Assembly: GCA_029263125.1 (NCBI GenBank)
Contig: JAJCYD010000013.1
Location: forward strand, 1-64,000
Direction: 5' to 3'
Source: Solirubrobacteraceae bacterium
GTDB lineage: Bacteria > Actinomycetota > Thermoleophilia > Solirubrobacterales > Solirubrobacteraceae
DNA length: 64,000 nt
Part shown: positions 1 to 64,000 of the stretch, piece by piece
Position numbering within the stretch: position 1 is the first letter of the stretch
Layout: each line of letters opens with the position of its first letter
The notes under the pieces: model-generated
What the model was told of the DNA's origin: nothing
Databases searched by the model: none
The model's input: the letters and a program-made list of their open reading frames with translations, nothing else
Position numbers and translations under genes: made by a program

Positions 1-1063
1 GTCCGAGGACCGCGCCGTCGCTGTCGACGATGTCGCCGGGACGCCGCCGCATGCCGCCGTGCCGGGCGAGGAAGCTGGCGCGCCCGGTGCCGGCGAGGAA
101 GCACAGGTCCTGCGAGTCGGGCTTGCCGGCGACGTCCAGGCCGGCCTCGCGGGCGAGCCGGCGGACCTCGGGCTTGGTCAGCTCGCCGAGCGGGAAGCGC
201 AGCCGCGTCACTGCCGAGCGCGACAGCGCGGCGAGCATGTAGGTCTGGTCCTTGGCGGGATCGGCGGCGAGCCGCAGCAGGCCCTCGTCAGTCCGGCGGG
301 CGTAGTGCCCGGTCGTCAGGGTCCGCGCGCCGAGGCGGTCGGCGAAGGCGAGCATCGCGTCCAGGCGCACGTGCCCGTTGCAGCGCACGCACGGGTTCGG
401 CGTCAGTCCCTGCGCATGGTCGATCAGCCACGGCTCGACGACCCCGCCGCGAAACTCCTCGCGCAGATCCAGCGTGAAGTGCGCGAGGCCGAGCCCGTGC
501 GCGACGCGCCGCGCGCCGCGCACCGCGGCCGCCGAGCAGCACGAGCGCTGGCCGTCGTTGTCGGGATCGGCCCACAGCTCGAGCGTCACCGCGACGACGT
601 CGGCGCCGGGCTCGCGGGCGCTGCGCAGCGCGGCGACGGCGCTGTCGACGCCCCCGGACATCGCCACGAGCGTGCGCCCGGGCCGCGGCGCCAGCGCGCC
701 ACCGGCGCGAACCGCCGCGCCCAGCGCGCGGTGCAGTGCGTCGGAGGCGAGGTCGGCCGCGTGCAGCTTTCCGGCGCTCAGGCCACCCAGCTCGGCGGCG
801 ATCTCCGAGGAGCCGATGTGCGCGGCCTCGACCAGGCCCGACCCGTCGGCGAGCTCGACGGCGGCGCTCGCGGCGGCGATCGTCGCGCCGCAGCCCGCTG
901 CCTCGAAGCCCGCGCCGCTGACTCGCTCGCCGTCGACGGCGACCGAGATCCGCACGAGATCGCCGCACGCCGCTCCGCCGGCGGCGCCGTCGAAGCCGCC
1001 GTCGGGGTTGCGGCCGCGCCCGCGGGGATAGGAGAGGTGGTCTTCGAAGCGCTCGTCGGCCAT
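1..1063 (-). CDS. mnmA: NifU/IscU-like domain fused to tRNA 2-thiouridylase MnmA (partial, C-terminus outside window)
   Basis: MnmA transfers sulfur to U34 of tRNA-Lys, -Glu and -Gln. The ATG at 1063 opens a protein whose first ~120 residues resemble the IscU/NifU scaffold, with Cys33 (GAACGD context) and Cys58 (AAGCGATIAA). The ATP pyrophosphatase domain follows, with the PP-loop MSGGVDSA at about residue 135 and the catalytic-cysteine motif NPCVRCN further on. The coding region runs off the left edge, so the C-terminal tRNA-binding part is not seen. The third scaffold cysteine expected in IscU (KLHC) reads KLHA at about 99-102, so the scaffold site is incomplete. The fusion suggests sulfur or cluster delivery in cis, which is inference. 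The product call is strong; the role of the N-terminal domain is open. Confidence 0.9.
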   Translation of the reverse strand, partial: MADERFEDHLSYPRGRGRNPDGGFDGAAGGAACGDLVRISVAVDGERVSGAGFEAAGCGATIAAASAAVELADGSGLVEAAHIGSSEIAAELGGLSAGKLHAADLASDALHRALGAAVRAGGALAPRPGRTLVAMSGGVDSAVAALRSAREPGADVVAVTLELWADPDNDGQRSCCSAAAVRGARRVAHGLGLAHFTLDLREEFRGGVVEPWLIDHAQGLTPNPCVRCNGHVRLDAMLAFADRLGARTLTTGHYARRTDEGLLRLAADPAKDQTYMLAALSRSAVTRLRFPLGELTKPEVRRLAREAGLDVAGKPDSQDLCFLAGTGRASFLARHGGMRRRPGDIVDSDGAVLG

Positions 1064-1102
1064 CGCCGACCGAGTCTAGATCGGGCCGGTGCGCAGGGCG
1101 CG

Positions 1103-2005
1103 ATGCAGGCGTTGCCGGCGGCTGGAAGCCGCCGTATCGTGGCCCGGATCGGGTCATGCGGATCGAGCACGCACGGTCGCGGGCGTTGCCTGCCGGTGAT
1201 GTTCGTGCTGCTCTGCGTCGTGGTGACGGCGGTCGGCTGCGGCGGCCGCGATCCACCGGCGGACGGCCCGCGCTCACAACCGCCCTCGCATGCGCCCGTG
1301 GACCCGCGGCGTGCCGCGCTGGACGGCGACGACCGCGCCATCGACGGCGTGCGCTCCTACACCGCGTTCGTCTCGCGCGGCAGCGCCAAGAGCCGCGAGA
1401 TCGCCCTGACCTTCGACGACGGACCGGGCCCGACGACACCCGCCCTGATCCGGTTCCTGCACGCCGCGCACGTGCCCGCCACGTTCTTCCTCGTCGGCCG
1501 GTCGGTCGCGAGACACCCCGACCTCGTCCGCAGGGAGCTGGACCTCGGCTTCTCGCTGGGCAGCCACACCGAGGGCCACACGCGGTTGCGGGGCATGCCG
1601 TCAGACGAGCAGGAGCACGAGATCCTGGCGGCGGCAGATCGCATCACCGCGATCAGCCGGCACGCCGTGCGGCTCTTCCGACCGCCCTACGGATCCTGGG
1701 ATGAACAGACGCTCGACATCATGCGCGCAGAGCGGATGATGATGGTGCTGTGGAGCGTCGACACGCAGGACTACGAGGCCACGAGCGCTCGCCCGATCGT
1801 CACGTCGGCGCTGGCCGGCGCGACGCCCGGGGCGGTGATCCTCATGCACGACGGGCCCGGCGCCCGCCCCGACACGCTCACGGCGCTGCGCCGCATCGTC
1901 CCCGCGCTGCGACGCCGCGGGTATCGCCTCGTGAGCCTCCCCCAGCTGCTGCGCGACGACCCACCGCCGCGCCGCCAGGCCACGCCGCCCGAGCGCGGCG
2001 GCTGA
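1103..2005 (+). CDS. Polysaccharide deacetylase (NodB homology), putative lipoprotein
   Basis: Secreted carbohydrate esterase family 4 protein, likely removing N-acetyl groups from cell-wall or capsule sugars. The catalytic motifs appear in order: TFDDGPG (aspartates), SHTEGH (zinc histidines), RPPYGSWD, and LMHDG near the C-terminus. The N-terminus has a hydrophobic stretch ending in TAVGC, which reads as a lipobox. The start is uncertain: ATG 1103 gives about 300 residues, while GTG 1139, GTG 1196 and ATG 1199 are in-frame alternatives closer to the signal peptide. The gene diverges from mnmA, with only about 40 bases between the two starts. Confident as a family call; the substrate is unknown. 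Confidence 0.85.
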   Translation: MQALPAAGSRRIVARIGSCGSSTHGRGRCLPVMFVLLCVVVTAVGCGGRDPPADGPRSQPPSHAPVDPRRAALDGDDRAIDGVRSYTAFVSRGSAKSREIALTFDDGPGPTTPALIRFLHAAHVPATFFLVGRSVARHPDLVRRELDLGFSLGSHTEGHTRLRGMPSDEQEHEILAAADRITAISRHAVRLFRPPYGSWDEQTLDIMRAERMMMVLWSVDTQDYEATSARPIVTSALAGATPGAVILMHDGPGARPDTLTALRRIVPALRRRGYRLVSLPQLLRDDPPPRRQATPPERGG

Positions 2006-2009
2006 GGCC

Positions 2010-2222
2010 CTACCGGCCCGCCTGCTCCAGCGCCTGCTGCAGCTGCTCGTTGGCGGCGTCGGAGACCGCGGACGCGTCGTCGGCCTTCTGGATCTGCGTC
2101 GTCGGGGCCAGCGGCGTGTCCTTCACCGCGACGGGTCGCGGGCGCGGCATCGCGACGACGAGCAGGATCAGCATGACCACCCCGACGAGCAGGATGACCA
2201 GCGGGCGCTTGTATTGGGACAT
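2010..2222 (-). CDS. Small single-pass membrane protein
   Basis: A 70-residue protein starting MSQYKRPL. A transmembrane helix covers roughly residues 8-27 (VILLVGVVMLILLVVA) and is followed by a hydrophilic C-terminal tail rich in Ala, Gln and Asp. No known domain is recognised. It lies downstream of aspS on the same strand, but a strong hairpin at 2301-2337 separates the two, so it may have its own promoter. It faces the 3' end of the deacetylase gene tail to tail with a 4-base gap. The ATG at 2222 was chosen because the reading frame upstream has no membrane-protein character. Confidence 0.55.
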   Translation of the reverse strand: MSQYKRPLVILLVGVVMLILLVVAMPRPRPVAVKDTPLAPTTQIQKADDASAVSDAANEQLQQALEQAGR

Positions 2223-2300
2223 TGATCGTGGTCTCGGCACGCCGGACGCCGGTGCTGATCGGATGCCCCGTGCGTCATACGGCCGTCCAACCGCGCACTG

Positions 2301-2337
2301 TCCTGCCCTGTGGTGCTCCTGCCACCACAGGACAGGA
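2301..2337 (-). terminator. Hairpin after aspS, probable terminator
   Basis: An inverted repeat with 15-base arms and one mismatch (arms 2301-2315 and 2323-2337, 7-base loop) lies 13 bases beyond the aspS stop. There is no T-rich tract on the minus strand, as is common in GC-rich actinobacteria. It would end the long minus-strand operon that finishes with aspS. Confidence 0.6.
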
Positions 2338-2349
2338 CGGTGGCGGTGG

Positions 2350-4136
<1,787 letters not shown>

Positions 4137-4140
<4 letters not shown>

Positions 4141-5387
4141 CGCACGCCTCGCTCACGCAGGATGCGCGTCACGACGTCGCTGCATGGCACGACCTGCTGC
4201 GTTGCGGCCTGCATGTCCTTCAGCACCGTCCCTGTATCGCTGACGAGCGCAACGTACCGGGCGCCGATCCGGTCGGCCTGCTTGAGCTGGCCCTTGCGCG
4301 AGCGTCCGGCGAGCTCCAGCTGCGCGTTCAGGCGCGCGTTGCGTGCCTCCGCGGCGACCGCGAACGCGTCCGCGCGGCGCTCGGGCGCATCGAAGGCCAC
4401 ATACAGATCGACCGGTGGGGCGGCGACGGGCCGGCCGGGGCCGGCCAGCAGGATCCGCTCGATCCCGGCCGCCCACCCGCAGCCCGGCGTCGCCGGCCCG
4501 CCGAGCTGCTCCACCAGGCCGTCGTAGCGCCCGCCGCCCGCGACGCCGCTCTGCGCGCCGAGCTTGTCGGAGGTGAACTCGAAGACCGTGCGCGTGTAGT
4601 AGTCCATGCCGCGCACGAGCGTCGCATCGACCTCGTAGTCCACGCCCGCGCGATCCAGCAGCGCGCGCACCTCGGCGAAGTGCTCGGCATCGTCGGCGTC
4701 GAGGCGATCCAGCAGCCGCGGCGCGTCGCGCATCACCGCGACGGTGCCGGGATGCTCGGAATCGAACGCGCGCAGCGGGTTGAGGTCGATCCGTGCGCGG
4801 ACCTCGTCGGACAGCTCGTCCGAGCGTGCACGCAGGTGGGCCTGAAGCTCCTCGCGGTAGGCCGTGCGGGCGGCGAGCGTGCCGAGGCTGCCCAGGCGCA
4901 GGCGCACGTCGCCGACCGACAGCTCGGCCAGCAGCGTCGACAGCAGCAGGATCGTCTCGGCGTCGACGGCCGGGTCGTCGGACCCCAGCGCCTCCGCGCC
5001 GACCTGCCAGAACTGGCGGTAGCGCCCGGCCTGCGGCTTCTCCTTGCGAAAGAAGCTCGACAGGTACCAGAGCTTCACCGGCAGGGGCAGCTTGTGCATC
5101 CCGTGCTCGGCGTAGGCGCGACAGACGGGAGCCGTGCCCTCCGGGCGCAGCGTGACGGACCGATCGCCGCCGTCGTCGAAGGTGTACATCTCCTTCTGAA
5201 CGATGTCCGTCGACGCGCCGACGCCGCGCGAGAACAGCTCGGTGTGCTCGAAGGTGGGCGTCTCGATGCGCCGGTAGCCGGCGCCTTCGAGCACGCGTCG
5301 CGCGGTCGCCTCGAGTGCCGCGCGCGCGTCGGCGTCCTGCGCCAGCACGTCGGACGTGCCGCGCGGCGCCTGGACCTTCTGGCTCAC
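4137..5387 (-). CDS. hisS: Histidyl-tRNA synthetase
   Basis: A 416-residue class II synthetase attaching histidine to tRNA-His. It starts with APRGTSDVL, followed by VTLRPEGTAP (motif 2 region), RYRQFWQVGAEALG, the histidine-binding LVRGMDYYTRTVFEF and GGGRYDGLV, and a C-terminal anticodon-binding domain. It overlaps aspS downstream and the MBL hydrolase upstream by 4 bases each. The hisS-aspS order is common in bacteria. Nothing is missing and the length is normal. Confidence 0.95.
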
Positions 5388-6031
5388 AGCGACGACAGCT
5401 CTGCGAGGTAGGGGTTCGTCGCGCGCTCGGCGCCGAGCGTCGTGATGCCCATGTGGCCGGGGTAGACGGTCGTGTCGTCGTCGTAGCGCTCCAGCAGCGT
5501 CGCGATCGACCGGGCGAGCGTCGGCCAGTCGCCACCGGGCAGGTCGACGCGGCCGACCGAGCCCGCAAAGAGCACGTCGCCGGAGAACAGCGCGCCCTCG
5601 TCGCGGACGGCGTAGGTGACGTGCCCGGGGCTGTGTCCGGGCGTGAAGACGACGTCGAAGGTCATGCCCGCCAGCTCCAGCGACTCGCCGCCCTGCACGG
5701 TGTGCTCGGGATCCCAGGACTCAAACGGCCCGAAGCCAGGCCAGGGCACGAACGCCATGACGTCCTGCATCGCGGGGACCTCGATCTGCGGGCAGTAGAC
5801 GGGGGCGCCGGTCGCGCGCGCCAGCGGCGCGACCGCTCCGGTGTGGTCGAAGTGCGTGTGCGTCAGCAGGATCGCCTCGAGCGTCAGGCCCTCGGACTCG
5901 ATCGCCCTCAGCAGCCTCGGCGCCTCCTCGCCGGGGTCGACGATCACGCAGGCGCCGCCGTCCTCCCCACCGGCGCGAGCGATGAAGCAGTTCTCCTGCA
6001 CCGGCCCGACCGTGAACATCCGGACATCCAC
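5384..6031 (-). CDS. MBL-fold metallo-hydrolase (glyoxalase II-like)
   Basis: A 215-residue protein of the hydroxyacylglutathione hydrolase-like branch of the metallo-beta-lactamase superfamily. Metal-binding motifs visible are THTHFDHTG, TPGHSPGH, an FSGDVLF aspartate and a C-terminal YPGHMG histidine. The substrate is probably a thioester, but this cannot be told from sequence. It lies directly upstream of hisS with a 4-base overlap, the arrangement seen in many Gram-positive bacteria. Confidence 0.85.
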   Translation of the reverse strand: MDVRMFTVGPVQENCFIARAGGEDGGACVIVDPGEEAPRLLRAIESEGLTLEAILLTHTHFDHTGAVAPLARATGAPVYCPQIEVPAMQDVMAFVPWPGFGPFESWDPEHTVQGGESLELAGMTFDVVFTPGHSPGHVTYAVRDEGALFSGDVLFAGSVGRVDLPGGDWPTLARSIATLLERYDDDTTVYPGHMGITTLGAERATNPYLAELSSL

Positions 6032-6034
6032 GCG

Positions 6035-6403
6035 CTATGCGGCCTTCTTGCGCGCTTCCATCTTCTGGCGGCGGCGGTAGACGAGCATGTCGGTGTAGTA
6101 GCCCAGCGGGACGTAGAACAGGAAGACGAACGCCGTCAGCGGCACGGCACGCACGGGCTCGGTGCCGAACAGCAGCACGAGCAGCAGCCCGAAGACGACC
6201 GCCGCGATCGCGGCGCGCTGGGCGGCCGAGCGCCAGGTGGGGGCACGCGTGAGCCGGTCGCGGCGCTCCTCGGCGGCCGTACGCTTGGCGTCGGCCTTGC
6301 GCTCGGCCTCGGTCGGCTTGCGACCCGTGCGCCCGCGCGCCTCGACGACGCCGGCCGCATTGCCTCGATGCTTGCTTCGCCGTTTCTTCTTCGTTTGCGC
6401 CAT
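6035..6403 (-). CDS. Small membrane protein with a basic N-terminus
   Basis: A 122-residue protein starting MAQTKKKRRSKHRG. The first ~70 residues are strongly basic, followed by two hydrophobic helices (about residues 70-88 and 93-110) and a basic tail ending RRRQKMEARKKAA. No domain is recognised. It sits 3 bases upstream of the MBL hydrolase in the same operon. The ATG at 6403 was chosen because the sequence upstream of it lacks coding character. The charge pattern would place both termini in the cytoplasm. Confidence 0.65.
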   Translation of the reverse strand: MAQTKKKRRSKHRGNAAGVVEARGRTGRKPTEAERKADAKRTAAEERRDRLTRAPTWRSAAQRAAIAAVVFGLLLVLLFGTEPVRAVPLTAFVFLFYVPLGYYTDMLVYRRRQKMEARKKAA

Positions 6404-6453
6404 GAGGCTTCGGAGATTAGGGGTTTCGCGCCTGTGACCCGGTGCGTCGGCCT

Positions 6454-7317
6454 TCAGGACCCGAGGGCATCCTCGACCGTCCGGCGGTTGCGCACCTGCA
6501 CGCCTACCGGAAATCCGCTGAACGCGGCCTTCGGAGCCAGTCCGACGAGCTCGCAGCACGCGACGTCGGCGTGCCGCGCGACGGCGGCGACCAGGCTCGC
6601 CAGCGGCACGGCGAGATGGTCCTCGACGTTCGTGCTCACCTGGGCGACGTGCTCGCGGGCGGGCAGCGCGAGACCAAGCGCGCGCACACCCGGCAGTCCC
6701 TCCGGCCCGCCCTCGCGGATCAGGGCGGCGATCGCGCGCGCGTCCTCCACGGTCGCCGGTGCGCGCAGCTCGACGTTGAACGCCACGAGCGGCGGTCGCG
6801 CCGCGACGAGCACGGCGCCTGCTCGCGAATCGATCGCGGGCGGCCCGAAGTCCGGGTGAAGCTCCCCTGCCCGCATGCGCTCGGCGAGGGCGACGACGCC
6901 GCCACGGCGCAGGAACGCGCGCGAGCGCCCGTCGGCAAGCGCGCCGTAGAGGAAGACCGGAATGCCCACGCGCCCGAGCTCCTCTCCGGCGATCAATGCC
7001 TCCGCGCAGGCCGCGCCGCGACGCGCGGCGTCGAGATGCACGACGGGCGCCACGTCCAGCGCGCCGACATGCGGATGGCTGCCGCGCGGGCCGCGCAGGT
7101 CGATCCGCTCACGGCATGCGCGCGCCCCCGCCACGAGCGCGGGCGCGAGCTCCCCGGGCTCGGCGGCGAGCGTGTAGACGCTGCGATGGTGATCGGGATC
7201 TGTGTGCACGTCCAGCAGCCGCGCCCCGGTGGAGGCGAACGCCTCGCCGATCGCGGCGATCACCTCGCCATCGCGGCCCTCGGAGACGTTGGGAACGGCG
7301 AGCAGCAGCGTGCTCAC
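6454..7317 (-). CDS. Glutamate formimidoyltransferase-domain protein (FtcD N-terminal-like)
   Basis: A 287-residue protein matching the formiminotransferase family, which moves a formimino group between glutamate and tetrahydrofolate. It begins with LLAVPNVSEGRD, followed by DVHTDPDHHRSVYTL and the VSTNVEDH segment. The cyclodeaminase domain of the bifunctional enzyme is absent. The GTG start at 7317 overlaps the stop of the aminopeptidase gene (GTGA). No other histidine-degradation gene is in view, so the true substrate may differ. Confidence 0.8.
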   Translation of the reverse strand: MSTLLLAVPNVSEGRDGEVIAAIGEAFASTGARLLDVHTDPDHHRSVYTLAAEPGELAPALVAGARACRERIDLRGPRGSHPHVGALDVAPVVHLDAARRGAACAEALIAGEELGRVGIPVFLYGALADGRSRAFLRRGGVVALAERMRAGELHPDFGPPAIDSRAGAVLVAARPPLVAFNVELRAPATVEDARAIAALIREGGPEGLPGVRALGLALPAREHVAQVSTNVEDHLAVPLASLVAAVARHADVACCELVGLAPKAAFSGFPVGVQVRNRRTVEDALGS

Positions 7318-8261
7318 AGGAGGTAGCGCCCGGCGTCCAGCACCTGCGTGGAGCCGATCCACAGGCTCGCGGCGAGCACGACGACGTCCTCGTGCACGGG
7401 AACCGTGACGGTCCCGCCGATCCCCGCGCTGGCGCCGAAGGCGATGTGGGCGGTGCCGAGGATCTTCTCGTCCTCCAGCGTGTTGCCGGTGAGCGTCGCG
7501 CGATCGTTCGTGCCGACGCCGAGCTCGGCGAGGTTGCGCCCGAGCGGGCCGTGCTCGTCGAGGTGGGCGAGAAACGGCGCCGCGCCGTCGCCCTCGGCGT
7601 CGAGCAGGCGCCCGTCGCGGACTCTCAGCAGCACGGGCTCGGCGGCGAGGCTGCCATGCAGCGACGAGGCCGCGATCGTCCCCTCGCCGCCTGCCGGCGA
7701 CGCGAAGCCCTCACCGCAGGGCAGGTTGCCGAAGGCGCCGGGGGCGCTGAGGTCTCCGTCGTCGGCGATCGCGGTCCGGCCGCGCAGATCCAGGCGCATG
7801 TCGGTCCCGGCAGGACAGGTGAGATGCGCGTCGTCGCCATCGCCGAGCAGCGCGGCGACGGCGTGGCAGCGGGCACTCATCGCGTCGAAGTCGGCGCTCA
7901 TCAGGCGGGCGAGCAGGTCGGTCGTGACGCCGGGCATCGTCGCGCCGCGTGTGCCGCCCTCGCACGCCCGCTTGCGCGCGCTGGTGTGCGACAGCGACGG
8001 CAGGCACGGCGCGATGAAGACGTCAGATGCCGCGAACGCCGCTGCGACCGGAGCCGGCGGCTCGGTGCCACGCCTCGGGTTGGGCGGCAGGATCGTCAGG
8101 ATCGCGTCGCCACCCGCGGCCCGCGCCGCGTGCATCAGGGCGTCGCCCAGCGTGGCGTTGGCGGGGTCCGCGACGACGAGCACGCTCTCTCCCGCGCTGA
8201 CGCGCAGGCAGCGCTCGACGACGGTCTTCAGCGCGCGATCGAGATCCGCCACATCGCTCAA
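7314..8261 (-). CDS. M29-like aminopeptidase
   Basis: A 315-residue protein resembling the thermophilic M29 aminopeptidase family, which removes N-terminal residues using two metal ions. Supporting motifs are NLPCGEGFASP (conserved Glu), GVGTNDRATLTGNTLEDEK and GTAHIAFGA near the C-terminus. The start is taken as TTG 8261, which overlaps the upstream gene by 4 bases, the pattern used throughout this operon. GTG 8252 is an alternative. It is somewhat shorter than typical members (~370-410), so it is probably a divergent subfamily. Confidence 0.75.
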   Translation of the reverse strand: MSDVADLDRALKTVVERCLRVSAGESVLVVADPANATLGDALMHAARAAGGDAILTILPPNPRRGTEPPAPVAAAFAASDVFIAPCLPSLSHTSARKRACEGGTRGATMPGVTTDLLARLMSADFDAMSARCHAVAALLGDGDDAHLTCPAGTDMRLDLRGRTAIADDGDLSAPGAFGNLPCGEGFASPAGGEGTIAASSLHGSLAAEPVLLRVRDGRLLDAEGDGAAPFLAHLDEHGPLGRNLAELGVGTNDRATLTGNTLEDEKILGTAHIAFGASAGIGGTVTVPVHEDVVVLAASLWIGSTQVLDAGRYLL

Positions 8262-8866
8262 CGGGACTTGACGGTCACCTTGATGCGCCCGCTGCCGCGC
8301 GTGAGCTGCGCCGAGACGCTGACGGTGCATTCCTCCGCGCCCTGGATCGGCAACGGAAGGCTGCGCGTGTCGGGCGGCGTCGTGCGGTAGCGCTTGTTGG
8401 CGACCTTCGTGCTGCTCGTCTTGCCGCTCTGGTTGTAGCAGGCGAGCTGGTAGTCGACGGTCACCCGCTGCTTGGGCGCGGCGCTGACGGTAACGGAGAT
8501 GCCGTTGGGGTTCTTGATGCGCCCGCGCGCCTGCGCCTGCGCGAGGCGCCCCTCGCGCCGCGCGACGTCAAGGGTGCCCGCGCCGCTGCGAACGGGCGCG
8601 GGCGGAGCCTCCTTGAGCTTGGGCTTTCGCTTCTCCACCTTGTCCTGCTTGTCGCCGTCGCCGCCGTCGTCGGACTCGGTCTTCGTCGAGGCAGACGTAT
8701 CGCTGCCGCCGTCGTCGTCACCGCCACCGACGAGCACCACCGTCGTCAGGCCACCGATCAGCAGCAGCGCGCAGAGCGTGGCGCCGATCGAGATCAGCGG
8801 GCGCTTCATGACGGCCCTCTTGATCTTCTTGAAGCGCTTCTGGACCGACTTGACGACCTTCTTCAC
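8258..8866 (-). CDS. Membrane-anchored protein with extracytoplasmic domain
   Basis: A 202-residue protein with the GTG start at 8866 preceded by an AGAGGAA ribosome-binding site. A very basic N-terminus (KKVVKSVQKRFKKIKR) leads into one transmembrane helix (about 28-47), then an Asp/Ser/Gly-rich linker. The C-terminal domain of ~90 residues has two cysteines (LACYNQS and EECTVSV) that could form a disulfide. No family is recognised. It is the first gene of the long minus-strand operon that ends with aspS. Confidence 0.65.
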   Translation of the reverse strand: MKKVVKSVQKRFKKIKRAVMKRPLISIGATLCALLLIGGLTTVVLVGGGDDDGGSDTSASTKTESDDGGDGDKQDKVEKRKPKLKEAPPAPVRSGAGTLDVARREGRLAQAQARGRIKNPNGISVTVSAAPKQRVTVDYQLACYNQSGKTSSTKVANKRYRTTPPDTRSLPLPIQGAEECTVSVSAQLTRGSGRIKVTVKSR

Positions 8867-9030
8867 GCGAGTTCCTCTGGTTCGGTTGAGCTGTGGCCGC
8901 GATGCCGGCGCTCGCGCGACAGCCGCACGGGTCACGATACGCGGACGCGCGCGAGGGCGGCAACTTCATCGTGATATCGCGACGACGGTCCGATCAACGT
9001 CGCGCCACGGGCTACACTTCGCGCCCTCCC

Positions 9031-9104
9031 GCCGGAGTAGCTCAGTCGGTTAGAGCAGCGGAATCATAATCCGCGTGTCGGGGGTTCGAGTCCCTCCTCC
9101 GGCA
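9031..9104 (+). tRNA. tRNA-Met (CAT anticodon)
   Basis: A full cloverleaf is readable: acceptor arms GCCGGAG/CTCCGGC, D-arm GCTCAGTCGGTTAGAGC, anticodon stem GCGGA/TCCGC with loop ATCATAA giving CAT, and T-arm GGGGGTTCGAGTCCCTC. The discriminator base is A, and CCA is not encoded. The lack of initiator features and the similarity to actinobacterial elongator Met tRNAs favour elongator Met over tRNA-Ile2. It marks the change from core genes to accessory content. Confidence 0.9.
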
Positions 9105-9469
9105 CTGAGAAACAGCTGCACAAAGCAAGAATCGGAAATCTCGTGCAATGAGGATCGGTCGAAAATGATCCCGAAATGATCCCGAACGAACGGCAGCGCC
9201 GGACACCCAGCGAGGGCCTGAAGCGCCGAAAGCGACGCCCCCCGACACGCACTGGATCGCGGTCGGAATGGCACGCTTCGCGATGCCCAGCGAGATGGCC
9301 ATGAACCGACGTGGGCTGCGATCGCGCGGCACGACGGCCACGGTGTGCAAGCCGAGCAACATCCACTCGGGCAGCACCCCCGTGCGCGCCACAGGAGCTA
9401 GTTGACGCGCCGCAGAACCGGAGCCGTGAGCGGGCGCTCGTGCAGCGTCACGCAAGTCGCCCGACCGCG

Positions 9470-9705
9470 TAGATAGACATAGGCATCGAGATCGCCGCGC
9501 AGATCCCCCAGCCGGCAAGCCCCTCCACAGCCCCGCATTGATGCCGACGGCCACCCCCCGCTCCGCTCCGACAGCCTCGTCAGCCTCTCCGTCGTCGCCA
9601 GCGCGATCGTCGTCGCGCTCGGTCTGCAGATCGGTGACCCAATCATCGGCATTGATCATCACCGTCGTCATTCTCAGGATCACCCGGCAGTCCTTGCACC
9701 GGTCC
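9470..9705 (+). pseudogene. Decayed cation diffusion facilitator (CDF) fragment
   Basis: Translated fragments in shifting frames match the middle of CDF metal exporters: GIEIAAQI, then AGKPLHSPAL in another frame, then DADGHPPLRSDSLVSLSVV through ALGLQIGDPIIG, then ALIITVVILRITRQSLH after a further shift. At least three frameshifts are needed, and both ends of the gene are absent. The rest of the ~1 kb between the tRNA and 10105 contains no gene I can support; minus-strand frames running into the tRNA give only the well-known artefactual tRNA translation. Confidence 0.7.
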
Positions 9706-10104
9706 GGCGGACCCTGGCACCCAACTCGACATCGGCGACAACCATGCCCACTCGGCCCGTTCTGATTGACATGCCCAGTGTCATCGTTCACATTGAGCCC
9801 TAACCGCGTTAGCCATGCGCGCCCTTGCCAGGGGGATACAGGCAAGATACGCCAGAAACCGGAAAATAGAGCCGTGGTTCGCTGAATCGCCGCCGCCGCG
9901 GCTACTCATCGACGTCGAGGAGGTTGAGCGCGTTACTCTCGGGCGGGTGTGGACGCGCGTCGTTCTCCAAGGCGCGCGTGCCGAGCAATTCGGCGGGCGA
10001 TCATGGGTGGTGCCACCGCAGACGAGGCACTCCGGCCGGCGGCGCGCTGACAATCGCGCCTCCTGACCGTGGACTCGGCGGGACGAGCTACGGACGCGGG
10101 GCCG

Positions 10105-10560
10105 CTATGAGAACCGCGGGCCGAGCCAGCGGGGCACCTGCTTGTGATAACGACAGTAGTTCTCGGCGAACTCGCGCTCTAGGTTTCGCTCTTCGACTGG
10201 CACCCAGAACCGAAAAACGAGCGCAGCGGCACTAGCCAGTCCCAGTACCGCCGCCGATCGACGAGCAAGTCCGATGCCCGCGAGGAAACCAACGTAACCG
10301 ACGTACTGCGGATTGCGGGTGTAACGATAGACGCCGCCAGTCACAAGTGCACCGGTGTCGGTGCCGGAGATCTGCCCCGGCCCGGCGAAGCGGCCCATGC
10401 CGGCCACGCACAGACCTGCGCCACCAGCCACCAGCGCGCCGCCCACCCCGGCGGCCGGACCGGAGGGGAGCCGAAGGGCGCCGACCTGTTCACGGGCGGC
10501 AATCGCGGTCGCCGACGCGTGGCCGACGTAGCACGCGTACATGCCAACCGTGGTCGGCAT
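10105..10560 (-). CDS. Isoprenylcysteine carboxylmethyltransferase-like membrane protein
   Basis: A membrane methyltransferase of the ICMT/phospholipid methyltransferase type, about 151 residues from ATG 10560. The diagnostic C-terminal part is GGVYRYTRNPQYVGYVGF, where the SAM-binding R-x-x-R-x-P region is conserved, followed by VPVEERNLEREF and the YCRYHKQVPRWLG tail. Four hydrophobic segments are visible. An in-frame ATG at 10746 overlaps the stop of the upstream small gene by 4 bases and could be the real start, but the extra 62 residues do not look like this family. A second member lies at 26681. Confidence 0.7.
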   Translation of the reverse strand: MPTTVGMYACYVGHASATAIAAREQVGALRLPSGPAAGVGGALVAGGAGLCVAGMGRFAGPGQISGTDTGALVTGGVYRYTRNPQYVGYVGFLAGIGLARRSAAVLGLASAAALVFRFWVPVEERNLEREFAENYCRYHKQVPRWLGPRFS

Positions 10561-10742
10561 GGTCAACTCGCCGGTCGACTCAAACTCCCGGTGCATCCGG
10601 CGCAGGAGCAGGCCGACAGCCGTCATAGCGCTGAGTGCCGCGGAGGCTGCCGACGCGACGTCGACTCGTTTATCCGACGCCACTGCCGTCAACGCAAACT
10701 GCCGCTGCGTCCTCAACACGCCGTCACGACTCCAGGCGCAGT

Positions 10743-10979
10743 TCATGACTGCGGCCCCCGACCGTTTCCGCCTGATCCCCGGCGCATGCGATCACGCAGC
10801 GTCCGAACGCCCAGCAACGTGGCGTCAGCGATAGCTCCGAGGGCCCCCGACTCCTTGTCGCGGGGCTTGTCGCCGCGCTGGCGTTCACGCCGCGAATACA
10901 CCATCAGCGCGACCACCGCGATAGGAATCGGGGCCAGTGGGAGAAAGTCGGCAATGTGCGCGATGATGGGCGTAAGCAT
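10743..10979 (-). CDS. Small membrane protein (type 1 of a recurring pair)
   Basis: A 78-residue protein with one hydrophobic helix near the N-terminus (IADFLPLAPIPIAVVALMV) followed by a basic, hydrophilic tail (SRRERQRGDK). The start MLTPIIAHIADFLPLAPI resembles the start of the 59-residue protein at 13977, so the two appear related. It is upstream of the ICMT-like gene on the same strand. Function unknown; in both places it neighbours membrane-protein genes of the same locus. Confidence 0.5.
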   Translation of the reverse strand: MLTPIIAHIADFLPLAPIPIAVVALMVYSRRERQRGDKPRDKESGALGAIADATLLGVRTLRDRMRRGSGGNGRGPQS

Positions 10980-11047
10980 CCGTCAGACCTCGGGGATCGT
11001 CCCGTGCGGATCAACTGGTCAGGTCAGCTGATACCGACCAAGCGAGT

Positions 11048-11761
11048 TCACGGCACCTGCTCGGGCGCCTTGTCCACGGCATCGGCTCGAAACGCGCGCA
11101 GGGCGTCAAACGTCCGGTCGCTGAAGGTCTCGCAAGCCATGTAGCGCGTCCACGCCACGGCGGCGACAGCGAACGGCATCCTCGTCGTGTTCTCCAACAG
11201 CAGCGTGTGATAGCCGGGTCCTCCGCTGGAGTACGGTTCGTTGAAGAGCGTCTCAAGCTGGCCGATGCGATCTTGCGGCGTTCCCTTGCGATACTGAAAC
11301 AGCACTCGACCGTGCTCGAGACTATGCACCCAGTTGCCGGTCTGCGGCGGGTTGCCGGGTAGGTAGACGCCGTCCTGACCGGGGACCTGGAAATGGTCGC
11401 CCGACGTTGGGGGGTTTGTCTTGTACGTCACGCTGGCGGTCTCGGGAACGTGCTCTGCTCCCTCGCTCCTGAACGCCGCGAGCTTGCAGCCGGCGGCCTT
11501 GACCGCCGCGGCGAGATTGTCGGTTTGCTGTGCTGGAAGCGCGAAGTCCTCCGCAGCTCCGACCGCGCTGGAATCCGTCGCCGGCGGATCCTCATCGTCA
11601 GTCGTCGCCACCTCCGCTGCTCCGAAGATGGCGGTTGCGATCAGACAGCCGATGGCGGTGAACTTCGCGATCCGCCGACGCGTCTGGCGCGCTGCCGCTT
11701 CACGCTCCGAAATCAATCTCTCCGCGTCGGGCGACTGCTCGTCATCATCGCCGGTGGCCAT
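11048..11761 (-). CDS. DUF3105 family membrane-anchored protein
   Basis: A 237-residue protein with a cytoplasmic N-terminus, one helix (about 35-52) and an extracytoplasmic DUF3105 domain. Family landmarks are the AAGCKL cysteine, KTNPPTSGDHF, VYLPGNPP and VHSLEHGRVLFQYRKG. The conserved histidines of SGDH and SLEHG could bind metal, which is inference. Proteins of this family often sit near CtaG and copper genes in actinobacteria, which fits the surroundings. A GTG one codon upstream is an alternative start. Confidence 0.75.
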   Translation of the reverse strand: MATGDDDEQSPDAERLISEREAAARQTRRRIAKFTAIGCLIATAIFGAAEVATTDDEDPPATDSSAVGAAEDFALPAQQTDNLAAAVKAAGCKLAAFRSEGAEHVPETASVTYKTNPPTSGDHFQVPGQDGVYLPGNPPQTGNWVHSLEHGRVLFQYRKGTPQDRIGQLETLFNEPYSSGGPGYHTLLLENTTRMPFAVAAVAWTRYMACETFSDRTFDALRAFRADAVDKAPEQVP

Positions 11762-11862
11762 CACGCGAGTCCGTTAGCGAGGCACACGACTGACCTTGGA
11801 CCGGTTGCGGCGCAGACGACAACTCGCAACGGGAACCAGACCGATCTGTCAGCGCACGGGAC

Positions 11863-12303
11863 CTACGCGGGGATGCCACTGCGCCTGGCCTGCGCGTCTG
11901 ACGCCGCCGATGAGATCAGCCCGAGGCCCAGCAGCGCGATGCCGTTGAGCAGGTGGTTGAAGTTCTCCAGGTCAAAGCGCCCGGTCATGCCGATGATCGT
12001 CAGGTTCGTCGGTCCGACAAAGCCGATGACGAACGCCGCGACGTAGAAGATGCCGACACCCAGGCACCCGCCCTCTGCGGTGGTCGAGCCTTGCCGGGAC
12101 ATGATCAGCAGGAAGCCGCCGATCGCGATGTGGACGAGGTTGTGAAACGGGTTGACGCTGAGCCCCGAGATGAAGATGTAGTCGTTCGTGTTCTGCAGGA
12201 AGCTTCCGAATCCCGTAACGGCGAAGCCGATGATCCCGATTCCGACGTACAAGCCGCCGAACAACGGCATGAGCCGCTGGGCCAGGTTCTTGCCTTCAGA
12301 CAT
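11863..12303 (-). CDS. DUF4383 family membrane protein
   Basis: A 146-residue protein with four predicted helices. The loop NPFHNLVHIAIGG is characteristic of DUF4383. The function of the family is unknown. It diverges from the large membrane protein at 12494, and the 190 bases between them carry the palindrome at 12430-12449, so both may answer to one regulator. Confidence 0.7.
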   Translation of the reverse strand: MSEGKNLAQRLMPLFGGLYVGIGIIGFAVTGFGSFLQNTNDYIFISGLSVNPFHNLVHIAIGGFLLIMSRQGSTTAEGGCLGVGIFYVAAFVIGFVGPTNLTIIGMTGRFDLENFNHLLNGIALLGLGLISSAASDAQARRSGIPA

Positions 12304-12429
12304 TGCTCACTATCTCCCGTGGTCCGGCCACAGCGACCGATCGGCCCCGAGCGCCGCGAGTCCTGCGGACCCGGATTGGCTGCGATTGGGCTCGGAACAT
12401 CGCGGACACCGTAACAGCTTCTACGCCCT

Positions 12430-12449
12430 TCCTACGAAGCTCCGTAGGA
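12430..12449. promoter_or_regulatory. 20-bp palindrome, candidate operator (type 1)
   Basis: TCCTACGAAGCTCCGTAGGA is a near-perfect dyad: 7-base arms TCCTACG/CGTAGGA with a 6-base centre that is itself nearly symmetric. It ends 44 bases before the ATG at 12494. It contains CTACGA-N6-GTAG, shared with the sites near 19996, 25278 and 28558. It probably binds the BlaI/CopY-like repressor encoded at 25321. Confidence 0.6.
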
Positions 12450-12493
12450 GATGGCGCAATGACCGCCGACGCTGCGTCGTAGGTGGGCGTAGC

Positions 12494-13966
12494 ATGCCCG
12501 CGGTGGACGATCGCACGACTGCCGGCGCTCGATCGCGTCCGCGAACGCGTCTCTTGCCCGCGATCGTGGCGACGATCCTCGCGGGAAGCCTGGCGAACCC
12601 GGCGTTCGCAGATGCCCACGGTCTGATCGGCCGCACGGATCTGCCGATCCCCGCGTGGCTGTTCGGATGGGGCGCAAGCGTCGTGCTCGTCGTGTCGTTC
12701 GTGGCGTTGGGCGCGCTGTGGAAGCGTCCCCTGCTGCAAGGAGCACCGACGCGGCCGCTGCCGCGGCGTGTCGGGCGAGCCCTCACAAGCCCCGTGGTCG
12801 AGCTCGCATGCGGCGCCATCGGCGCCGCGCTGCTGGCGCTAGTCGTCTACGCGGGCTTCGCGGGTGCTGTTCGTGTCGACGAGAACATCACGCCGACTTT
12901 CGTGTACGTCGTCTTCTGGCTGGGGTTCGTGCCCCTGAGCGTGGTGTTCGGCGACGTCTTCGCCCTGTTCAATCCCTGGCGGGCGGTTGGTCGAGGCGTC
13001 GCACGAATCGCAGGCCCGCTGGCCATACCTCCGCCGCTGCGCTATCCGTCATGGCTGGGGCGCTGGCCCGCAGCGATCGGGCTGCTGGGCTTCGCGTGGC
13101 TCGAACTTGCCTCCACGCGCGGCGACCGGCCAGCGTCGATTGCGCTGGCTATCATCGCGTACTCGGCCATCACCTGGACCGCGATGTTCCTGTTCGGCGT
13201 CGAGCGCTGGGCGCGCGACGGCGAGGCGTTCTCGGTGTACTTCAACCTCCTGTCGCGCCTGTCGATCATCGAGCGCCGGGGCCGCGCGATCCGCATCCGG
13301 CCTCCCCTGTCGGGACTGACGACGCTCAAGCAGTCCCCGGGAACGGTCGCGCTCGTCGCCGTGATGATCGGGTCCGTCAGCTTCGACGGCTTCAGCATCG
13401 GGCAGCGATGGCAGGTCATCCTGCGAGAGTTCACCGACGGCCTGCGGTCGGCGGGCATGAGCTCTTCGCAAGCACTGGAATCCGGCCACGGGTTGGGCCT
13501 GCTCATCTCCGTCCTGCTCGTGTTCGTCTTCTACCGCACGGCGATCGGCGCCGCCTCCCGCGTCGGCGGCGGGCATTCGCCTGCAGGGCTTGCTGTCGTG
13601 TTCGCCCCCTCGCTCGTGCCGATCGCCCTGGCCTACGTGGGCGCCCACTACGTCAGCCTGCTGCTGCTCCAAGGCCAGGCGATGGGAGCCCTGGCATCAG
13701 ACCCGCTCGGTGAGGGCGCCAACATCTTCGGAACCGCCGCCTGGACGATCGACTACGCCTGGATCAGCGCCAACGCGTTCTGGTACATCCAGGTCGCGAT
13801 GATCGTCGCCGGACACGTCGGCGCGCTGGCGCTTGCTCACGACCGCGCGCTCGTGCTTTTCGGCAGCGCTCGAGCGGCGCTGCGATCGCAATACGGGATG
13901 CTCGGCGCGATGATCGGATTCACCTGCCTCGCGCTCTGGCTGCTCTCCGAGGCGGGGAAAGGGTGA
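12494..13966 (+). CDS. Large polytopic membrane protein of unknown function (copy 1)
   Basis: A 490-residue protein with a cleavable-looking signal (ATILAGSLANPAFADAHG) and about 10 transmembrane helices. The mature N-terminus begins at or near a histidine (DAHGLIGRTDLPIPAWLFG), and conserved segments include FNPWRAVGR, YPSWLGRWPA and VGAHYVSLLLLQGQ. It is clearly homologous along its length to the gene at 20953. I recall that such proteins are sometimes labelled fenitrothion hydrolase, a name that should not be trusted without data. The neighbouring CtaG, SCO1 and cupredoxin genes suggest a role in copper or redox handling in the envelope. A small membrane protein follows 10 bases later. Confidence 0.75.
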   Translation: MPAVDDRTTAGARSRPRTRLLPAIVATILAGSLANPAFADAHGLIGRTDLPIPAWLFGWGASVVLVVSFVALGALWKRPLLQGAPTRPLPRRVGRALTSPVVELACGAIGAALLALVVYAGFAGAVRVDENITPTFVYVVFWLGFVPLSVVFGDVFALFNPWRAVGRGVARIAGPLAIPPPLRYPSWLGRWPAAIGLLGFAWLELASTRGDRPASIALAIIAYSAITWTAMFLFGVERWARDGEAFSVYFNLLSRLSIIERRGRAIRIRPPLSGLTTLKQSPGTVALVAVMIGSVSFDGFSIGQRWQVILREFTDGLRSAGMSSSQALESGHGLGLLISVLLVFVFYRTAIGAASRVGGGHSPAGLAVVFAPSLVPIALAYVGAHYVSLLLLQGQAMGALASDPLGEGANIFGTAAWTIDYAWISANAFWYIQVAMIVAGHVGALALAHDRALVLFGSARAALRSQYGMLGAMIGFTCLALWLLSEAGKG

Positions 13967-13976
13967 CACGAGATCG

Positions 13977-14156
13977 ATGACCGTCATCGCGCATGCAAGC
14001 GGCTACCTGCCCTCGCTCCTGTACCTCGCCCCTATCTTGATCGTGATCGGAGCACTTCTCGTCACCAACATACGCGACCGTCGGCGCGGCGCTCCCGGCG
14101 ACGATCCCCCTGCGACAGCGGTCAACGATGATCAACATCCTCATCGCAGCAGTTGA
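13977..14156 (+). CDS. 59-residue membrane protein (type 1 pair member)
   Basis: ATG 13977 is 10 bases after the stop of the large membrane protein, so they are very likely cotranscribed. The peptide starts MTVIAHASGYLPSLLYLAP, has one helix (about 13-30), then a basic stretch NIRDRRRG and an acidic/polar tail. It resembles the 78-residue protein at 10743 in both the AHxxxYLP-type start and the helix-plus-arginine layout. It could be a small partner subunit of the large membrane protein, which is inference. Confidence 0.6.
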   Translation: MTVIAHASGYLPSLLYLAPILIVIGALLVTNIRDRRRGAPGDDPPATAVNDDQHPHRSS

Positions 14157-14420
14157 ACAGGAACCGTCCAAGGTGCCGAACTGTCATACGTCGCTGGCGA
14201 AGCGCCGGTGGACTTTGCCGTCGGCGTCTCCGTTGTCGGATTTGTTCGTTGCGACTTCCCGGCATCCGCCTCCCAGTCGCGAGTGATCATGATGGCCGGG
14301 CTCGCCCTGACCGTGCTCGTAATCGCGGCCGCCATGATCACGAGCTGACGCGATGGCAGGTTCGTCACCTCATGCCGGTACAGGCAGGCGAACAAGCACC
14401 CATCAACATTAGCCGCAGGG
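14157..14420. other. Intergenic stretch with a possible short membrane ORF remnant
   Basis: There is no gene with a convincing start. One plus-strand frame from about 14175 to 14348 encodes a hydrophobic tail (GLALTVLVIAAAMITS then stop) that could be the end of a decayed small membrane-protein gene. Otherwise nothing is recognisable. Confidence 0.3.
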
Positions 14421-15839
14421 TCAGCAGCGATCGGCGACTGCCCAGAATCGTCCACTGCTACGGATCGTGAACCCCTGCGGCGCACCGGCACGCGAAGTGA
14501 CCGAGTCCCTTCGATCCAACGCGTACAGGCGGCGAGCAGTACGCGAGGCGATCAGCACTGTGCCATTGCTGCTTGGGTCGTGAGCGTCGGTTCGTAGCGC
14601 AAACGGGGAGCTGCGAGTCCACCACGCGATCGACGGCACGGCGCGGCGATTGGGAAGGCTCAGCGGCCGACATGACCACGTCAGCCGGCCCGTGTCCGCG
14701 AGTCCGTGTAGTTCGCCCACGATCTGTCGCTGCGTTTCAAGCACCGCAGAAGTCGCAGTCAGGCGGTGAATCTGCCCTGGCGTTGCAACTGCCATCCACC
14801 CAGCCAGCACGTAGCCGGCGAGTCGCAGTGCGAGCGGCCCACGGTGATCGAGAGACCGCACAACCCCGACTGCAGCCACGACCGCGAGCAGCGAAGCGAC
14901 CGGCAGCAAGTATCGGGCGATCACAGGCAGACCGGTTAGCGCCAGCAACGAGAACCCCACCGAGACCGCGCAGATCGCGGAGACCATGACCCGAGCGTTT
15001 CGTCCACGGCGGACGACCAGCACAGCGATTCCTGCGACCGCAGCAACCAGAACGGGCTCCCGGAGAATCTCACCGATTCTGCGTGGGGCAACCAACACAA
15101 GAGCTTGCAGTCCGGTTGGTCGCGCGAGTGCTTGCGCACTCTGCCGGGTTCCGGTCAGCGACCACCACGGCACTCCGCTGGCAATGACGTCAAAGGTGAC
15201 CCACAGCAGCGGCGACCCGCTGGCCAGGACCACCCCCGCCACTCGGCTTCGAGACCCGAGCGCCGGCCAGCACCAGGCCAGGTACGCGATCGACAGTAGC
15301 CAGGCCTCAGGACGTAGGAGCCCAGCGATCGACAGGAGCATGAGCCCAGCTAGGCCGGCCCGGCATCTGCGCAGCTCGAGTGCCAGGACGCTTAGAAGCA
15401 GCGCACAGAACAGCACTTCGGAGTAACCACGCAGCGCCCAGGACACCACCGGCTCTCGTGTCACGATGATCGCGGCCGACAGCAGGGCAGCCCACCATCC
15501 GGCGAGTTGCCAAGCGACTGCACCGGCGGCTGCTGCAAGCCAACCCAGCGACCCGACGCTTATCAGGAGTAGTACCGCGGCTGACCGGTGACCGACGCCG
15601 AGTCTGTCCAAGACAACGCCGAAGGCGATGAGCAAGGGCTTTGGTGTCGGGGCCAGCGCAACCTGCACTTCCGGGCGATGGCCGTCTGCGATCTGACTAC
15701 CCCAGAGCAGCGCGTACGCACCGTCGTAGTTCAACGGACCCGCGCCCAAGAACATCCAGAAACCCAGCGCCACGGCGGCGGCACCGATGAGGCTGACCGC
15801 CAACCCTGCCACAGTCCAAGATTCAGGAGTTCCAGGCAT
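14421..15839 (-). CDS. Polytopic membrane protein, GT-C glycosyltransferase-like
   Basis: A 472-residue protein with about 10-11 helices and a soluble C-terminal tail of ~100 residues. The first outer loop carries LNYDGAYALLWGSQIADG, with an acidic residue where GT-C enzymes (lipid-linked sugar transferases) hold their catalytic Asp, and a further loop reads RGYSEVLF. This supports, but does not prove, a glycosyltransferase. It is isolated: downstream is a small gap, and upstream 295 bases (15840-16134) contain no recognisable gene. Confidence 0.55.
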   Translation of the reverse strand: MPGTPESWTVAGLAVSLIGAAAVALGFWMFLGAGPLNYDGAYALLWGSQIADGHRPEVQVALAPTPKPLLIAFGVVLDRLGVGHRSAAVLLLISVGSLGWLAAAAGAVAWQLAGWWAALLSAAIIVTREPVVSWALRGYSEVLFCALLLSVLALELRRCRAGLAGLMLLSIAGLLRPEAWLLSIAYLAWCWPALGSRSRVAGVVLASGSPLLWVTFDVIASGVPWWSLTGTRQSAQALARPTGLQALVLVAPRRIGEILREPVLVAAVAGIAVLVVRRGRNARVMVSAICAVSVGFSLLALTGLPVIARYLLPVASLLAVVAAVGVVRSLDHRGPLALRLAGYVLAGWMAVATPGQIHRLTATSAVLETQRQIVGELHGLADTGRLTWSCRPLSLPNRRAVPSIAWWTRSSPFALRTDAHDPSSNGTVLIASRTARRLYALDRRDSVTSRAGAPQGFTIRSSGRFWAVADRC

Positions 15840-16134
15840 TCGAGCAGCCCGACCGACGCGCGCTATCGCGTCCCGCCCGTCACTGTCAACAGCGATGGCT
15901 CAATCTTCAACTGGCGATGTGCCCGCTCTGACCAGCGCCCTCGAACGTCCGATCCGAACCAGTCGCGCCTACCAGCGAACTCGTCGCCGCGGTCCTTGAC
16001 ACCCCGGAAATCGACCTCCCGCGCCGCGTCCAGCGCGTGACCGCCTCCCGTCGTCAAGGAGTTGCTGGCGAGACACTGCGGCGTTCTGTCCCAACGAACA
16101 CCACATCCAGTCATGATCAGGCAGATTCTCACGC

Positions 16135-16809
16135 CTACCGTGCCTCTTCGCCGGCCAGCATGACGAGGTCGGCGGCCAGCTTGCGCGGGTCGATCGGGGC
16201 GCCAGCGGAGTACTTCGTGCGGATCTTGCCGTTGCGGTCGATCAGCCAGATGCTGGCGGTGTGGGTGCTGGTTTCCGGGCGCCCTTCGATCTGCGGTGCT
16301 GCGAAGTAGCGGCTCCACAGCGGCGCGAGCTGTTTCCTGGAACCGATCAGGTAGCGGAAGTTCTGCGGCAGCCGCTGGCGGTCAAGCCAGGTCCGCGCGG
16401 CGTCGGGGGTGTCTCCCTCTGGGTCGACGCTCACGCCGACGATCGTGACCGCCGCGGATCGCGAACCCATCATCTCCAGCGCCTGTTTGATCTCCTGGCC
16501 GATGATCGGGCACACGTCGGGGCACTGCGTGTAGAGAAACGTGACGGCGTACGGGCGACCGTCGAGCGATGCGCTGGAAAGCGTGCCTCCGCGCGCCGAC
16601 GTGAGCCGAAACGACGGCGCGGGCGCGCCGACGAGGGACTCGGGAAGGACGCTTGCTTGCGAGTCATTCGAGGGCGAAGTCTGGGTGGGGTCGCCGCCGC
16701 CCAGGGTCTGGGAGGCGATCAGCGCTGACAGTGCGAGCAGCAAGACGAGCGTCAGCGCCTGCGCCCAACGGATCGCGGAGTGGTCGCCGACGCGAGGCTT
16801 CTGGCTCAT
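16135..16809 (-). CDS. SCO1/SenC-type copper chaperone
   Basis: A 224-residue membrane-anchored thioredoxin-fold protein that carries Cu(I)/Cu(II) for CuA-site assembly or thiol redox in the envelope. After a single helix (about 16-35), the copper ligands are Cys96 and Cys100 in TQCPDVCP and the histidine of STHTASIWLID. The ATG at 16809 overlaps the stop of the CtaG-family gene by 4 bases, so the two are coupled. No oxidase subunit gene is nearby, so the target of the copper is open. Confidence 0.88.
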   Translation of the reverse strand: MSQKPRVGDHSAIRWAQALTLVLLLALSALIASQTLGGGDPTQTSPSNDSQASVLPESLVGAPAPSFRLTSARGGTLSSASLDGRPYAVTFLYTQCPDVCPIIGQEIKQALEMMGSRSAAVTIVGVSVDPEGDTPDAARTWLDRQRLPQNFRYLIGSRKQLAPLWSRYFAAPQIEGRPETSTHTASIWLIDRNGKIRTKYSAGAPIDPRKLAADLVMLAGEEAR

Positions 16810-17846
16810 GTTGTGGGGTCCGATCCTGGTGGTGGGCCGATCTTCGTCGCCGTGCACGGCGCACGTTCGTCGTCGATCTGCTCGCATGAGTCGCGATCTG
16901 CGTCTCGCGCGGCATGAGACTGGACCTGGGGTCGCGAGTGTGAGCTCCCGAGCGGCGCCTGAGGCTCTGCGCCTGCGGCCTGATCGAGTCGACGACGCAG
17001 GCGTTCGCCCTGGCCCGCGGCGACGGCTCGTCGCGCTCGCGCCGGATCGAGATCTACACCCAGACGCTCGGCGTGCTCGAGCAACTCCTGGGCCGCCTCA
17101 CCATGTGTCATCCATCGGGCGAATATCCACGCGAGGACTCCAACGGTGATGACCGTGCCTTCGAGCATCCAGATCGCACCCGCGATGCTCTGGTCGGCCG
17201 CCGCGTTGAACCCGCGGCTTCGCGCGATCGCCTCGTAGGTGGGATAGAACGCGCCTTCTGACCAGATGAACACGTTGGCGATGGCAGCGCCAGCGAGCCG
17301 TATGACGAAGACGTAGGCCAGGCCAGCAGCGTTGCCGAACCATGCGGGCTTGGGGAGCGGTCCGAGCAGGCCGATCCAGAGTGCCAATCCGGCACCGAAC
17401 ATCGTGGCGTGCTCGGCGGCATGCACGATGTCGCTGCGCAGGGCAGCCTGGTAGAGGAACGGGATGTGCCACCCGTAGTACACCAGCACCCAGACCGGTA
17501 CGGCGACGATCGGGTGAGCGAGGATCCGCAGATGCCGGATGCCCGCAGCGGCGAGGATCGGTCGCAGGAGTGGCCCGGTCACCGAGATCGCGATCAGCAG
17601 CGCGGCGACATCGCCGATCAGCAGATGCTGGATCATGTGAATCGACAGGCGCTGCTCGGATTGGGTGCCGATCGGCGGCAGGTCGGCCGCGACGGCGACC
17701 ACGATCCCGCCCGCGAACGTCAGCACACGCCAGGTCCGAACTGGTCGTCCCTCGGCGGCGAGCCGGCGAGCACGAACCGCGAAGATCACGGCGAGCACGT
17801 AGATCGGTGCTGCCTGGATGAGGCCGGAAGCCAACGCAGCCGACAT
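16806..17846 (-). CDS. CtaG-family (caa3-type) copper assembly membrane protein, copy 1
   Basis: A 346-residue protein. The first ~250 residues form about seven helices with family marks LSIHMIQHLLIGD, YYGWHIPFLYQAAL and ADQSIAGAIWMLEG; the histidine-rich helices are the presumed copper ligands. A hydrophilic C-terminal tail of ~90 residues (Arg/Ala/Pro-rich) is unusual compared with the other two copies in this window. It is cotranscribed with the SCO1-type gene. CtaG proteins help insert copper into cytochrome oxidase. Confidence 0.85.
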   Translation of the reverse strand: MSAALASGLIQAAPIYVLAVIFAVRARRLAAEGRPVRTWRVLTFAGGIVVAVAADLPPIGTQSEQRLSIHMIQHLLIGDVAALLIAISVTGPLLRPILAAAGIRHLRILAHPIVAVPVWVLVYYGWHIPFLYQAALRSDIVHAAEHATMFGAGLALWIGLLGPLPKPAWFGNAAGLAYVFVIRLAGAAIANVFIWSEGAFYPTYEAIARSRGFNAAADQSIAGAIWMLEGTVITVGVLAWIFARWMTHGEAAQELLEHAERLGVDLDPARARRAVAAGQGERLRRRLDQAAGAEPQAPLGSSHSRPQVQSHAARDADRDSCEQIDDERAPCTATKIGPPPGSDPTT

Positions 17847-17899
17847 CGGCTATGGCTCCTGCCCTACGCGTGGGGTCGATGCTGGGGTGACCGCCGGCT

Positions 17900-18709
17900 T
17901 CACGGCGACGATGCCGGTGACGGCGATCTTGAGAGCACCGCGCATGCGGTGAGCGCAAACGTGGCGGTGATCGCTGCGAACAGCGGCGCCGCGGATGCCT
18001 CGGCTGTGACCGCGAGGGCGATCGCGTTGTTGATGACGTGAAAGGCGATCGCGGGGTACAGGGAGCCGGTGCGCTCGTAGAGCAGGCAGAACAGCGTTCC
18101 GAGAACGGCCAGCGGTGCGATCAGCGCCAGCGTCTCTGGGCCGCTGTAGTGGATCGATCCGAAGACGATGCCCACGAGCGCGGCGGCGGACCAGCGGCCG
18201 AGGCGGTTTCGCAAGGCGCGGTAGCAGAAGCCGCGAAAGAAGATCTCTTCGACGACGGGTGCGATCAGTACCACGAACGCCGTGGTGACCAGCAGCAGCG
18301 CGATGCCGTCGTTGGCGCCCATCGCGTCCAGCGTGTCCTGCTTGCCGGAGGGGCTGAAGACCGCCGAGTACAGGAGGTTGAATGAGTACCAGGCCAGCAG
18401 CGCCGCGCCTGTCCAGGTCGCGAAACTGCGCAGCGACAGCCGCGTCAGGCCGAAGTCGCGCGGACGAACATGTCCGCGGCGGCTGGCCAGCAGCCAGACG
18501 ACGGCGATCAAGGCGCCGTCCAACGCCAACGTCCCGGCGATCGTGACGCCGGGCGGTCCGTCGCCGACGTCGGCGCCCGCGACGGATGCCACGACCGCGA
18601 TCACGCCGGACAGCAGGAGCCCCGCTGTGAACGCGAGACCGAACGCCAGCGGCGCGTAGGACGCCGGCCAATGCTCGGATGCGCCAGCGGCTGGCCCCTC
18701 CCATCTCAC
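17900..18709 (-). CDS. CPBP family intramembrane metalloprotease
   Basis: A 269-residue membrane protein of the CAAX prenyl protease 2/bacteriocin-processing (Abi) type. Catalytic motifs are EEIFFRGFCYRALRNRLG (EExxxR), a histidine in FGSIHYSG, and FHVINNAIA. The GTG at 18709 lies 1 base after the stop of the M23 peptidase gene upstream, so they are likely one transcript. The substrate is unknown; a role in signalling or processing of envelope proteins is possible. Confidence 0.85.
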   Translation of the reverse strand: MRWEGPAAGASEHWPASYAPLAFGLAFTAGLLLSGVIAVVASVAGADVGDGPPGVTIAGTLALDGALIAVVWLLASRRGHVRPRDFGLTRLSLRSFATWTGAALLAWYSFNLLYSAVFSPSGKQDTLDAMGANDGIALLLVTTAFVVLIAPVVEEIFFRGFCYRALRNRLGRWSAAALVGIVFGSIHYSGPETLALIAPLAVLGTLFCLLYERTGSLYPAIAFHVINNAIALAVTAEASAAPLFAAITATFALTACAVLSRSPSPASSP

Positions 18710-18710
18710 G

Positions 18711-19817
18711 TCATGACGCGTCGTCCCACGCGCGCAGCATCGGTAGCGGATCGATCGCGCTTCCGCCGGAGTACCAGCCGGGGGCCTGCCACAACTCGAA
18801 GTGCAGGTGGCAGCCGTCGGCGTTGCCGCTGTCGCCCACCTCTCCGATCTTCTGTCCGGTGAACACCGCTTGTCCCTTGCTGACCGCCGCCGGCGAGCGC
18901 ATGTGCATGTAGACGTAGTCCAGGCCACTGGCGGCGCCCGTGATGACGACGTAGTTGCCGGCCCGCGCATCCGTGTCGGCGAGCTTCACGGTGCCGGCGC
19001 GGGCGGCCGCCAGGCGTGTGCCGCAGGAGGCGAACATGTCCTGGCCCTTGTGCTTGCGAGCGCCACCGAAATTGTTGGTGTCGCTCTGGCCCAGGTCATG
19101 GCGGCCGCGAATCGGAAAGATGTGGTCGGCCACGGTGAACGCCGCGGAGTCCTGCGCGCTGACGCCGGCGGGTGTGACGCGCAGCCTGTAGATGCCCGGC
19201 GGCGCAGGTCCCCGGGCCGTCATGGCGTCCCAGCGCACGACGCTCGTTCCTTGTGGGGAGGCGACCGGCCAGCTCGCCACGACCGCTGAGTCCGCTTCGC
19301 GGAGCGCCTCTACGGTCACGGTCGCTGCTGCCGGCAGATTCACCGTCAGCTCCGGCTGTCGGCGACCCCCGACGAAGTACGTGCTGGTCGTGTTCGAGAG
19401 ATCGACGGGCGCAGCGGCGGCAACACGGACGCTGCGCCTGGTTCGAGCACGCTTCCCCACGGTCGAGAGCACCTCGATCGGTCCGCTGCGCGCACGTTTT
19501 GGTACGCGCGCTTCGAAATGTCCGGACCGCACATGGCGCGCCTTGGCGGCGACGTCGTCGCGGCGGCCTCTGCGACCACGGAAGATGACCTTTCGAGCTG
19601 CGTCCAGCGTGCGGCCGGTGACGCGGACGCGCGCACCCCGAACCAGCTGCTTGCGAGACTCACAGGCAACATCCGACGTCGCGAGGCATCGCACCCCGGT
19701 GATGCTCGGGGCGCCTTGCGCGGCGGCGCCGCCGGTGCGTGCCGCTAACGCCGGCGCGGCGACAACCGCGGTCGCGGCCGTCGCGATCACCAGCGAGCAG
19801 ATGCAGATCCTCGTCAT
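18711..19817 (-). CDS. M23-family (LytM-like) secreted endopeptidase
   Basis: A 368-residue secreted protein with a clear signal peptide (ICICSLVIATAATAVVAAPALAA) and an AGAGG-like ribosome-binding site before ATG 19817. Two beta-rich regions (about 40-215) precede the C-terminal peptidase domain. There, KHKGQDMF gives the H-x3-D zinc ligands and GCHLHFELW the H-x-H motif. It probably cuts peptidoglycan cross-links. It heads the transcript that continues with the CPBP protease and diverges from the copper/cupredoxin genes. Confidence 0.85.
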   Translation of the reverse strand: MTRICICSLVIATAATAVVAAPALAARTGGAAAQGAPSITGVRCLATSDVACESRKQLVRGARVRVTGRTLDAARKVIFRGRRGRRDDVAAKARHVRSGHFEARVPKRARSGPIEVLSTVGKRARTRRSVRVAAAAPVDLSNTTSTYFVGGRRQPELTVNLPAAATVTVEALREADSAVVASWPVASPQGTSVVRWDAMTARGPAPPGIYRLRVTPAGVSAQDSAAFTVADHIFPIRGRHDLGQSDTNNFGGARKHKGQDMFASCGTRLAAARAGTVKLADTDARAGNYVVITGAASGLDYVYMHMRSPAAVSKGQAVFTGQKIGEVGDSGNADGCHLHFELWQAPGWYSGGSAIDPLPMLRAWDDAS

Positions 19818-19995
19818 GGGCAACCTCTTTCCTCGTGCCTCCGGGGTTAGCTGCCGGGCTCGCGCGGAAATGATCGCGCTACGGCCATACAGGCCGATTC
19901 GCCCCTCTGACGTGGTTCCCCCGTATGCCCGGCTCGGGTGGCCGGACAACTCGGCTGCGGACAAGCGCCGCGACTGTACCAGCTTCGCCGGCTTG

Positions 19996-20011
19996 CTACG
20001 ACCACCTGTAG
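19996..20011. promoter_or_regulatory. Candidate operator, type 1 (CTACGA-N6-GTAG)
   Basis: CTACGACCACCTGTAG lies in the divergent region between the M23 gene (start 19817) and the small membrane gene (start 20057). Half-sites CTAC and GTAG are 8 bases apart, as in the site near 12432. Its right edge is 45 bases before the start codon, against 46 bases for the other. Confidence 0.5.
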
Positions 20012-20056
20012 TACGTGTGCGCCATCGAACGGATCGCGTGCTTATCATGGCTGCGG

Positions 20057-20377
20057 ATGGGTCGCCGAACATCCCGGTCGCCGCTTGTTATCGCCGCTGG
20101 CATGGCCATCGCCGGCTGTGGCGATGTCCTCTTTGGCAGCTGCGCCGGACTTGCTCATCTGCTCCCGTTCGCGCTGGTCTTGATCGCGCTGCTCAGCGGC
20201 CGCTACCCCGGAGAGGATCGTCTCGCGCGGCTCGCCCGCACGCGCGTGACGCAGCCCCGCGACCAGGTCATCCGCTCACGCGTGCCGATCCGGTATGCGC
20301 CGCACCTGCTTCCCCGCGGCGGTCGCCTGATCGCCAGCTTCCTCGCCGTGCGGCCACCTCCGCGCGCAACCGCCTGA
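20057..20377 (+). CDS. Small membrane protein at head of cupredoxin operon
   Basis: A 106-residue protein starting MGRRTSRSPLVIAAG, with one or two hydrophobic segments (about 8-45, containing two cysteines, GCGDVLFGSC), then a basic tail with GRYPGEDRLARLARTR. No family is recognised. The cysteines in the membrane segment could be metal-related, which is speculation. It lies 114 bases upstream of the cupredoxin-like gene and just after a candidate operator. Confidence 0.55.
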   Translation: MGRRTSRSPLVIAAGMAIAGCGDVLFGSCAGLAHLLPFALVLIALLSGRYPGEDRLARLARTRVTQPRDQVIRSRVPIRYAPHLLPRGGRLIASFLAVRPPPRATA

Positions 20378-20491
20378 ACGCCTCGCCGCCGGCCCGCTGC
20401 CGGCCACGCCGCGCCATCGATGTTCTGACCGCTGCGGTTGTGTTTCAACGCTGAACGTTCGATTCCCTCTTCTCATCGAGGTCTGTATCTC

Positions 20492-20956
20492 ATGTCACAA
20501 CGTCAACGAGTGCTCTTGTCCATGGCGACGGTCGTGGTAATCGTCGCGGCGTTCGTCGTGCTGCGCCCCGACGACGGTCAGGACAGCGTCCAACCCGCGC
20601 AGACCAGCGCGCCGGCCCCCGCGACAGCGACCACGCCGGCCGTGACCGACACGCGTGAGCCTCCCCCGCCAGTACCCGAGGCTGCCCCGCGGCCAAGGTT
20701 CGTGCAGATCCGCGCGCAGGGCCTTCAGCCCGTGGGAGGCGTCAAGAAGATCGACGTCAACAAGGGCGACACTGTGCGCTTCGAGGTCCGCTCCGACCAG
20801 GCCGACGAAGGCCATCTGCATGGCTATGACATCAGCAAGCCCGTCGGACCCGGCAAGACGGCGCGCTATGAGTTCACCGCCAGGATCGAGGGCATCTTCG
20901 AGCTCGAGCTCGAAGGTGCCGGGGTCGCGATCGGCGAGTTGCAGGTCAACCCGTGA
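20492..20956 (+). CDS. Membrane-anchored cupredoxin-like protein
   Basis: A 154-residue protein. An N-terminal helix (about 8-24) anchors it, followed by a Pro/Thr/Ala-rich linker (~28-65) and a cupredoxin-like beta domain (~68-154). The possible copper ligands are in EGHLHGYDI. The classic Cys ligand near the C-terminus is absent, so it is not a typical blue copper protein. The stop overlaps the GTG of the next gene (GTGA), so it is coupled to the large membrane protein. Probably a periplasmic-side copper binder. Confidence 0.7.
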   Translation: MSQRQRVLLSMATVVVIVAAFVVLRPDDGQDSVQPAQTSAPAPATATTPAVTDTREPPPPVPEAAPRPRFVQIRAQGLQPVGGVKKIDVNKGDTVRFEVRSDQADEGHLHGYDISKPVGPGKTARYEFTARIEGIFELELEGAGVAIGELQVNP

Positions 20957-22357
20957 GACGGCGGGCCGGCCTATGCGCCATCGGCGCGCTGGCGATCTGC
21001 GCGCTCGCGCCGGCGACCGCCTTCGCGCACGGGCTGGTCTCGCGCTCCGACCTGCCGATCCCGCAGTGGCTGTTCGCGTGGGCCGCAGTGCTCGTGCTCG
21101 TCCTGTCGTTCGTCGGGCTGGCGGTGCTGTGGCCCAAGCCCAAGCTGGAGGACCGATCGGCGCGGAGGCTCTTCGGCGTCCCGGCATGGGTCGGAGCCCG
21201 TCTGTGCAGCAGTCGGGGTCGGCGTCTTCGCGCTCGTCGTCTACAGCGGCCTTGCGGGCAACCAGACGTCGACGGCGAACCTGGCACCGACGTTCGTGTA
21301 CGTGCTCTTCTGGGTCGGGCTGGCGCCGCTCAGCGCGTTGCTGGGTGATGTGTTCCGTGCGTTCAACCCGTGGCGGGGCGTCGCGCGCGCCGCCGCGTGG
21401 ACCGCCGGTCGTGTCTCGCTGACGCCCTTGCCGTCGCCGATCGCCTATCCGGATTGGCTCGGGCGCTGGCCGGCGGTGGTCGGACTGCTGGGCTTCGCGT
21501 GGCTTGAGCTGGCATCCTCTGACAGCACGAGCCCGCAGTTCATCGCGATTCTGGCGCTCGTCTATGCCGCCCTGCAGTTCGTCGGCATGGGGTTGTTCGG
21601 CATCGATCGCTGGAGTGATCGCGGCGATGCCTTCGGCGTGTACTTCAACCTCTTCGCTTGCGTCTCGCCGCTGCAGCGTCGCGGCCGCGATCTCGTTCTC
21701 GTGCGCCCGCTGAGTCGCCTCACCGGGCTGCTCAGCGTGCCGGGCACGCTGGCGCTGCTGTTCGTGATGATCGGGTCGACGAGCTTTGATGGCGCGTCGG
21801 CTGGCTCGATCTGGGCTTCGGTCGCGCCCGGCATCCAGGATGCGATGCAGGCCCTGGGACTTGGCCAGGCGGCTGCGCTTGAGGCGGCCAGCACCGTCGG
21901 GCTGGCGATCTCGATCCTGCTGATCGCCGGCGTCTATCGCATCGGCATCTCTGGAATGCGGTCGATCGCCCGGCAGGACACGACGCAGCTCGCGGGCCGC
22001 TTCGCGCACACGCTGGTCCCGATCGCGCTGGCATACGTCGTCGCCCACTACTTCTCGCTGCTGGTCTTTCAAGGCCAGGCAGCGGGCTACCTGTTCTCCG
22101 ATCCACTTGGGAACGGCTCGGATTTCCTCGGCCTGGCTTCGAGCACGATCGACTACGGGCTCGTCTCGGCCAACGGCGTCTGGTACGTGCAAGTCGCCGC
22201 GCTGGTCATCGGCCACGTCGCCGGCCTGACCCTCGCCCATGACCGATCGCTGACGACCTACTCCACACCAAGGCTGGCCACGCAGTCTCAGTACTGGATG
22301 CTCACCGTGATGATCGGCTACACGTCGCTCGGGCTATGGCTGCTGTCATCAGCTTGA
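20953..22357 (+). pseudogene. Large polytopic membrane protein, copy 2, with one frameshift
   Basis: The homologue of the gene at 12494, read in two frames. The first part from GTG 20953 covers the signal peptide and first helix (AHGLVSRSDLPIPQWLF). The second part continues in the +1 frame (APTFVYVLFWVGLAPLS, FNPWRGVARAA, YPDWLGRWPAV, YVVAHYFSLLVFQGQ) to the stop at 22357. The break lies near 21180-21195, and similarity resumes at once on the other side (EPVCAAVGVG). All other parts are intact, so it is either a recent mutation or a sequencing error. It is coupled to the cupredoxin gene upstream and overlaps the CtaG-family gene downstream by 22 bases. Confidence 0.75.
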
Positions 22358-23112
22358 ACCGCAACGCCGAACGCCCACAGGACCCGCTGCGCCGATGGGC
22401 CTGGTGGCAGATCCTGAGCTTCACCGCCGGCTGCGGCGCCGCCGGTGCAGCACTGCTGTCGCCATTGGAGTCCCTCGGTCAGGCCGACCTCGTCTCCGCG
22501 CACGTCGCTCAGCACCTGATCCTCGGCGACGCGGCCGCCGCTCTGCTGCTGCTGGGCCTTCCTCCACGCCCTCGGCGCTGGTTGCGCTGGAACCTTGCCC
22601 GCATGCGCGACAGCAACCGCCGTCCCGCCCGCGTGCTGACATGGGCGCTGTCGCCGGTCGGCGCACTGGTCCTCTGGTCGCTGGCGACCTACGCATGGTT
22701 CGCGCCGCCGCTGCATCGCCTCGCCGTCACCGGCGGGCCCGTGCACGTCATCGATCACGTCTCCTTCCTGCTGTTCGGCTTGCTGATCTGGCTGGCGGCG
22801 TTCGATCCGCGCGAACCGAGCACGCTGCGCGACGGCCTGCGCAACGGTGGCCTGCCGTGGTGGGCCAGGCACGCGTACGCCATGACCTCGCGTGTCGCGA
22901 TGCTTCCGCCCGCCCTGGCGGTGTGGTTCGGCACCGGCTATCACGTCGCCCCGGAGCGCCCGATGGGCTACAGCCGCGAAGCCGACCAGGCCAACGCCGG
23001 CGGGATCATGATCGGCTTCGAGATGTCACTGTTCGCGTTCGCGTTCGTCCTGGCGTTCATCTTCCTGGCGGTCGCCGAGGGCAAACGCCAACAAGCAGGA
23101 GGCGAACCATGA
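22336..23112 (+). CDS. CtaG-family membrane protein, copy 2
   Basis: A 258-residue polytopic protein with CtaG-family landmarks: SAHVAQHLILGD in the second helix, HVIDHVSFLLFGLL, and ADQANAGGIMIGFEM near the end. The histidines in these helices are the likely copper ligands. It overlaps the preceding membrane-protein gene by 22 bases and the next lipoprotein gene by 4 bases (ATGA), so this is one operon: small membrane protein, cupredoxin, large membrane protein, CtaG-like, thioredoxin-like lipoprotein. Confidence 0.8.
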   Translation: MAAVISLNRNAERPQDPLRRWAWWQILSFTAGCGAAGAALLSPLESLGQADLVSAHVAQHLILGDAAAALLLLGLPPRPRRWLRWNLARMRDSNRRPARVLTWALSPVGALVLWSLATYAWFAPPLHRLAVTGGPVHVIDHVSFLLFGLLIWLAAFDPREPSTLRDGLRNGGLPWWARHAYAMTSRVAMLPPALAVWFGTGYHVAPERPMGYSREADQANAGGIMIGFEMSLFAFAFVLAFIFLAVAEGKRQQAGGEP

Positions 23113-24146
23113 CCGGTTACCCTGGTGGCGTGTACCTACGACTGATCGTCGTCGGCTTGGTCGGGATGCTCGTGCTCGCCGGATGCGGAAGCAACGAGGA
23201 GGGTCCGCGAGCGCCCCTTGCCGAGTCCTCAGCCGAGCTGCGAGCCCAGCTCAACGACGCCACGAAGTCCGAGGCCGCAGACTTCCCGGCCACCGCCGGG
23301 CGCTCGCTGCAGGCGGTCGCCGACGGCATTGGAGCCACCGGCCCGCAGGTCGGACTGGCCGGATCGGTCTTCACCCCCGGCATGAACCGCCTGGCGTTCG
23401 GCGTCATCGACCCCGAGAGCGGATTTCTCTACGGCAAGACCGCCGTGTACGTCGCCGACGGCCCAAACGCCAAGGCCCAAGGACCGTTCCCGGCGCCCGC
23501 CGACCTGCTCGTCACCGATCCGGCCTTCCGCAGCCAGACGGCCGCCAGCGAGGAGGACATCTTCGCCGCGATCTACCAAGCGCGCGTGCCATTCAAAGAC
23601 ACCGGCAAGAAGTCGATCCTCGTCGTTACAAAGCTCAACGGCGACAAGCTCAACGGCCAGCTCGTCGCCGCACCGGCCCAGATCACCGTCACGCCGACCA
23701 AGCGCGACAGCATTCCGCGCCCCGGCGACAAGCCACCGGACATCAACACCGAAACGCTGGCGTCCGCCAGCGGCAACCTGAAGCTCCTCGACACCCGCCA
23801 ACCTGCCGACGACATGCACGCCGTCGACTTCGCCGACGTCATCGGCCGCAAGCCCGTCGCACTGCTCTTCGCCACACCGGCGCTGTGCGAATCGCGCGTC
23901 TGCGGGCCCGTCGTCGACATCGCGCTGCAGCTGAAGGCCACCTACGGCGACCGCGTCACCTTCATCCACCAGGAGGTCTTCGTCGACAACGACCCCAACA
24001 AAGGACTGCGCCCGCCACTGCGCGCCTTCAACCTGCCGACCGAGCCGTGGCTGTTCGTCTTCGATCAGGACGGGCGCCTCACAACCCGCCTGGAAGGCTC
24101 CTTCGGCTTCAATGCCGTCGAACGCGCGCTCAACAGCGCGCTCTAA
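23109..24146 (+). CDS. Thioredoxin-like lipoprotein
   Basis: A 345-residue lipoprotein: signal peptide ending LVLAGC (lipid-modified Cys26), a beta-rich middle domain, and a C-terminal thioredoxin-like domain (about 235-345). The redox or metal site is CESRVC, a C-x4-C at residues 260 and 265, rather than the usual CxxC. A SCO-like copper role is possible given the operon. It overlaps the last 4 bases of the convergent Myb-repeat gene. Confidence 0.75.
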   Translation: MTGYPGGVYLRLIVVGLVGMLVLAGCGSNEEGPRAPLAESSAELRAQLNDATKSEAADFPATAGRSLQAVADGIGATGPQVGLAGSVFTPGMNRLAFGVIDPESGFLYGKTAVYVADGPNAKAQGPFPAPADLLVTDPAFRSQTAASEEDIFAAIYQARVPFKDTGKKSILVVTKLNGDKLNGQLVAAPAQITVTPTKRDSIPRPGDKPPDINTETLASASGNLKLLDTRQPADDMHAVDFADVIGRKPVALLFATPALCESRVCGPVVDIALQLKATYGDRVTFIHQEVFVDNDPNKGLRPPLRAFNLPTEPWLFVFDQDGRLTTRLEGSFGFNAVERALNSAL

Positions 24147-25273
24147 TCCGCTGCCGTCACCGAGTTCGCCCGCGCCCGCCCGGCATCAGGCCGTGCGGAT
24201 GACGACGCGGCCTCGGCAGCCGCCGTGCGGATGACCTCCACCGGAATGTCCAGACGCCGCGCCACGGAGAACACCCGTCCGGGACCGCCCGCGCGCAGCT
24301 CACGTGCGGCCGTGACCTCTTCTCCAGGCGTCAGCGCCCGACGGCGCGGGACGGGATGGTGCGGCGAGCGCCCCTGACGCACGCCCAGCCGCAGCATGCG
24401 CTGAGTCACGGCGCCCGATGATCTGCCAAGTACCCCCGCCAACGCCGCAGGGTTCAGCGCGCCGTTGACCCGCAGGACCTCGTCCTCGGCGGCCGTCCAA
24501 CGGCGCCCGGAACGCACGGCCCCGCTGGACACCGAATGCGAGATGTCAAGTCGGCGCAACCGCATGACCAGCGCCTGCGGCGTCCGGCCCAAGATCAGCG
24601 CCATGGCGTCGACGGTCAGGCCTTCACCGCAGAGCGCCCGCAATCGGTGGTCATCGCGGGCCGACCACGCGCGCGCGTGTGTCGCCACCCCGAGCTTGGC
24701 CGCACGCGCCGCCACCGCCCCGGAGGTGCGCCCCGGCAACCTGTTCGCGATCTGCTCGCAGCTCAGCGCGTGTTCGTACCCGTCACGCAGCCGCATGTCC
24801 TCGTCGGGCAGCCAGCGACGACGGCAAGCAGGACGATGCAAGCCGATCTTCTGGGCGCGCAGGCGCACCGAACCTACCGACCGACCCAGCTCACGAGCAA
24901 GCTCGCCGATCTCCTCACCGGGGCGCCAGCGCGCACGCAGGACCTCGTCGTCGACGGCGGTATACGGGCGCGGCGACCACTTCGGCCCTACGAGCAGGTG
25001 CCGGCGATAGCGCACCTGCTCAACGGTGCGGCCCAGACGCCGCGCCACGGGGCCGTCGGCAAGTCCGGCCGATGCCGCGGCGCGCACGAGCGCGTCCTCC
25101 GCGGCCGTCCACCCAGGCGTGTGCCTTCGCGGCGTGACGTTCAGGCAGCGGCGGCGCTCATCCACTGCGTCCTCAGACCTGCCCAGCCGCTCTCCGATCC
25201 TCCGCAACGACACGCCGTCCATGTAGAGCCGCCGCAGAGCTGCGTCTTCGGCTCGTGTCCATCTGGCAGCCAT
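24143..25273 (-). CDS. Multi-repeat Myb/SANT-like DNA-binding protein
   Basis: A 376-residue protein made of about six tandem ~45-residue repeats plus a degenerate seventh. Repeats start near residues 3, 53, 102, 151, 200, 256 and 308. Each has an aromatic-x-x-x-D/E-D opening (ARWTRAEDAALR, PGWTAAEDALV, RRWTAAEDEVLR) and a recognition segment LGRS/T-x-x-x-V-x-x-R. This is the pattern of Myb/SANT or related three-helix DNA-binding modules, unusual in such number for a bacterium. It is divergent from the BlaI-like regulator gene, and the shared promoter region carries a type 1 palindrome. It could be a transcription factor reading an extended site; the target is unknown. Confidence 0.7.
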   Translation of the reverse strand: MAARWTRAEDAALRRLYMDGVSLRRIGERLGRSEDAVDERRRCLNVTPRRHTPGWTAAEDALVRAAASAGLADGPVARRLGRTVEQVRYRRHLLVGPKWSPRPYTAVDDEVLRARWRPGEEIGELARELGRSVGSVRLRAQKIGLHRPACRRRWLPDEDMRLRDGYEHALSCEQIANRLPGRTSGAVAARAAKLGVATHARAWSARDDHRLRALCGEGLTVDAMALILGRTPQALVMRLRRLDISHSVSSGAVRSGRRWTAAEDEVLRVNGALNPAALAGVLGRSSGAVTQRMLRLGVRQGRSPHHPVPRRRALTPGEEVTAARELRAGGPGRVFSVARRLDIPVEVIRTAAAEAASSSARPDAGRARANSVTAAD

Positions 25274-25277
25274 GACC

Positions 25278-25296
25278 TACGACAGATCCTAGTAGA
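25278..25296. promoter_or_regulatory. Candidate operator, type 1, between Myb-repeat gene and blaI-like gene
   Basis: The sequence CTACGA at 25278 is followed at the type 1 spacing by CTAG and then TAG, so the right half is imperfect. It lies in the 47-base divergent region, 24 bases before the regulator start. It fits autoregulation of the BlaI-like repressor. Confidence 0.45.
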
Positions 25297-25320
25297 CGAA
25301 GGCCAGGTAGGCTCCGCACC

Positions 25321-25722
25321 ATGGCAAAGCACGCTGCGAAGCGGCCCACCACACCACCACATCTGCACGAGCTCGAACAGGAAGTCATGGAAGAGGTCTG
25401 GCGGCTCGGCGAGGCTCCCGGCCGCGCCGTCCTCGACGGCCTGAACACGCGCACCGAGCGTATCCGCGCCTACACGACGATCATGACGATCCTTCACAGG
25501 CTCAACGACAAGGGCCTGCTCAAGCGCCGGCGTCAGGGCAAGAGCGACTTCTACGTCGCCACCTTCTCGCGCGAGGAATACGCCGACGCTCGAGCCGCAG
25601 CCCAGGTCGACGCGCTCGTCGAGGAATGGGGCGAGCTGGCGTTCGTGCACTTCGCCAAGCAGATGGCGACGCTCGACCCTCACCGTCGCCAGCAGCTCTC
25701 CCGTCTTGCCCGCCGTGCCTAG
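25321..25722 (+). CDS. BlaI/MecI/CopY-family repressor 1
   Basis: A 133-residue winged-helix repressor. The family core LHELEQEVMEEVWRLGEAP, the helix-turn-helix around YTTIMTILHRLNDKGLLKRRR and the dimerising C-terminal helices are all present. There is no CxC copper motif of the CopY kind, so the inducing signal is probably relayed by the M56 protease encoded next (overlap of a few bases). This BlaI-M56 pairing is the classical layout for proteolytic derepression. Confidence 0.88.
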   Translation: MAKHAAKRPTTPPHLHELEQEVMEEVWRLGEAPGRAVLDGLNTRTERIRAYTTIMTILHRLNDKGLLKRRRQGKSDFYVATFSREEYADARAAAQVDALVEEWGELAFVHFAKQMATLDPHRRQQLSRLARRA

Positions 25723-26626
25723 AGCGGCGGGCTTGTACCGGCTGCACGCGGTGATCGCGTTCGGCGGCATCCTCGGCGTGCTGCTCGCACTGCTCGTCGC
25801 TCTCGATGCCGCGATGACCCACGACCAATCGCCAGGAGCGCTGGTGTCCACCATGGGGTCCTCTCCAACGATGACCTCCGACACGACCGCCGCGCTGCTG
25901 CTGACCTTGGGCGCCGTGGTCTCCTGCTCGCTGGGTCTCGGTCTGCGAGCCCTGTGGGTCGAATGCCTCAGCCACTGGCGCGCCAGCCGGCTCCTGCAAA
26001 GCAGCTCCAGCATCACAACCGCCATCGGCGCGGTCCGCGTCATCGCCGACGACCAGCCGCGAGCGTTCTGCCACGGCCTGCTGGGACCGCGCGTCTACAT
26101 CTCCAGCGGGGCGCTGCACGCCCTGACGCCACCTGAGCTCGCCGCGCTCTTGGCACACGAGCAGCACCACGCACGACGCCGAGACCCGCTGCGGTTTGCG
26201 CTCGCCCGGATCCTTGGCGGTGCATTGTTCTTCCTTCCGGTCCTACCGCGATTGCTGGATCGCTATGGCGATGCCGCGGAGATCGCGGCTGACGAGGCGG
26301 CAATTGCAGGCGGTCAGGATGTGGCGGCGCTGGCCGCGGCACTGCTGACCTTCGAAGAATCCGGTGCCGGCCTGCATCCAGATCGCGTCGATCGGCTGCT
26401 GGGTGAACACATCGAGTCGCGGATACCGACCGCATGGGTGCGCAGCACCGCCGTGATCATCGTCACGATCATCGGCCTCGGACTCGCGGGCAGCACGCTC
26501 GACGGCCACGAGTATCTCCTCCTCGCTGGTCTCCTCGTCGCTGGTCCCGCCCTGCTGGTCGCGATCGCTCTCGCGCTCGCCTCACCGGTGAATCTCCTTG
26601 ACGGGCTCTCCCGCTGGGCAGCCTGA
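25715..26626 (+). CDS. M56-family membrane metalloprotease (BlaR1-like, without sensor domain) 1
   Basis: A 303-residue membrane protein with the zinc motif HEQHH at residues 148-152, followed by ARRRDPL, and a downstream ADEAAI glutamate as third ligand. About five helices surround it. The penicillin-binding sensor domain of BlaR1 is absent, so a different signal must be sensed. It overlaps the repressor gene. By family analogy it would cleave the repressor, which is inference. GTG 25715 is preferred; TTG 25706 is possible. Confidence 0.85.
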   Translation: MPRAAGLYRLHAVIAFGGILGVLLALLVALDAAMTHDQSPGALVSTMGSSPTMTSDTTAALLLTLGAVVSCSLGLGLRALWVECLSHWRASRLLQSSSSITTAIGAVRVIADDQPRAFCHGLLGPRVYISSGALHALTPPELAALLAHEQHHARRRDPLRFALARILGGALFFLPVLPRLLDRYGDAAEIAADEAAIAGGQDVAALAAALLTFEESGAGLHPDRVDRLLGEHIESRIPTAWVRSTAVIIVTIIGLGLAGSTLDGHEYLLLAGLLVAGPALLVAIALALASPVNLLDGLSRWAA

Positions 26627-26680
26627 CCGCGGACCTCACTCTGACGTGCTCAGCGTTCAAGCGCGATCCAGGTAGCTCGG

Positions 26681-27286
26681 ATGGGCGATCAGCCGATGCT
26701 GGCGCTGCTCCTCGCCGTCGTGGTGTTCACCGCCCTCGCCGTGCTCGTGCTCCGCTGGGCGGCCGACGACTTGGCCGGACCAGGGACGCTGTCGGCGAAG
26801 GCGCTCGTCTCGTCGTGGCTGCTGTATGTCTTTCATGCCGACACGGTCGCCACCGCAGCCTTGACCGGCGCGATCACCGTCGATGTGCCGAGCGCGCCGG
26901 CGCTGGCAATCGGAGCGGGAATCGCGCTGGCCGGGTTCGTGGTCTTCCTGGCCGCGACGATCACGCTTGTGCGCCACGGTGACTTCGCCGGCCCTCGCAC
27001 ACAGCGACTGGTGACCGTCAGCGCCTATCGCTTCAGTCGTCACCCGCAGAACCTCGGTTGGGGGGTGATGCTGCTGGGCATCGCCGTGGCGGGACGCTCG
27101 CTCGTCGCGCTCGTTCTCGTCGGCATGTTCGCAGCGTTCGTCGACCGCTATTCCCGCCTGGAAGAGCAGCAGCTACAGCGACACTTCGGCGCGGCATACG
27201 AGAAGTACCGCGCTCGGACGCCGGCCCTCCTGCCGAGGCCCGGCGTGTTGGCGGCGCTCGTCGCGACGCGCCGTCAGACGCTCTGA
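26681..27286 (+). CDS. ICMT/PEMT-like membrane methyltransferase
   Basis: A 201-residue protein with about five helices and the family C-terminal motif VSAYRFSRHPQNLGWG, followed by a glutamate pair (SRLEEQQL) and FGAAYEKYRARTPALLP. It is likely a SAM-dependent methyltransferase acting on a small hydrophobic or lipid substrate. It ends convergently with the ccdA-like gene, overlapping it by 13 bases. Confidence 0.75.
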   Translation: MGDQPMLALLLAVVVFTALAVLVLRWAADDLAGPGTLSAKALVSSWLLYVFHADTVATAALTGAITVDVPSAPALAIGAGIALAGFVVFLAATITLVRHGDFAGPRTQRLVTVSAYRFSRHPQNLGWGVMLLGIAVAGRSLVALVLVGMFAAFVDRYSRLEEQQLQRHFGAAYEKYRARTPALLPRPGVLAALVATRRQTL

Positions 27287-28008
27287 AAGAAGTTCAGGCC
27301 CAGGCCGTCGAGGAACTGCTGTACCTCGATGTTCAGGCGAAACAACTGGTTGGTGAGCACCAGCACGCCCATCGCGACCAGCACCGCCCCGGAGCCGACC
27401 TGGATTGCGACGTAGTGGCGCTTGAAGAACGCGAATGACCGGCTGGCGGCGTTGAACGCGACAGCGGACACGAAGAACGGCAGGGCAAGTCCGGCCGAGT
27501 AGATCGCCAGCAGCAGCGCGCCGCGCGCTGTGCCCTCCTGTGTCGCGGCGATGCCGAGGATCGCTCCAAGCGTCGGCCCGACGCATGGCGTCCACGCGAT
27601 CGCGAACGCAGCGCCGGCGACGATGGGCCCGCCGCGGCCCGCGCGCTCGATCAGTCCTCGCGGCCTGAAGTCTCGGCCCAGGCGCGCGAAGAACACCGAC
27701 GAGATGAAGAACACGCCCATCGCGATGACGAGCACACCTGCAACGGTGTTCAGCGTGCGCTGGCTGTCGAAGAGCACCTCGCCGGCGAGCGTGGCACTGA
27801 GCCCGAGGAGGATGAACAGCAGCGAGAACGTGCCGACAAACAGAAGGCTGCGCCCGATGACCGCCGGGTCCACGCGCGCGCCGCCGCCTGCGGGGTTCAC
27901 GCCAGTGACGGTCGCAAGGTAGCCGGGCACCAGCGGCAGGCAGCAGGGCGACAGAAACGAGATCAGTCCCGCGGCGAACGCGAGTGCGATCGTCGGCGTG
28001 TCGATCAT
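27274..28008 (-). CDS. ccdA: CcdA/DsbD-type thiol-disulfide transporter
   Basis: A 244-residue polytopic protein that carries reducing power across the membrane to extracytoplasmic thioredoxin-like proteins. Redox cysteines lie in ISFLSPCCLPLVPGYL near the N-terminus and WTPCVGPTLGAIL in the middle; there are about six helices. The ATG overlaps the stop of the TlpA-like lipoprotein gene upstream by 4 bases, its probable electron partner. Confidence 0.88.
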   Translation of the reverse strand: MIDTPTIALAFAAGLISFLSPCCLPLVPGYLATVTGVNPAGGGARVDPAVIGRSLLFVGTFSLLFILLGLSATLAGEVLFDSQRTLNTVAGVLVIAMGVFFISSVFFARLGRDFRPRGLIERAGRGGPIVAGAAFAIAWTPCVGPTLGAILGIAATQEGTARGALLLAIYSAGLALPFFVSAVAFNAASRSFAFFKRHYVAIQVGSGAVLVAMGVLVLTNQLFRLNIEVQQFLDGLGLNFFQSV

Positions 28009-28568
28009 CGCAGCGCGTAGCGTCGGATGTTCGCGTCCAGGGCTGCCTCGTCGCGGTAGGCCCCCTGGTGGGTGAAGCTCAGCTTCCCCGCCGCGTCATA
28101 GAACGCGGTCGTCGGCCATGCCCGGCCTCCGCGAAACAGGCGGGCGACGTTCCCGTCAGGATCCTCGATGTGCGCGTACGGGGTCGGATAGCGTGAGAGA
28201 AACCCGCGTGCGGTGCCGGGGCTGTCGCGTGAGTTGACGCCGAGAAACGCGACCTTGCCACGGTAGCTCTGGGCGAGGCGCTGAAAGAACGGGAACTCCG
28301 CGCGGCATGGGCCACACCACGACGCCCATTGGTTCACCACGACCGGGATACCGCGAGCCGCGGCGATGCGACGGCGAAACTCGTCCTCTCCCCCGGCCAA
28401 TAGCCGGTTGGCATCGGGGTCGACGCGCCGCAGCTCGACCAATGATCTCTCATCGCCTCTGATCGCCGAGGGGTTGGCCCGCTGCTCCTGCGTGCCGCAG
28501 GCCGCAAGCAGAAGCGCCGTCAGAACACCAAGCAGGACACGGATCGAACAGGACATCCTACGATGCAT
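28005..28568 (-). CDS. TlpA/ResA-like thioredoxin lipoprotein
   Basis: A 187-residue protein with an N-terminal signal ending LLLAACG (lipobox) and a thioredoxin domain with the active site NQWASWCGPCRAEFPF. It likely reduces or exchanges disulfides outside the cytoplasm with CcdA as the electron source. The start is ambiguous: ATG 28568 keeps a basic n-region (MHRRMSCS), ATG 28556 is shorter. Either start lies inside the palindrome at 28555-28580, so repressor binding would block initiation directly. Confidence 0.85.
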   Translation of the reverse strand: MHRRMSCSIRVLLGVLTALLLAACGTQEQRANPSAIRGDERSLVELRRVDPDANRLLAGGEDEFRRRIAAARGIPVVVNQWASWCGPCRAEFPFFQRLAQSYRGKVAFLGVNSRDSPGTARGFLSRYPTPYAHIEDPDGNVARLFRGGRAWPTTAFYDAAGKLSFTHQGAYRDEAALDANIRRYALR

Positions 28569-28580
28569 AGTACGTAGGAT
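28555..28580. promoter_or_regulatory. Palindromic operator, type 1, between tlpA-like and CDF genes
   Basis: Perfect 8-base arms ATCCTACG and CGTAGGAT are separated by 10 bases. Inside, CTACGA-N6-GTA gives the same half-site spacing as the sites at 12432 and 19996, so two half-sites may overlap here. It covers the start of the minus-strand lipoprotein gene and lies ~40 bases upstream of the plus-strand CDF gene. Confidence 0.65.
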
Positions 28581-28614
28581 GACCTTCCACAAGCCGGGCG
28601 CCGCCGCTCCCGGC

Positions 28615-28628
28615 TGTCGTATGCGACA
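28615..28628. promoter_or_regulatory. Short perfect palindrome at the CDF start
   Basis: TGTCGTATGCGACA has 5-base arms (TGTCG/CGACA) around TATG and includes the likely ATG of the CDF gene. It may be chance or a second regulator site for the metal operon. Confidence 0.3.
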
Positions 28629-29565
28629 TCTGCGTAGACATGCAGGTATCGTGTCGTCCTTGAGCGGCGAGGGACACAGCCACACATCCGCGGTATCGGC
28701 CGCTGGCCGTCACAAGCGCCCGCTGCTGATCGCGTTCGCGCTGACGGCGGCATACATGGTCGTCGAGGCGGTGACGGGGATCCTGACCGGCTCGCTTGCG
28801 CTGCTCAGCGACGCGGGGCACATGCTCACAGACGTCGCGGGCCTGGGGATGGCGCTCGCCGCGATCACCTTCTCGCAGAGCCGGCGCAACCGGTCGCAGA
28901 CCTATGGCCTGTATCGCCTGGAGGTGCTGGCGTCGCTGGTCAATGCCGTGTTGCTGTTCGCGGTGGCCGGCTATGTGATCTTCGAGGCGGTTGGGCGGTT
29001 CTTCGAGCCGCCAGACATTCCCGGCGTGCCGTTGCTGCTTGTCGCAAGCGTCGGCCTGATCGTCAACGTGATCTGCTTCCGCCTGCTGCAAGCCGGAGCC
29101 AAGCAGAGCCTCAACGTCCGCGGTGCGTTCCTGGAGGTCGTCGCCGACGCGCTCGGCTCGATCGGTGTGCTCGTCGCCGGCGCCGTCGTGCTGCTGACCG
29201 GCTGGCCCTACGCCGATCCGATCATCGGCGCGGCGATCGGTGTGTTCATCCTGCCCAGGACCTGGCGCCTGGGGCGCGCGGCGTTGCGCATCCTGCTGGA
29301 GGTCGCGCCACCCGGCATCGATGTCAGCGACGTCGAGCGCCGGCTGGCTGAGCTACCGGGGGTCGGCCGTGTCCACGACCTGCATGTGTGGACGCTCACC
29401 TCCGGGCTGGATGCGGCAAGCGGTCACCTGCGCCTGAAGCCCACCGCGAACCTGGGCGCGGTGCTGAAGGAGGCCACCGAGCTGCTGGAGCGCGAGTTCA
29501 CGATCGACCACGTCACCCTGCAATGCGAACCGGCGGACTTCAGCGAGACCGCCCCGGAGGTGTGA
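28621..29565 (+). CDS. CDF-family heavy-metal exporter
   Basis: A ~314-residue cation diffusion facilitator that exports Zn, Cd or Co by proton exchange. Six helices are preceded by a short His-bearing N-terminus (GEGHSHT). Metal-site motifs are LLSDAGHMLTDVAGL in helix 2 and VVADALGSIGVL in helix 5; the C-terminal domain has VHDLHVWTLTSG. The start is uncertain: ATG 28621 sits on a small palindrome (28615-28628), and GTG 28651 and ATG 28579 are in frame. It is followed after 3 bases by the P1B ATPase gene, forming a metal efflux operon with the ArsR-type sensor. Confidence 0.88.
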   Translation: MRHLRRHAGIVSSLSGEGHSHTSAVSAAGRHKRPLLIAFALTAAYMVVEAVTGILTGSLALLSDAGHMLTDVAGLGMALAAITFSQSRRNRSQTYGLYRLEVLASLVNAVLLFAVAGYVIFEAVGRFFEPPDIPGVPLLLVASVGLIVNVICFRLLQAGAKQSLNVRGAFLEVVADALGSIGVLVAGAVVLLTGWPYADPIIGAAIGVFILPRTWRLGRAALRILLEVAPPGIDVSDVERRLAELPGVGRVHDLHVWTLTSGLDAASGHLRLKPTANLGAVLKEATELLEREFTIDHVTLQCEPADFSETAPEV

Positions 29566-29568
29566 GCC

Positions 29569-32027
<2,459 letters not shown>

Positions 32028-32031
<4 letters not shown>

Positions 32032-32417
32032 GCTCCTCACCCGAACCCGAGCAAGTCGTCGCGATCGAGCACTGCCCCCGCCTCGTCGATCCCGCGCGCG
32101 TCGCGTCCGTCCGCGAGCACATGCCCGATGACGCGACCGTCCAAGACGTCGCCGACGCATTCGGCGTCCTCGCCGAACCAGCGCGGCTGCGAATCGTGCT
32201 CGCCCTGTTGGAAACCGGCGAGCTGTGCGTCTGTGACATCGCGGCATCCGCAGGCATGTCCGAGACCTCCGCATCCCAGCACCTGCGCGTGCTGCGCAGC
32301 ACCCGCGCGGTACGCCGGCGCCGCGACGGGCGCATCAACTACTACTCCCTCGCCGACGGCCACGTACGTCTGCTCATCGACGTCGCACTCGAGCACACCC
32401 GCCACGAACCGACTTGA
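32028..32417 (+). CDS. ArsR/SmtB-family metal sensor repressor
   Basis: A 129-residue winged-helix repressor. It carries the alpha3 cysteine motif ELCVCDIA (CadC-type soft-metal site) and the alpha5 pattern DGHVRLLIDVALEHTRH (D-x-H...H...H, SmtB-type zinc site), plus an N-terminal EHCPRL cysteine that could complete a CadC site. It likely senses Cd, Pb or Zn and represses its own efflux operon. It is translationally coupled to the P1B ATPase. Confidence 0.88.
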
Positions 32418-32469
32418 CCGACACGCGCCCCGCGTGCTGAGCAACCCTCCGCCCAGGCCCACGTAGCAC

Positions 32470-33243
32470 GTGCCTGCACTCGTCCAGACGCTTCACCCGT
32501 CATCGATCGTCGTCGGCGTGCTGCTCGCCTCGGCAGCGATGGCGTACGCGTCATGGTGGCGGCGTCTGCGCGCCGGCCACCAACCCGAGCAGGTTCGCTG
32601 GCGACACGCGGTGCTGTTCGGAAGCGGGCTCACGGTCCTCGCGTTCTCCCTTGCCGGACCGCTTGACTGGATCGGCGAGCAGCGCCTGATGGCCGGGCAC
32701 ATGGTCCAGCACCTGGTCGTCTTCTCCGTCGCGCCCGCCCTGCTGCTGACCGGCATCCCACGAGTCTCCTGGCCACAACGCATCCTGCACGCGTCCGCCC
32801 CCGCGATCGTGCGCACGACAACGCTGTGCGCCATCGCCGGCCTCGCAGCCATCTGGCTACTGCACGTCCCCGCGGTCCTCGACGCCGGCGTGCGTTCCCC
32901 GGCACTCAACGATCTGCAGCACCTCCCGCTGCTGCTCGCAGGACTCGCCCTCGCGTGGCCGCTGGCCGGACCCCGGCCCATCGTCGGCCTCCTCGCGGTG
33001 GCATTCCTCGGCGTCATCTCCCTCGGCGTCGGGGTACTCGGAATCTGGCTGACCTGGATTCCACAGGTCGTCTACGAGAGCTACCTGGAGGTCCCCCGCC
33101 TGTGGGGCCTGAGCGCCAAGACCGACCAATCCCTCGCCGGCGCCATCCTCCTCGTCGTCGACGAACCCTTCGTGGCCATCGAGGTCGCGATCCTCTTCAT
33201 CCGCGCCCTGGGAGCTCAGGACGACGAAGGCGCCGATAGCTGA
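32470..33243 (+). CDS. CtaG-family membrane protein, copy 3
   Basis: A 257-residue polytopic protein (GTG start) with the CtaG marks LMAGHMVQHLVVFS, HVPAVLDAG and AKTDQSLAGAILLVV. Sequence and length are closest in type to copy 2. It lies 52 bases after the ArsR gene on the same strand, so may be part of that transcript. No oxidase gene is nearby. Confidence 0.8.
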   Translation: MPALVQTLHPSSIVVGVLLASAAMAYASWWRRLRAGHQPEQVRWRHAVLFGSGLTVLAFSLAGPLDWIGEQRLMAGHMVQHLVVFSVAPALLLTGIPRVSWPQRILHASAPAIVRTTTLCAIAGLAAIWLLHVPAVLDAGVRSPALNDLQHLPLLLAGLALAWPLAGPRPIVGLLAVAFLGVISLGVGVLGIWLTWIPQVVYESYLEVPRLWGLSAKTDQSLAGAILLVVDEPFVAIEVAILFIRALGAQDDEGADS

Positions 33244-33499
33244 GTCAGGCCGGACGGACGTGTCGTACACGCGGACACACACGCCACCCCTACATCACGT
33301 TGCGGGCCGGGAGACCGCGAGTCTGTTCCGGCTGGGTCGCCGATCGTGCAGACTCGCGGCGTGCGACCGGCGCTGACCGCAACCCACGTTTGGGGCCGTC
33401 ACCCGAGTCGACCGAGCTGCAGGCGTTGCTCGTCCCGACGGCGCGGACGTGTCGTGGGTGTGATCGAGCTGATCACCGACCAGAACGGCGGGTGCTGAA

Positions 33500-34040
33500 G
33501 GGCAGGGGCGCTGGGCGCGCTGACGGCCACCGGTGCGCCAGATCGCTTCGTCGTGGCCGGTGGCAATGGGTCGATCGGGCCGGCCGCCCGGTGCGCCGCG
33601 CAGCTGGGCGTCTCGCTGGCCGTCGTCGCGGTTGGCACGGCGAACGACTTCGCCCGCGCCAAACAGCTGCCGCGAGATCTCGGCGACGCGTGTGCGCTGG
33701 CCCGCGACACTTCGTGAACGTCGCGGGATGAGCTCGCGATGGCGGGAAGTAGGTGATTCTGTCAACGTCGCGACAACCGGGCTGTCGGTCGTCGCAGCGA
33801 GCCGCCCAGCCGTACAAGTCGCGGCTGGGCCCACTCGCTTACACGCTCGGGGCGCTGCGCGCGGGCGTGAGCGCGTCCTCGCTGCGCTGCATGGTCACCT
33901 GCGACGGCGAGCATCGCTCTTGCGGTGCGGCGTGGCAGGTCTTCGTCGTCGTCACCGGCGCGTTTGGCGGAGGCAGCGGCGTCGGTACACAGACCGACTA
34001 CGAGCTCCTTGACGCGTCGGCGCGGTGCCTGTAGGCCGGC
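33500..34040 (+). pseudogene. Diacylglycerol kinase-family lipid kinase, frameshifted remnant
   Basis: Three frames together give a recognisable lipid kinase: DRFVVAGGNGSIGPAA (nucleotide-binding GGDGT-like, here GGNGS) and VAVGTANDFARA in the first; VNVATTGLSVVAAS in the second; then RLGPLAYTLGALRAG and WQVFVVVTGAFGGGSGVG in the third. The N-terminus is missing, and the region 33244-33500 shows no gene. The gene is clearly dead. Confidence 0.7.
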
Positions 34041-34120
34041 ACGCCGCTGAGGACGGCCTCCGGGGGTTTCGCATGCGACGAGCGGTTGTCGGTGACTGCC
34101 ACGGGCTACGCTGGTGGCGC

Positions 34121-34651
34121 ATGGCAAACCTGCTGCTCGGCCCTATGCTGCGCTACGTCAGCGATACCGTGGCGACGATCTGGGTGGAGGCTGACGGCGC
34201 GTGTTTGGTCGAGGTCCTCGGTCATCGCAGCGAGACCTTCACGGTCAATGGCCGCCACTACGCGATCGTGGCGATCACCGGACTGCAGCCGGACTCGAGC
34301 GTCGAGTACGAGGTCAGGCTCGACGGTCTGCGGTGCTGGCCGCAGGCCGACGGTGGCTGGCCGCCCTCGCATATCCGCACCCTGCCCCGCACGGGGCCGG
34401 TGGAATTGGTGTTCGGCTCTTGCCGGGTGACGCGTCCGCATCATCCGCCGTACACGTTGCATCCCGACGAGCATGAGCTTGGGATGGGCGTCGACACGCT
34501 CTACGCGCTGGCAGTGCGCATGCGCGACCAGAAGGTCGAGTGCTGGCCGCACATGTTGTTGCTGCTCGGCGATCAGATCTACGCCGACGAGGTGTCTCCC
34601 GAGACGCAGGAGTTCATCCGCGCGCGCCGGGACGTCAGCCAACCGCCGGGC
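34121..34651 (+). pseudogene. PhoD-like metallophosphatase, 5' part (interrupted by an IS3 element)
   Basis: ATG 34121 opens a PhoD/purple acid phosphatase-like protein: an N-terminal fibronectin-like domain, then VFGSCRVTRPH and LLLLGDQIYADEVSPETQ, the first metal ligand loops. The frame runs exactly to the insertion point after DVSQPPG (177 codons). Without the 1547-bp insertion the frame would continue in phase with the 3' part, giving 548 residues. Confidence 0.85.
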
Positions 34652-34701
34652 TGAGGTGTGTCTGACTCAAAGCCACAGATCGCGGAGTTGATTAGCCCGC
34701 A

Positions 34702-35784
34702 TCAGCGGCTCTCCGGCGGTTGGCGTTGATGGTGCTGCAGGCGATGGTACGCGATGCGCTGGCGGCGGGCACGCATGAGCCCGACGCGACGCGCCCGGCG
34801 GATCTGCGGGCCGCGGCCTTCGTGCTCGTCGTCGGGCGTGACGTAGCCGATGCCGGCGTGCAGGCGGATGGTGTTGTACTCGACGCGGACCTCGGCGAGC
34901 TCCGCGCGAAGCACGGCGGCGTCGGTGATCGCGTCCAGGTGCGGCCAGTCGGCCTTGATGTGGCTGAAGAGGCTCTCGATCCAGGCCTGGTCGGTCGGGG
35001 TGCCGGGCCGCCCGAAGTGCTGCGCGATCGCGCACATCGCCATGAACTCGCGCGTCGACCCCGAGGTCATCTGCGGCCCGTTGTCTGAGACGGCCAACAG
35101 GATCGGCCGGCGAACAGCATCATCGAGGAGAGGATCGGCGAGGCTGTCCTGGCGTTCGGCGACGAGCTCGTCGAGGCCCTCGAGCTCCAGCGCGTCGCAG
35201 AACGCGGCCTGGATCTGGGTGCTGGTCTCCTCGCCGGAGACGACTTCGCAGATCCACTTGCGGGTGACGAGGTCCATGATCGTGATCACCGCGACCCGCG
35301 GGCAGCCGGCGAAGTGCGTGACGTCATAGATCCAGATCGAGTGCTTCGTATAGGTCGCCCACTCGGGAAACGGCCGGCGCTCCGAACGTCCCGCGCGCCT
35401 GGGCCGTCGCAGAACAAGGCCGTTTGCAGCGAGAACACGCCGAACAGTCGCTGGTGACACCCATACCAGCTGCTCGTAGGAGCCGCGGTGCGCGAGCTTG
35501 CGATGCGACCGGTCGACCTCGCCCCACGCGTCGAACAACTTGATGATCGCGTCGCGCTCGTCGGCGAGCAGGCCATGCACCGGCCGTCCGCCCGCCGGCC
35601 GGTCTTCGAGGCGGCCGGCTTCGCGGCGCTCCCACCAGCGCCACGCGCGGCCCTCAGCAAGCTCGAGATACCGGCAGGCGCGGCGATGCTCCCAGCCCGC
35701 CCGGGTCGCTTGGTCGATGAGCTTCAGCAGTCCGGCCTTGGTGGCCGCGTCGACGCGGCGCGGGACCGGGCCACTCAGTCCCAA
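34702..35784 (-). CDS. IS3-family transposase OrfB (DDE integrase domain)
   Basis: A 360-residue catalytic part with DDE residues in IWIYDVTHFAG, AVSDNGPQM and QAWIESLFSHIK. The frame begins at TTG 35784, but translation is probably by -1 frameshift from orfA: orfA ends in GGA AAA GGG, where slippage on the four A residues leads into AAA AGG of this frame. All catalytic residues are intact, so the element may still be active. Confidence 0.9.
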   Translation of the reverse strand: MGLSGPVPRRVDAATKAGLLKLIDQATRAGWEHRRACRYLELAEGRAWRWWERREAGRLEDRPAGGRPVHGLLADERDAIIKLFDAWGEVDRSHRKLAHRGSYEQLVWVSPATVRRVLAANGLVLRRPRRAGRSERRPFPEWATYTKHSIWIYDVTHFAGCPRVAVITIMDLVTRKWICEVVSGEETSTQIQAAFCDALELEGLDELVAERQDSLADPLLDDAVRRPILLAVSDNGPQMTSGSTREFMAMCAIAQHFGRPGTPTDQAWIESLFSHIKADWPHLDAITDAAVLRAELAEVRVEYNTIRLHAGIGYVTPDDEHEGRGPQIRRARRVGLMRARRQRIAYHRLQHHQRQPPESR

Positions 35785-36110
35785 CGCCCTTTTCCCTCGG
35801 CCAGCATCAACCGGACGCCCATCTCCTTCAGCGCCTCGGACAGCCTGGCGATCTCCGCGCGCGCCTCGGCCAGCTCGGGATCGACGCCGCCCGCCTTCAC
35901 ACCGGGCCGCGACGCCGCGAGCGCTTCCAGCGCGCCCTGCTTTGCGACCGTGCGCAGCTTCATCACCGTCGAGCGATCGACACCGGCGCGATCGGCGGCC
36001 TCGCTGATCGTGCTCTCGCCGCGCAGCAAGCCGATCCAGATCTCATACTTCTGTGACGGCGACAGAAACCGCTTGCGACGACGGCCGCTCGATGGTCCTT
36101 GCTCGGTCAT
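35775..36110 (-). CDS. IS3-family transposase OrfA (helix-turn-helix part)
   Basis: A 111-residue protein with a helix-turn-helix (SEAADRAGVDRSTVMKLR) and a C-terminal coiled-coil or leucine-zipper-like stretch (ELAEARAEIARLSEALKEMG). It overlaps orfB by 10 bases at the A-rich slip site. It binds the terminal repeats and regulates transposition in this family. Confidence 0.85.
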   Translation of the reverse strand: MTEQGPSSGRRRKRFLSPSQKYEIWIGLLRGESTISEAADRAGVDRSTVMKLRTVAKQGALEALAASRPGVKAGGVDPELAEARAEIARLSEALKEMGVRLMLAEGKGRWD

Positions 36111-36202
36111 TTCGGACTCCTGTTCGACGAGCCCGAGAGCCTGCCAGATGCGGTCTGATCAAACCCCGGATCTGTGGCGTTGAGTCAGACGCAAACCAGG
36201 GC

Positions 36203-37318
36203 CTTGAGGTGGCGGGCTTTGAGGAATACGTCCGCCTGTATCACGAGGCGTGGAGCCACCCGGCGTTACGTTGGCTGCTGTCGACGCTGGCGACGGCGAT
36301 GATCTTCGACGACCACGACGTCCATGACGACTGGAACACGTCGGCGGCCTGGGTGGCGACGATGCATACCGAGTCGTGGTGGCCGGAGCGGATCTCCGGT
36401 GCCCTCGCGACGTACTGGATCTATCAGTACCTCGGCAACCTTTCGCCCGACCAGTTGGAGCACGATCCGGTCGTGCAGAGCGTTCGGGGCGCAGAGGACG
36501 CCGGCGCGCTGCTGCGACAGTTCGCCCTTGAAGCCGGCCGCGCCGGCGGTGGGCGCCAGTGGAGCTTTGTCCGCGACCTGGCCAGCAGCCGCCTCGTCGT
36601 CCTGGATGGTCGCGAGGGCCGAATCCTCACCGAGGGAGCCCGCGAGATGTTCGACGAGGCCGAGTGGCAGTGGCTGACCGAGCAGACCAACGGTGACTTT
36701 GATCATCTCGTGCTCGCCAACACGCTCCCCGTCCTGCTACCCCCGACGTTCCATTACCTCGAGGCGTTCAGCGAAGCGATCTGCGCCGGTGCGTGGGGCC
36801 CGACGGCGGCGCGCCTGGGCGAATGGCTTCGCCAGGCATTCGATCTCGAGCACTGGGCGGCCTTTCAGACCTCGTTTCACCGACTGCTCGCCCTGACGCG
36901 CGAGGTCGGCGCCGGCCGGCGCGGGACAGCTCCGGCATCGATCATCTTTCTCGGCGGCGACGTTCACCAGGGATATCTGCATGAGGCCGCGTTCCGTCCG
37001 GATGCTGGGGTGCGAAGCGCGGTCTACCAGGCGGTCTGTTCGCCGTTTCGAAATCCGCTCGTCCGCCTTGATCGCACGCTGCTGAGCGCCTGCCGGCGCG
37101 GAAACCTGCTCGGCCGCGCGATCCGTCGACTGGCTCACGCGGTGGGCGTCAGCGACCCCGAGGCCGGCTGGCGACTGGCCCAGGAGCCGACCTTCGACAA
37201 CCAACTGGCCACCCTGCGAGTCGACGGGCGCAAAGCCTCGCTGCGCATCGAGCGCACAACCCCAGGAGACGGAGCCGACCCCGCCCTGCAGACCACGCTG
37301 CAGCGACGCCTAGCCTGA
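36203..37318 (+). pseudogene. PhoD-like metallophosphatase, 3' part
   Basis: In-phase continuation of the gene starting at 34121. It contains the metal-ligand motifs MIFDDHDVHDDWN and IIFLGGDVHQGYLHEA, with a C-terminal beta domain. The coding frame is open (371 residues), so the gene was functional until the IS insertion. It has no start of its own that would make a useful protein. Confidence 0.85.
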
Positions 37319-37383
37319 GCCTGATGCCGGCGGCTCAGATCGCCGACTGGCCGGTCATCACGCTCAGAGGTCACGGCGCGGGC

Positions 37384-37601
37384 TCACTCGTGTGATCGCA
37401 GCTGGAAGGCAGTGACGGTTCCCGATTCCTCGTTCGCGGTGAGCAGCAGTGGCCTGTGTGTCGGGCTGTCCTTGGCTGAGATGAAGTGGATGCCCTCGGG
37501 GGCCAGGTCAGCGGGTCGGGTGTTGACGTAGCCGGCGTACTGCGCCTGGCCGGGCGTGGAGCCGACGTCGTAGGCAAACAGCCCGCCCAGACGCTCGGTG
37601 G
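37384..37601 (-). pseudogene. Choice-of-anchor I protein, 3' part (cut off by IS256 element)
   Basis: The last ~70 codons of the gene that starts at 40381: ERLGGLFAYDVGS, VNTRPADLAPEGIHFISA and the end FQLRSHE. The frame joins exactly to ATE of the 5' part once the element and one 8-base duplicate are removed. Confidence 0.8.
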
Positions 37602-39082
37602 GAGGTTGTCCGGATCGTCGTGGAACTTCGACGGCGATCCCGATGGTTGATGGTCAGACGGTAACGGGCTGGGAGACCTCCTGACGGACCTGCTCGTTGG
37701 CGACGGCGGTGAGGGCGTGTCGCTCGATGGCGATGATGAGCTTGGCGAGATCCTTGTAGCCGATGATCCGTCGGAACTGCTGCTCGGCGACGAGCATTCC
37801 GGCGGCCGTCCAGCGCTTGCGCATGTCACCGTCCTGCCAGTGCTTCACGTTGCGCTGGGTGTAGCGGACGATCTCGATCATCGACTCGCACGGGTTCGTC
37901 GAAGACAGCGTCTTGGCTAGTTGCCCATCGATCCCCAGACGCATCAGCGTCAGCGTGTCGTGCATGCCCTCCCGCAGCGACCCGGCGGCGTCGGGCCACG
38001 TGCGGTCAAGCTCGCCCGCGAGCAACTCCAGGCGCTGCTTGGCCAGCTCCGCGTCTGTCAGGGCCCACGCCCCGCGGATGCGAGCGAGGACCATTTCGCG
38101 GTCACGCTCGGGCAGCAGATCGGTCACATTCCTCTCCTTGTGCCGATGGCAGCGATGCACCAGCGCGTGCTCGCCAAAGACGTCCTTGATCGCCTTCCTG
38201 AGCGCCTTGCCGCCGTCGATCACGAACAGGATCGCCTGACCGGGATCCAGGCCGCGGTCGACCAGATCGGCCAGCAACGTCCGCGCGAGCGTGGCGTTCT
38301 CCGTCGAGCCTTCCCAGAGCCCGAGCGGGATCTTCACGCCCTCGGTGCTGATCCCAAGCGCCACGACGTGAACACGATCAGCGATCTCCAGTCCGTCGAG
38401 CATCATCACCGCCAGGCGCACGTCATCCAGCCGGCGTGCCATCAGCTCCCCCAGCGCGGTGCGGGTGCGCTGCACGAACAACTCCGACACCGTCGACTTC
38501 GATGTCGCCGAGGCCGACTGCTCGACCTCCTCGCCGACGGGCTCGCCGACCCGCGCGAACTTGCGCGTGGAGACACCGGCGAGCATCCGATCCATCACCG
38601 CCCGCGTCAACGGGTCACGGTCAGCAAAGTACCCATAGCTCTCGACGGGCAACTCGTGCTCATCGTCGGCCGTGCGCATCCGCGGGCGGCTGACCGCCAC
38701 GCGGCGCCCACCCAAGGTCATCGACCCGTCCTCATGGCCGTGACGCTTCGCGGTCCGGTCGGGGCTGTGCTTGCCCTTCGGGCCGACAACCTCGCAGACC
38801 TCGAGCTCCATCAGTTCGTGCACAACACCGAGCCCGACACCGACGCTCAGCGCCAGCAACCCTTCCCTCGCAGCGCCGACCAGCTCGCCGAGCGCCTCCT
38901 GAATCTGCGGTGGGAGCGGACTCTCCGATGCCTCCAAGGCCGTGACGACCTTCGGCGCAGATACCTTCTTCATGGCGGTTCCTCCTGTCTCGATGGACTT
39001 CAGCACCCAGAACGCTGCCGACGGCAGCGGACGGGACCAGAGGGACCGCCGTTCAAAGTTCTACGAGACCTCGGACAACCTC
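37602..39082 (-). mobile_element. IS256-family insertion sequence with 8-bp target duplication
   Basis: Termini are inverted repeats: GAGGTTGTCCG at 37602 and its complement CGGACAACCTC ending at 39082. The host sequence CTCGGTGG is duplicated (37594-37601 and 39083-39090), the 8-bp size expected of IS256 elements. The total length is 1481 bp. Removing the element with one copy of the repeat restores the host gene in frame. Confidence 0.93.
37654..38973 (-). CDS. IS256-family (mutator-type) transposase
   Basis: A 439-residue transposase with a strong ribosome-binding site (AGGAGG) before ATG 38973. It shows the family motifs MMLDGLEIADRVHVVALG (first Asp), LFVIDGGKAL (second Asp), HRCHRHKERNV, and a C-terminal glutamate in NPCESMIEIVRY. 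It is full length and probably active. Confidence 0.92.
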   Translation of the reverse strand: MKKVSAPKVVTALEASESPLPPQIQEALGELVGAAREGLLALSVGVGLGVVHELMELEVCEVVGPKGKHSPDRTAKRHGHEDGSMTLGGRRVAVSRPRMRTADDEHELPVESYGYFADRDPLTRAVMDRMLAGVSTRKFARVGEPVGEEVEQSASATSKSTVSELFVQRTRTALGELMARRLDDVRLAVMMLDGLEIADRVHVVALGISTEGVKIPLGLWEGSTENATLARTLLADLVDRGLDPGQAILFVIDGGKALRKAIKDVFGEHALVHRCHRHKERNVTDLLPERDREMVLARIRGAWALTDAELAKQRLELLAGELDRTWPDAAGSLREGMHDTLTLMRLGIDGQLAKTLSSTNPCESMIEIVRYTQRNVKHWQDGDMRKRWTAAGMLVAEQQFRRIIGYKDLAKLIIAIERHALTAVANEQVRQEVSQPVTV

Positions 39083-40381
39083 CTCGGTGGCGACGAAGGC
39101 GTAGGTGTGGCCGTCGACCTTGCCGACGGCGACCCCTTCGGGCTCGGGGCCCTTGTTGTCGGAGCGGTCATCGATCGGTGAGCCGGCCGATGAATCCTTG
39201 TTGAAGTTCAGCGGATCGAGCTGGCTGGAGATCGTCTCAAGCTGCGAGCCGCTGTCAAACGACAGCCGAGCATTCGCGTCGAGTACCGATAGCGAGCGGC
39301 CGCCGAACGCGTACAGCTTGTCGTAATCGCCGTCTCCGTCGGTGTCGCCCATGGTCTTGGTGACGTTCAGGCGCGCGAGCTTGGCCGCGGTGGCCGCCGG
39401 GAACGCCGTCGGGTCAAGCGCCAGCTTGCCGGCGCGAGCTCCCTCCTTGTACGAGCCCCACTCACGTTCGTCACCTTCGTTGCCGGTGACCAGGTACGTG
39501 CGCCCGCCGGCGCTGTACGCGGCGATCGCGTCGGGCTCATAGATCCCGAACACGTTGGCGAAGGGCTGGATGTCGACGGACAGGTCCTTGTCGGTGACGT
39601 CAAGCGCATTGGCCGCCAGTGAGTGGTCCTTGTAGCCCAGTCCGCGTACCACCTCAAAGCGCGCGCCATCGATGTCGAGGATGGCGACCGCGTTGTTCTC
39701 CTGCAGGGTCACGTACGCGGTGCGCCCATCGGAGGTGGCGATGTACTCGGGCTCCAGATCCTGTTGGGGGCTGGCGCCCGGGCCGAAGATGCGTACCGGG
39801 ACATCGAACGGGACGCCGTCAAACGTGGCCGTGCGCACCCGAGCGTTCTTGACGCCGCGCTGGACGTTGATGACCGTGACGCTTCCGACCGGATCGACGG
39901 TGTAGCTGTCGTTGGGCTCGGCTTCGTTTGCGACCAGCAGTGTCTTGTCATCCGGCGTGAAGGTGAGCATGTCGGGCTCTGAGCCGACCGGAACGCTGCC
40001 CTGCGGACGCCCGTCGGTGTCAAAGAACGCGACCTGACCGGGGTCGGTCTTGACGTCGGCTTGCATCGCGACGGCGACAAGGCCACCGCGCTTGCGGCTG
40101 ACGTCGACGCTGTTGGGCGCGCCACCATACGGGGACAGATCGACGCTGCGCACGAGCGTCGGAGCGCTCGGGTTTGAGAAGTCGAAGATATCCAGCGTGT
40201 TTGCGCCGGGGTTCGTCGCGAAAGCCCGGCGGGTCTTCGCGTCGAAGGCGGCGATCTCGGCGCCCGCGGCGCCCGCGGCGGCGGTCCGGCCCAGCGGGAC
40301 GATGTCGAGCGCAGCAGCTGATGCGGCAGATGGCAGGGCCAGCAAGGCGACAGCCACCAGCGCGAAGGTCACGAGTTTCAC
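39083..40381 (-). pseudogene. Choice-of-anchor I secreted protein, 5' part
   Basis: The GTG at 40381 follows an AAGGAG-like site (CAAGGAGTGCTCC). A signal peptide (VALLALPSAASAAA) leads into beta-propeller-like repeats typical of the choice-of-anchor I/alkaline-phosphatase-associated family: FATNPGANTLDIFDFSNP, DPGQVAFFDTDG, VANEAEPNDSY, VTGNEGDEREW, EPEGVAVGKVDG. It ends at the IS256 element after 433 codons; intact it would have 502 residues. It diverges from the PhoD gene at 40581. Confidence 0.85.
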
Positions 40382-40580
40382 GGAGCACTCCTTGATCGGG
40401 GCACGCACGGACATGAGACACGGGCGCGTGGCGAACCCACTCGGGGACCGGCCGGAAGCTATGCAACGACGGTGCGGCGGTCGTTACGCAGCTGTGAAGC
40501 GCCGGTACCTGAGCGCGAGCGCTCGGAGCATTCACGAGATCGTCACCGGGGCGCGTTCGCCGGCTTGCAGGCTTGTCGCC
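40382..40580. promoter_or_regulatory. Divergent promoter region between the anchor I gene and phoD
   Basis: A 199-base region separating two phosphate-related secreted proteins. No convincing palindrome or Pho-box repeat was found by eye. Promoters in both directions are expected here. Confidence 0.35.
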
Positions 40581-42137
40581 ATGAGTCCCACCACGAGTCT
40601 GAGTCGCCGACAGTTCCTTCGCGCCGGTGCGGTTGCCGGTGTCAGCGTTGTCGCTCTGCCCGGGAGCGCACCAGCCTTCGTGCGTTCTCGGCCGCAGCTG
40701 ACACACGGCATCCAAAGCGGCGACATCACGGCCCGCACGGGGGTCGTGTGGGGTCGCGCGGACCGGCCGAGTCGCATGCTCGTCGAGGTGGCGCGCACGC
40801 CCCGATTCAATGGCAGCAAGCGTATCGAGGGTCCCGTACTGACGCCCGATCACGACTACGCGGGCAAGGTGCTCGTCGACCACCTGCCGCCCGGGCAGGA
40901 GACCTTCTACCGCGTCACGCTGCAGGATCTCAGCGACCCGGGCCTGCGCTCGGAGCCGCTCACCGGCTCATTTCGCACGGCGCCGCGAGGGCGGCGCGAC
41001 GTCTCGTTCGCGTGGAGCGGGGACCTCGCCGGTCAAGGCTGGGGGATCAATCCCGAGCTCGGCGGCTACCGGATCTTCGCGGCGATCGAACGGCTCGACC
41101 CGGACTTCTTTCTCAACAGCGGCGACACGGTCTACGCCGACGGCCCGCTGAGCGCGACCGTCGCGCTACCCGGCGGGCGAACGTGGCGCAACATCGTTAC
41201 GCCTGAGAAGTCCAAGGTCGCCGAGACGCTGGATGAGTTCCGCGGCCAGTTCGCCTACAACATGCTCGACGAGAACCTGCGCTCGATGGCGTCGAAGGTC
41301 GCGCAGGTCAACCAGTGGGATGACCACGAGGTCCGCAACAACTGGTTTCCGGGCCAGGTGATCCCAGCCAGCGACACCCGCTACACCGAGAAGCGCATCG
41401 ACGTGCTCGCCGCCCGAGCCAAGCAGGCGCTGTTCGAGTGGCTGCCGATCACCCCCAGCCAGGGAGATGACGAGGGACGGATCTATCGCAAGATCGCCCA
41501 CGGACCGTTGCTGGACGTCTTCGTCGTCGACATGCGCACCTACAAGGACGTCAACGACGCCAACCGCTACCTCGACACGCAGCGCGGCCTGCTCGGCCTG
41601 ACCCAGCGCGAGTGGCTCAAGCGCGAGCTGTCAGCTTCCACGGCGACATGGAAGGTGATCGCGATCGACCTCCCGCTAGGCCTCGTCGTGCCCGACCCCA
41701 ACACGGGCGGCATCGAGGCGGTCTCCCAAGGCGACGCCGGCGGCCCACTGGGTCGCGAGCTCGAGTTCGCCGACATCCTGCAGACCGCGCACCGCGCCGG
41801 TGTGGAGAATGTGGTCTTCATCACCGCCGACGTGCACTACACCGCTGCTCACCACTACGACCCGTCGCGCGCCGCAATCCAGGACTTCACGCCGTTTTGG
41901 GAGTTCGTCTCCGGCCCGCTGAACGCCGGCGCCTTCGGACCCAACGCGCTCGATCGGACCTTCGGACCCCAGGCCGTCTTCGTCAAGGCACCGCCGGCAC
42001 CGAACACCTCCCCGGCCGACGGCTTTCAATTCTTCGGCCACGTCGCGATCGACGGCGCCAGCCGCGTGATGACGGTGTCGCTGCGCGACCTCGACGGCAA
42101 CGTCGTCTACAGCGTCGACCTCACACCCGCCGGGTAG
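40581..42137 (+). CDS. phoD: Alkaline phosphatase D (PhoD-like), Tat-exported
   Basis: A 518-residue phosphodiesterase/phosphomonoesterase. A twin-arginine signal (LSRRQFLRAGAVAG) marks Tat export with bound metals. An N-terminal Fn3-like domain (ITARTGVVWGRAD) is followed by the catalytic domain with FAWSGDLAGQG, NSGDTVYADG, VNQWDDHEVRNNW and FITADVHYTAAHHYD, the Fe/Ca ligand loops. It is intact, unlike its relative at 34121. Confidence 0.9.
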   Translation: MSPTTSLSRRQFLRAGAVAGVSVVALPGSAPAFVRSRPQLTHGIQSGDITARTGVVWGRADRPSRMLVEVARTPRFNGSKRIEGPVLTPDHDYAGKVLVDHLPPGQETFYRVTLQDLSDPGLRSEPLTGSFRTAPRGRRDVSFAWSGDLAGQGWGINPELGGYRIFAAIERLDPDFFLNSGDTVYADGPLSATVALPGGRTWRNIVTPEKSKVAETLDEFRGQFAYNMLDENLRSMASKVAQVNQWDDHEVRNNWFPGQVIPASDTRYTEKRIDVLAARAKQALFEWLPITPSQGDDEGRIYRKIAHGPLLDVFVVDMRTYKDVNDANRYLDTQRGLLGLTQREWLKRELSASTATWKVIAIDLPLGLVVPDPNTGGIEAVSQGDAGGPLGRELEFADILQTAHRAGVENVVFITADVHYTAAHHYDPSRAAIQDFTPFWEFVSGPLNAGAFGPNALDRTFGPQAVFVKAPPAPNTSPADGFQFFGHVAIDGASRVMTVSLRDLDGNVVYSVDLTPAG

Positions 42138-42199
42138 ATCTCCAGCACCCGAGACGAAACGACATCGCCCTAGCTCGGCCGGCGCCCATCTGACGCTAC

Positions 42200-42634
42200 C
42201 GACGATCGGCCTCGGCGACGCGGCCGCATCGCGTCTGGATCGCGACTGCGACGAGAACTGGCGAGCGCGGGACCGTCGGCGTCCTGCTCGGACGTGAGCC
42301 CGCGACCAGGTTGCCCAACGTCTGCTGGGTCCGCGAGACCGACGATCACGGCAACGGCCCGCCGACCGCGAGTGTGCCGATCGGCAGCCCGACGATTCGA
42401 AGGGCCACGATCACAGCCAACGGCGATCATCGCCAGGCGAATCACGAACCCGACAGTTCCCGCCGCGCCGAGGTCCAGCCGCTTGAACAAGTGCCGCCGC
42501 AGGCATCTCCCAGCATCGCGAGCCAGCGACCAACCGAGGATGACCAGCGCGATCGCGGTCGCCACACCGATCGGATAGTCGAGACCGAAGCGCTGGGCTG
42601 GCTGCGGTAACGAATTGCGTGCACCCGGACTCAT
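42200..42634 (-). pseudogene. MscS-type mechanosensitive channel, frameshifted remnant
   Basis: From ATG 42634, which overlaps the stop of the GT51 gene, the first ~75 residues (FGLDYPIGVATAIALVILGW, GAAGTVGFVIRLAMIAV) match the start of MscS-like proteins. The frame then shifts: VALRIVGLPIGTLAVGG appears in a second frame and QQTLGNLVAG in a third. The pore and C-terminal domains are missing. Confidence 0.65.
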
Positions 42635-43368
42635 CGTCCAAGTCCCAGCGGTGCTCTGCCGATGGTGCGCGCGGCGCGTTTGCTCAGCACTCCGGTGTCG
42701 ACGAGTTGGGCCAGGACATCGCGCTGTCGGAGCACGGCTCGCCGCCGGTGAAGGAACGGGTCGAGAACCGAGGGTGATTGCGCAAGGCCGGCGAGCAAGG
42801 TGGCCTGGCTCCATGTCAGCGAGCGGACCGACTTACCGAAGAACCCGCGGCTTGCCGCGTGCACGCCGTAGAAGCCGTGGCCGAAGTAGATGGCGTTGAG
42901 ATACATGCTGAGGATCTCCGCCTTGGAGAACCGGCGTTCCAGTTTCGCCGCGAGCCCGATGGCTCGCACACGTCCGTAGAAGGTTTCGGGATGCTCGACG
43001 TACAGGGTCTTGGCCAGCTGCTGAGTGATCGTGCTGCCGCCCGGATCAGCGGTGTCGCCGCGGAGTGTGGTCAGCGCAACTCGGCCGATGGCGACGGCGT
43101 CGACGGGGCCGTGCTCATAGAAGCGCTCGTCCTCTACGGCGACGACTGCCCGTGCGACCCTGCCCATTTCCGATACCGCAACCGTCTGGGCGCCATGGCG
43201 CTCGTCGATCGCACGGACGCGTGCCGGCGCATCATCGACGGAGCGAAGCGATCCGAACAGCACTCCGGCCGCCGCTGACGCGACCGCCACCATGCTCAGG
43301 GCAAGGAGAGCGGCTGCTCGCAGCGCGCGCGACTCGCGCCTACGCCGTCTCGCTGTCGTCGACGACAT
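42631..43368 (-). CDS. Monofunctional peptidoglycan glycosyltransferase (GT51)
   Basis: A 245-residue protein with an N-terminal membrane anchor after a basic start (TARRRRRES) and the GT51 domain that polymerises lipid II: VEDERFYEHGPVD (catalytic Glu), GGSTITQQLAKTLYV, and ILSMYLNAIYFGHGFYGV. No transpeptidase domain is present, so it is an MtgA-like enzyme or a truncated class A PBP. The start at 43368 overlaps the ChrB-like gene by about 29 bases. Confidence 0.85.
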   Translation of the reverse strand: MSSTTARRRRRESRALRAAALLALSMVAVASAAAGVLFGSLRSVDDAPARVRAIDERHGAQTVAVSEMGRVARAVVAVEDERFYEHGPVDAVAIGRVALTTLRGDTADPGGSTITQQLAKTLYVEHPETFYGRVRAIGLAAKLERRFSKAEILSMYLNAIYFGHGFYGVHAASRGFFGKSVRSLTWSQATLLAGLAQSPSVLDPFLHRRRAVLRQRDVLAQLVDTGVLSKRAARTIGRAPLGLGR

Positions 43369-43948
43369 GCAGCGGCCTCGCTGGCGCGTCGGAGTTCGGC
43401 GCGGTGGCAATCGAGAGCTCATTGTCTAGCGCCGCGGCTTCGAAGTCTGCCAGCGCGTGCTCGCATGCGCTGACGGCGCTGGCCGCGTCGGCAGCACCCG
43501 GTGCATCGAAGTAGTCGCGTGCCCGAATCGCGTCAAGCCAGCGCTTGTGGCGCGCGAGGTCGGCGTCGGACTCCTCCAGCTCGGTGTAGGTCAGTCGGTT
43601 TCGAGCGCGCTCTCGTGAGAGCTCGGCGTGGAACTCCTTCGTGCGCTCGACGACTTCGCGATACTCGTCGGTGCGCTCTTGCTGGAAGGCCTCGACCAGC
43701 GCGGCGTGCTGCTTTGCGTCGGTGAGCGCGATGCTCAGCGCCTGGCCTTGGCCGCCCTGTTCGTGCAGGCGTGCGAGTACCCGATGGACCGCCCGCGTCG
43801 TGTCGTCGGTGGCGGGAAGCACGCATACCGATTGCTGCAGGTAGTGCGCGCCCAGGCTGCGCAGGCGCCTCCACGTCCACACGCGCAGCGTCGAGGATCC
43901 CCCGGGCGTCGATGCCGTCACGAGCAGCCAGTCGCACATCAGCCTCAT
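43340..43948 (-). CDS. ChrB N-terminal domain-like protein
   Basis: A ~200-residue protein. The start CDWLLVTASTPGGSSTLRVWTWRRLRSLGAH is the hallmark of the ChrB N-terminal domain, found in chromate resistance regulators. The rest is charged and helical (QERTDEYREVVERTKEFHAEL), likely coiled coil. The C-terminal ChrB domain is missing and no ChrA transporter is in the window, so chromate resistance is not shown. It diverges from the P2-type ATPase. Confidence 0.75.
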   Translation of the reverse strand: MRLMCDWLLVTASTPGGSSTLRVWTWRRLRSLGAHYLQQSVCVLPATDDTTRAVHRVLARLHEQGGQGQALSIALTDAKQHAALVEAFQQERTDEYREVVERTKEFHAELSRERARNRLTYTELEESDADLARHKRWLDAIRARDYFDAPGAADAASAVSACEHALADFEAAALDNELSIATAPNSDAPARPLHVVDDSETA

Positions 43949-44001
43949 GGTGCCAGAAGATTTCAACGTGCGTCGCAGCGCGATGTATCGTGCGTTGCGT
44001 T

Positions 44002-46503
44002 GTGATCGAACTCACGTCGCATCGCCCGCTGGCGCCCCATGCATGCGATCCGTCTGCTGTGCTGGCGGGGGTCGACAGTCGGCAGGCGGGTCTGACGGGT
44101 GCGCAGGCGGCAGAACGCTTGGTCAAGCCACAACCCCCACGCCGACGCGGGGCTGGACTCATCGGGGAGCTCGCCGAGTCGGTGACCGAGCCGCTGCAGT
44201 TGCTGCTGGTGGCGGTGGGCGTGCTGTCGGCGGTCTTCGGCCAGGTTCGTGATGCGATCGCGATCTTCGCCATCATCGCGGTGGTCGCTGGGGTGGAGGC
44301 GGTTACCGAGGCGCGCGCCCGCAAGGCGCTCGACGCGCTGGGGAGGATGAGCGCCCCGACAGCGCGGGTGCGGCGCGACGGGAGGGTGCAGACCGTGCCA
44401 GCCGCCGACGTGGTGATCGGCGATGTGGTTGTCGTAGCGGCTGGTGATGTGCTCGCGGCCGACTGTCGCGTCCTGGATGCCACGGGTCTCGCCACTGACG
44501 AGTCCGCACTGACCGGCGAGCCGATCGGCGCAGCCAAGGGCCCTGAGGCGGTCGATGTCGATGCCGACCTGGCCGAGCGCTCGTCGCTGCTGTTCGCCGG
44601 CACGCCCGTCCTGTCTGGCAACGGCTGCGGCGTGGTCGTCGCCATCGGTAGCGATACCGAGCTGGGCCGGCTGGGCCAGCTCGCGGCCGATGCCAAGCAG
44701 CCTCCCACGCCGCTGCAGCGAGCAATGTCCGAACTCGCTCGCGCGGCGCTCGTGATCGCGATCGCGGCGAGTGTGCTGGTGCCGCTGTTGGGCGTGCTTC
44801 GCGGCCAGCCGGTCAGAGAGATGCTGCTCGCCGGGCTGACGTTGGCCTTCGCCACGATCCCCGAGGAACTGCCGATTCTCGTCACGATCCTCCTCGCGGT
44901 CGGCGGCGCCCGGCTTGCTCGCCGCAACGTGCTGTTGCGCCGCCTGCGAGGCGCGGAGGCCATCGGCGCCGTTTCGGTCGTAATCACCGACAAGACGGGC
45001 ACGCTGACCGAGAACCGGCTGCGCCTGGAATGTGTCGAGGGCGACCGCGCACGGGTGCTGGCGATCGCGAGCGCCGCCTCGATCACCGACGATTCACGTG
45101 ATCCGCTCGACGTGGCCATCGCGGCCGCCGGCGGCGGACCCGTCGTCCGTGACGGCATGCGAGTCTGCGGTTTTCCGTTTGACCCCGTGCGCAAACGCGA
45201 GAGCTCGGTCTGGCGCGAGGGTGCCACGCTGCGCGTCTTCACAAAGGGCGCACCGGAGTGCGTCCTGAACGCCTGCGAGATCAGCCCTACGCAGCGTCGC
45301 GTCGCGTCGCGTGCTGCCGAGCGCCTCGCCGAGTCCGGGCTGCGGGTCATCGCCGTGGCCGAGGGGAGGTCCGACAGTCTGGCGCAGAGCATCGAAGACG
45401 CCGAGCGACAGCTGAGGTATGTCGGACTGGCGGGCTTCGTCGACCCGTTGCGAGCCGGCGTCCCAGAGGCCGTTGCGGCCTTGGCCGGCGCAGGCATCCG
45501 TACGCTGGTCGTCACCGGCGATCACCCCATCAGCGCAGCTGCGGTCGCACGACAGGCCGGATTGCATGAACCCGACGTGCTGCTCGGCGGTGATCGGCTG
45601 GCGACGGTGACCGACGAGCAGCTCAACGAGCATGCCGCGAGCGAGCTGGTCATCGCGCGCGCCACGCCCGCCGACAAGCTACGCCTCGTGCGCGTGCTGC
45701 AGGCACACGGCCACAGCGTGGCCGTAACCGGCGACGGAGTCAACGACGCTCCCGCGCTCGCAGCGGCCGATGTGGGCATCGCGATGGGCCAGCGGGGCAC
45801 CGACCTCGCGCGCGAAGCGGCTGACCTGGTGCTGACCGACGACGCCTACCCCACGATCGTGTCCGCCGTGCAGGCCGGGCGCGGCCTGTCCGCCCAGCTG
45901 CGCCGTGCCGTCGCGTTCTACCTCGGAGCGAAAGTCGCCCTGGTCATGACGATCGCCATCCCGCTCGCCCTCGGCATGCCATCGCCATTTGAACCCGTAC
46001 ACATCGTGCTGCTCGAGCTGTTCATGGACCTCGGCGCATCGGTGGCGTTCGTCTCCGAACCGCCCGCAGCAGCCACGATGGCCCATCCGGCACGCAACCC
46101 CGCCTCGCGTTTTCTGGACCGCACGGAGCTCACGGCGATCACCCTGACCGCGCTGACGCTCACCGCGGCGACGCTGCCAGCCTTCTTGCTCGTACGCTCG
46201 CTGGCGGACGCCGAGGTCGCCGGCGGCGCCGCAGTGGCCGCCTGGCTGTGGGCCCACGCCGCCATCGCATGGGCGCTGCGCTGCCAGCCCAGGCCGACAT
46301 GGGCGGCCAATCCGGCCTTCCCTGCCTGGGCACTGACCGCAACGGCAACCGCCCTGCTCATCGCGCTCACCCCGATCGCCACCGCGATCGGACTGCGGAC
46401 ACTGGACCCCGCCGCACTTGCCATCGCCACCGCGACCGCAGGCTGCGGCGCACTGCTGGCGTTCGCCGGCCAGCGCGCGCTCACCCTCCCACAACGCCTC
46501 TGA
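44002..46503 (+). CDS. P2-type cation-transporting ATPase
   Basis: An 833-residue pump of the Ca2+/cation type. It has an N-terminal cation-ATPase domain (AGLTGAQAAERLV), TDESALTGEP, the ion-site helix ATIPEELPILVTILLAVGG (PEELP instead of PEGLP), phosphorylated Asp330 in DKTGTLTENR, TGDGVNDAP and a C-terminal six-helix block. It is shorter than SERCA-type pumps. GTG 44002 was chosen; upstream frames lack homology. The ion is uncertain: Ca, Mn or Mg. It overlaps the next gene by 1 base. Confidence 0.88.
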   Translation: MIELTSHRPLAPHACDPSAVLAGVDSRQAGLTGAQAAERLVKPQPPRRRGAGLIGELAESVTEPLQLLLVAVGVLSAVFGQVRDAIAIFAIIAVVAGVEAVTEARARKALDALGRMSAPTARVRRDGRVQTVPAADVVIGDVVVVAAGDVLAADCRVLDATGLATDESALTGEPIGAAKGPEAVDVDADLAERSSLLFAGTPVLSGNGCGVVVAIGSDTELGRLGQLAADAKQPPTPLQRAMSELARAALVIAIAASVLVPLLGVLRGQPVREMLLAGLTLAFATIPEELPILVTILLAVGGARLARRNVLLRRLRGAEAIGAVSVVITDKTGTLTENRLRLECVEGDRARVLAIASAASITDDSRDPLDVAIAAAGGGPVVRDGMRVCGFPFDPVRKRESSVWREGATLRVFTKGAPECVLNACEISPTQRRVASRAAERLAESGLRVIAVAEGRSDSLAQSIEDAERQLRYVGLAGFVDPLRAGVPEAVAALAGAGIRTLVVTGDHPISAAAVARQAGLHEPDVLLGGDRLATVTDEQLNEHAASELVIARATPADKLRLVRVLQAHGHSVAVTGDGVNDAPALAAADVGIAMGQRGTDLAREAADLVLTDDAYPTIVSAVQAGRGLSAQLRRAVAFYLGAKVALVMTIAIPLALGMPSPFEPVHIVLLELFMDLGASVAFVSEPPAAATMAHPARNPASRFLDRTELTAITLTALTLTAATLPAFLLVRSLADAEVAGGAAVAAWLWAHAAIAWALRCQPRPTWAANPAFPAWALTATATALLIALTPIATAIGLRTLDPAALAIATATAGCGALLAFAGQRALTLPQRL

Positions 46504-46943
46504 TGATGGCCCCTTCAGACGAGGACGTTCAGGCCGCAGAGCGACGTACACGTGACGACGAGCTGCTTACCGAACTGACCGCACCCCTCCCGGTCGAGCA
46601 GGCGCGCGAGGCCTATCTCTTCTGGCAGCACCGCTTGAACTCACTGCCGATCCACAAGCGCTCCGAGCGAGAGGAAGCCGAGCGCATGACGGCTCGCTGG
46701 AAGGACCGCCTCGCCAAGGCCGAACGCCACCACTACGGTCCCGGCCTGCTGGAGCAGCTGCTCAGCGCTCTGGGTGTCCGTCGCATGCCGTCGCTGCCGA
46801 GCCGTCGAAGGGTGATGCTTGGGGTCAGCCTCCTCGCTCTGGTCGTCATGCTCCTCCTGATCGCGCTGGTGGTCGCCATCGTCGTGTTCTGGCCACAGAT
46901 CCAACCGATCGTGCAGACCCTGCTCAACGGGCAAGGCGGATAG
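46503..46943 (+). CDS. Membrane-anchored protein of unknown function
   Basis: A 146-residue protein starting within the stop of the ATPase gene (TGATGATG), so coupled to it. Residues 1-95 are charged and helical (VQAAERRTRDDELLTELT), and a strong transmembrane helix covers ~105-130 near the C-terminus. No family is recognised. Its position suggests an accessory to the P2 ATPase, which is inference. Confidence 0.6.
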   Translation: MMAPSDEDVQAAERRTRDDELLTELTAPLPVEQAREAYLFWQHRLNSLPIHKRSEREEAERMTARWKDRLAKAERHHYGPGLLEQLLSALGVRRMPSLPSRRRVMLGVSLLALVVMLLLIALVVAIVVFWPQIQPIVQTLLNGQGG

Positions 46944-46949
46944 GACCAC

Positions 46950-47537
46950 GTGTTCCTCTCCGTACCCACCCAGATCGGTTACGCCGCGCTTGCCGGCTTC
47001 GTGTTCGCCGAGTCTGCCGGCATCCCGCTGCCAGGCGAAACAGCGCTGCTGACCGCTGGAGTCCTCGCGCGTACCGGACAGCTCTCGCTACCGATCGTGA
47101 TCGCGGTCGCGGCGACGGCTGCGGTCCTCGGCGACAACCTCGGCTACGTACTCGGGCGTCGCAGCGGCCGAGCGCTGCTGCTGCGCGACGGGCGCTTCGC
47201 GCGCCATCGACGCCGGGCTGTGCAGGCCGGCGACCGCTTCTACGCCCGACACGGCGCCAAGACCGTCTTCTTCGGGCGCTGGGTCAGTGGCGTACGGGTC
47301 GTCGCCGCCGTGATGGCAGGTGCCACGGCCATGCCCTGGCGGCGGTTCGCCGCCTACAACGCCCTTGGCGCAATGAGCTGGGCGGCTTCGCTTGCCACGA
47401 TCGCCTATCTCACCGGACCCATCGGCGCGGCCATCACCTACTTTGCCGGCGTCGCGGCCGCCGGTGGCGGCACGCTGCTGGCGACGATTGGTGCATGGAG
47501 GCGACGCCGACGGGCACGCCTTTCACCCACCGCCTGA
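46950..47537 (+). CDS. DedA-family membrane protein
   Basis: A 195-residue protein of the DedA/SNARE-associated family, linked to undecaprenyl-phosphate or lipid recycling. Motifs: FAESAGIPLPGETALLTAG, GDNLGYVLGRRSGR and FFGRWVSGVRVVAAVMAG. A GTG start lies 7 bases after the upstream gene, so it is in the same operon as the P2 ATPase. Confidence 0.85.
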   Translation: MFLSVPTQIGYAALAGFVFAESAGIPLPGETALLTAGVLARTGQLSLPIVIAVAATAAVLGDNLGYVLGRRSGRALLLRDGRFARHRRRAVQAGDRFYARHGAKTVFFGRWVSGVRVVAAVMAGATAMPWRRFAAYNALGAMSWAASLATIAYLTGPIGAAITYFAGVAAAGGGTLLATIGAWRRRRRARLSPTA

Positions 47538-47639
47538 CTGCCGTCGCGCCACGATTCACGGTTCACGGGCTAACAGCAACTCGCCGCAATCCTGTGCCTA
47601 ACGTCGCGCCCTGTTCATCGAGCCGACGAAGGAGACCAC

Positions 47640-49046
47640 ATGGTGATGCAGCGAAAGCGCCTGACAATCGCCGCAACCGCACTCGCAGTCGCCGCCACGA
47701 CAGGCATCGGCGCGGCGGTCGCGACCGGGACGTTCTTCTCAAAGGACCGCGACACCGTTCGCGCGGTCGCGAGGGCCCTGGGCGACCGTCATCCCAAGAA
47801 CGTGATCTTCCTGCTCGGCGACGGCATGGGAACACAGGAGATCACCGCCGCCCGCTACTACCAGGGCGCACGCAACAAGCTCAACGTCGACCGGATGCCG
47901 CTGACCGGGTTTGACACCACCTGGTCGGTCAAATCGGGCACGAGCGCACCCTACCTGCCCGACTATGACCCCGACTCGGCCTCGACCGGCACGATGTGGG
48001 CAACGGGCCAGAAGACGATCGACGGCCGCATCTCCCAGAGCCCCAGCAGCAGCCAGGACGTCCCCGGCAACAACCTCCAGACCGTGCTGGAACACGCACA
48101 GCGTCGCGGGAAGAAGGTCGGCGACGTGTCGACCGCGCGGATCACCGACGCTACGCCGGCGGTGCTGGCCGCGCACATCTCAAAGCGCGGATGCGAGGGC
48201 CCGGCGAACATGGCCGCCTGCGCGACGGAGACCAAGACCGCCGGAGGCCCCGGCTCGATCGCCGAGCAGCAGGTCGACCACAAGGTCGACGTCCTCCTCG
48301 GTGGCGGTCGCGACCGCTATGAGCAGACGATCACGGGCGGCCCGGATACCGGCAAGACCGTCGTGCAGTCCGCTCAGGACAAGGGCTTTGAATACGTGAC
48401 CGACGCCGACGGGCTATCGGCCGTCAACGCCGACAAGCCCGTGCTCGGGCTGTTCTCCTCCGGCCACATGGCGCTGGAATGGAGCGGGCCGGCGTCGTCG
48501 ACAGGCAAGGGCAACGAGCCCGTCGCCTGCACCGAGGGCCAGCGCCCGGCCGACCAGCCGAGCCTCGCAGCCATGACCACCAAGGCGATCGACCTGCTGG
48601 AGAACCGCCGTGGCTTCTTCCTGCAAGTCGAGAGCGCATCGATCGACAAGCAGGACCACGCCACGAACGCCTGCGGACAACTCGGCGAGACGGTCGCCTT
48701 CGACAACGCGATCGGCGTCGCCCTGGACTACCAGCGCCGCCATCCCGACACGCTGGTCATCACCACCGCCGATCACTCCCACACCAGCGAGATCGTCTCC
48801 GAAGACGCATCCGGATCCGGTCTGCCGACGGGATACTCGACGAACCTGCTGACCAAGGACGGCCAGACGCTGAGCCTGACCTACGGCACCGCCGGTTACG
48901 GTGGCGACGGCCAACCGCCGGTCACGCCAGCCCCCAGCCAGCAGCACACCGGTGGCGCTGTCCCGGTGTGGGGAATCGGCCCGCGATCACTCGACGTGCT
49001 CGGAACCAACGACCACACCGACCTGTTCGAAACCCTGGGCGGATAA
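47640..49046 (+). CDS. phoA: Secreted alkaline phosphatase (PhoA family)
   Basis: A 468-residue enzyme. A signal peptide (AATALAVAATTGIGAAVA) leads into the catalytic domain: NVIFLLGDGMG (metal Asp), the serine nucleophile in DSASTGTMWATGQKT, QVESASIDKQDH, and TTADHSHTSEIV with C-terminal histidine ligands (QQHTGGAVPVW). It releases phosphate from monoesters outside the cell. A good ribosome-binding site (GAAGGAGA) precedes ATG 47640. Confidence 0.92.
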   Translation: MVMQRKRLTIAATALAVAATTGIGAAVATGTFFSKDRDTVRAVARALGDRHPKNVIFLLGDGMGTQEITAARYYQGARNKLNVDRMPLTGFDTTWSVKSGTSAPYLPDYDPDSASTGTMWATGQKTIDGRISQSPSSSQDVPGNNLQTVLEHAQRRGKKVGDVSTARITDATPAVLAAHISKRGCEGPANMAACATETKTAGGPGSIAEQQVDHKVDVLLGGGRDRYEQTITGGPDTGKTVVQSAQDKGFEYVTDADGLSAVNADKPVLGLFSSGHMALEWSGPASSTGKGNEPVACTEGQRPADQPSLAAMTTKAIDLLENRRGFFLQVESASIDKQDHATNACGQLGETVAFDNAIGVALDYQRRHPDTLVITTADHSHTSEIVSEDASGSGLPTGYSTNLLTKDGQTLSLTYGTAGYGGDGQPPVTPAPSQQHTGGAVPVWGIGPRSLDVLGTNDHTDLFETLGG

Positions 49047-49070
49047 GCGCCAGCAACCAGCCGTCCGCAC

Positions 49071-49104
49071 GGACCCCGCGGTAGAGAACGTCGCCGCGGG
49101 GTCC
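49071..49104 (+). terminator. Strong hairpin after phoA
   Basis: A perfect 11-base stem GGACCCCGCGG/CCGCGGGGTCC with a 12-base loop starts 25 bases past the phoA stop. No T-tract follows. A probable terminator for the phoA transcript. Confidence 0.65.
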
Positions 49105-49366
49105 ACGCGGCTCCGAACCGACGCCAGCGACGAGTAGGGCTGCGCTCGACGTCGTCATGGCGCGACTCAAGCGGTGGCGCGATCTCGGCCATGCCCTGAA
49201 CCATGGGACATCGGCTCGTCTGAGCATCACCTCACCAAGGCATGAAGGACGGGGCCGCCAGCGTCGAGCCAAGTACGGGCCTCCGCGTCGTGGGAACAGC
49301 GGACGAGGACGAATGTTCCTGGACGCAGGGAGAGGCGCGGACCACGTTGACGCGATCTACCCCGTG
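49105..49366. other. Intergenic region without recognisable gene
   Basis: About 260 bases between the phoA hairpin and the end of the BNR-repeat lipoprotein gene. No gene, RNA or repeat can be supported here. Confidence 0.5.
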
Positions 49367-50275
49367 TCAGGGTGCTGCGCGGACCTGCCAGGTCTGACCG
49401 GCGTCGGTCGAGTGCTTGACGGTGCCGTCGGGCAGCGCGGCGAGCAGTTCGCCGCCCTCGGCGGTGAACGCGGCGGGCTGACCACCGATCGACCCGGCGG
49501 CCTTCCATTGCCGGCCGGCGTCGGCGCTGACCTGGACGGCGCCGTTGGCATCGATGACGTACAGGCGGTCGCGGCGAGGCCACGCGAGCAGACCGATCAG
49601 CTGGGTACGTACCGAGGTGGGCTGCCAGCGCTCGCCTGCGTCCTTCGTGATGAAGAGCCCTCGTTCGGTGGCGGCTATGGCGCGGTCGGGGTCGCGTGGG
49701 TTGATCGCCAGGTCGAACATCGGCGCCGGCGCCGCGCGCTGCTGCCACGTGGCTCCGGCGTCGCTGCTGACCATCAGCCGCGACGGGGCGCCGTCATAGC
49801 CATACACCCGCTCACCGCTGGACTCCAAGACATGGAAGTCGGCCTCGCCACTCAGCGAGATCGCCTTCCAGGTGCGGCCGGCGTCCGCAGAGCGGATGAG
49901 GCCGAGATTCGGTGGTTGTGAGCTGTCATTCGGATCGGGATGGCCGGATCCGATGAAGCGATCGGGGCCGAGGATCGAGAAGCCCATGACGTCCTGCTGG
50001 CTGTCGCCGTAGCGCTGCGCGCGCTGCTGGCCCTTGGCGGCGCGAAACAAGCCGTTGTGCGTCGCGATGATCAGCGCGTCGTCGCTCGGATTGACCGCGA
50101 GGCCGTGGATGTGCTCGAGCGGGCTGCCATCTGCCGATCGATCGCCTGAAACGGCATTGCCAGCGCTGCCATTCGAGCCGCCACATGCGACGAGCAAGCC
50201 GGCCGCGGAAAGGGCCGCGGTGGTGGCCAGGAAACGCCGCCGAACAGTGATGACGCAATCGAAGGACAAGCTCAT
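49367..50275 (-). CDS. BNR-repeat (sialidase-like propeller) lipoprotein
   Basis: A 302-residue lipoprotein: signal with lipobox GLLVACG and a beta-propeller with Asp-box repeats (RSADAGRTWKAI, SSDAGATWQQR, TKDAGERWQP, SADAGRQWKA, STDAGQTWQV). An extra histidine motif EHIHGLAV follows the linker, a feature of the F510_1955-type family often found near copper genes. There is no catalytic sialidase signature, so binding or sensing is as likely as hydrolysis. It lies 32 bases downstream of a type 2 operator. Confidence 0.75.
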   Translation of the reverse strand: MSLSFDCVITVRRRFLATTAALSAAGLLVACGGSNGSAGNAVSGDRSADGSPLEHIHGLAVNPSDDALIIATHNGLFRAAKGQQRAQRYGDSQQDVMGFSILGPDRFIGSGHPDPNDSSQPPNLGLIRSADAGRTWKAISLSGEADFHVLESSGERVYGYDGAPSRLMVSSDAGATWQQRAAPAPMFDLAINPRDPDRAIAATERGLFITKDAGERWQPTSVRTQLIGLLAWPRRDRLYVIDANGAVQVSADAGRQWKAAGSIGGQPAAFTAEGGELLAALPDGTVKHSTDAGQTWQVRAAP

Positions 50276-50307
50276 AGCAGCGAGTGTAGCTGCGTATGAC
50301 GATCACC

Positions 50308-50322
50308 ACTACGCCTCGTAGT
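50308..50322. promoter_or_regulatory. Candidate operator, type 2 (ACTAC-N5-GTAGT)
   Basis: ACTACGCCTCGTAGT is a perfect dyad with 6-base arms and a 3-base centre. It overlaps the stop of the hydrolase gene and precedes the BNR lipoprotein gene. Same layout as the site at 52501, so likely bound by the BlaI-like repressor at 53523. Confidence 0.6.
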
Positions 50323-51646
50323 TGTGGGGGGCGGAGTTGGCGCGGTCGGCGATGGCGTCGGCGATGCGCTCGTACTGTGTGAGGACGATGAGGTGGTCGC
50401 CGTCGACCTCGATCACGGTGACCGCGTCGTGGGGTGTGTCGAGCACCTCGCCGGCCGGGGTCTGCGGATCGCGGTCTCCAAGCACGACGGTCGTCGGGCG
50501 AAGGGGCGCGGCAATCCAGGCCGGCAGCGGGTTGTCCTGCAACAGCGCCGCGAGAGCATCGCGGTACGCGGGCCAGGAGTGCTGCACGCCATCGCGCGCG
50601 ACATCGGGAGGTACTCGCCGAGCGCGGCGCCCCAGGATTGTCGCGACAGGCCGGCGCAGGAGGCACATCAGCCCGCACGCCACGCTGGCGATCGGAGAGC
50701 CGTTGACCACCTTGCGCGACAGCCAGTCGCGCTGGGACAGCCGGTCGCGCGCCTGTTGCGCATCGGCGAAGACCGGCGGTGAGACGAGCACCAGCCCGCT
50801 CACGCGCTGGGGCGCGGCCGTCGCGAGCGCTGCGGCGACCGCGCATCCGAAGGAGTGCCCCGCGACGAGCACGGTGCGCGCTGCGGTCTCGTCCAGCAGG
50901 CGCAGCAGCGCATCGACGTGATCATCCAGCGCGAACGTTGTCCCGATCGACCGCGAAGCACCGAAGCCCAGCAGATCGGGAGCCAGCACCGTGATCCCGC
51001 GAGCCCGTAGCCGTTGGCCGACCGCTCGCCAGACGTGGCGTGACCCTCCGAGCCCGTGCAGCAGCAGGACGATCGGGATCGCGCCCGGGTCCAAACGGTC
51101 GTGGGCGAGCGTACGCAGCGCCGGCGGATGCTGCGGGCGCAGGAGCGCGTCGCCGCCCAGCCCGATCCCAGGCGCCATCCCCGCGTCCGCCTCCAAGCGG
51201 CGGGCACCAATCCAGCGCGAGAGCACCCACGCGTAGAAGCCCGAGCTCGCCAGCGCGACGAGCAGCCACGCCCGCGCGCCTGCGGGAACGTAGTGGGCGC
51301 TGATGTGCCCGAGAAAGACATCCATCCAGCCGTCGTGAGGCACGTGCGCACCGCTGAAGAGCAGATCCGGCGCCATCGCGTAGAGGTGCAGTCCCACCAC
51401 CCACAGCAGCTGCCCTCGCGCCGGAGCCCCCTTGAGCGCGAGCCAGGCGACGTTGAGCAACGCCGCCGCTGCCAGCCCGACGAGGAAATGCGTCGCCCAG
51501 TGAAACGACGCCTCATGACCCCGATAGGTCAGATACAGCAGCACTTCCGCGGCGACGACGACCACCAGCTGCGCCAGCAGACCGCGGGGGCGCAGCGGCC
51601 GATACGCGATCGCCCAGCCGGCCGATGACGGTGCCGCGACGTTCAC
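50309..51646 (-). CDS. Membrane domain fused to alpha/beta hydrolase
   Basis: A 445-residue protein. The first ~165 residues form about four to five helices (LLAQLVVVVAAEVLLYL, THFLVGLAAAALLNVAW, SSGFYAWVL). The rest is an alpha/beta hydrolase with HGLGGSRHVW (oxyanion), nucleophile Ser in AGHSFGC, and the final histidine in EVDGDHLIVL. The fusion is uncommon. It overlaps the upstream single-helix protein by 4 bases, in an operon behind a type 2 operator. Confidence 0.8.
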   Translation of the reverse strand: MNVAAPSSAGWAIAYRPLRPRGLLAQLVVVVAAEVLLYLTYRGHEASFHWATHFLVGLAAAALLNVAWLALKGAPARGQLLWVVGLHLYAMAPDLLFSGAHVPHDGWMDVFLGHISAHYVPAGARAWLLVALASSGFYAWVLSRWIGARRLEADAGMAPGIGLGGDALLRPQHPPALRTLAHDRLDPGAIPIVLLLHGLGGSRHVWRAVGQRLRARGITVLAPDLLGFGASRSIGTTFALDDHVDALLRLLDETAARTVLVAGHSFGCAVAAALATAAPQRVSGLVLVSPPVFADAQQARDRLSQRDWLSRKVVNGSPIASVACGLMCLLRRPVATILGRRARRVPPDVARDGVQHSWPAYRDALAALLQDNPLPAWIAAPLRPTTVVLGDRDPQTPAGEVLDTPHDAVTVIEVDGDHLIVLTQYERIADAIADRANSAPHNYEA

Positions 51647-52218
51647 GTCAGCGCACCCGCGACCGTCTCGAGCTCGAAAGCATGGTCCTGATATCCGGGA
51701 TCCAGCGTGGCGTAACGCACGTACGAGCGCTCGTCGATCAGCGCGTAGCCCACCGGTGGCCCGCCATCGCGCGGACGCGGCATCCCAACCGTTCGCGCTA
51801 GCGCCCCACCCCGGTCAGCCGCCACCGCGACACGCAGATCGCTGCCCGCGACGCGACCGTCCGCGGCGACCACGACGAGCGCCATACCGCTGGGGACGGC
51901 AGCCACGAAGCCAGCCAGCTGCCGACGGCTGGGCAGCGAACGGTCAAACACCACCACGACCGGACCACGTCCAACCGGATCGCCGGGCAACGACAAGCCG
52001 GGGACGCTTCGAGCCTCGTCGCGGTCGACGAGAAACCCGGCGCGCTGGTCGCCCTGAGCAGGATCGTCCAACGGGCCTGGTACGGCAACACCGGCCATGA
52101 CGACCGAGGTGAGAACGACGGCCATGGCCAACCAGAAGAGCAGTGGACCGCGGGGCGACAGCGGAGGCCGCGCCCCGCGGACGCGCCCCCAGCTGCCATC
52201 GTCACAAGCCTGGCTCAA
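51643..52218 (-). CDS. Membrane-anchored protein, possibly thioredoxin-like
   Basis: A 191-residue protein with one N-terminal helix (about 26-46) and an extracytoplasmic alpha/beta domain (PVVVVFDRSLPSRRQLAGFV, VGYALIDERSYVRYATLDP). The fold pattern and the final beta strand recall thioredoxin-like proteins, but no CxxC is present. It overlaps both neighbours by 4 bases. Confidence 0.6.
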   Translation of the reverse strand: MSQACDDGSWGRVRGARPPLSPRGPLLFWLAMAVVLTSVVMAGVAVPGPLDDPAQGDQRAGFLVDRDEARSVPGLSLPGDPVGRGPVVVVFDRSLPSRRQLAGFVAAVPSGMALVVVAADGRVAGSDLRVAVAADRGGALARTVGMPRPRDGGPPVGYALIDERSYVRYATLDPGYQDHAFELETVAGALT

Positions 52219-52457
52219 GAACTCCCGCTCGGGACCTGCTCGGGGGCATGGGCGCGATCACGGCGTTCCAACAGCTCGATCTGCGCCCGCAGCCGCGCCT
52301 GGTCGGCCTTTAGCTCGTCCAATGACAGCGCACGTGGGCTGTGCGCATCCTGCTCCTTGGCCTTGGAGGAGAACATGCCCTTGCCCATGAACAGCATCAT
52401 CAGGCCCATCCCGATCGGGCAGGCCAGCAGGATCAGCAGCGGCAGCACATTCTCCAT
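52215..52457 (-). CDS. Small membrane protein with coiled-coil tail
   Basis: An 80-residue protein: one helix (LPLLILLACPIGMGLMMLFMG) with several methionines, then a charged helical tail (LDELKADQARLRAQIELLERR). The Met-rich helix recalls small copper-region proteins of the DUF2933 kind, but this is tentative. It is first in the operon with the hydrolase and lies 43 bases after a type 2 operator. Confidence 0.65.
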   Translation of the reverse strand: MENVLPLLILLACPIGMGLMMLFMGKGMFSSKAKEQDAHSPRALSLDELKADQARLRAQIELLERRDRAHAPEQVPSGSS

Positions 52458-52500
52458 GGGGGCTCCTCACGCAGAACAACGGGGCACCCGCCACTATACG

Positions 52501-52515
52501 ACTACACGATGTAGT
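52501..52515. promoter_or_regulatory. Candidate operator, type 2
   Basis: ACTACACGATGTAGT, a perfect dyad with TACA/TGTA cores, the classical BlaI/CopY half-sites. It lies upstream of the three-gene minus-strand operon starting at 52457. Confidence 0.65.
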
Positions 52516-52600
52516 TGTTAGACCTGCGCCAGCTCAAGACCGCAGTGGTCAGCCGGAGTGCCCCGAGTTCCCCGCCTTGCCCGCGCCCGCGCCGCTGTGC

Positions 52601-53530
52601 TCACGTTCGAGCGTGCGCGAGCGCGAACCTGATCGTGAGGAGGAGGGCGGCTGCGCCGAGCACCGGCGCGATGGCCATGGCGAGCATGCAGACCTGTACG
52701 ACGAGCACGGCGATGGAGATGCCTCCGTGGGGCGCGGCGGCCGCGGTCGCAACGCCCGACGCTCCCACGACTGCGAGTGTCGCGGCTGCGGCGGCCAGCA
52801 GAGCGACCGATAGCTGCCAGCGCGGGGAGCGGCCGAGGAGGTGCTCGACGCGTTCGGGTGCGATACCCACCGTGCCCGCCGGTGCTCGTTCGTCGAAGGT
52901 CAGCATCGCCGATGCCAATGCGCCACGATCGCCACAGCTGCGCACGGCGGCTTCGTCGGCGGCCATCTCTGCCAGGGCGCCGTAGCGGTCGGCGACGTGG
53001 CGCATGATCGGCAGGAAGAACAGCGTGTCGCGCAGGACCCATGCGAGCAGGATGCGCAGTGGATCGCGTCGTCTGGCGTGGTGATCCTCGTGGGCGAGGA
53101 TGGCCCGCAGCTCGTCAGCGTCCAGGACGCCCAGTGCCCCGCTGGAGAGGTAGATGCGCGGACGCAGGAGACCGGCGCAGAACGCCTGCGCACGCGCGTC
53201 GCGAAAGACCTCGGCGCTCACACCGGCGACATGCAGGCGATCGAGCACTCCCAGGCTGCGCATGAGCCGGCGTTGGGAACGGGTGTGATGCAGCACCGTG
53301 CGCGAGCCGCAGACGCCGGAGGTGACGCCGAGGCTGGTGATGACGAGGACGAGGATCGCGGGCCATGACGTGACGGGCACGAACTGGCGGCATGCGTCCG
53401 CGAAGTCGCTCAGCGCCGGGGGCGTCGGGCTGACCGCGAAGAGGACGGCCGCCATGGCGCCCAGCAGCGTCAGCACGCTGATGGCGCCGAGACTGACCGT
53501 GAAGCGGTAGTAGCGGCGGGCGCTAGTCAC
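52601..53530 (-). CDS. M56-family membrane metalloprotease 2
   Basis: A 309-residue relative of the protein at 25715. Zinc motif ILAHEDHHARRRDPL, third ligand region AADEAAV, and about five helices. No sensor domain. The GTG at 53530 overlaps the end of the repressor gene. By analogy with BlaR1 it would relieve repression by proteolysis, which is inference. Confidence 0.85.
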   Translation of the reverse strand: MTSARRYYRFTVSLGAISVLTLLGAMAAVLFAVSPTPPALSDFADACRQFVPVTSWPAILVLVITSLGVTSGVCGSRTVLHHTRSQRRLMRSLGVLDRLHVAGVSAEVFRDARAQAFCAGLLRPRIYLSSGALGVLDADELRAILAHEDHHARRRDPLRILLAWVLRDTLFFLPIMRHVADRYGALAEMAADEAAVRSCGDRGALASAMLTFDERAPAGTVGIAPERVEHLLGRSPRWQLSVALLAAAAATLAVVGASGVATAAAAPHGGISIAVLVVQVCMLAMAIAPVLGAAALLLTIRFALAHART

Positions 53531-53924
53531 GTCGTGCGATGCGCCGCAGTGCCGCGCGGTGCTCGGGATCGAGGTTCTGCACCTGCCGGGTGAAATGGAC
53601 AAGCGCCATCTCGCCGAACTCGTCGACGAGGGCCTGGACTTCGGCGGCTGCACGGGCTTCGGTGTACTGCTCGCGGGAGTAGCGGGCGCGGTAGACATCG
53701 GTGCGGTGGTTGCGCTCGCGTTGCAGGATGCGCTTGGCGTAGAGCCGGCCCATGATCGTCAAGATCGTCGTGTAGGCCAGCGGTCTGGCCTCGTGCGTGT
53801 TGATGTCGTCGAGGATCTCGCGCACCGTCGCCCTATCGCGCTCCCAGACGGCGGCCATGACCTTGCTCTCAAGCTCATGCAGCGCCGGAGGCGGCTCGTC
53901 GTTCGCGGCGCTCATCAGCGTCAT
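53523..53924 (-). CDS. BlaI/MecI/CopY-family repressor 2
   Basis: A ~133-residue winged-helix repressor: LHELESKVMAAVWERD, recognition region YTTILTIMGRLYAKRILQRER, and a C-terminal dimerisation part ending LDPEHRAALRRIARR. It resembles repressor 1 along its length. Start ATG 53924 or 53915. It is divergent from the copCD operon, with the type 2 site at 53957 in between. Confidence 0.87.
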   Translation of the reverse strand: MTLMSAANDEPPPALHELESKVMAAVWERDRATVREILDDINTHEARPLAYTTILTIMGRLYAKRILQRERNHRTDVYRARYSREQYTEARAAAEVQALVDEFGEMALVHFTRQVQNLDPEHRAALRRIARRD

Positions 53925-53956
53925 CGTAGCTGTGACGCATCCACCGCCCCCGCGCA

Positions 53957-53971
53957 ACTACACTGCGTCGT
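53957..53971. promoter_or_regulatory. Candidate operator, type 2, between blaI-like 2 and copCD
   Basis: ACTACACTGCGTCGT matches ACTAC-N5-GTAGT with one mismatch in the right arm. It is placed to control both the repressor and the divergent copper operon. Confidence 0.45.
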
Positions 53972-54002
53972 CGTGGCTGCGATGCGTGGCGACGACCTTG
54001 CC

Positions 54003-56213
54003 ATGAGCCGCCGCCCGCCGCTTCTCCGTCATGCCTCGTCCGCGCTCGTGGCCGGAGTGCTGGTGCTGCTGTCCGGCGCACCATCGGCCTTCGCACACGC
54101 CGCGTTCCTCGGATCTGATCCCCAGCCCGGGGCGCGGCTGCAGACCTCCCCCAAGAGCATCACGCTGCAGTTCACCGAGCCGCTGAACCGCACGCTTGCA
54201 AAGGCGAAGATCGTGCGCGCCGGCGGCGCGACGGTCCCCATGCAGACGACGACGACCTCGCAGAAACGCCTCGTCCTGCGGCCAACCGCCGAGCTTCAGC
54301 GTGGCGCCTACCGCGTGCAGTGGCACAGCGTCTCGACGCAGGACGGCCACGCCCTGGAGGGCTCGTTCTCCTTCGGCGTGCGCGCGGCAGCGACAGGTGG
54401 CGGGCACAGCCTGCAGCAGAGCCCGCTGGCGCGCGGCGGCTGGCTGCGCGTCGGCGCACGCCTGCTGCTGTACATCGCGCTGTTGCTGTTCGCCGGGGCA
54501 CTCGTGCTGGCAGTGATCCTCGGGCGCCGGGGCGAGTCGTGGCTGACCGGGCCGCAGATGGACGGCGTGGACGGCGTCGGTCTCGAAGCTGTCCGCCGGC
54601 GCGAGCGGTCGATCACGGGCGACCTCGGTGTGTGTGCGGTCGGGGCGGCGCTGCTCGCCGCGCTGCTGGAAGCCGCCGACGCGGCGCAGGGCTACTCGCC
54701 CGCCGGGTTGAGCGGCTTCCTGCTCACCAACGCTGCCGGCGCCGGGCGTCTGGCGATCATCGCCTACGCCGCGATCGCCCTCGCGCTGTGGCGGCGACAT
54801 CCGCGCATCGCGGCGGTGATGGGCGTCTTCGCACTCGGAGCGGTCGCTGCTTCGGGTCATGCCAGCTCGGCGTCGCCGCGGCTGCTGACGATCGCCAACG
54901 ACTGGGTGCATCTGCTCGCGGGTGCCGTCTGGCTGGGCGGGATCGCGCTGATCGTGCTGGTGTGGGGACCGGCGCTTCGCCGCCATGGCCGCCCACTGCG
55001 TCTGGCGATCGCCCGCAACGTCCTACCGGCGTTCGGTCGTGTCGCGCTGCCTGCGTTCGTGATCGTGAGCGCGACCGGGGTCATCAGCCTCGCCGTGCAG
55101 CTCGCGCGGGTCGCCGATCTGTGGCAGACCGCTTACGGTCGCGTGCTGCTCGTCAAGATCGCCCTCGTCGTGCTGATCGCGCTGGCGAGTTGGTGGCACG
55201 CGCGGCGCCTGCGCCCGCGAATGCTGCAGACCTCAGGCGCCGTGGCCACGGTCGAGCGTCGCCACTGGCGGGTCCTGCGCGCCGAGCCGCTGCTGGGCCT
55301 GGGCGTCGCTGTGGCGGTCGCGCTGCTCGCGACGTTCCCGTTGCCGCCGCGTCAGCTCGGCGAGGCCGGCGAGGCGATCGCGTCCGGTCCGGCATGTGAC
55401 CCCTGCCCGCTGCCGCAACTGAAGGCCGACGAGCTGGGCGTCGCCGACGGCGCCGGGCAGTACCTCGTCGCGGGATGGCTGCGCCGCGACGGCGACCGCG
55501 TGACCGGCACGATCCGCGTCCTGAACTACAAGAACAAGCCATCGGGAGTGGCATTCACGGTACGAAACGCCAGGCAGAAGTCCTGTGGCACCGGCTGCCA
55601 GCGCTTCTCGAGCACCGGCGGCAGCGTCCGCGTCGCGCTGCGCGATGGCGCACGCCAGAGAATCGCCGAGCTACCGGCGGTGTGGAGGAACAACGCGTCC
55701 AAGCGCGCCAGAACCATCCTTGAGCGCGCGCAGGCGCGGATGCGCGAACTGCGCGGCGTCCGCCAGATCGAGCAGACCACCAGCGGCCCGGGCAGCTATG
55801 CCCGCACCGACTACCGCCTGCGCGCACCCGATCGCCTCGCCTACTCCACCGACAGGGCGACCGAATCGGTCGTGATCGCCAACACCAGCTGGTTTCGCAC
55901 GCCCGACATCGACTGGCAGCGCCAGGACTACGGCGCCGGCATCCCGTTCTCGACACGCAGATGGTTTCGCTGGAGCAACTACGCCCGCGACGTCCGCCTG
56001 CTGGGCCAATGGCGCCGCAACGGCCGCCGCTACGCCGAGCTGGCCCTGATGGACCCCGGCACCCCGGCATGGACGCGACTGACCGTCGCGCTGGACAGCA
56101 TGCACGTCGTCGCCGAACGCCAGATCAGCCCGGGCCACTTCACGACGAACACCTACTCAGCCTTTGACAAGCCCAACCGCATCCGAGCACCCGAGGTCAA
56201 CGATGAACGCTGA
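54003..56213 (+). CDS. CopC-CopD fusion with extra C-terminal domain
   Basis: A 736-residue three-part protein. Part 1: signal peptide then CopC, whose mature N-terminal histidine (FAHAAFLGSDP, His32) and DGHALEGSFSF form the Cu(II) brace site. Part 2: CopD-like membrane domain of about eight helices (~140-400). Part 3: an extracytoplasmic domain of ~330 residues starting with CDPCPLPQ, with a LolA/RseB-like section (TDYRLRAPDRLAYSTD). CopCD takes up or handles copper. Start ATG 54003; ATG 53982 is also in frame. It overlaps the next gene by 11 bases. Confidence 0.85.
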   Translation: MSRRPPLLRHASSALVAGVLVLLSGAPSAFAHAAFLGSDPQPGARLQTSPKSITLQFTEPLNRTLAKAKIVRAGGATVPMQTTTTSQKRLVLRPTAELQRGAYRVQWHSVSTQDGHALEGSFSFGVRAAATGGGHSLQQSPLARGGWLRVGARLLLYIALLLFAGALVLAVILGRRGESWLTGPQMDGVDGVGLEAVRRRERSITGDLGVCAVGAALLAALLEAADAAQGYSPAGLSGFLLTNAAGAGRLAIIAYAAIALALWRRHPRIAAVMGVFALGAVAASGHASSASPRLLTIANDWVHLLAGAVWLGGIALIVLVWGPALRRHGRPLRLAIARNVLPAFGRVALPAFVIVSATGVISLAVQLARVADLWQTAYGRVLLVKIALVVLIALASWWHARRLRPRMLQTSGAVATVERRHWRVLRAEPLLGLGVAVAVALLATFPLPPRQLGEAGEAIASGPACDPCPLPQLKADELGVADGAGQYLVAGWLRRDGDRVTGTIRVLNYKNKPSGVAFTVRNARQKSCGTGCQRFSSTGGSVRVALRDGARQRIAELPAVWRNNASKRARTILERAQARMRELRGVRQIEQTTSGPGSYARTDYRLRAPDRLAYSTDRATESVVIANTSWFRTPDIDWQRQDYGAGIPFSTRRWFRWSNYARDVRLLGQWRRNGRRYAELALMDPGTPAWTRLTVALDSMHVVAERQISPGHFTTNTYSAFDKPNRIRAPEVNDER

Positions 56214-56874
56214 CAACCCCACCCAGCGACACGGCGCGGTGCGCCTGATCGGACGAACCAGCACGTTCCTGCTCGCCGCCGGGCTGATCGCGCTGCTGGC
56301 ATTCGGCCTGACGGCCAGAGCAACGGACACGACGATCGACGACGCACTCGCCCAAGACCAAGCCGCCGCCGCCCCCGGCTTCACACTGGACATCCTCACC
56401 CGCGGAACGCCGCCACCAGAACTCGCCGCGACGTTCGCCCGCGCCGCCGACGATGACGACCGCATCGACCTGCGCGAACTTCGCGGCACCCCGGTCGTCC
56501 TGAACTACGGGGCATCGTGGTGCATCCCGTGCCGCGAAGAGGCGCCACTGCTGCAACGCGCCTGGACACAGAACGCCACAGACGGCGTTTTGTTCCTCGG
56601 CCTGAACATGCAGGACGCACGCTCAGACGCCCGCAACTTCCTGCGCGCCTTCAAGCAGACCTTCCCACACGTCCGCGATCCCACGAACGACACCGCACGA
56701 AGATGGGGCGCCTCCGGAATCCCCGAGACGTTCTTCATCCGCCGCGACGGAGCCATCGTCGGACACGTCATCGGCGTCGTCACCGCCCAGCAGCTGCAGC
56801 GCGGCATAGCGGACGCCAAAGCCGGCCGCGTCCAGGATCCCGCCCGCGGCGGCCAATTCCGGCCAACACGCTGA
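56203..56874 (+). CDS. TlpA-like membrane-anchored thioredoxin
   Basis: A 223-residue protein with an N-terminal anchor (about 20-38) and a thioredoxin domain with active site ASWCIPCREEAP and the cis-Pro region SGIPETFFI. It likely keeps copper-site cysteines reduced outside the membrane. It is coupled on both sides: it overlaps copCD, and its TGA overlaps the ATG of lgt. Confidence 0.87.
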   Translation: MNADNPTQRHGAVRLIGRTSTFLLAAGLIALLAFGLTARATDTTIDDALAQDQAAAAPGFTLDILTRGTPPPELAATFARAADDDDRIDLRELRGTPVVLNYGASWCIPCREEAPLLQRAWTQNATDGVLFLGLNMQDARSDARNFLRAFKQTFPHVRDPTNDTARRWGASGIPETFFIRRDGAIVGHVIGVVTAQQLQRGIADAKAGRVQDPARGGQFRPTR

Positions 56875-57698
56875 TGAACCTCACCGCAGTCATCACCGTC
56901 GGCATCGATCCCGAGATCCAACTCGGGCCGCTGACGCTCTCCTGGCACGGATTCACGATCGCAGTCGGCATTCTCATCGGCGCGGTCGTAGCCGGCAGGT
57001 GCCTGCGACAACGCGGCCTGGACACCGAGCCGATGCAGACCTTCGCCGTGCTCGCGGCGCTCGGCGGCATCGTCGGCGCACGCCTCTTCTACATCGTCGA
57101 GCGCGACCCGGGCGCGCTGCTGGCTCCCAACCGGCTGCTCTCAAGCAACGGCTTCACCCTCGACGGCGGACTGATCCTCGCCGCGATTCTGATCGCCGCA
57201 TACGTCGCGCGCACCGGCCTCAGCGGACGCTACCTCGACGCAGGAGCCGTCGGCCTGCCGCTCGGCCTGGCGATCGGACGCATCGGCGACATCATCAACG
57301 GTGAACACTACGGCTCGCCCAGCAACTCACTGCTGGCCGTGCGCAACTCAAACCCCGACGCACGGACACCGGACCCAACGATCGCCTACCACAACGGCGG
57401 TCTCTACGAGTTCCTCATGGGCATGGCGATCTTCGCCGCCGTGTGGCCGTTGCGCCATCGGCTGAAGCGTCCGGGCGACCTCGCGTGGCTCGTCCTCGGG
57501 CTTATCGCGGTGGGACGGTTCTTCGTGTTCTTCCTGCGTTCGGACAGCCCGCAGCTCGCGCTGGGCCTGGACAACGCGCAATGGACGAGCGTCGTCCTGC
57601 TCGCCATCGTCATCGCGGGCCGAACGCTGACCGTGCGCATCGGCGACCGCCGGTCTGCGAGTCATGAGACCTCCCCGGCGTCCGGCGGCGCGAGATAG
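56874..57698 (+). CDS. lgt: Prolipoprotein diacylglyceryl transferase, accessory copy
   Basis: A 274-residue Lgt-family membrane enzyme that attaches diacylglycerol to lipobox cysteines. Family signature GRIGDIINGEHYG, HGFTIAVGILIG near the start, and VGRFFVFFLRSD near the end. Two usual positions differ: GN of the signature reads GD, and the H/Y-GG before helix 4 reads DGG, so it is a divergent copy. Its place at the end of a copper operon suggests that it serves lipoproteins of this locus, which is inference. Confidence 0.85.
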   Translation: MNLTAVITVGIDPEIQLGPLTLSWHGFTIAVGILIGAVVAGRCLRQRGLDTEPMQTFAVLAALGGIVGARLFYIVERDPGALLAPNRLLSSNGFTLDGGLILAAILIAAYVARTGLSGRYLDAGAVGLPLGLAIGRIGDIINGEHYGSPSNSLLAVRNSNPDARTPDPTIAYHNGGLYEFLMGMAIFAAVWPLRHRLKRPGDLAWLVLGLIAVGRFFVFFLRSDSPQLALGLDNAQWTSVVLLAIVIAGRTLTVRIGDRRSASHETSPASGGAR

Positions 57699-57814
57699 AC
57701 GCAGACGCCGCAGCGATGTTCTCCGGATCCCCGCGCACGACGTGATCGATGACTGAGGCTGTGGCCCGGCGTCGAAGTCGGCGCGGCGGTGGCGATTCTT
57801 GTGGGGTATCCTCT

Positions 57815-57842
57815 ATGACCCCCTCCCCAGGTGGGGTGGCAT
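57815..57842. promoter_or_regulatory. CsoR-type operator
   Basis: A GC-rich dyad in which CCCC-T-CCCC faces GGGG-T-GG across AGGT, flanked by TAT and ATT, as in CsoR boxes. It lies just upstream of the csoR start and its TTGGAGG ribosome-binding site. A second GTGGGGTAT just before it may extend the site. Confidence 0.65.
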
Positions 57843-57861
57843 TCATCCGATTGGAGGCTTG

Positions 57862-58179
57862 ATGCAGGAGCACTACGCCAAGGACGTGACCAACCGGCTC
57901 AGGACGGTGCGCGGCCATCTGGAAGGGATCGTTCGGATGATCGAGGCCGATGTCTACTGCGTGGATCTGATGAAGCAGGTCTCGGCTGCCCAGGCGTCGC
58001 TTGAGCGGGCCAATCGCGTGATCCTGCGTAACCACCTGGAGACCTGCTTCAGCGACGCGCTGCTGGGCGACGGCGACAGCGAAGCCGCGATCTCCGAGCT
58101 CGTCGACGCGGTCAAGTTCTCCGCCGCGCTGACCGGCCCCACGGCGCTTGCGACACCAGCCGCCGAGGAGGTGGCATAA
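57862..58179 (+). CDS. csoR: Copper-sensing repressor CsoR
   Basis: A 105-residue four-helix-bundle repressor. The Cu(I) ligands are complete: Cys in [10 protein letters not shown] (with the second-shell Tyr before it), and His and Cys in NHLETCF. DNA contact is by [11 protein letters not shown]. It represses the copA gene that follows 4 bases downstream and is released by Cu(I). Confidence 0.92.
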
Positions 58180-58183
58180 CCCC

Positions 58184-60379
58184 ATGGCCACGCGCACCGA
58201 GGAGCAGACCACAGAGCACGGCGACAGCCAGGAGCTGGCATTCGATGTCGAGGGGATGTCTTGCACGTCGTGCGTCCCGCGCGTCGAGCGTGCGCTCGCC
58301 GGCCTCGACGGTGTCTCGCACGCGCGCGTGAACTTCGCGATGGGACGAGCGGAAGTGCTCATCGATCCCGAGTCCGTCGAGATCGCCGAGCTCGAGGCCG
58401 CCGTCGAACACGCCGGCTACGGGCTCGTGGCGATCGACCGGGAGCCCGCCCACGCCGATGAGTCCGAGGCCGATGAGCTGCGCTCCTGGCTGTGGCGCGT
58501 GGCGCTGGCGTGGCCGCTGGCCGTCGCGGTGCTGGTGCTCTCGCTGTCGTCGATGCAGGAGCCGTGGGCGCGCTGGCTGATGCTCGCGCTGGCGGTGCCG
58601 GTGCAGTTCGTCGCCGGCTGGCCGTTCCTGCACGCCGCGGCTCTGCGGGCGCGGACGCGCACGGCGAGCATGGACACGCTGATCGCGATCGGCACACTCG
58701 CGGCGTTCAGCTACTCCACCGTGGCCGTCCTGACCAGCGGTGACCTGTACTTCGACACCGCCGCGATCATCGTCGCGTTCCTGTGCCTGGGACGCTACTT
58801 CGAAGCCCGCGCGAAGGGGCACGCCTCAAGCGCGATCCGCAAGCTGCTTGAGCTCGGTGCCCGCGAAGCGCGGCTGCTGGAGGATGGCGAGGAGCGGATG
58901 GTGGCGATCACCGAGTTGCGCGTCGGCGATCAGGTGCGCGTTCGCCCCGGTGAGAAGGTCCCGGTCGACGGCGAGGTCATCGACGGGTCGGCGGCCGTCG
59001 ACGAGTCGGTGCTGACGGGCGAGTCGGTGCCCGTCGACAAGCGCCCCGGCGACAAGGTCGCGGGCGCCACGATCAACACCGACGGCAGCCTGACCGTGCG
59101 TGCCACCGCGGTCGGCGACGACACCGCGCTGGCGCAGATCGCGCGGCTCGTCGAGCAGGCACAGGGCGCCAAGGCGCCGGTCGCAAGACTCGCCGACCGT
59201 GTGTCCGCGGTGTTCGTGCCGATCGTGCTCGTCATCGCCGCGCTGACGTTCGCCGCCTGGACGATCCTCGGCGGCGACGCGCTGACAGGCCTGACCGCGG
59301 CGGTCGCGGTGCTGATCGTCGCCTGCCCGTGCGCGCTTGGCCTGGCGACCCCGACCGCGATCCTCGTCGGCACCGGCCGCGGCGCACAACGCGGCGTGCT
59401 GATCAAGGGCGGCGAGGTCCTGGAGACCAGCCGCCGCGTCGACACGATCCTCTTTGACAAGACCGGCACCCTGACGACCGGCAAGATGACCCTCGTCGAC
59501 ATCATCGCCGCCGACGGCGAAAGCGATGACCAGCTGCTCGCCTCCGCCGGCGCGGTGGAAGCGCTCTCCGAGCATCCGATCGCCCGCGCGATCGCCGACG
59601 CCGCCGCAGAGCACGACGTCGGCTCGCCGCAGGCCACCGACTTCCGCTCGGTCGCCGGCCATGGCGCGATCGCGACCGTCGACGGTCACAGCGTCGCGAT
59701 CGGGCGCCGCGCGCTGATGGCCGAGCAGCGCCTGATGGGCTGCACCGACCTCGACGCCAGAGCCGCTGAGCTCGAAACCGTCGGCCGCACCGCGGTGCTG
59801 ATCGGATGGGAAGGCCGCGTCCGCGGCGTGCTCGCCGTCGCCGACACCGTCAAGCCCGAGGCCGCCGAGACCGTGGCAGCGCTGAAGACGCGCGGCCTGC
59901 AGGTCGCGATGATCACCGGCGACAACACCGCTACCGCACACGCGATCGCCGACGAGCTCGGCATCGACCGGGTCCTCGCAGAGGTCCTCCCCGCCGACAA
60001 GATCGAGGAGGTCCGCCGGCTGCAGGGCGAGGGCCGCCGCGTCGCGATGGTCGGCGACGGCATCAACGACGCACCCGCCCTCGTCCAGGCCGACCTGGGC
60101 ATCGCGATCGGCACCGGCACAGACGTCGCGATCGAGTCCTCCGACATCACCCTGCTCTCCGGGCAACTGCGCGGCGTGCTCGACGCGATCGACCTCTCAC
60201 GCCGCACCTTACGCGTCATCCACCAGAACCTCGGATGGGCGTTCGGCTACAACACCCTCGCGCTCCCGCTCGCCGCCGCCGGCATCCTCAGCCCGATCAT
60301 CGCCGGCGCCGCGATGGCCTTCAGCTCGGTCAGCGTCGTCTCCAACTCCCTGCGACTGCGGCGTTTCGGACGTAGATGA
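58184..60379 (+). CDS. copA: Cu(I)-exporting P1B-type ATPase CopA
   Basis: A 731-residue pump. One N-terminal metal domain with GMSCTSC (Cys27, Cys30), the [11 protein letters not shown] helix (Cys381), phosphorylated Asp425 in DKTGT, SEHPIA, and GDGINDAP. The Cu(I)-specific residues of the last two helices are present: [10 protein letters not shown] and [12 protein letters not shown]. It exports cytosolic copper and forms an operon with csoR. Confidence 0.95.
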
Positions 60380-60400
60380 CCGCACACTCCCAGCCCAGTG

Positions 60401-60649
60401 TTAGGCGGCGTCGCGGCGGGCAGTCCTGTGCGAGCCGGCCACGGCGGACGCTACGGCATACAGCATGAGCACGACCAGCGCGATCCCCGGCGCCAGCAGC
60501 ATGCTCGGGTTTTGCCCGCTGATCGCCCTACCGGCCGCGCCGGGGAGAAACGGCCCGATGTCGCCGACGCCCGCGAGATCTCCGACCAGCAGGTTTTCCA
60601 CGAACAGCAGCCAGATCGTGATCCCGACCAGCGCGGGGACCTGGTCCAA
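60401..60649 (-). pseudogene. ABC-2 type permease C-terminal remnant
   Basis: An 82-codon fragment with two helices (LVGITIWLLFVENLLVG and LLAPGIALVVLMLYAVAS) and DIGPFLPGAAGRAISG, the usual end of an ABC-2 permease. The N-terminal four helices and the ATPase gene are absent. It is probably a leftover from rearrangement next to the truncated primase. Confidence 0.5.
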
Positions 60650-60745
60650 GCTCGCCCGCCCGTTGAACCGCCTCAGCCGGCATCGTCGGCGTCGAGCATG
60701 AGGACAACCGTCGGTGCGAGACGCTTGAGGCCCGCGACCTGTGAT

Positions 60746-61636
60746 TCAGTGACGGCGGTTCCCCATCAGCGCGACGGTGTTGACAAGCCCGGCCTGAGCC
60801 TGATGCATGGCGAGCGCGTCTATGTAGCTCTCGACGACGATCACCGCGCCGGCCTTGGCGGAGGCGGCGCGGGCGTGGTGGGCGCCGTAGAGCAGCTCGC
60901 CCTTGTGGAAGATCAGGCTGGCCGGCGAGTTGACGTACTTCGGGCCACGCGCGCTGCCGAGCTTGCGCGCGCCGAATCCGAGGACCCGGCCCTGCATGTC
61001 GCAGACGGGGAACATCAACCTGCGCCGGAAGCGATCGCGCAACGGGCCGCCGCCGCTCGGTCGGCTCGCGAGTCCTACCTCGGTCATCTCCTTCGTGGAG
61101 AACCCTGCGGCCTGGGCGGCGTCGAGGAGCGCCGATGTCTCAGCGGGCGCGAAGCCAATCTCGAAGTGCTCGCACGTCGCTTGGTTGATCCCGCGTGAAG
61201 CCAGATATTCGGCGGCTTGCACCGCCTCCTCCGAGCGTGGGGAGCGCAGATGCGCAGCGTAGAACGTGGCCGCTCGATCCAGCGGCACGAGCTCGCGCGC
61301 ACGGCTCGCTCGCCGCTCCTGGACGGCAGGCTCCCCCTCGCGCTCTAGGTCGATACCGGCGCGACGCGCGAGGGACTCAAGTGCCGTCCGAAAGTCCAGG
61401 CGCTCCTTGCGTTGCACCAGGGTCAATGCGTCGCCGCCGGCGTCGCAGCCGAAGCACTTGAACAGCTGCTTGCCCGGCGAGATCGTGAACGACGGCGTTC
61501 GTTCGTCGTGCAATGGGCAGAGGCCGACCATCCTGTCGTCGCCGGCTCTTCGCAGGTCGGTGTACTGGCCAGCGAGCTCGACGAGGTCGGTCGCGTCTCG
61601 CACGCGCTGGATGGACTGCGCGCTGAAGCGCTCCAA
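60746..61636 (-). pseudogene. dnaG: Truncated DNA primase (zinc and core domains only)
   Basis: 296 residues from a TTG start at 61636 with a GGAGGAG ribosome-binding site. The CHC2 zinc ligands (LCPLH and FKCFGC), the RNA-polymerase core (FEIGFAP, FPVCDMQGRVLGFG) and the start of the Toprim domain (IVVESYIDALAMHQA) are present. The protein then stops right after VALMG (tail NRRH). A normal primase continues for ~300 residues with the rest of Toprim and the helicase-binding domain, so this copy cannot be a full primase. It may be a broken mobile-element primase or a split chromosomal one. Confidence 0.75.
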
Positions 61637-61637
61637 T

Positions 61638-61895
61638 TCAGCACTCCTCCAGGCCGGGCAGCATCGGCTGTGGCTCCTCCCCCAGCCTCGGCTGGTCGCT
61701 GGCCAGCGGTAACGCGCAGCGCGACCCGTCGCATGCCCGATCGCATCGGCACTCATCGGTCTGGGCGTAGCACCAACCGTCTGCTTCGATCGACCGGCGG
61801 GCCAGGCCGTTCGTCGTCGGCTGCGCCAGACGCGCACCGGGCTTGTCGGCGTTCGCTTCGTCTGAGGAATGGGCGCCGGAGTTCGCGGTCGCCAC
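61638..61895 (-). CDS. Small cysteine-rich protein upstream of the truncated primase
   Basis: 85 residues from a GTG at 61895 with an AAGGGAG site 6 bases before it. The C-terminal half has six cysteines in CYAQTDECRCDRACDGSRCAL plus a final Cys, in a spacing that suggests a zinc-binding or disulfide module. The stop is 1 base before the primase start, so the two were cotranscribed. No family is recognised. Confidence 0.55.
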   Translation of the reverse strand: MATANSGAHSSDEANADKPGARLAQPTTNGLARRSIEADGWCYAQTDECRCDRACDGSRCALPLASDQPRLGEEPQPMLPGLEEC

Positions 61896-62533
61896 CTGCG
61901 CTCCCTTCGGGTTGGGATCACGGTCGCGCTTGACCGTTCCTGGTGCTGTCGCGGCGGCGACGCTCGTGACCCCCGGGGGATGCTGCGCATGCGGGGGCGA
62001 CCGCCCAAGGGTCTTGGCAAGCGCTCGTCGACCAGCCTCTGGCGATTGAAGACCCCAGCTGCATCCGCCCGATTCGGGGGGTGTCAAACACCGCCAAGGC
62101 GCGACAAGCAGAAATGACGGACCGCGTACCGGCGCGCCCGCGTTCGGTGACCGAGCTGGCCAGACCCAGTGCAGGCGCATGCCCGCACGAGATGTCCATG
62201 GCCGCTGGCGCGATCGTCGCCCTCACCGTCTCCGGTGATGACCAGTCGCCGTGGACGCGCCGGCTGTGCGCGACCTCAGTGTCACCACCCACGCCATGCC
62301 CTGTCTGCCGGTGCGGAAGCTCACCACGAAGGGAGAACCCGATGTCTCGCCAGTCGACCAATGCCACGCTTCCTCATCACGCGACGGCGGCGCCGTGGCC
62401 ACGCACCGCCGGGAGCGCTTCACCAATCGCCCCGGCCTCGCGTCGGTCGCTGCACTGGAGAGAGCGACCGTTGCCCGATAGCATCCCGCCGCAGCTACGC
62501 AGGAGCCGTCAGACGCCACAGGGGGATGCGCTG
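61896..62533. other. Intergenic region without recognisable gene
   Basis: About 640 bases between the cysteine-rich gene and the secreted protein. A plus-strand frame stays open through it but its composition (many Arg, Pro, Ser) and lack of homology argue against coding. Promoters for both flanking genes should lie here. Confidence 0.4.
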
Positions 62534-64000
62534 ATGTCCCGGGTTCGCGGGCGCTATGCAGCGCCGCGCACGACCGCCGAATCGAGGCTGACCAGCAGAC
62601 GGTCCGCGACCGTCGCCAGGGCGACTTGCCTCGTCGTCGCTGTCACCGCCTCGATGCTCACCGTCGTATCCGCGGTCGCGCACGCCGCCTCCTACAGCGT
62701 GTGGGCGTGTGCGAACGGCAGCGGCGCTGCGTTGGGCGTCGGCAGCTGGATGCGCGCCGCGGACGCCAGCCTCAGCGACGTGCAAGCGACCTGCGCCGAG
62801 CCGTCCGCGCCCGTCGGAGCGTTCCTCGCGACGGCTCGCGCCACCTCAGGCACTCGCGCCGGAGGTGGCGGATGGATCGTGGCTGCGGCACGGGGCACGC
62901 GCATCACAAGCCTTGACGTGTGGTGGAGCTGGCAGGTGCCCGCATCGACGCCCCGCGGAGCGATCCGCGTGTACGCGCTGGGCAGCGCGTTCCCGGACCC
63001 GACACGCGCGATCGATCCGTTCGACGGCAAGGGTCGCTGCTGCAGCGACAGCGCGTTCGTCAATCTCAAGACCGGAGCGTTCGGCGTACCGACGACCATC
63101 AACCCGGCCGTCGCTCTCAACAAGTTCAACCACCAGTCATTTCCGAAGCTCCGCACTCTCGACGGGCGCGGAACCCCACTCGTGGGTCTCTCGGCCTCCT
63201 GCGTCGGCGGATGCACGACTAACGAGGTCGTCGCCCTGTATCAGGCGTACCGCGTCAAGACCGTCGTGGAAGATGCAGTCGCCCCAGCGGGCAAGGCCGA
63301 CGAGCTGAGCGATGGGATGCGAGTCGGCCCCGACACCACGATCGACGCGACGGCATCAGATGGCGGAGGCGGGGTGCGTGAGCTCACGCTGCGCGTCGAC
63401 GGAAACGTCGTGCAGCGCATCCCCGGCGGGGACGGTTGCGTCGATGTCGACCCGTCAAACAGCGACCCGCTGGAGTACAACGTCATGAAGCCGTGCCCCG
63501 GCACGATGGCCGGACGCCTGACGCTCGGCGCGGCGCAGATGCCCGACAACCAACCGCGCCGTGTGACCGTTGTGGCGACCGATGCCGCGGGCCAGGACAC
63601 GGTCCTCAGCTCCGCTCGCGCCGCGCTCGCCGCTCCTAGCGGCTCGTATGACCCCAAGAACGGCTTCTACAACCCCGACCTGAACGTCGCGGGTGACCGC
63701 AAGATCAACGGTTCAAACGCCGACGCCGGCGCGAAGCTGACGCTCGGGTTCGCGCGCGGCCACCGCACCACCAAGGGACGAATCGTCAGCTACTCGACGC
63801 GGGCTCGGATCCGCGGCCGCGTGATGACAGCCGCCAAGAAGCCGGTGGCCCGCGCGCGTGTGTGGCTGGCGTCCCGGCTGCGCGGCGGCCAGTGGCGAAT
63901 CTCGCGCAGGCCGCTGATCACCTCACGCCGCGGCACCGTGTCAGCGCGGCTTCGCGCGCGCAGCCCCAGCCGCAGCCTGCGCCTTCTGTACTTCCCGTCC
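62534..64000 (+). CDS. Large secreted protein with carbohydrate-binding-like and Ig-like regions (partial)
   Basis: ATG 62534 follows an AGGGGG site and opens a protein cut by the window end (489 codons seen). A long basic n-region precedes the signal (LVVAVTASMLTVVSAVAHA). The mature part starts SYSVWACANGSG, with lectin-like beta sandwich character and cysteines (RCCSDS, SCVGGCTT), then an Ig-like domain (DTTIDATASDGGGGVRELTLRVDG), then a basic repeat-like region with carboxypeptidase-regulatory character (ARIRGRVMTAAKKPVARARVWL). Such proteins are common in Solirubrobacterales; function unknown. Confidence 0.75.
   Translation, partial: MSRVRGRYAAPRTTAESRLTSRRSATVARATCLVVAVTASMLTVVSAVAHAASYSVWACANGSGAALGVGSWMRAADASLSDVQATCAEPSAPVGAFLATARATSGTRAGGGGWIVAAARGTRITSLDVWWSWQVPASTPRGAIRVYALGSAFPDPTRAIDPFDGKGRCCSDSAFVNLKTGAFGVPTTINPAVALNKFNHQSFPKLRTLDGRGTPLVGLSASCVGGCTTNEVVALYQAYRVKTVVEDAVAPAGKADELSDGMRVGPDTTIDATASDGGGGVRELTLRVDGNVVQRIPGGDGCVDVDPSNSDPLEYNVMKPCPGTMAGRLTLGAAQMPDNQPRRVTVVATDAAGQDTVLSSARAALAAPSGSYDPKNGFYNPDLNVAGDRKINGSNADAGAKLTLGFARGHRTTKGRIVSYSTRARIRGRVMTAAKKPVARARVWLASRLRGGQWRISRRPLITSRRGTVSARLRARSPSRSLRLLYFPS

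What the first reader, a model, noticed from the sequence alone, without database searches (positions are those of the whole stretch)
12430..28580. A shared palindrome links four promoters: candidate regulon of BlaI-like repressor 1
CTACGA followed by N6 and a (G/C)TA-type right half occurs at 12432 (GTAG), 19996 (GTAG), 25278 (CTAG) and 28558 (GTAC, with a second GTAG 4 bases on). The site at 12430 is a near-perfect 20-base dyad and the one at 28555 has perfect 8-base arms. At 12.4 and 20.0 kb the right half-site ends 46 and 45 bases before the start codon. All four lie in divergent or upstream regions of copper/redox membrane genes or of the repressor itself. BlaI/CopY repressors bind symmetric TAC...GTA sites. 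That one repressor ties the cupredoxin-CtaG operon, the membrane protein operon, CcdA/TlpA and CDF efflux together is inference.
Basis: partly seen in the sequence, partly recalled or inferred. Interest (0 to 1): 0.78.

Follow-up and report, generated by a model that had tools for sequence, protein, structure and literature searches.

The report
BlaI repressor operators across copper genes
The repeated palindrome is very probably the docking site of a BlaI-type repressor that controls a scattered set of copper-handling and respiratory genes in soil bacteria of the Solirubrobacteraceae, with an operator layout different from the one published for penicillinase and copper repressors.

Summary
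The four sites are real. As written, CTACGA-N6-STA is not specific: 63 genome copies, 52 in called genes. The better motif is CTAC-N8-GTAG.

In 54 blaI loci of relatives, CTAC-N8-GTAG occurs 74 times outside called genes and never inside. Most other spacings are near zero; the exceptions are 5 and 11 (three-base slips) and 7 and 4 (mainly one genus and one further genome). The other three of the top seven precede a BNR protein, a DUF2933 gene and the CopCD/second-blaI pair. Random sequence gives about 0.07 such hits.

In other genera the sites recur before blaI, DsbA-like, M23 and Sco-like genes, CDF, CopCD, DUF2933 and methyltransferase genes.

Best explanation: a BlaI repressor, with a protease partner in which no penicillin-binding sensor was found, controls envelope copper/redox genes through an operator unlike TACANNTGTA. 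Not shown: binding, inducer, or which of three similar BlaI proteins acts.

The parts
12430..12449 (.). Site A: TCCTACG-N6-CGTAGGA dyad; N8 core CTACGAAGCTCCGTAG at 12432-12447, between DUF4383 (-) and the membrane protein gene (+)
   Evidence: matrix score 17.2, rank 5 in window
12467..12482 (.). Weaker second site beside A (one mismatch, CGAC-N8-GTAG); the same pair lies between DUF4383 and blaI on contig C24
   Evidence: score 12.0, below the threshold of 14.03; outside the DUF4383 genes only the 60 bp holding both sites aligns
19996..20011 (.). Site B: CTACGACCACCTGTAG(TAC), between the M23 / Rce1-like / CtaG / SCO genes (-) and the small-protein / cupredoxin-like / membrane / CtaG / Sco-like genes (+)
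   Evidence: score 16.1, rank 7
25277..25295 (.). Site C: CTACGACAGATCCTAGTAG, between the Myb-like gene (-) and blaI-1 (+); on the - strand CTACTAG-N8-GTAG, 3 bases before the Myb-like ATG
   Evidence: score 18.8, rank 2
28554..28581 (.). Site D: CATCCTACG-N10-CGTAGGATG dyad; N8 core CTACGATGCATAGTAC at 28558-28573; overlaps possible start codons of the TlpA-like gene (-), upstream of CDF (+)
   Evidence: score 19.6, rank 1; the N12 CTAC/GTAG register of the perfect dyad is not enriched in relatives
50306..50321 (.). Extra site (holds CTAC-N5-GTAG at 50309), 30 bases upstream of the BNR-repeat gene 49367-50275 (-)
   Evidence: score 16.3, rank 6; sequence; overlaps the 3' end of gene 50309-51646 and so is counted as coding
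52499..52514 (.). Extra site (CTACACGATGTAG, N5 type, at 52502), 41 bases upstream of the DUF2933 gene 52215-52457 (-)
   Evidence: score 17.9, rank 3; sequence; genes of this blastp cluster have facing sites in 6 genomes
53958..53973 (.). Extra site CTACACTGCGTCGTCG between blaI-2 (-) and CopC-CopD (+)
   Evidence: score 17.7, rank 4; sequence; CopCD genes have facing sites in 5 genomes
25321..25722 (+). BlaI-1, Penicillinase_R repressor, 133 aa, no cysteine
   Evidence: PF03965 73.4 bits against cut-off 22.6; 0 Cys
25706..26626 (+). BlaR-like membrane metalloprotease with HEQHH; no penicillin-binding sensor domain found
   Evidence: PF05569 and PF01435 only, at E <= 0.001; HExxH
53523..53924 (-). 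BlaI-2
   Evidence: PF03965 78.8 bits (scanned as 53523-53957); start as called
52601..53530 (-). BlaR-like protease 2 with HEDHH
   Evidence: PF05569 and PF01435
11863..12303 (-). DUF4383 membrane protein, candidate target of site A
   Evidence: PF14325
12494..13966 (+). Multi-pass membrane protein without Pfam match; homologues adjoin blaI in several genomes
18711..19817 (-). M23 peptidase, first gene left of site B
   Evidence: PF01551; M23 genes near sites in L187, L189, L198 and L201
17900..18709 (-). Rce1-like membrane protease behind the M23 gene; the same pair occurs in L201
   Evidence: PF02517
16135..17846 (-). SCO1/SenC (16135-16887) and Caa3_CtaG (16806-17846)
   Evidence: PF02630, PF09678
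20015..24146 (+).
24143..25273 (-). Myb-like multi-repeat DNA-binding protein, divergent from blaI-1, start codon beside site C
   Evidence: PF13921, PF00249
27274..28556 (-). CcdA (27274-28008) and TlpA-like thioredoxin (28005-28556), left of site D
   Evidence: PF02683, PF00578
28651..29565 (+). CDF cation efflux protein, right of site D
   Evidence: PF01545, PF16916

Best explanation
The palindromes are operators of the BlaI family repressors encoded beside them. A BlaI dimer binds CTAC-N8-GTAG (idealised TACTACGAYGCRTCGTAGTA), whose arms can slip by three bases (CTACTAC/GTAGTAG). Many sites lie at or close before start codons, so a bound dimer would block transcription start at its own gene and at a dispersed set of envelope copper, cytochrome-oxidase-assembly and thiol-redox genes. 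A co-encoded BlaR-like membrane metalloprotease, in which no penicillin-binding sensor domain was found, would release repression by cutting the repressor when an unknown envelope signal (copper or redox stress is most plausible) arrives. Shown: motif, spacing, placement, recurrence, linkage to blaI, kinds of target. Inferred: binding, repression, protease release, signal.
For: (1) Spacing. In 54 blaI loci of relatives CTAC-N8-GTAG occurs 74 times outside called genes and 0 times inside (overlapping registers counted apart). Spacings 11, 5, 7 and 4 give 34, 21, 13 and 7 outside genes; every other spacing from 0 to 20 gives 0-3. (2) Directly upstream of 34 blaI homologues (two of them of this genome): 16 N8, 7 N11, 4 N5, one each N0, N7, N14, none at N1-N4. 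(3) A matrix trained without the window genome ranks the four sites 1, 2, 5 and 7 in the window. Random sequence with the window's dinucleotide make-up: mean 0.07, maximum 2, in 200 trials. No hit outside genes in 33,954 nt of other loci of the same genome. (4) C24: a pair of exact N8 sites before a blaI paralogue. (5) In four genomes that I picked for many sites, 23 of 58 exact sites fall in the blaI stretches fetched; about 0.4 expected from their share of the genome (my arithmetic). (6) Targets recur: blaI/blaR in 21 genomes, DUF2933-like in 6, DsbA-like in 5, CopCD in 5, BNR in 4. (7) The best PDB match by sequence is 2g9w, E 3.7e-7, with AYTTVM against AYTTIM in the recognition helix; I recall 2g9w as M. 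tuberculosis BlaI.
Against: 19 of 54 relative blaI loci have no matrix hit. The matrix was trained on relatives' blaI neighbourhoods, so densities there are in-sample. Six of the seven loci in which a homologue of the 12.5 kb membrane protein adjoins a blaI also lack hits. Only 27 of 54 loci hold any of a wide copper/redox gene set and 21 a stricter copper/oxidase set, so the copper theme is not universal. Some targets elsewhere (SecY, FtsH-like, Rieske, PAP2, Lipoprotein_15) are not copper genes. Site D has GTAC instead of GTAG in the N8 register; sites 50306 and 52499 are N5 type; an ORF of unlikely start runs through site B. The excess of sites per Mb in blaI-positive genomes is modest (2.16 against 1.67). 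No binding or expression data.
Confidence: 0.85

Rival explanations
1. The palindromes are operators of another regulator that travels with these genes (CsoR, ArsR or the Myb-like protein divergent from blaI-1).
For: CsoR (57862-58179), ArsR (32028-32417) and a Myb-like protein (24143-25273) are in the window; site C abuts the Myb-like start codon. The relatives' loci were chosen for holding blaI, so finding BlaI in them is no evidence by itself.
Against: Of the 35 relative loci with matrix hits only 1, 1 and 2 hold a called homologue of the Myb-like protein, CsoR and ArsR. Sites face blaI/blaR genes in 21 genomes, and in four genomes the sites concentrate at blaI stretches.
Confidence: 0.08
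2. The motif is a core-promoter element (for example the -10 box of leaderless genes) rather than a repressor site.
For: Ten of 79 exact sites end 0-3 bases before a called start codon, two of them overlapping registers of one site, and TACACT or TACTAT inside several sites (by eye) fits a TAnnnT box.
Against: The element is a two-sided palindrome with preferred spacing, has only 12 exact copies in this genome, and is concentrated at blaI loci in the genomes looked at; a core promoter would be common.
Confidence: 0.04
3. The four sites share letters by chance or by recent duplication only.
For: The DUF4383 genes next to site A and on C24 are paralogues, 83% identical in DNA.
Against: Outside these paralogous genes only 60 bp with the two sites aligns. 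Other genera carry the sites and random sequence does not reproduce the window hits.
Confidence: 0.03

Closest known systems
BlaI/MecI beta-lactam repressors with BlaR1/MecR1
   Same: PF03965 repressor, adjacent M56-type membrane metalloprotease, palindrome with TAC/GTA arms at its own promoter.
   Different: No penicillin-binding sensor domain found on the protease. TAC-N8-GTA instead of the TACANNTGTA reported for BlaI, MecI and CopY (passages of PMC7253601): TAC-N4-GTA 0 and TAC-N8-GTA 22 in 34 upstream regions; no TAC-N4-GTA in the whole window. Candidate targets are copper/redox genes.
CopY/CopR copper repressors
   Same: Same Pfam family and, by inference here, regulation of copper genes.
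   Different: CopY carries C-terminal CxC metal-binding motifs (passages of PMC7253601); BlaI-1 has no cysteine. Operator spacing differs.
Mycobacterium tuberculosis BlaI (Rv1846c)
   Same: Best PDB match 2g9w (recalled to be this protein) has a near-identical recognition helix. It controls genes beyond beta-lactamase such as atpH and sigC (passage of PMC8265638). That its protease partner also lacks the sensor is recalled.
   Different: Its operator (Sala et al. 2009, not held, not read) could not be compared, so I cannot say whether the spacing is the same.
Clostridium thermocellum BlaI_0696
   Different: Firmicute (recalled); small regulon of sensor genes; spacing 5 rather than mainly 8.

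Membership tests
BlaI/MecI/CopY repressor family (PF03965) | Penicillinase_R domain over the curated cut-off | tested here: met
   BlaI-1 73.4 bits, BlaI-2 78.8 bits, cut-off 22.6
BlaI/MecI/CopY repressor family (PF03965) | Palindromic operator-like site at its own promoter | tested here: met
   Site C before blaI-1; C24 pair; 16 N8 sites upstream of 34 homologues
BlaI/MecI/CopY repressor family (PF03965) | Dimer that binds this operator | not testable with these tools
   Needs gel shift or DAP-seq
Classical BlaI/MecI/CopY operator TACANNTGTA | TAC and GTA arms separated by four bases | tested here: not met
   TAC-N4-GTA 0, TAC-N8-GTA 22 in 34 upstream regions; none in the window
BlaR1/MecR1 beta-lactam sensor | Zinc metalloprotease HExxH in an M56-type membrane protein | tested here: met
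   PF05569/PF01435; HEQHH and HEDHH
BlaR1/MecR1 beta-lactam sensor | C-terminal penicillin-binding sensor domain | tested here: not met
   306- and 309-aa proteins match only M56/M48 at E <= 0.001
CopY copper sensor | C-terminal CxC metal-binding motifs | tested here: not met
   BlaI-1 has no cysteine; the aligned parts of C24 BlaI and BlaI-2 have none either

The most novel reading that the evidence does not exclude
A whole bacterial family uses a BlaI/BlaR-type protease-released repressor, stripped of its antibiotic sensor, as a regulator of envelope copper delivery, oxidase assembly and thiol redox. Its operator geometry (N8 with three-base slips) is distinct from TACANNTGTA and has shifted to N7/N4 in a genus whose BlaI recognition helix starts with SYTT instead of AYTT or KYTT, and, with an unchanged AYTT, in one further genome.
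Probability: 0.45. Interest if true: 0.65.

Novelty: new variant of a known kind. Interest (0 to 1): 0.52.

Why it matters
It gives an operator definition and a target list for a group of BlaI/BlaR pairs that carry the beta-lactamase-regulator family names but show no beta-lactam sensor where I looked and often sit among copper and respiratory genes. It makes the signal question testable. It also offers a natural series of operator spacings, with their repressor sequences, for studying how a repressor and its site change together. My searches of the held library (listings only) showed no paper describing it; the library lacks most subscription journals, including Sala et al. 2009.

Tried and rejected
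Exact consensus CTACGA-N6-STA as the working motif: rejected, 52 of 63 genome copies are in called genes. Reversed-pattern counts as a control: not used for the refined motif, because the reversed palindrome is far commoner (220 against 12 in this genome); I did not look into why. The N12 register of the perfect dyad at site D: not enriched in relatives. A phylum-wide N8 operator: of 123 of 296 same-phylum genomes with a BlaI-family match, the 30 best loci showed no CTAC-N8-GTAG upstream; their CTAC/GTAG pairs were one N3, two N5 and two N7. The upstream position was approximated for the shorter loci in that script, so this is weak. Upstream scan was wrong for minus-strand loci; redone. Genome counts by BlaI presence are a weak test because blaI-positive genomes are larger. 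A match of operator spacing to the recognition helix: only partly, because AYTTVL occurs both in the N7/N4 locus L197 and in N8 loci L198, L201 and L204. The gene caller is home-made, trained on these loci and the window, and misses some true genes (for example 14421-15839) and true starts. The random-sequence control is a first-order Markov resampling, not an exact shuffle.

Left out before counts: of 55 BlaI matches in relatives, two (G074, G132:C93) were not in the fetched stretches, so the 51 stretches hold 53; L020, L021, L023 and L026 were dropped as duplicates of G014, G012, G071 and G015 loci; also L009 and L010; of the 76 loci only L022, L024 and L025 were used in the 54.
Full report
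The window is the start of contig C13 of a 3.75 Mb genome; the window is 69% GC. Its closest named BlaI relatives are Solirubrobacteraceae, Solirubrobacterales and Thermoleophilaceae assemblies, so I treat it as that group.

Observation. The four sites exist; one coordinate is off by one and the arms of the 28.5 kb dyad are nine bases, not eight. The pattern as written occurs 63 times in the genome. I looked at the surroundings of all 63: 52 lie in called genes and 11 outside. Those two lie between a blaI paralogue (82% identical to the window BlaI) and a divergent DUF4383 gene. Site A in the window also lies next to a DUF4383 gene. The two DUF4383 genes are 83% identical in DNA. Outside the genes only a 60-base stretch with the two palindromes still aligns, at 78%, a footprint between paralogues.

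Better motif. CTAC-N8-GTAG has 12 copies in the genome. Four are outside called genes: 12432, 19996, C24:472 and C24:508. At 19996 an ORF of unlikely start runs through the site (see the observation check). The other eight lie inside ORFs, often at their stop codons, or, on C52, a few bases beyond a gene end. I fetched 51 stretches holding 53 of the 55 BlaI matches found in relatives and used three named contigs. In these 54 loci CTAC-Nk-GTAG was counted for k 0-20. N8: 74 outside called genes, 0 inside. N11: 34, N5: 21, N7: 13, N4: 7 outside genes; every other spacing 0-3. N5 and N11 follow largely from arms written CTACTAC or GTAGTAG. N7 and N4 sites come mainly from G025 and genus g23. Directly upstream of 34 BlaI homologues there are 16 N8, 7 N11, 4 N5, one each of N0, N7 and N14, and none at N1-N4; the classical TAC-N4-GTA is absent while TAC-N8-GTA occurs 22 times.

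Independent test in the window. A symmetric matrix built only from the relatives' loci converged on TACTACGAYG/CRTCGTAGTA (134 sites), with the threshold set so that about five positions in 592 kb of called genes pass (a recount found 135 sites outside genes and 7 inside). In the window seven positions exceed it: 28558, 25277, 52499, 53958, 12432, 50306 and 19996, in that order. Random sequence of the window's dinucleotide make-up gives 0.07 hits (maximum 2 in 200 trials). Of 29 loci holding homologues of the 12.5 kb membrane protein, 22 hold no blaI and none of these has a hit; of the seven that hold a blaI, one (L143, G113) has hits and six, all of genus g23, have none.

Linkage to blaI. In four genomes that I picked for many sites, all 58 exact N8 sites were listed. 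Within the blaI stretches fetched earlier fall 4 of 12 (G014), 6 of 16 (G139), 4 of 16 (G071) and 9 of 14 (G105); about 0.4 in total would be expected from their share of the genome (my arithmetic). Across 146 family genomes, the 42 with a BlaI match have 2.16 sites per Mb against 1.67 in the 104 without, a modest difference.

Targets. The 135 matrix sites in relatives lie in 31 genomes; 111 have a gene start facing them. Facing gene clusters: blaI or blaR in 21 genomes; DUF2933-like in 6; DsbA-like thioredoxin, PAP2/haloperoxidase-like, Rieske and CopC-CopD in 5 each; isoprenylcysteine methyltransferase plus one SCO in 4; BNR and Lipoprotein_15 in 4 each; Sco/Tlp-like, M23, TlpA-like, FliL-like and DUF3105 in 3 each; CopA, CDF, CtaG, cupredoxin-like and the membrane protein in one each. 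Names come from blastp to window proteins and from Pfam on single representatives. DUF4383 was seen as a target only in this genome. Not all targets elsewhere are copper genes (SecY, FtsH-like, Rieske), and only 21 of 54 loci hold genes of a strict copper/oxidase set, so copper as the signal is a lead, not a result.

How it may work. Many sites lie very close to start codons: ten of 79 exact sites end 0-3 bases before a called start. On the minus strand site C ends three bases before the Myb-like ATG and site D overlaps possible TlpA-like starts. A dimer there would cover the transcription start. The repressor has no cysteine, which speaks against a CopY-type metal sensor. The neighbouring protease has HExxH and M56/M48 matches but no penicillin-binding domain was found, so a beta-lactam is an unlikely input. 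By analogy with S. aureus BlaR1, which cuts BlaI directly (passages of PMC9834060), repression would be released by cleavage. Which of BlaI-1, BlaI-2 and the C24 BlaI acts on which site cannot be said: their recognition helices read AYTTIMTIL, AYTTILTIM and AYTTIMTIL.

Compared with the known. The published operator for CopY, BlaI and MecI is TACANNTGTA, extended to 16 bases for CopY (passages of PMC7253601). C. thermocellum BlaI_0696 sites have arms five bases apart (passages of PMC8457756). The N8 layout here differs from both. M. tuberculosis BlaI has a wider regulon (passages of PMC8265638 and PMC12565901), but its operator letters were not in anything I could read (passages of PMC4757040 and PMC4301838). 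I therefore call this a new variant of a known kind, with confidence 0.85 that BlaI proteins bind these sites and less for the signal.

Noticed in passing
L197; L206, L214, L215, L217, L218 (G025 and genus g23): blaI loci without matrix hits carry CTAC-N7-GTAG or CTAC-N4-GTAG sites, several in L197 including one before a TlpA-like gene; the BlaI helix of the g23 loci reads SYTTIL, that of L197 AYTTVL (which N8 loci L198, L201 and L204 share). Operator spacing seems to have shifted.
   Followed up: partly
L015:3902-3918 (G000:C35): Another BlaI-family gene of the genome has TCCTACA-TCC-TGTAGGA about 85 bases before a possible GTG start, a different palindrome.
   Followed up: no
window 20953-22357: The second membrane protein gene appears split between two frames: its N-terminal part is in ORF 20953-21348, while homology to 12494-13966 in the other frame starts at 21140. 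Sequencing error or real frameshift.
   Followed up: no
G000:C48:162167-163603; G132 and G133 homologues: Some relatives of the 12.5 kb membrane protein contain in-frame stop codons (1 in C48, 4 each in G132 and G133).
   Followed up: no
window 24143-25273; L212, L213: A protein of repeated Myb-like DNA-binding domains sits beside blaI in this genome and near it in two relatives; its start codon adjoins site C.
   Followed up: partly
L017 (G000:C43:166500-169500): A 48% GC stretch that looks foreign beside the 69% GC of the window; possible contamination or recent import.
   Followed up: no
L179 (G018:C73:70000-82253): A blaI-blaR-DUF4396-BNR module occurs twice in tandem, with identical 28-base stretches around the palindromes at 6594 and 11001; the second copy reaches the contig end, so it may be an assembly artefact.
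   Followed up: no
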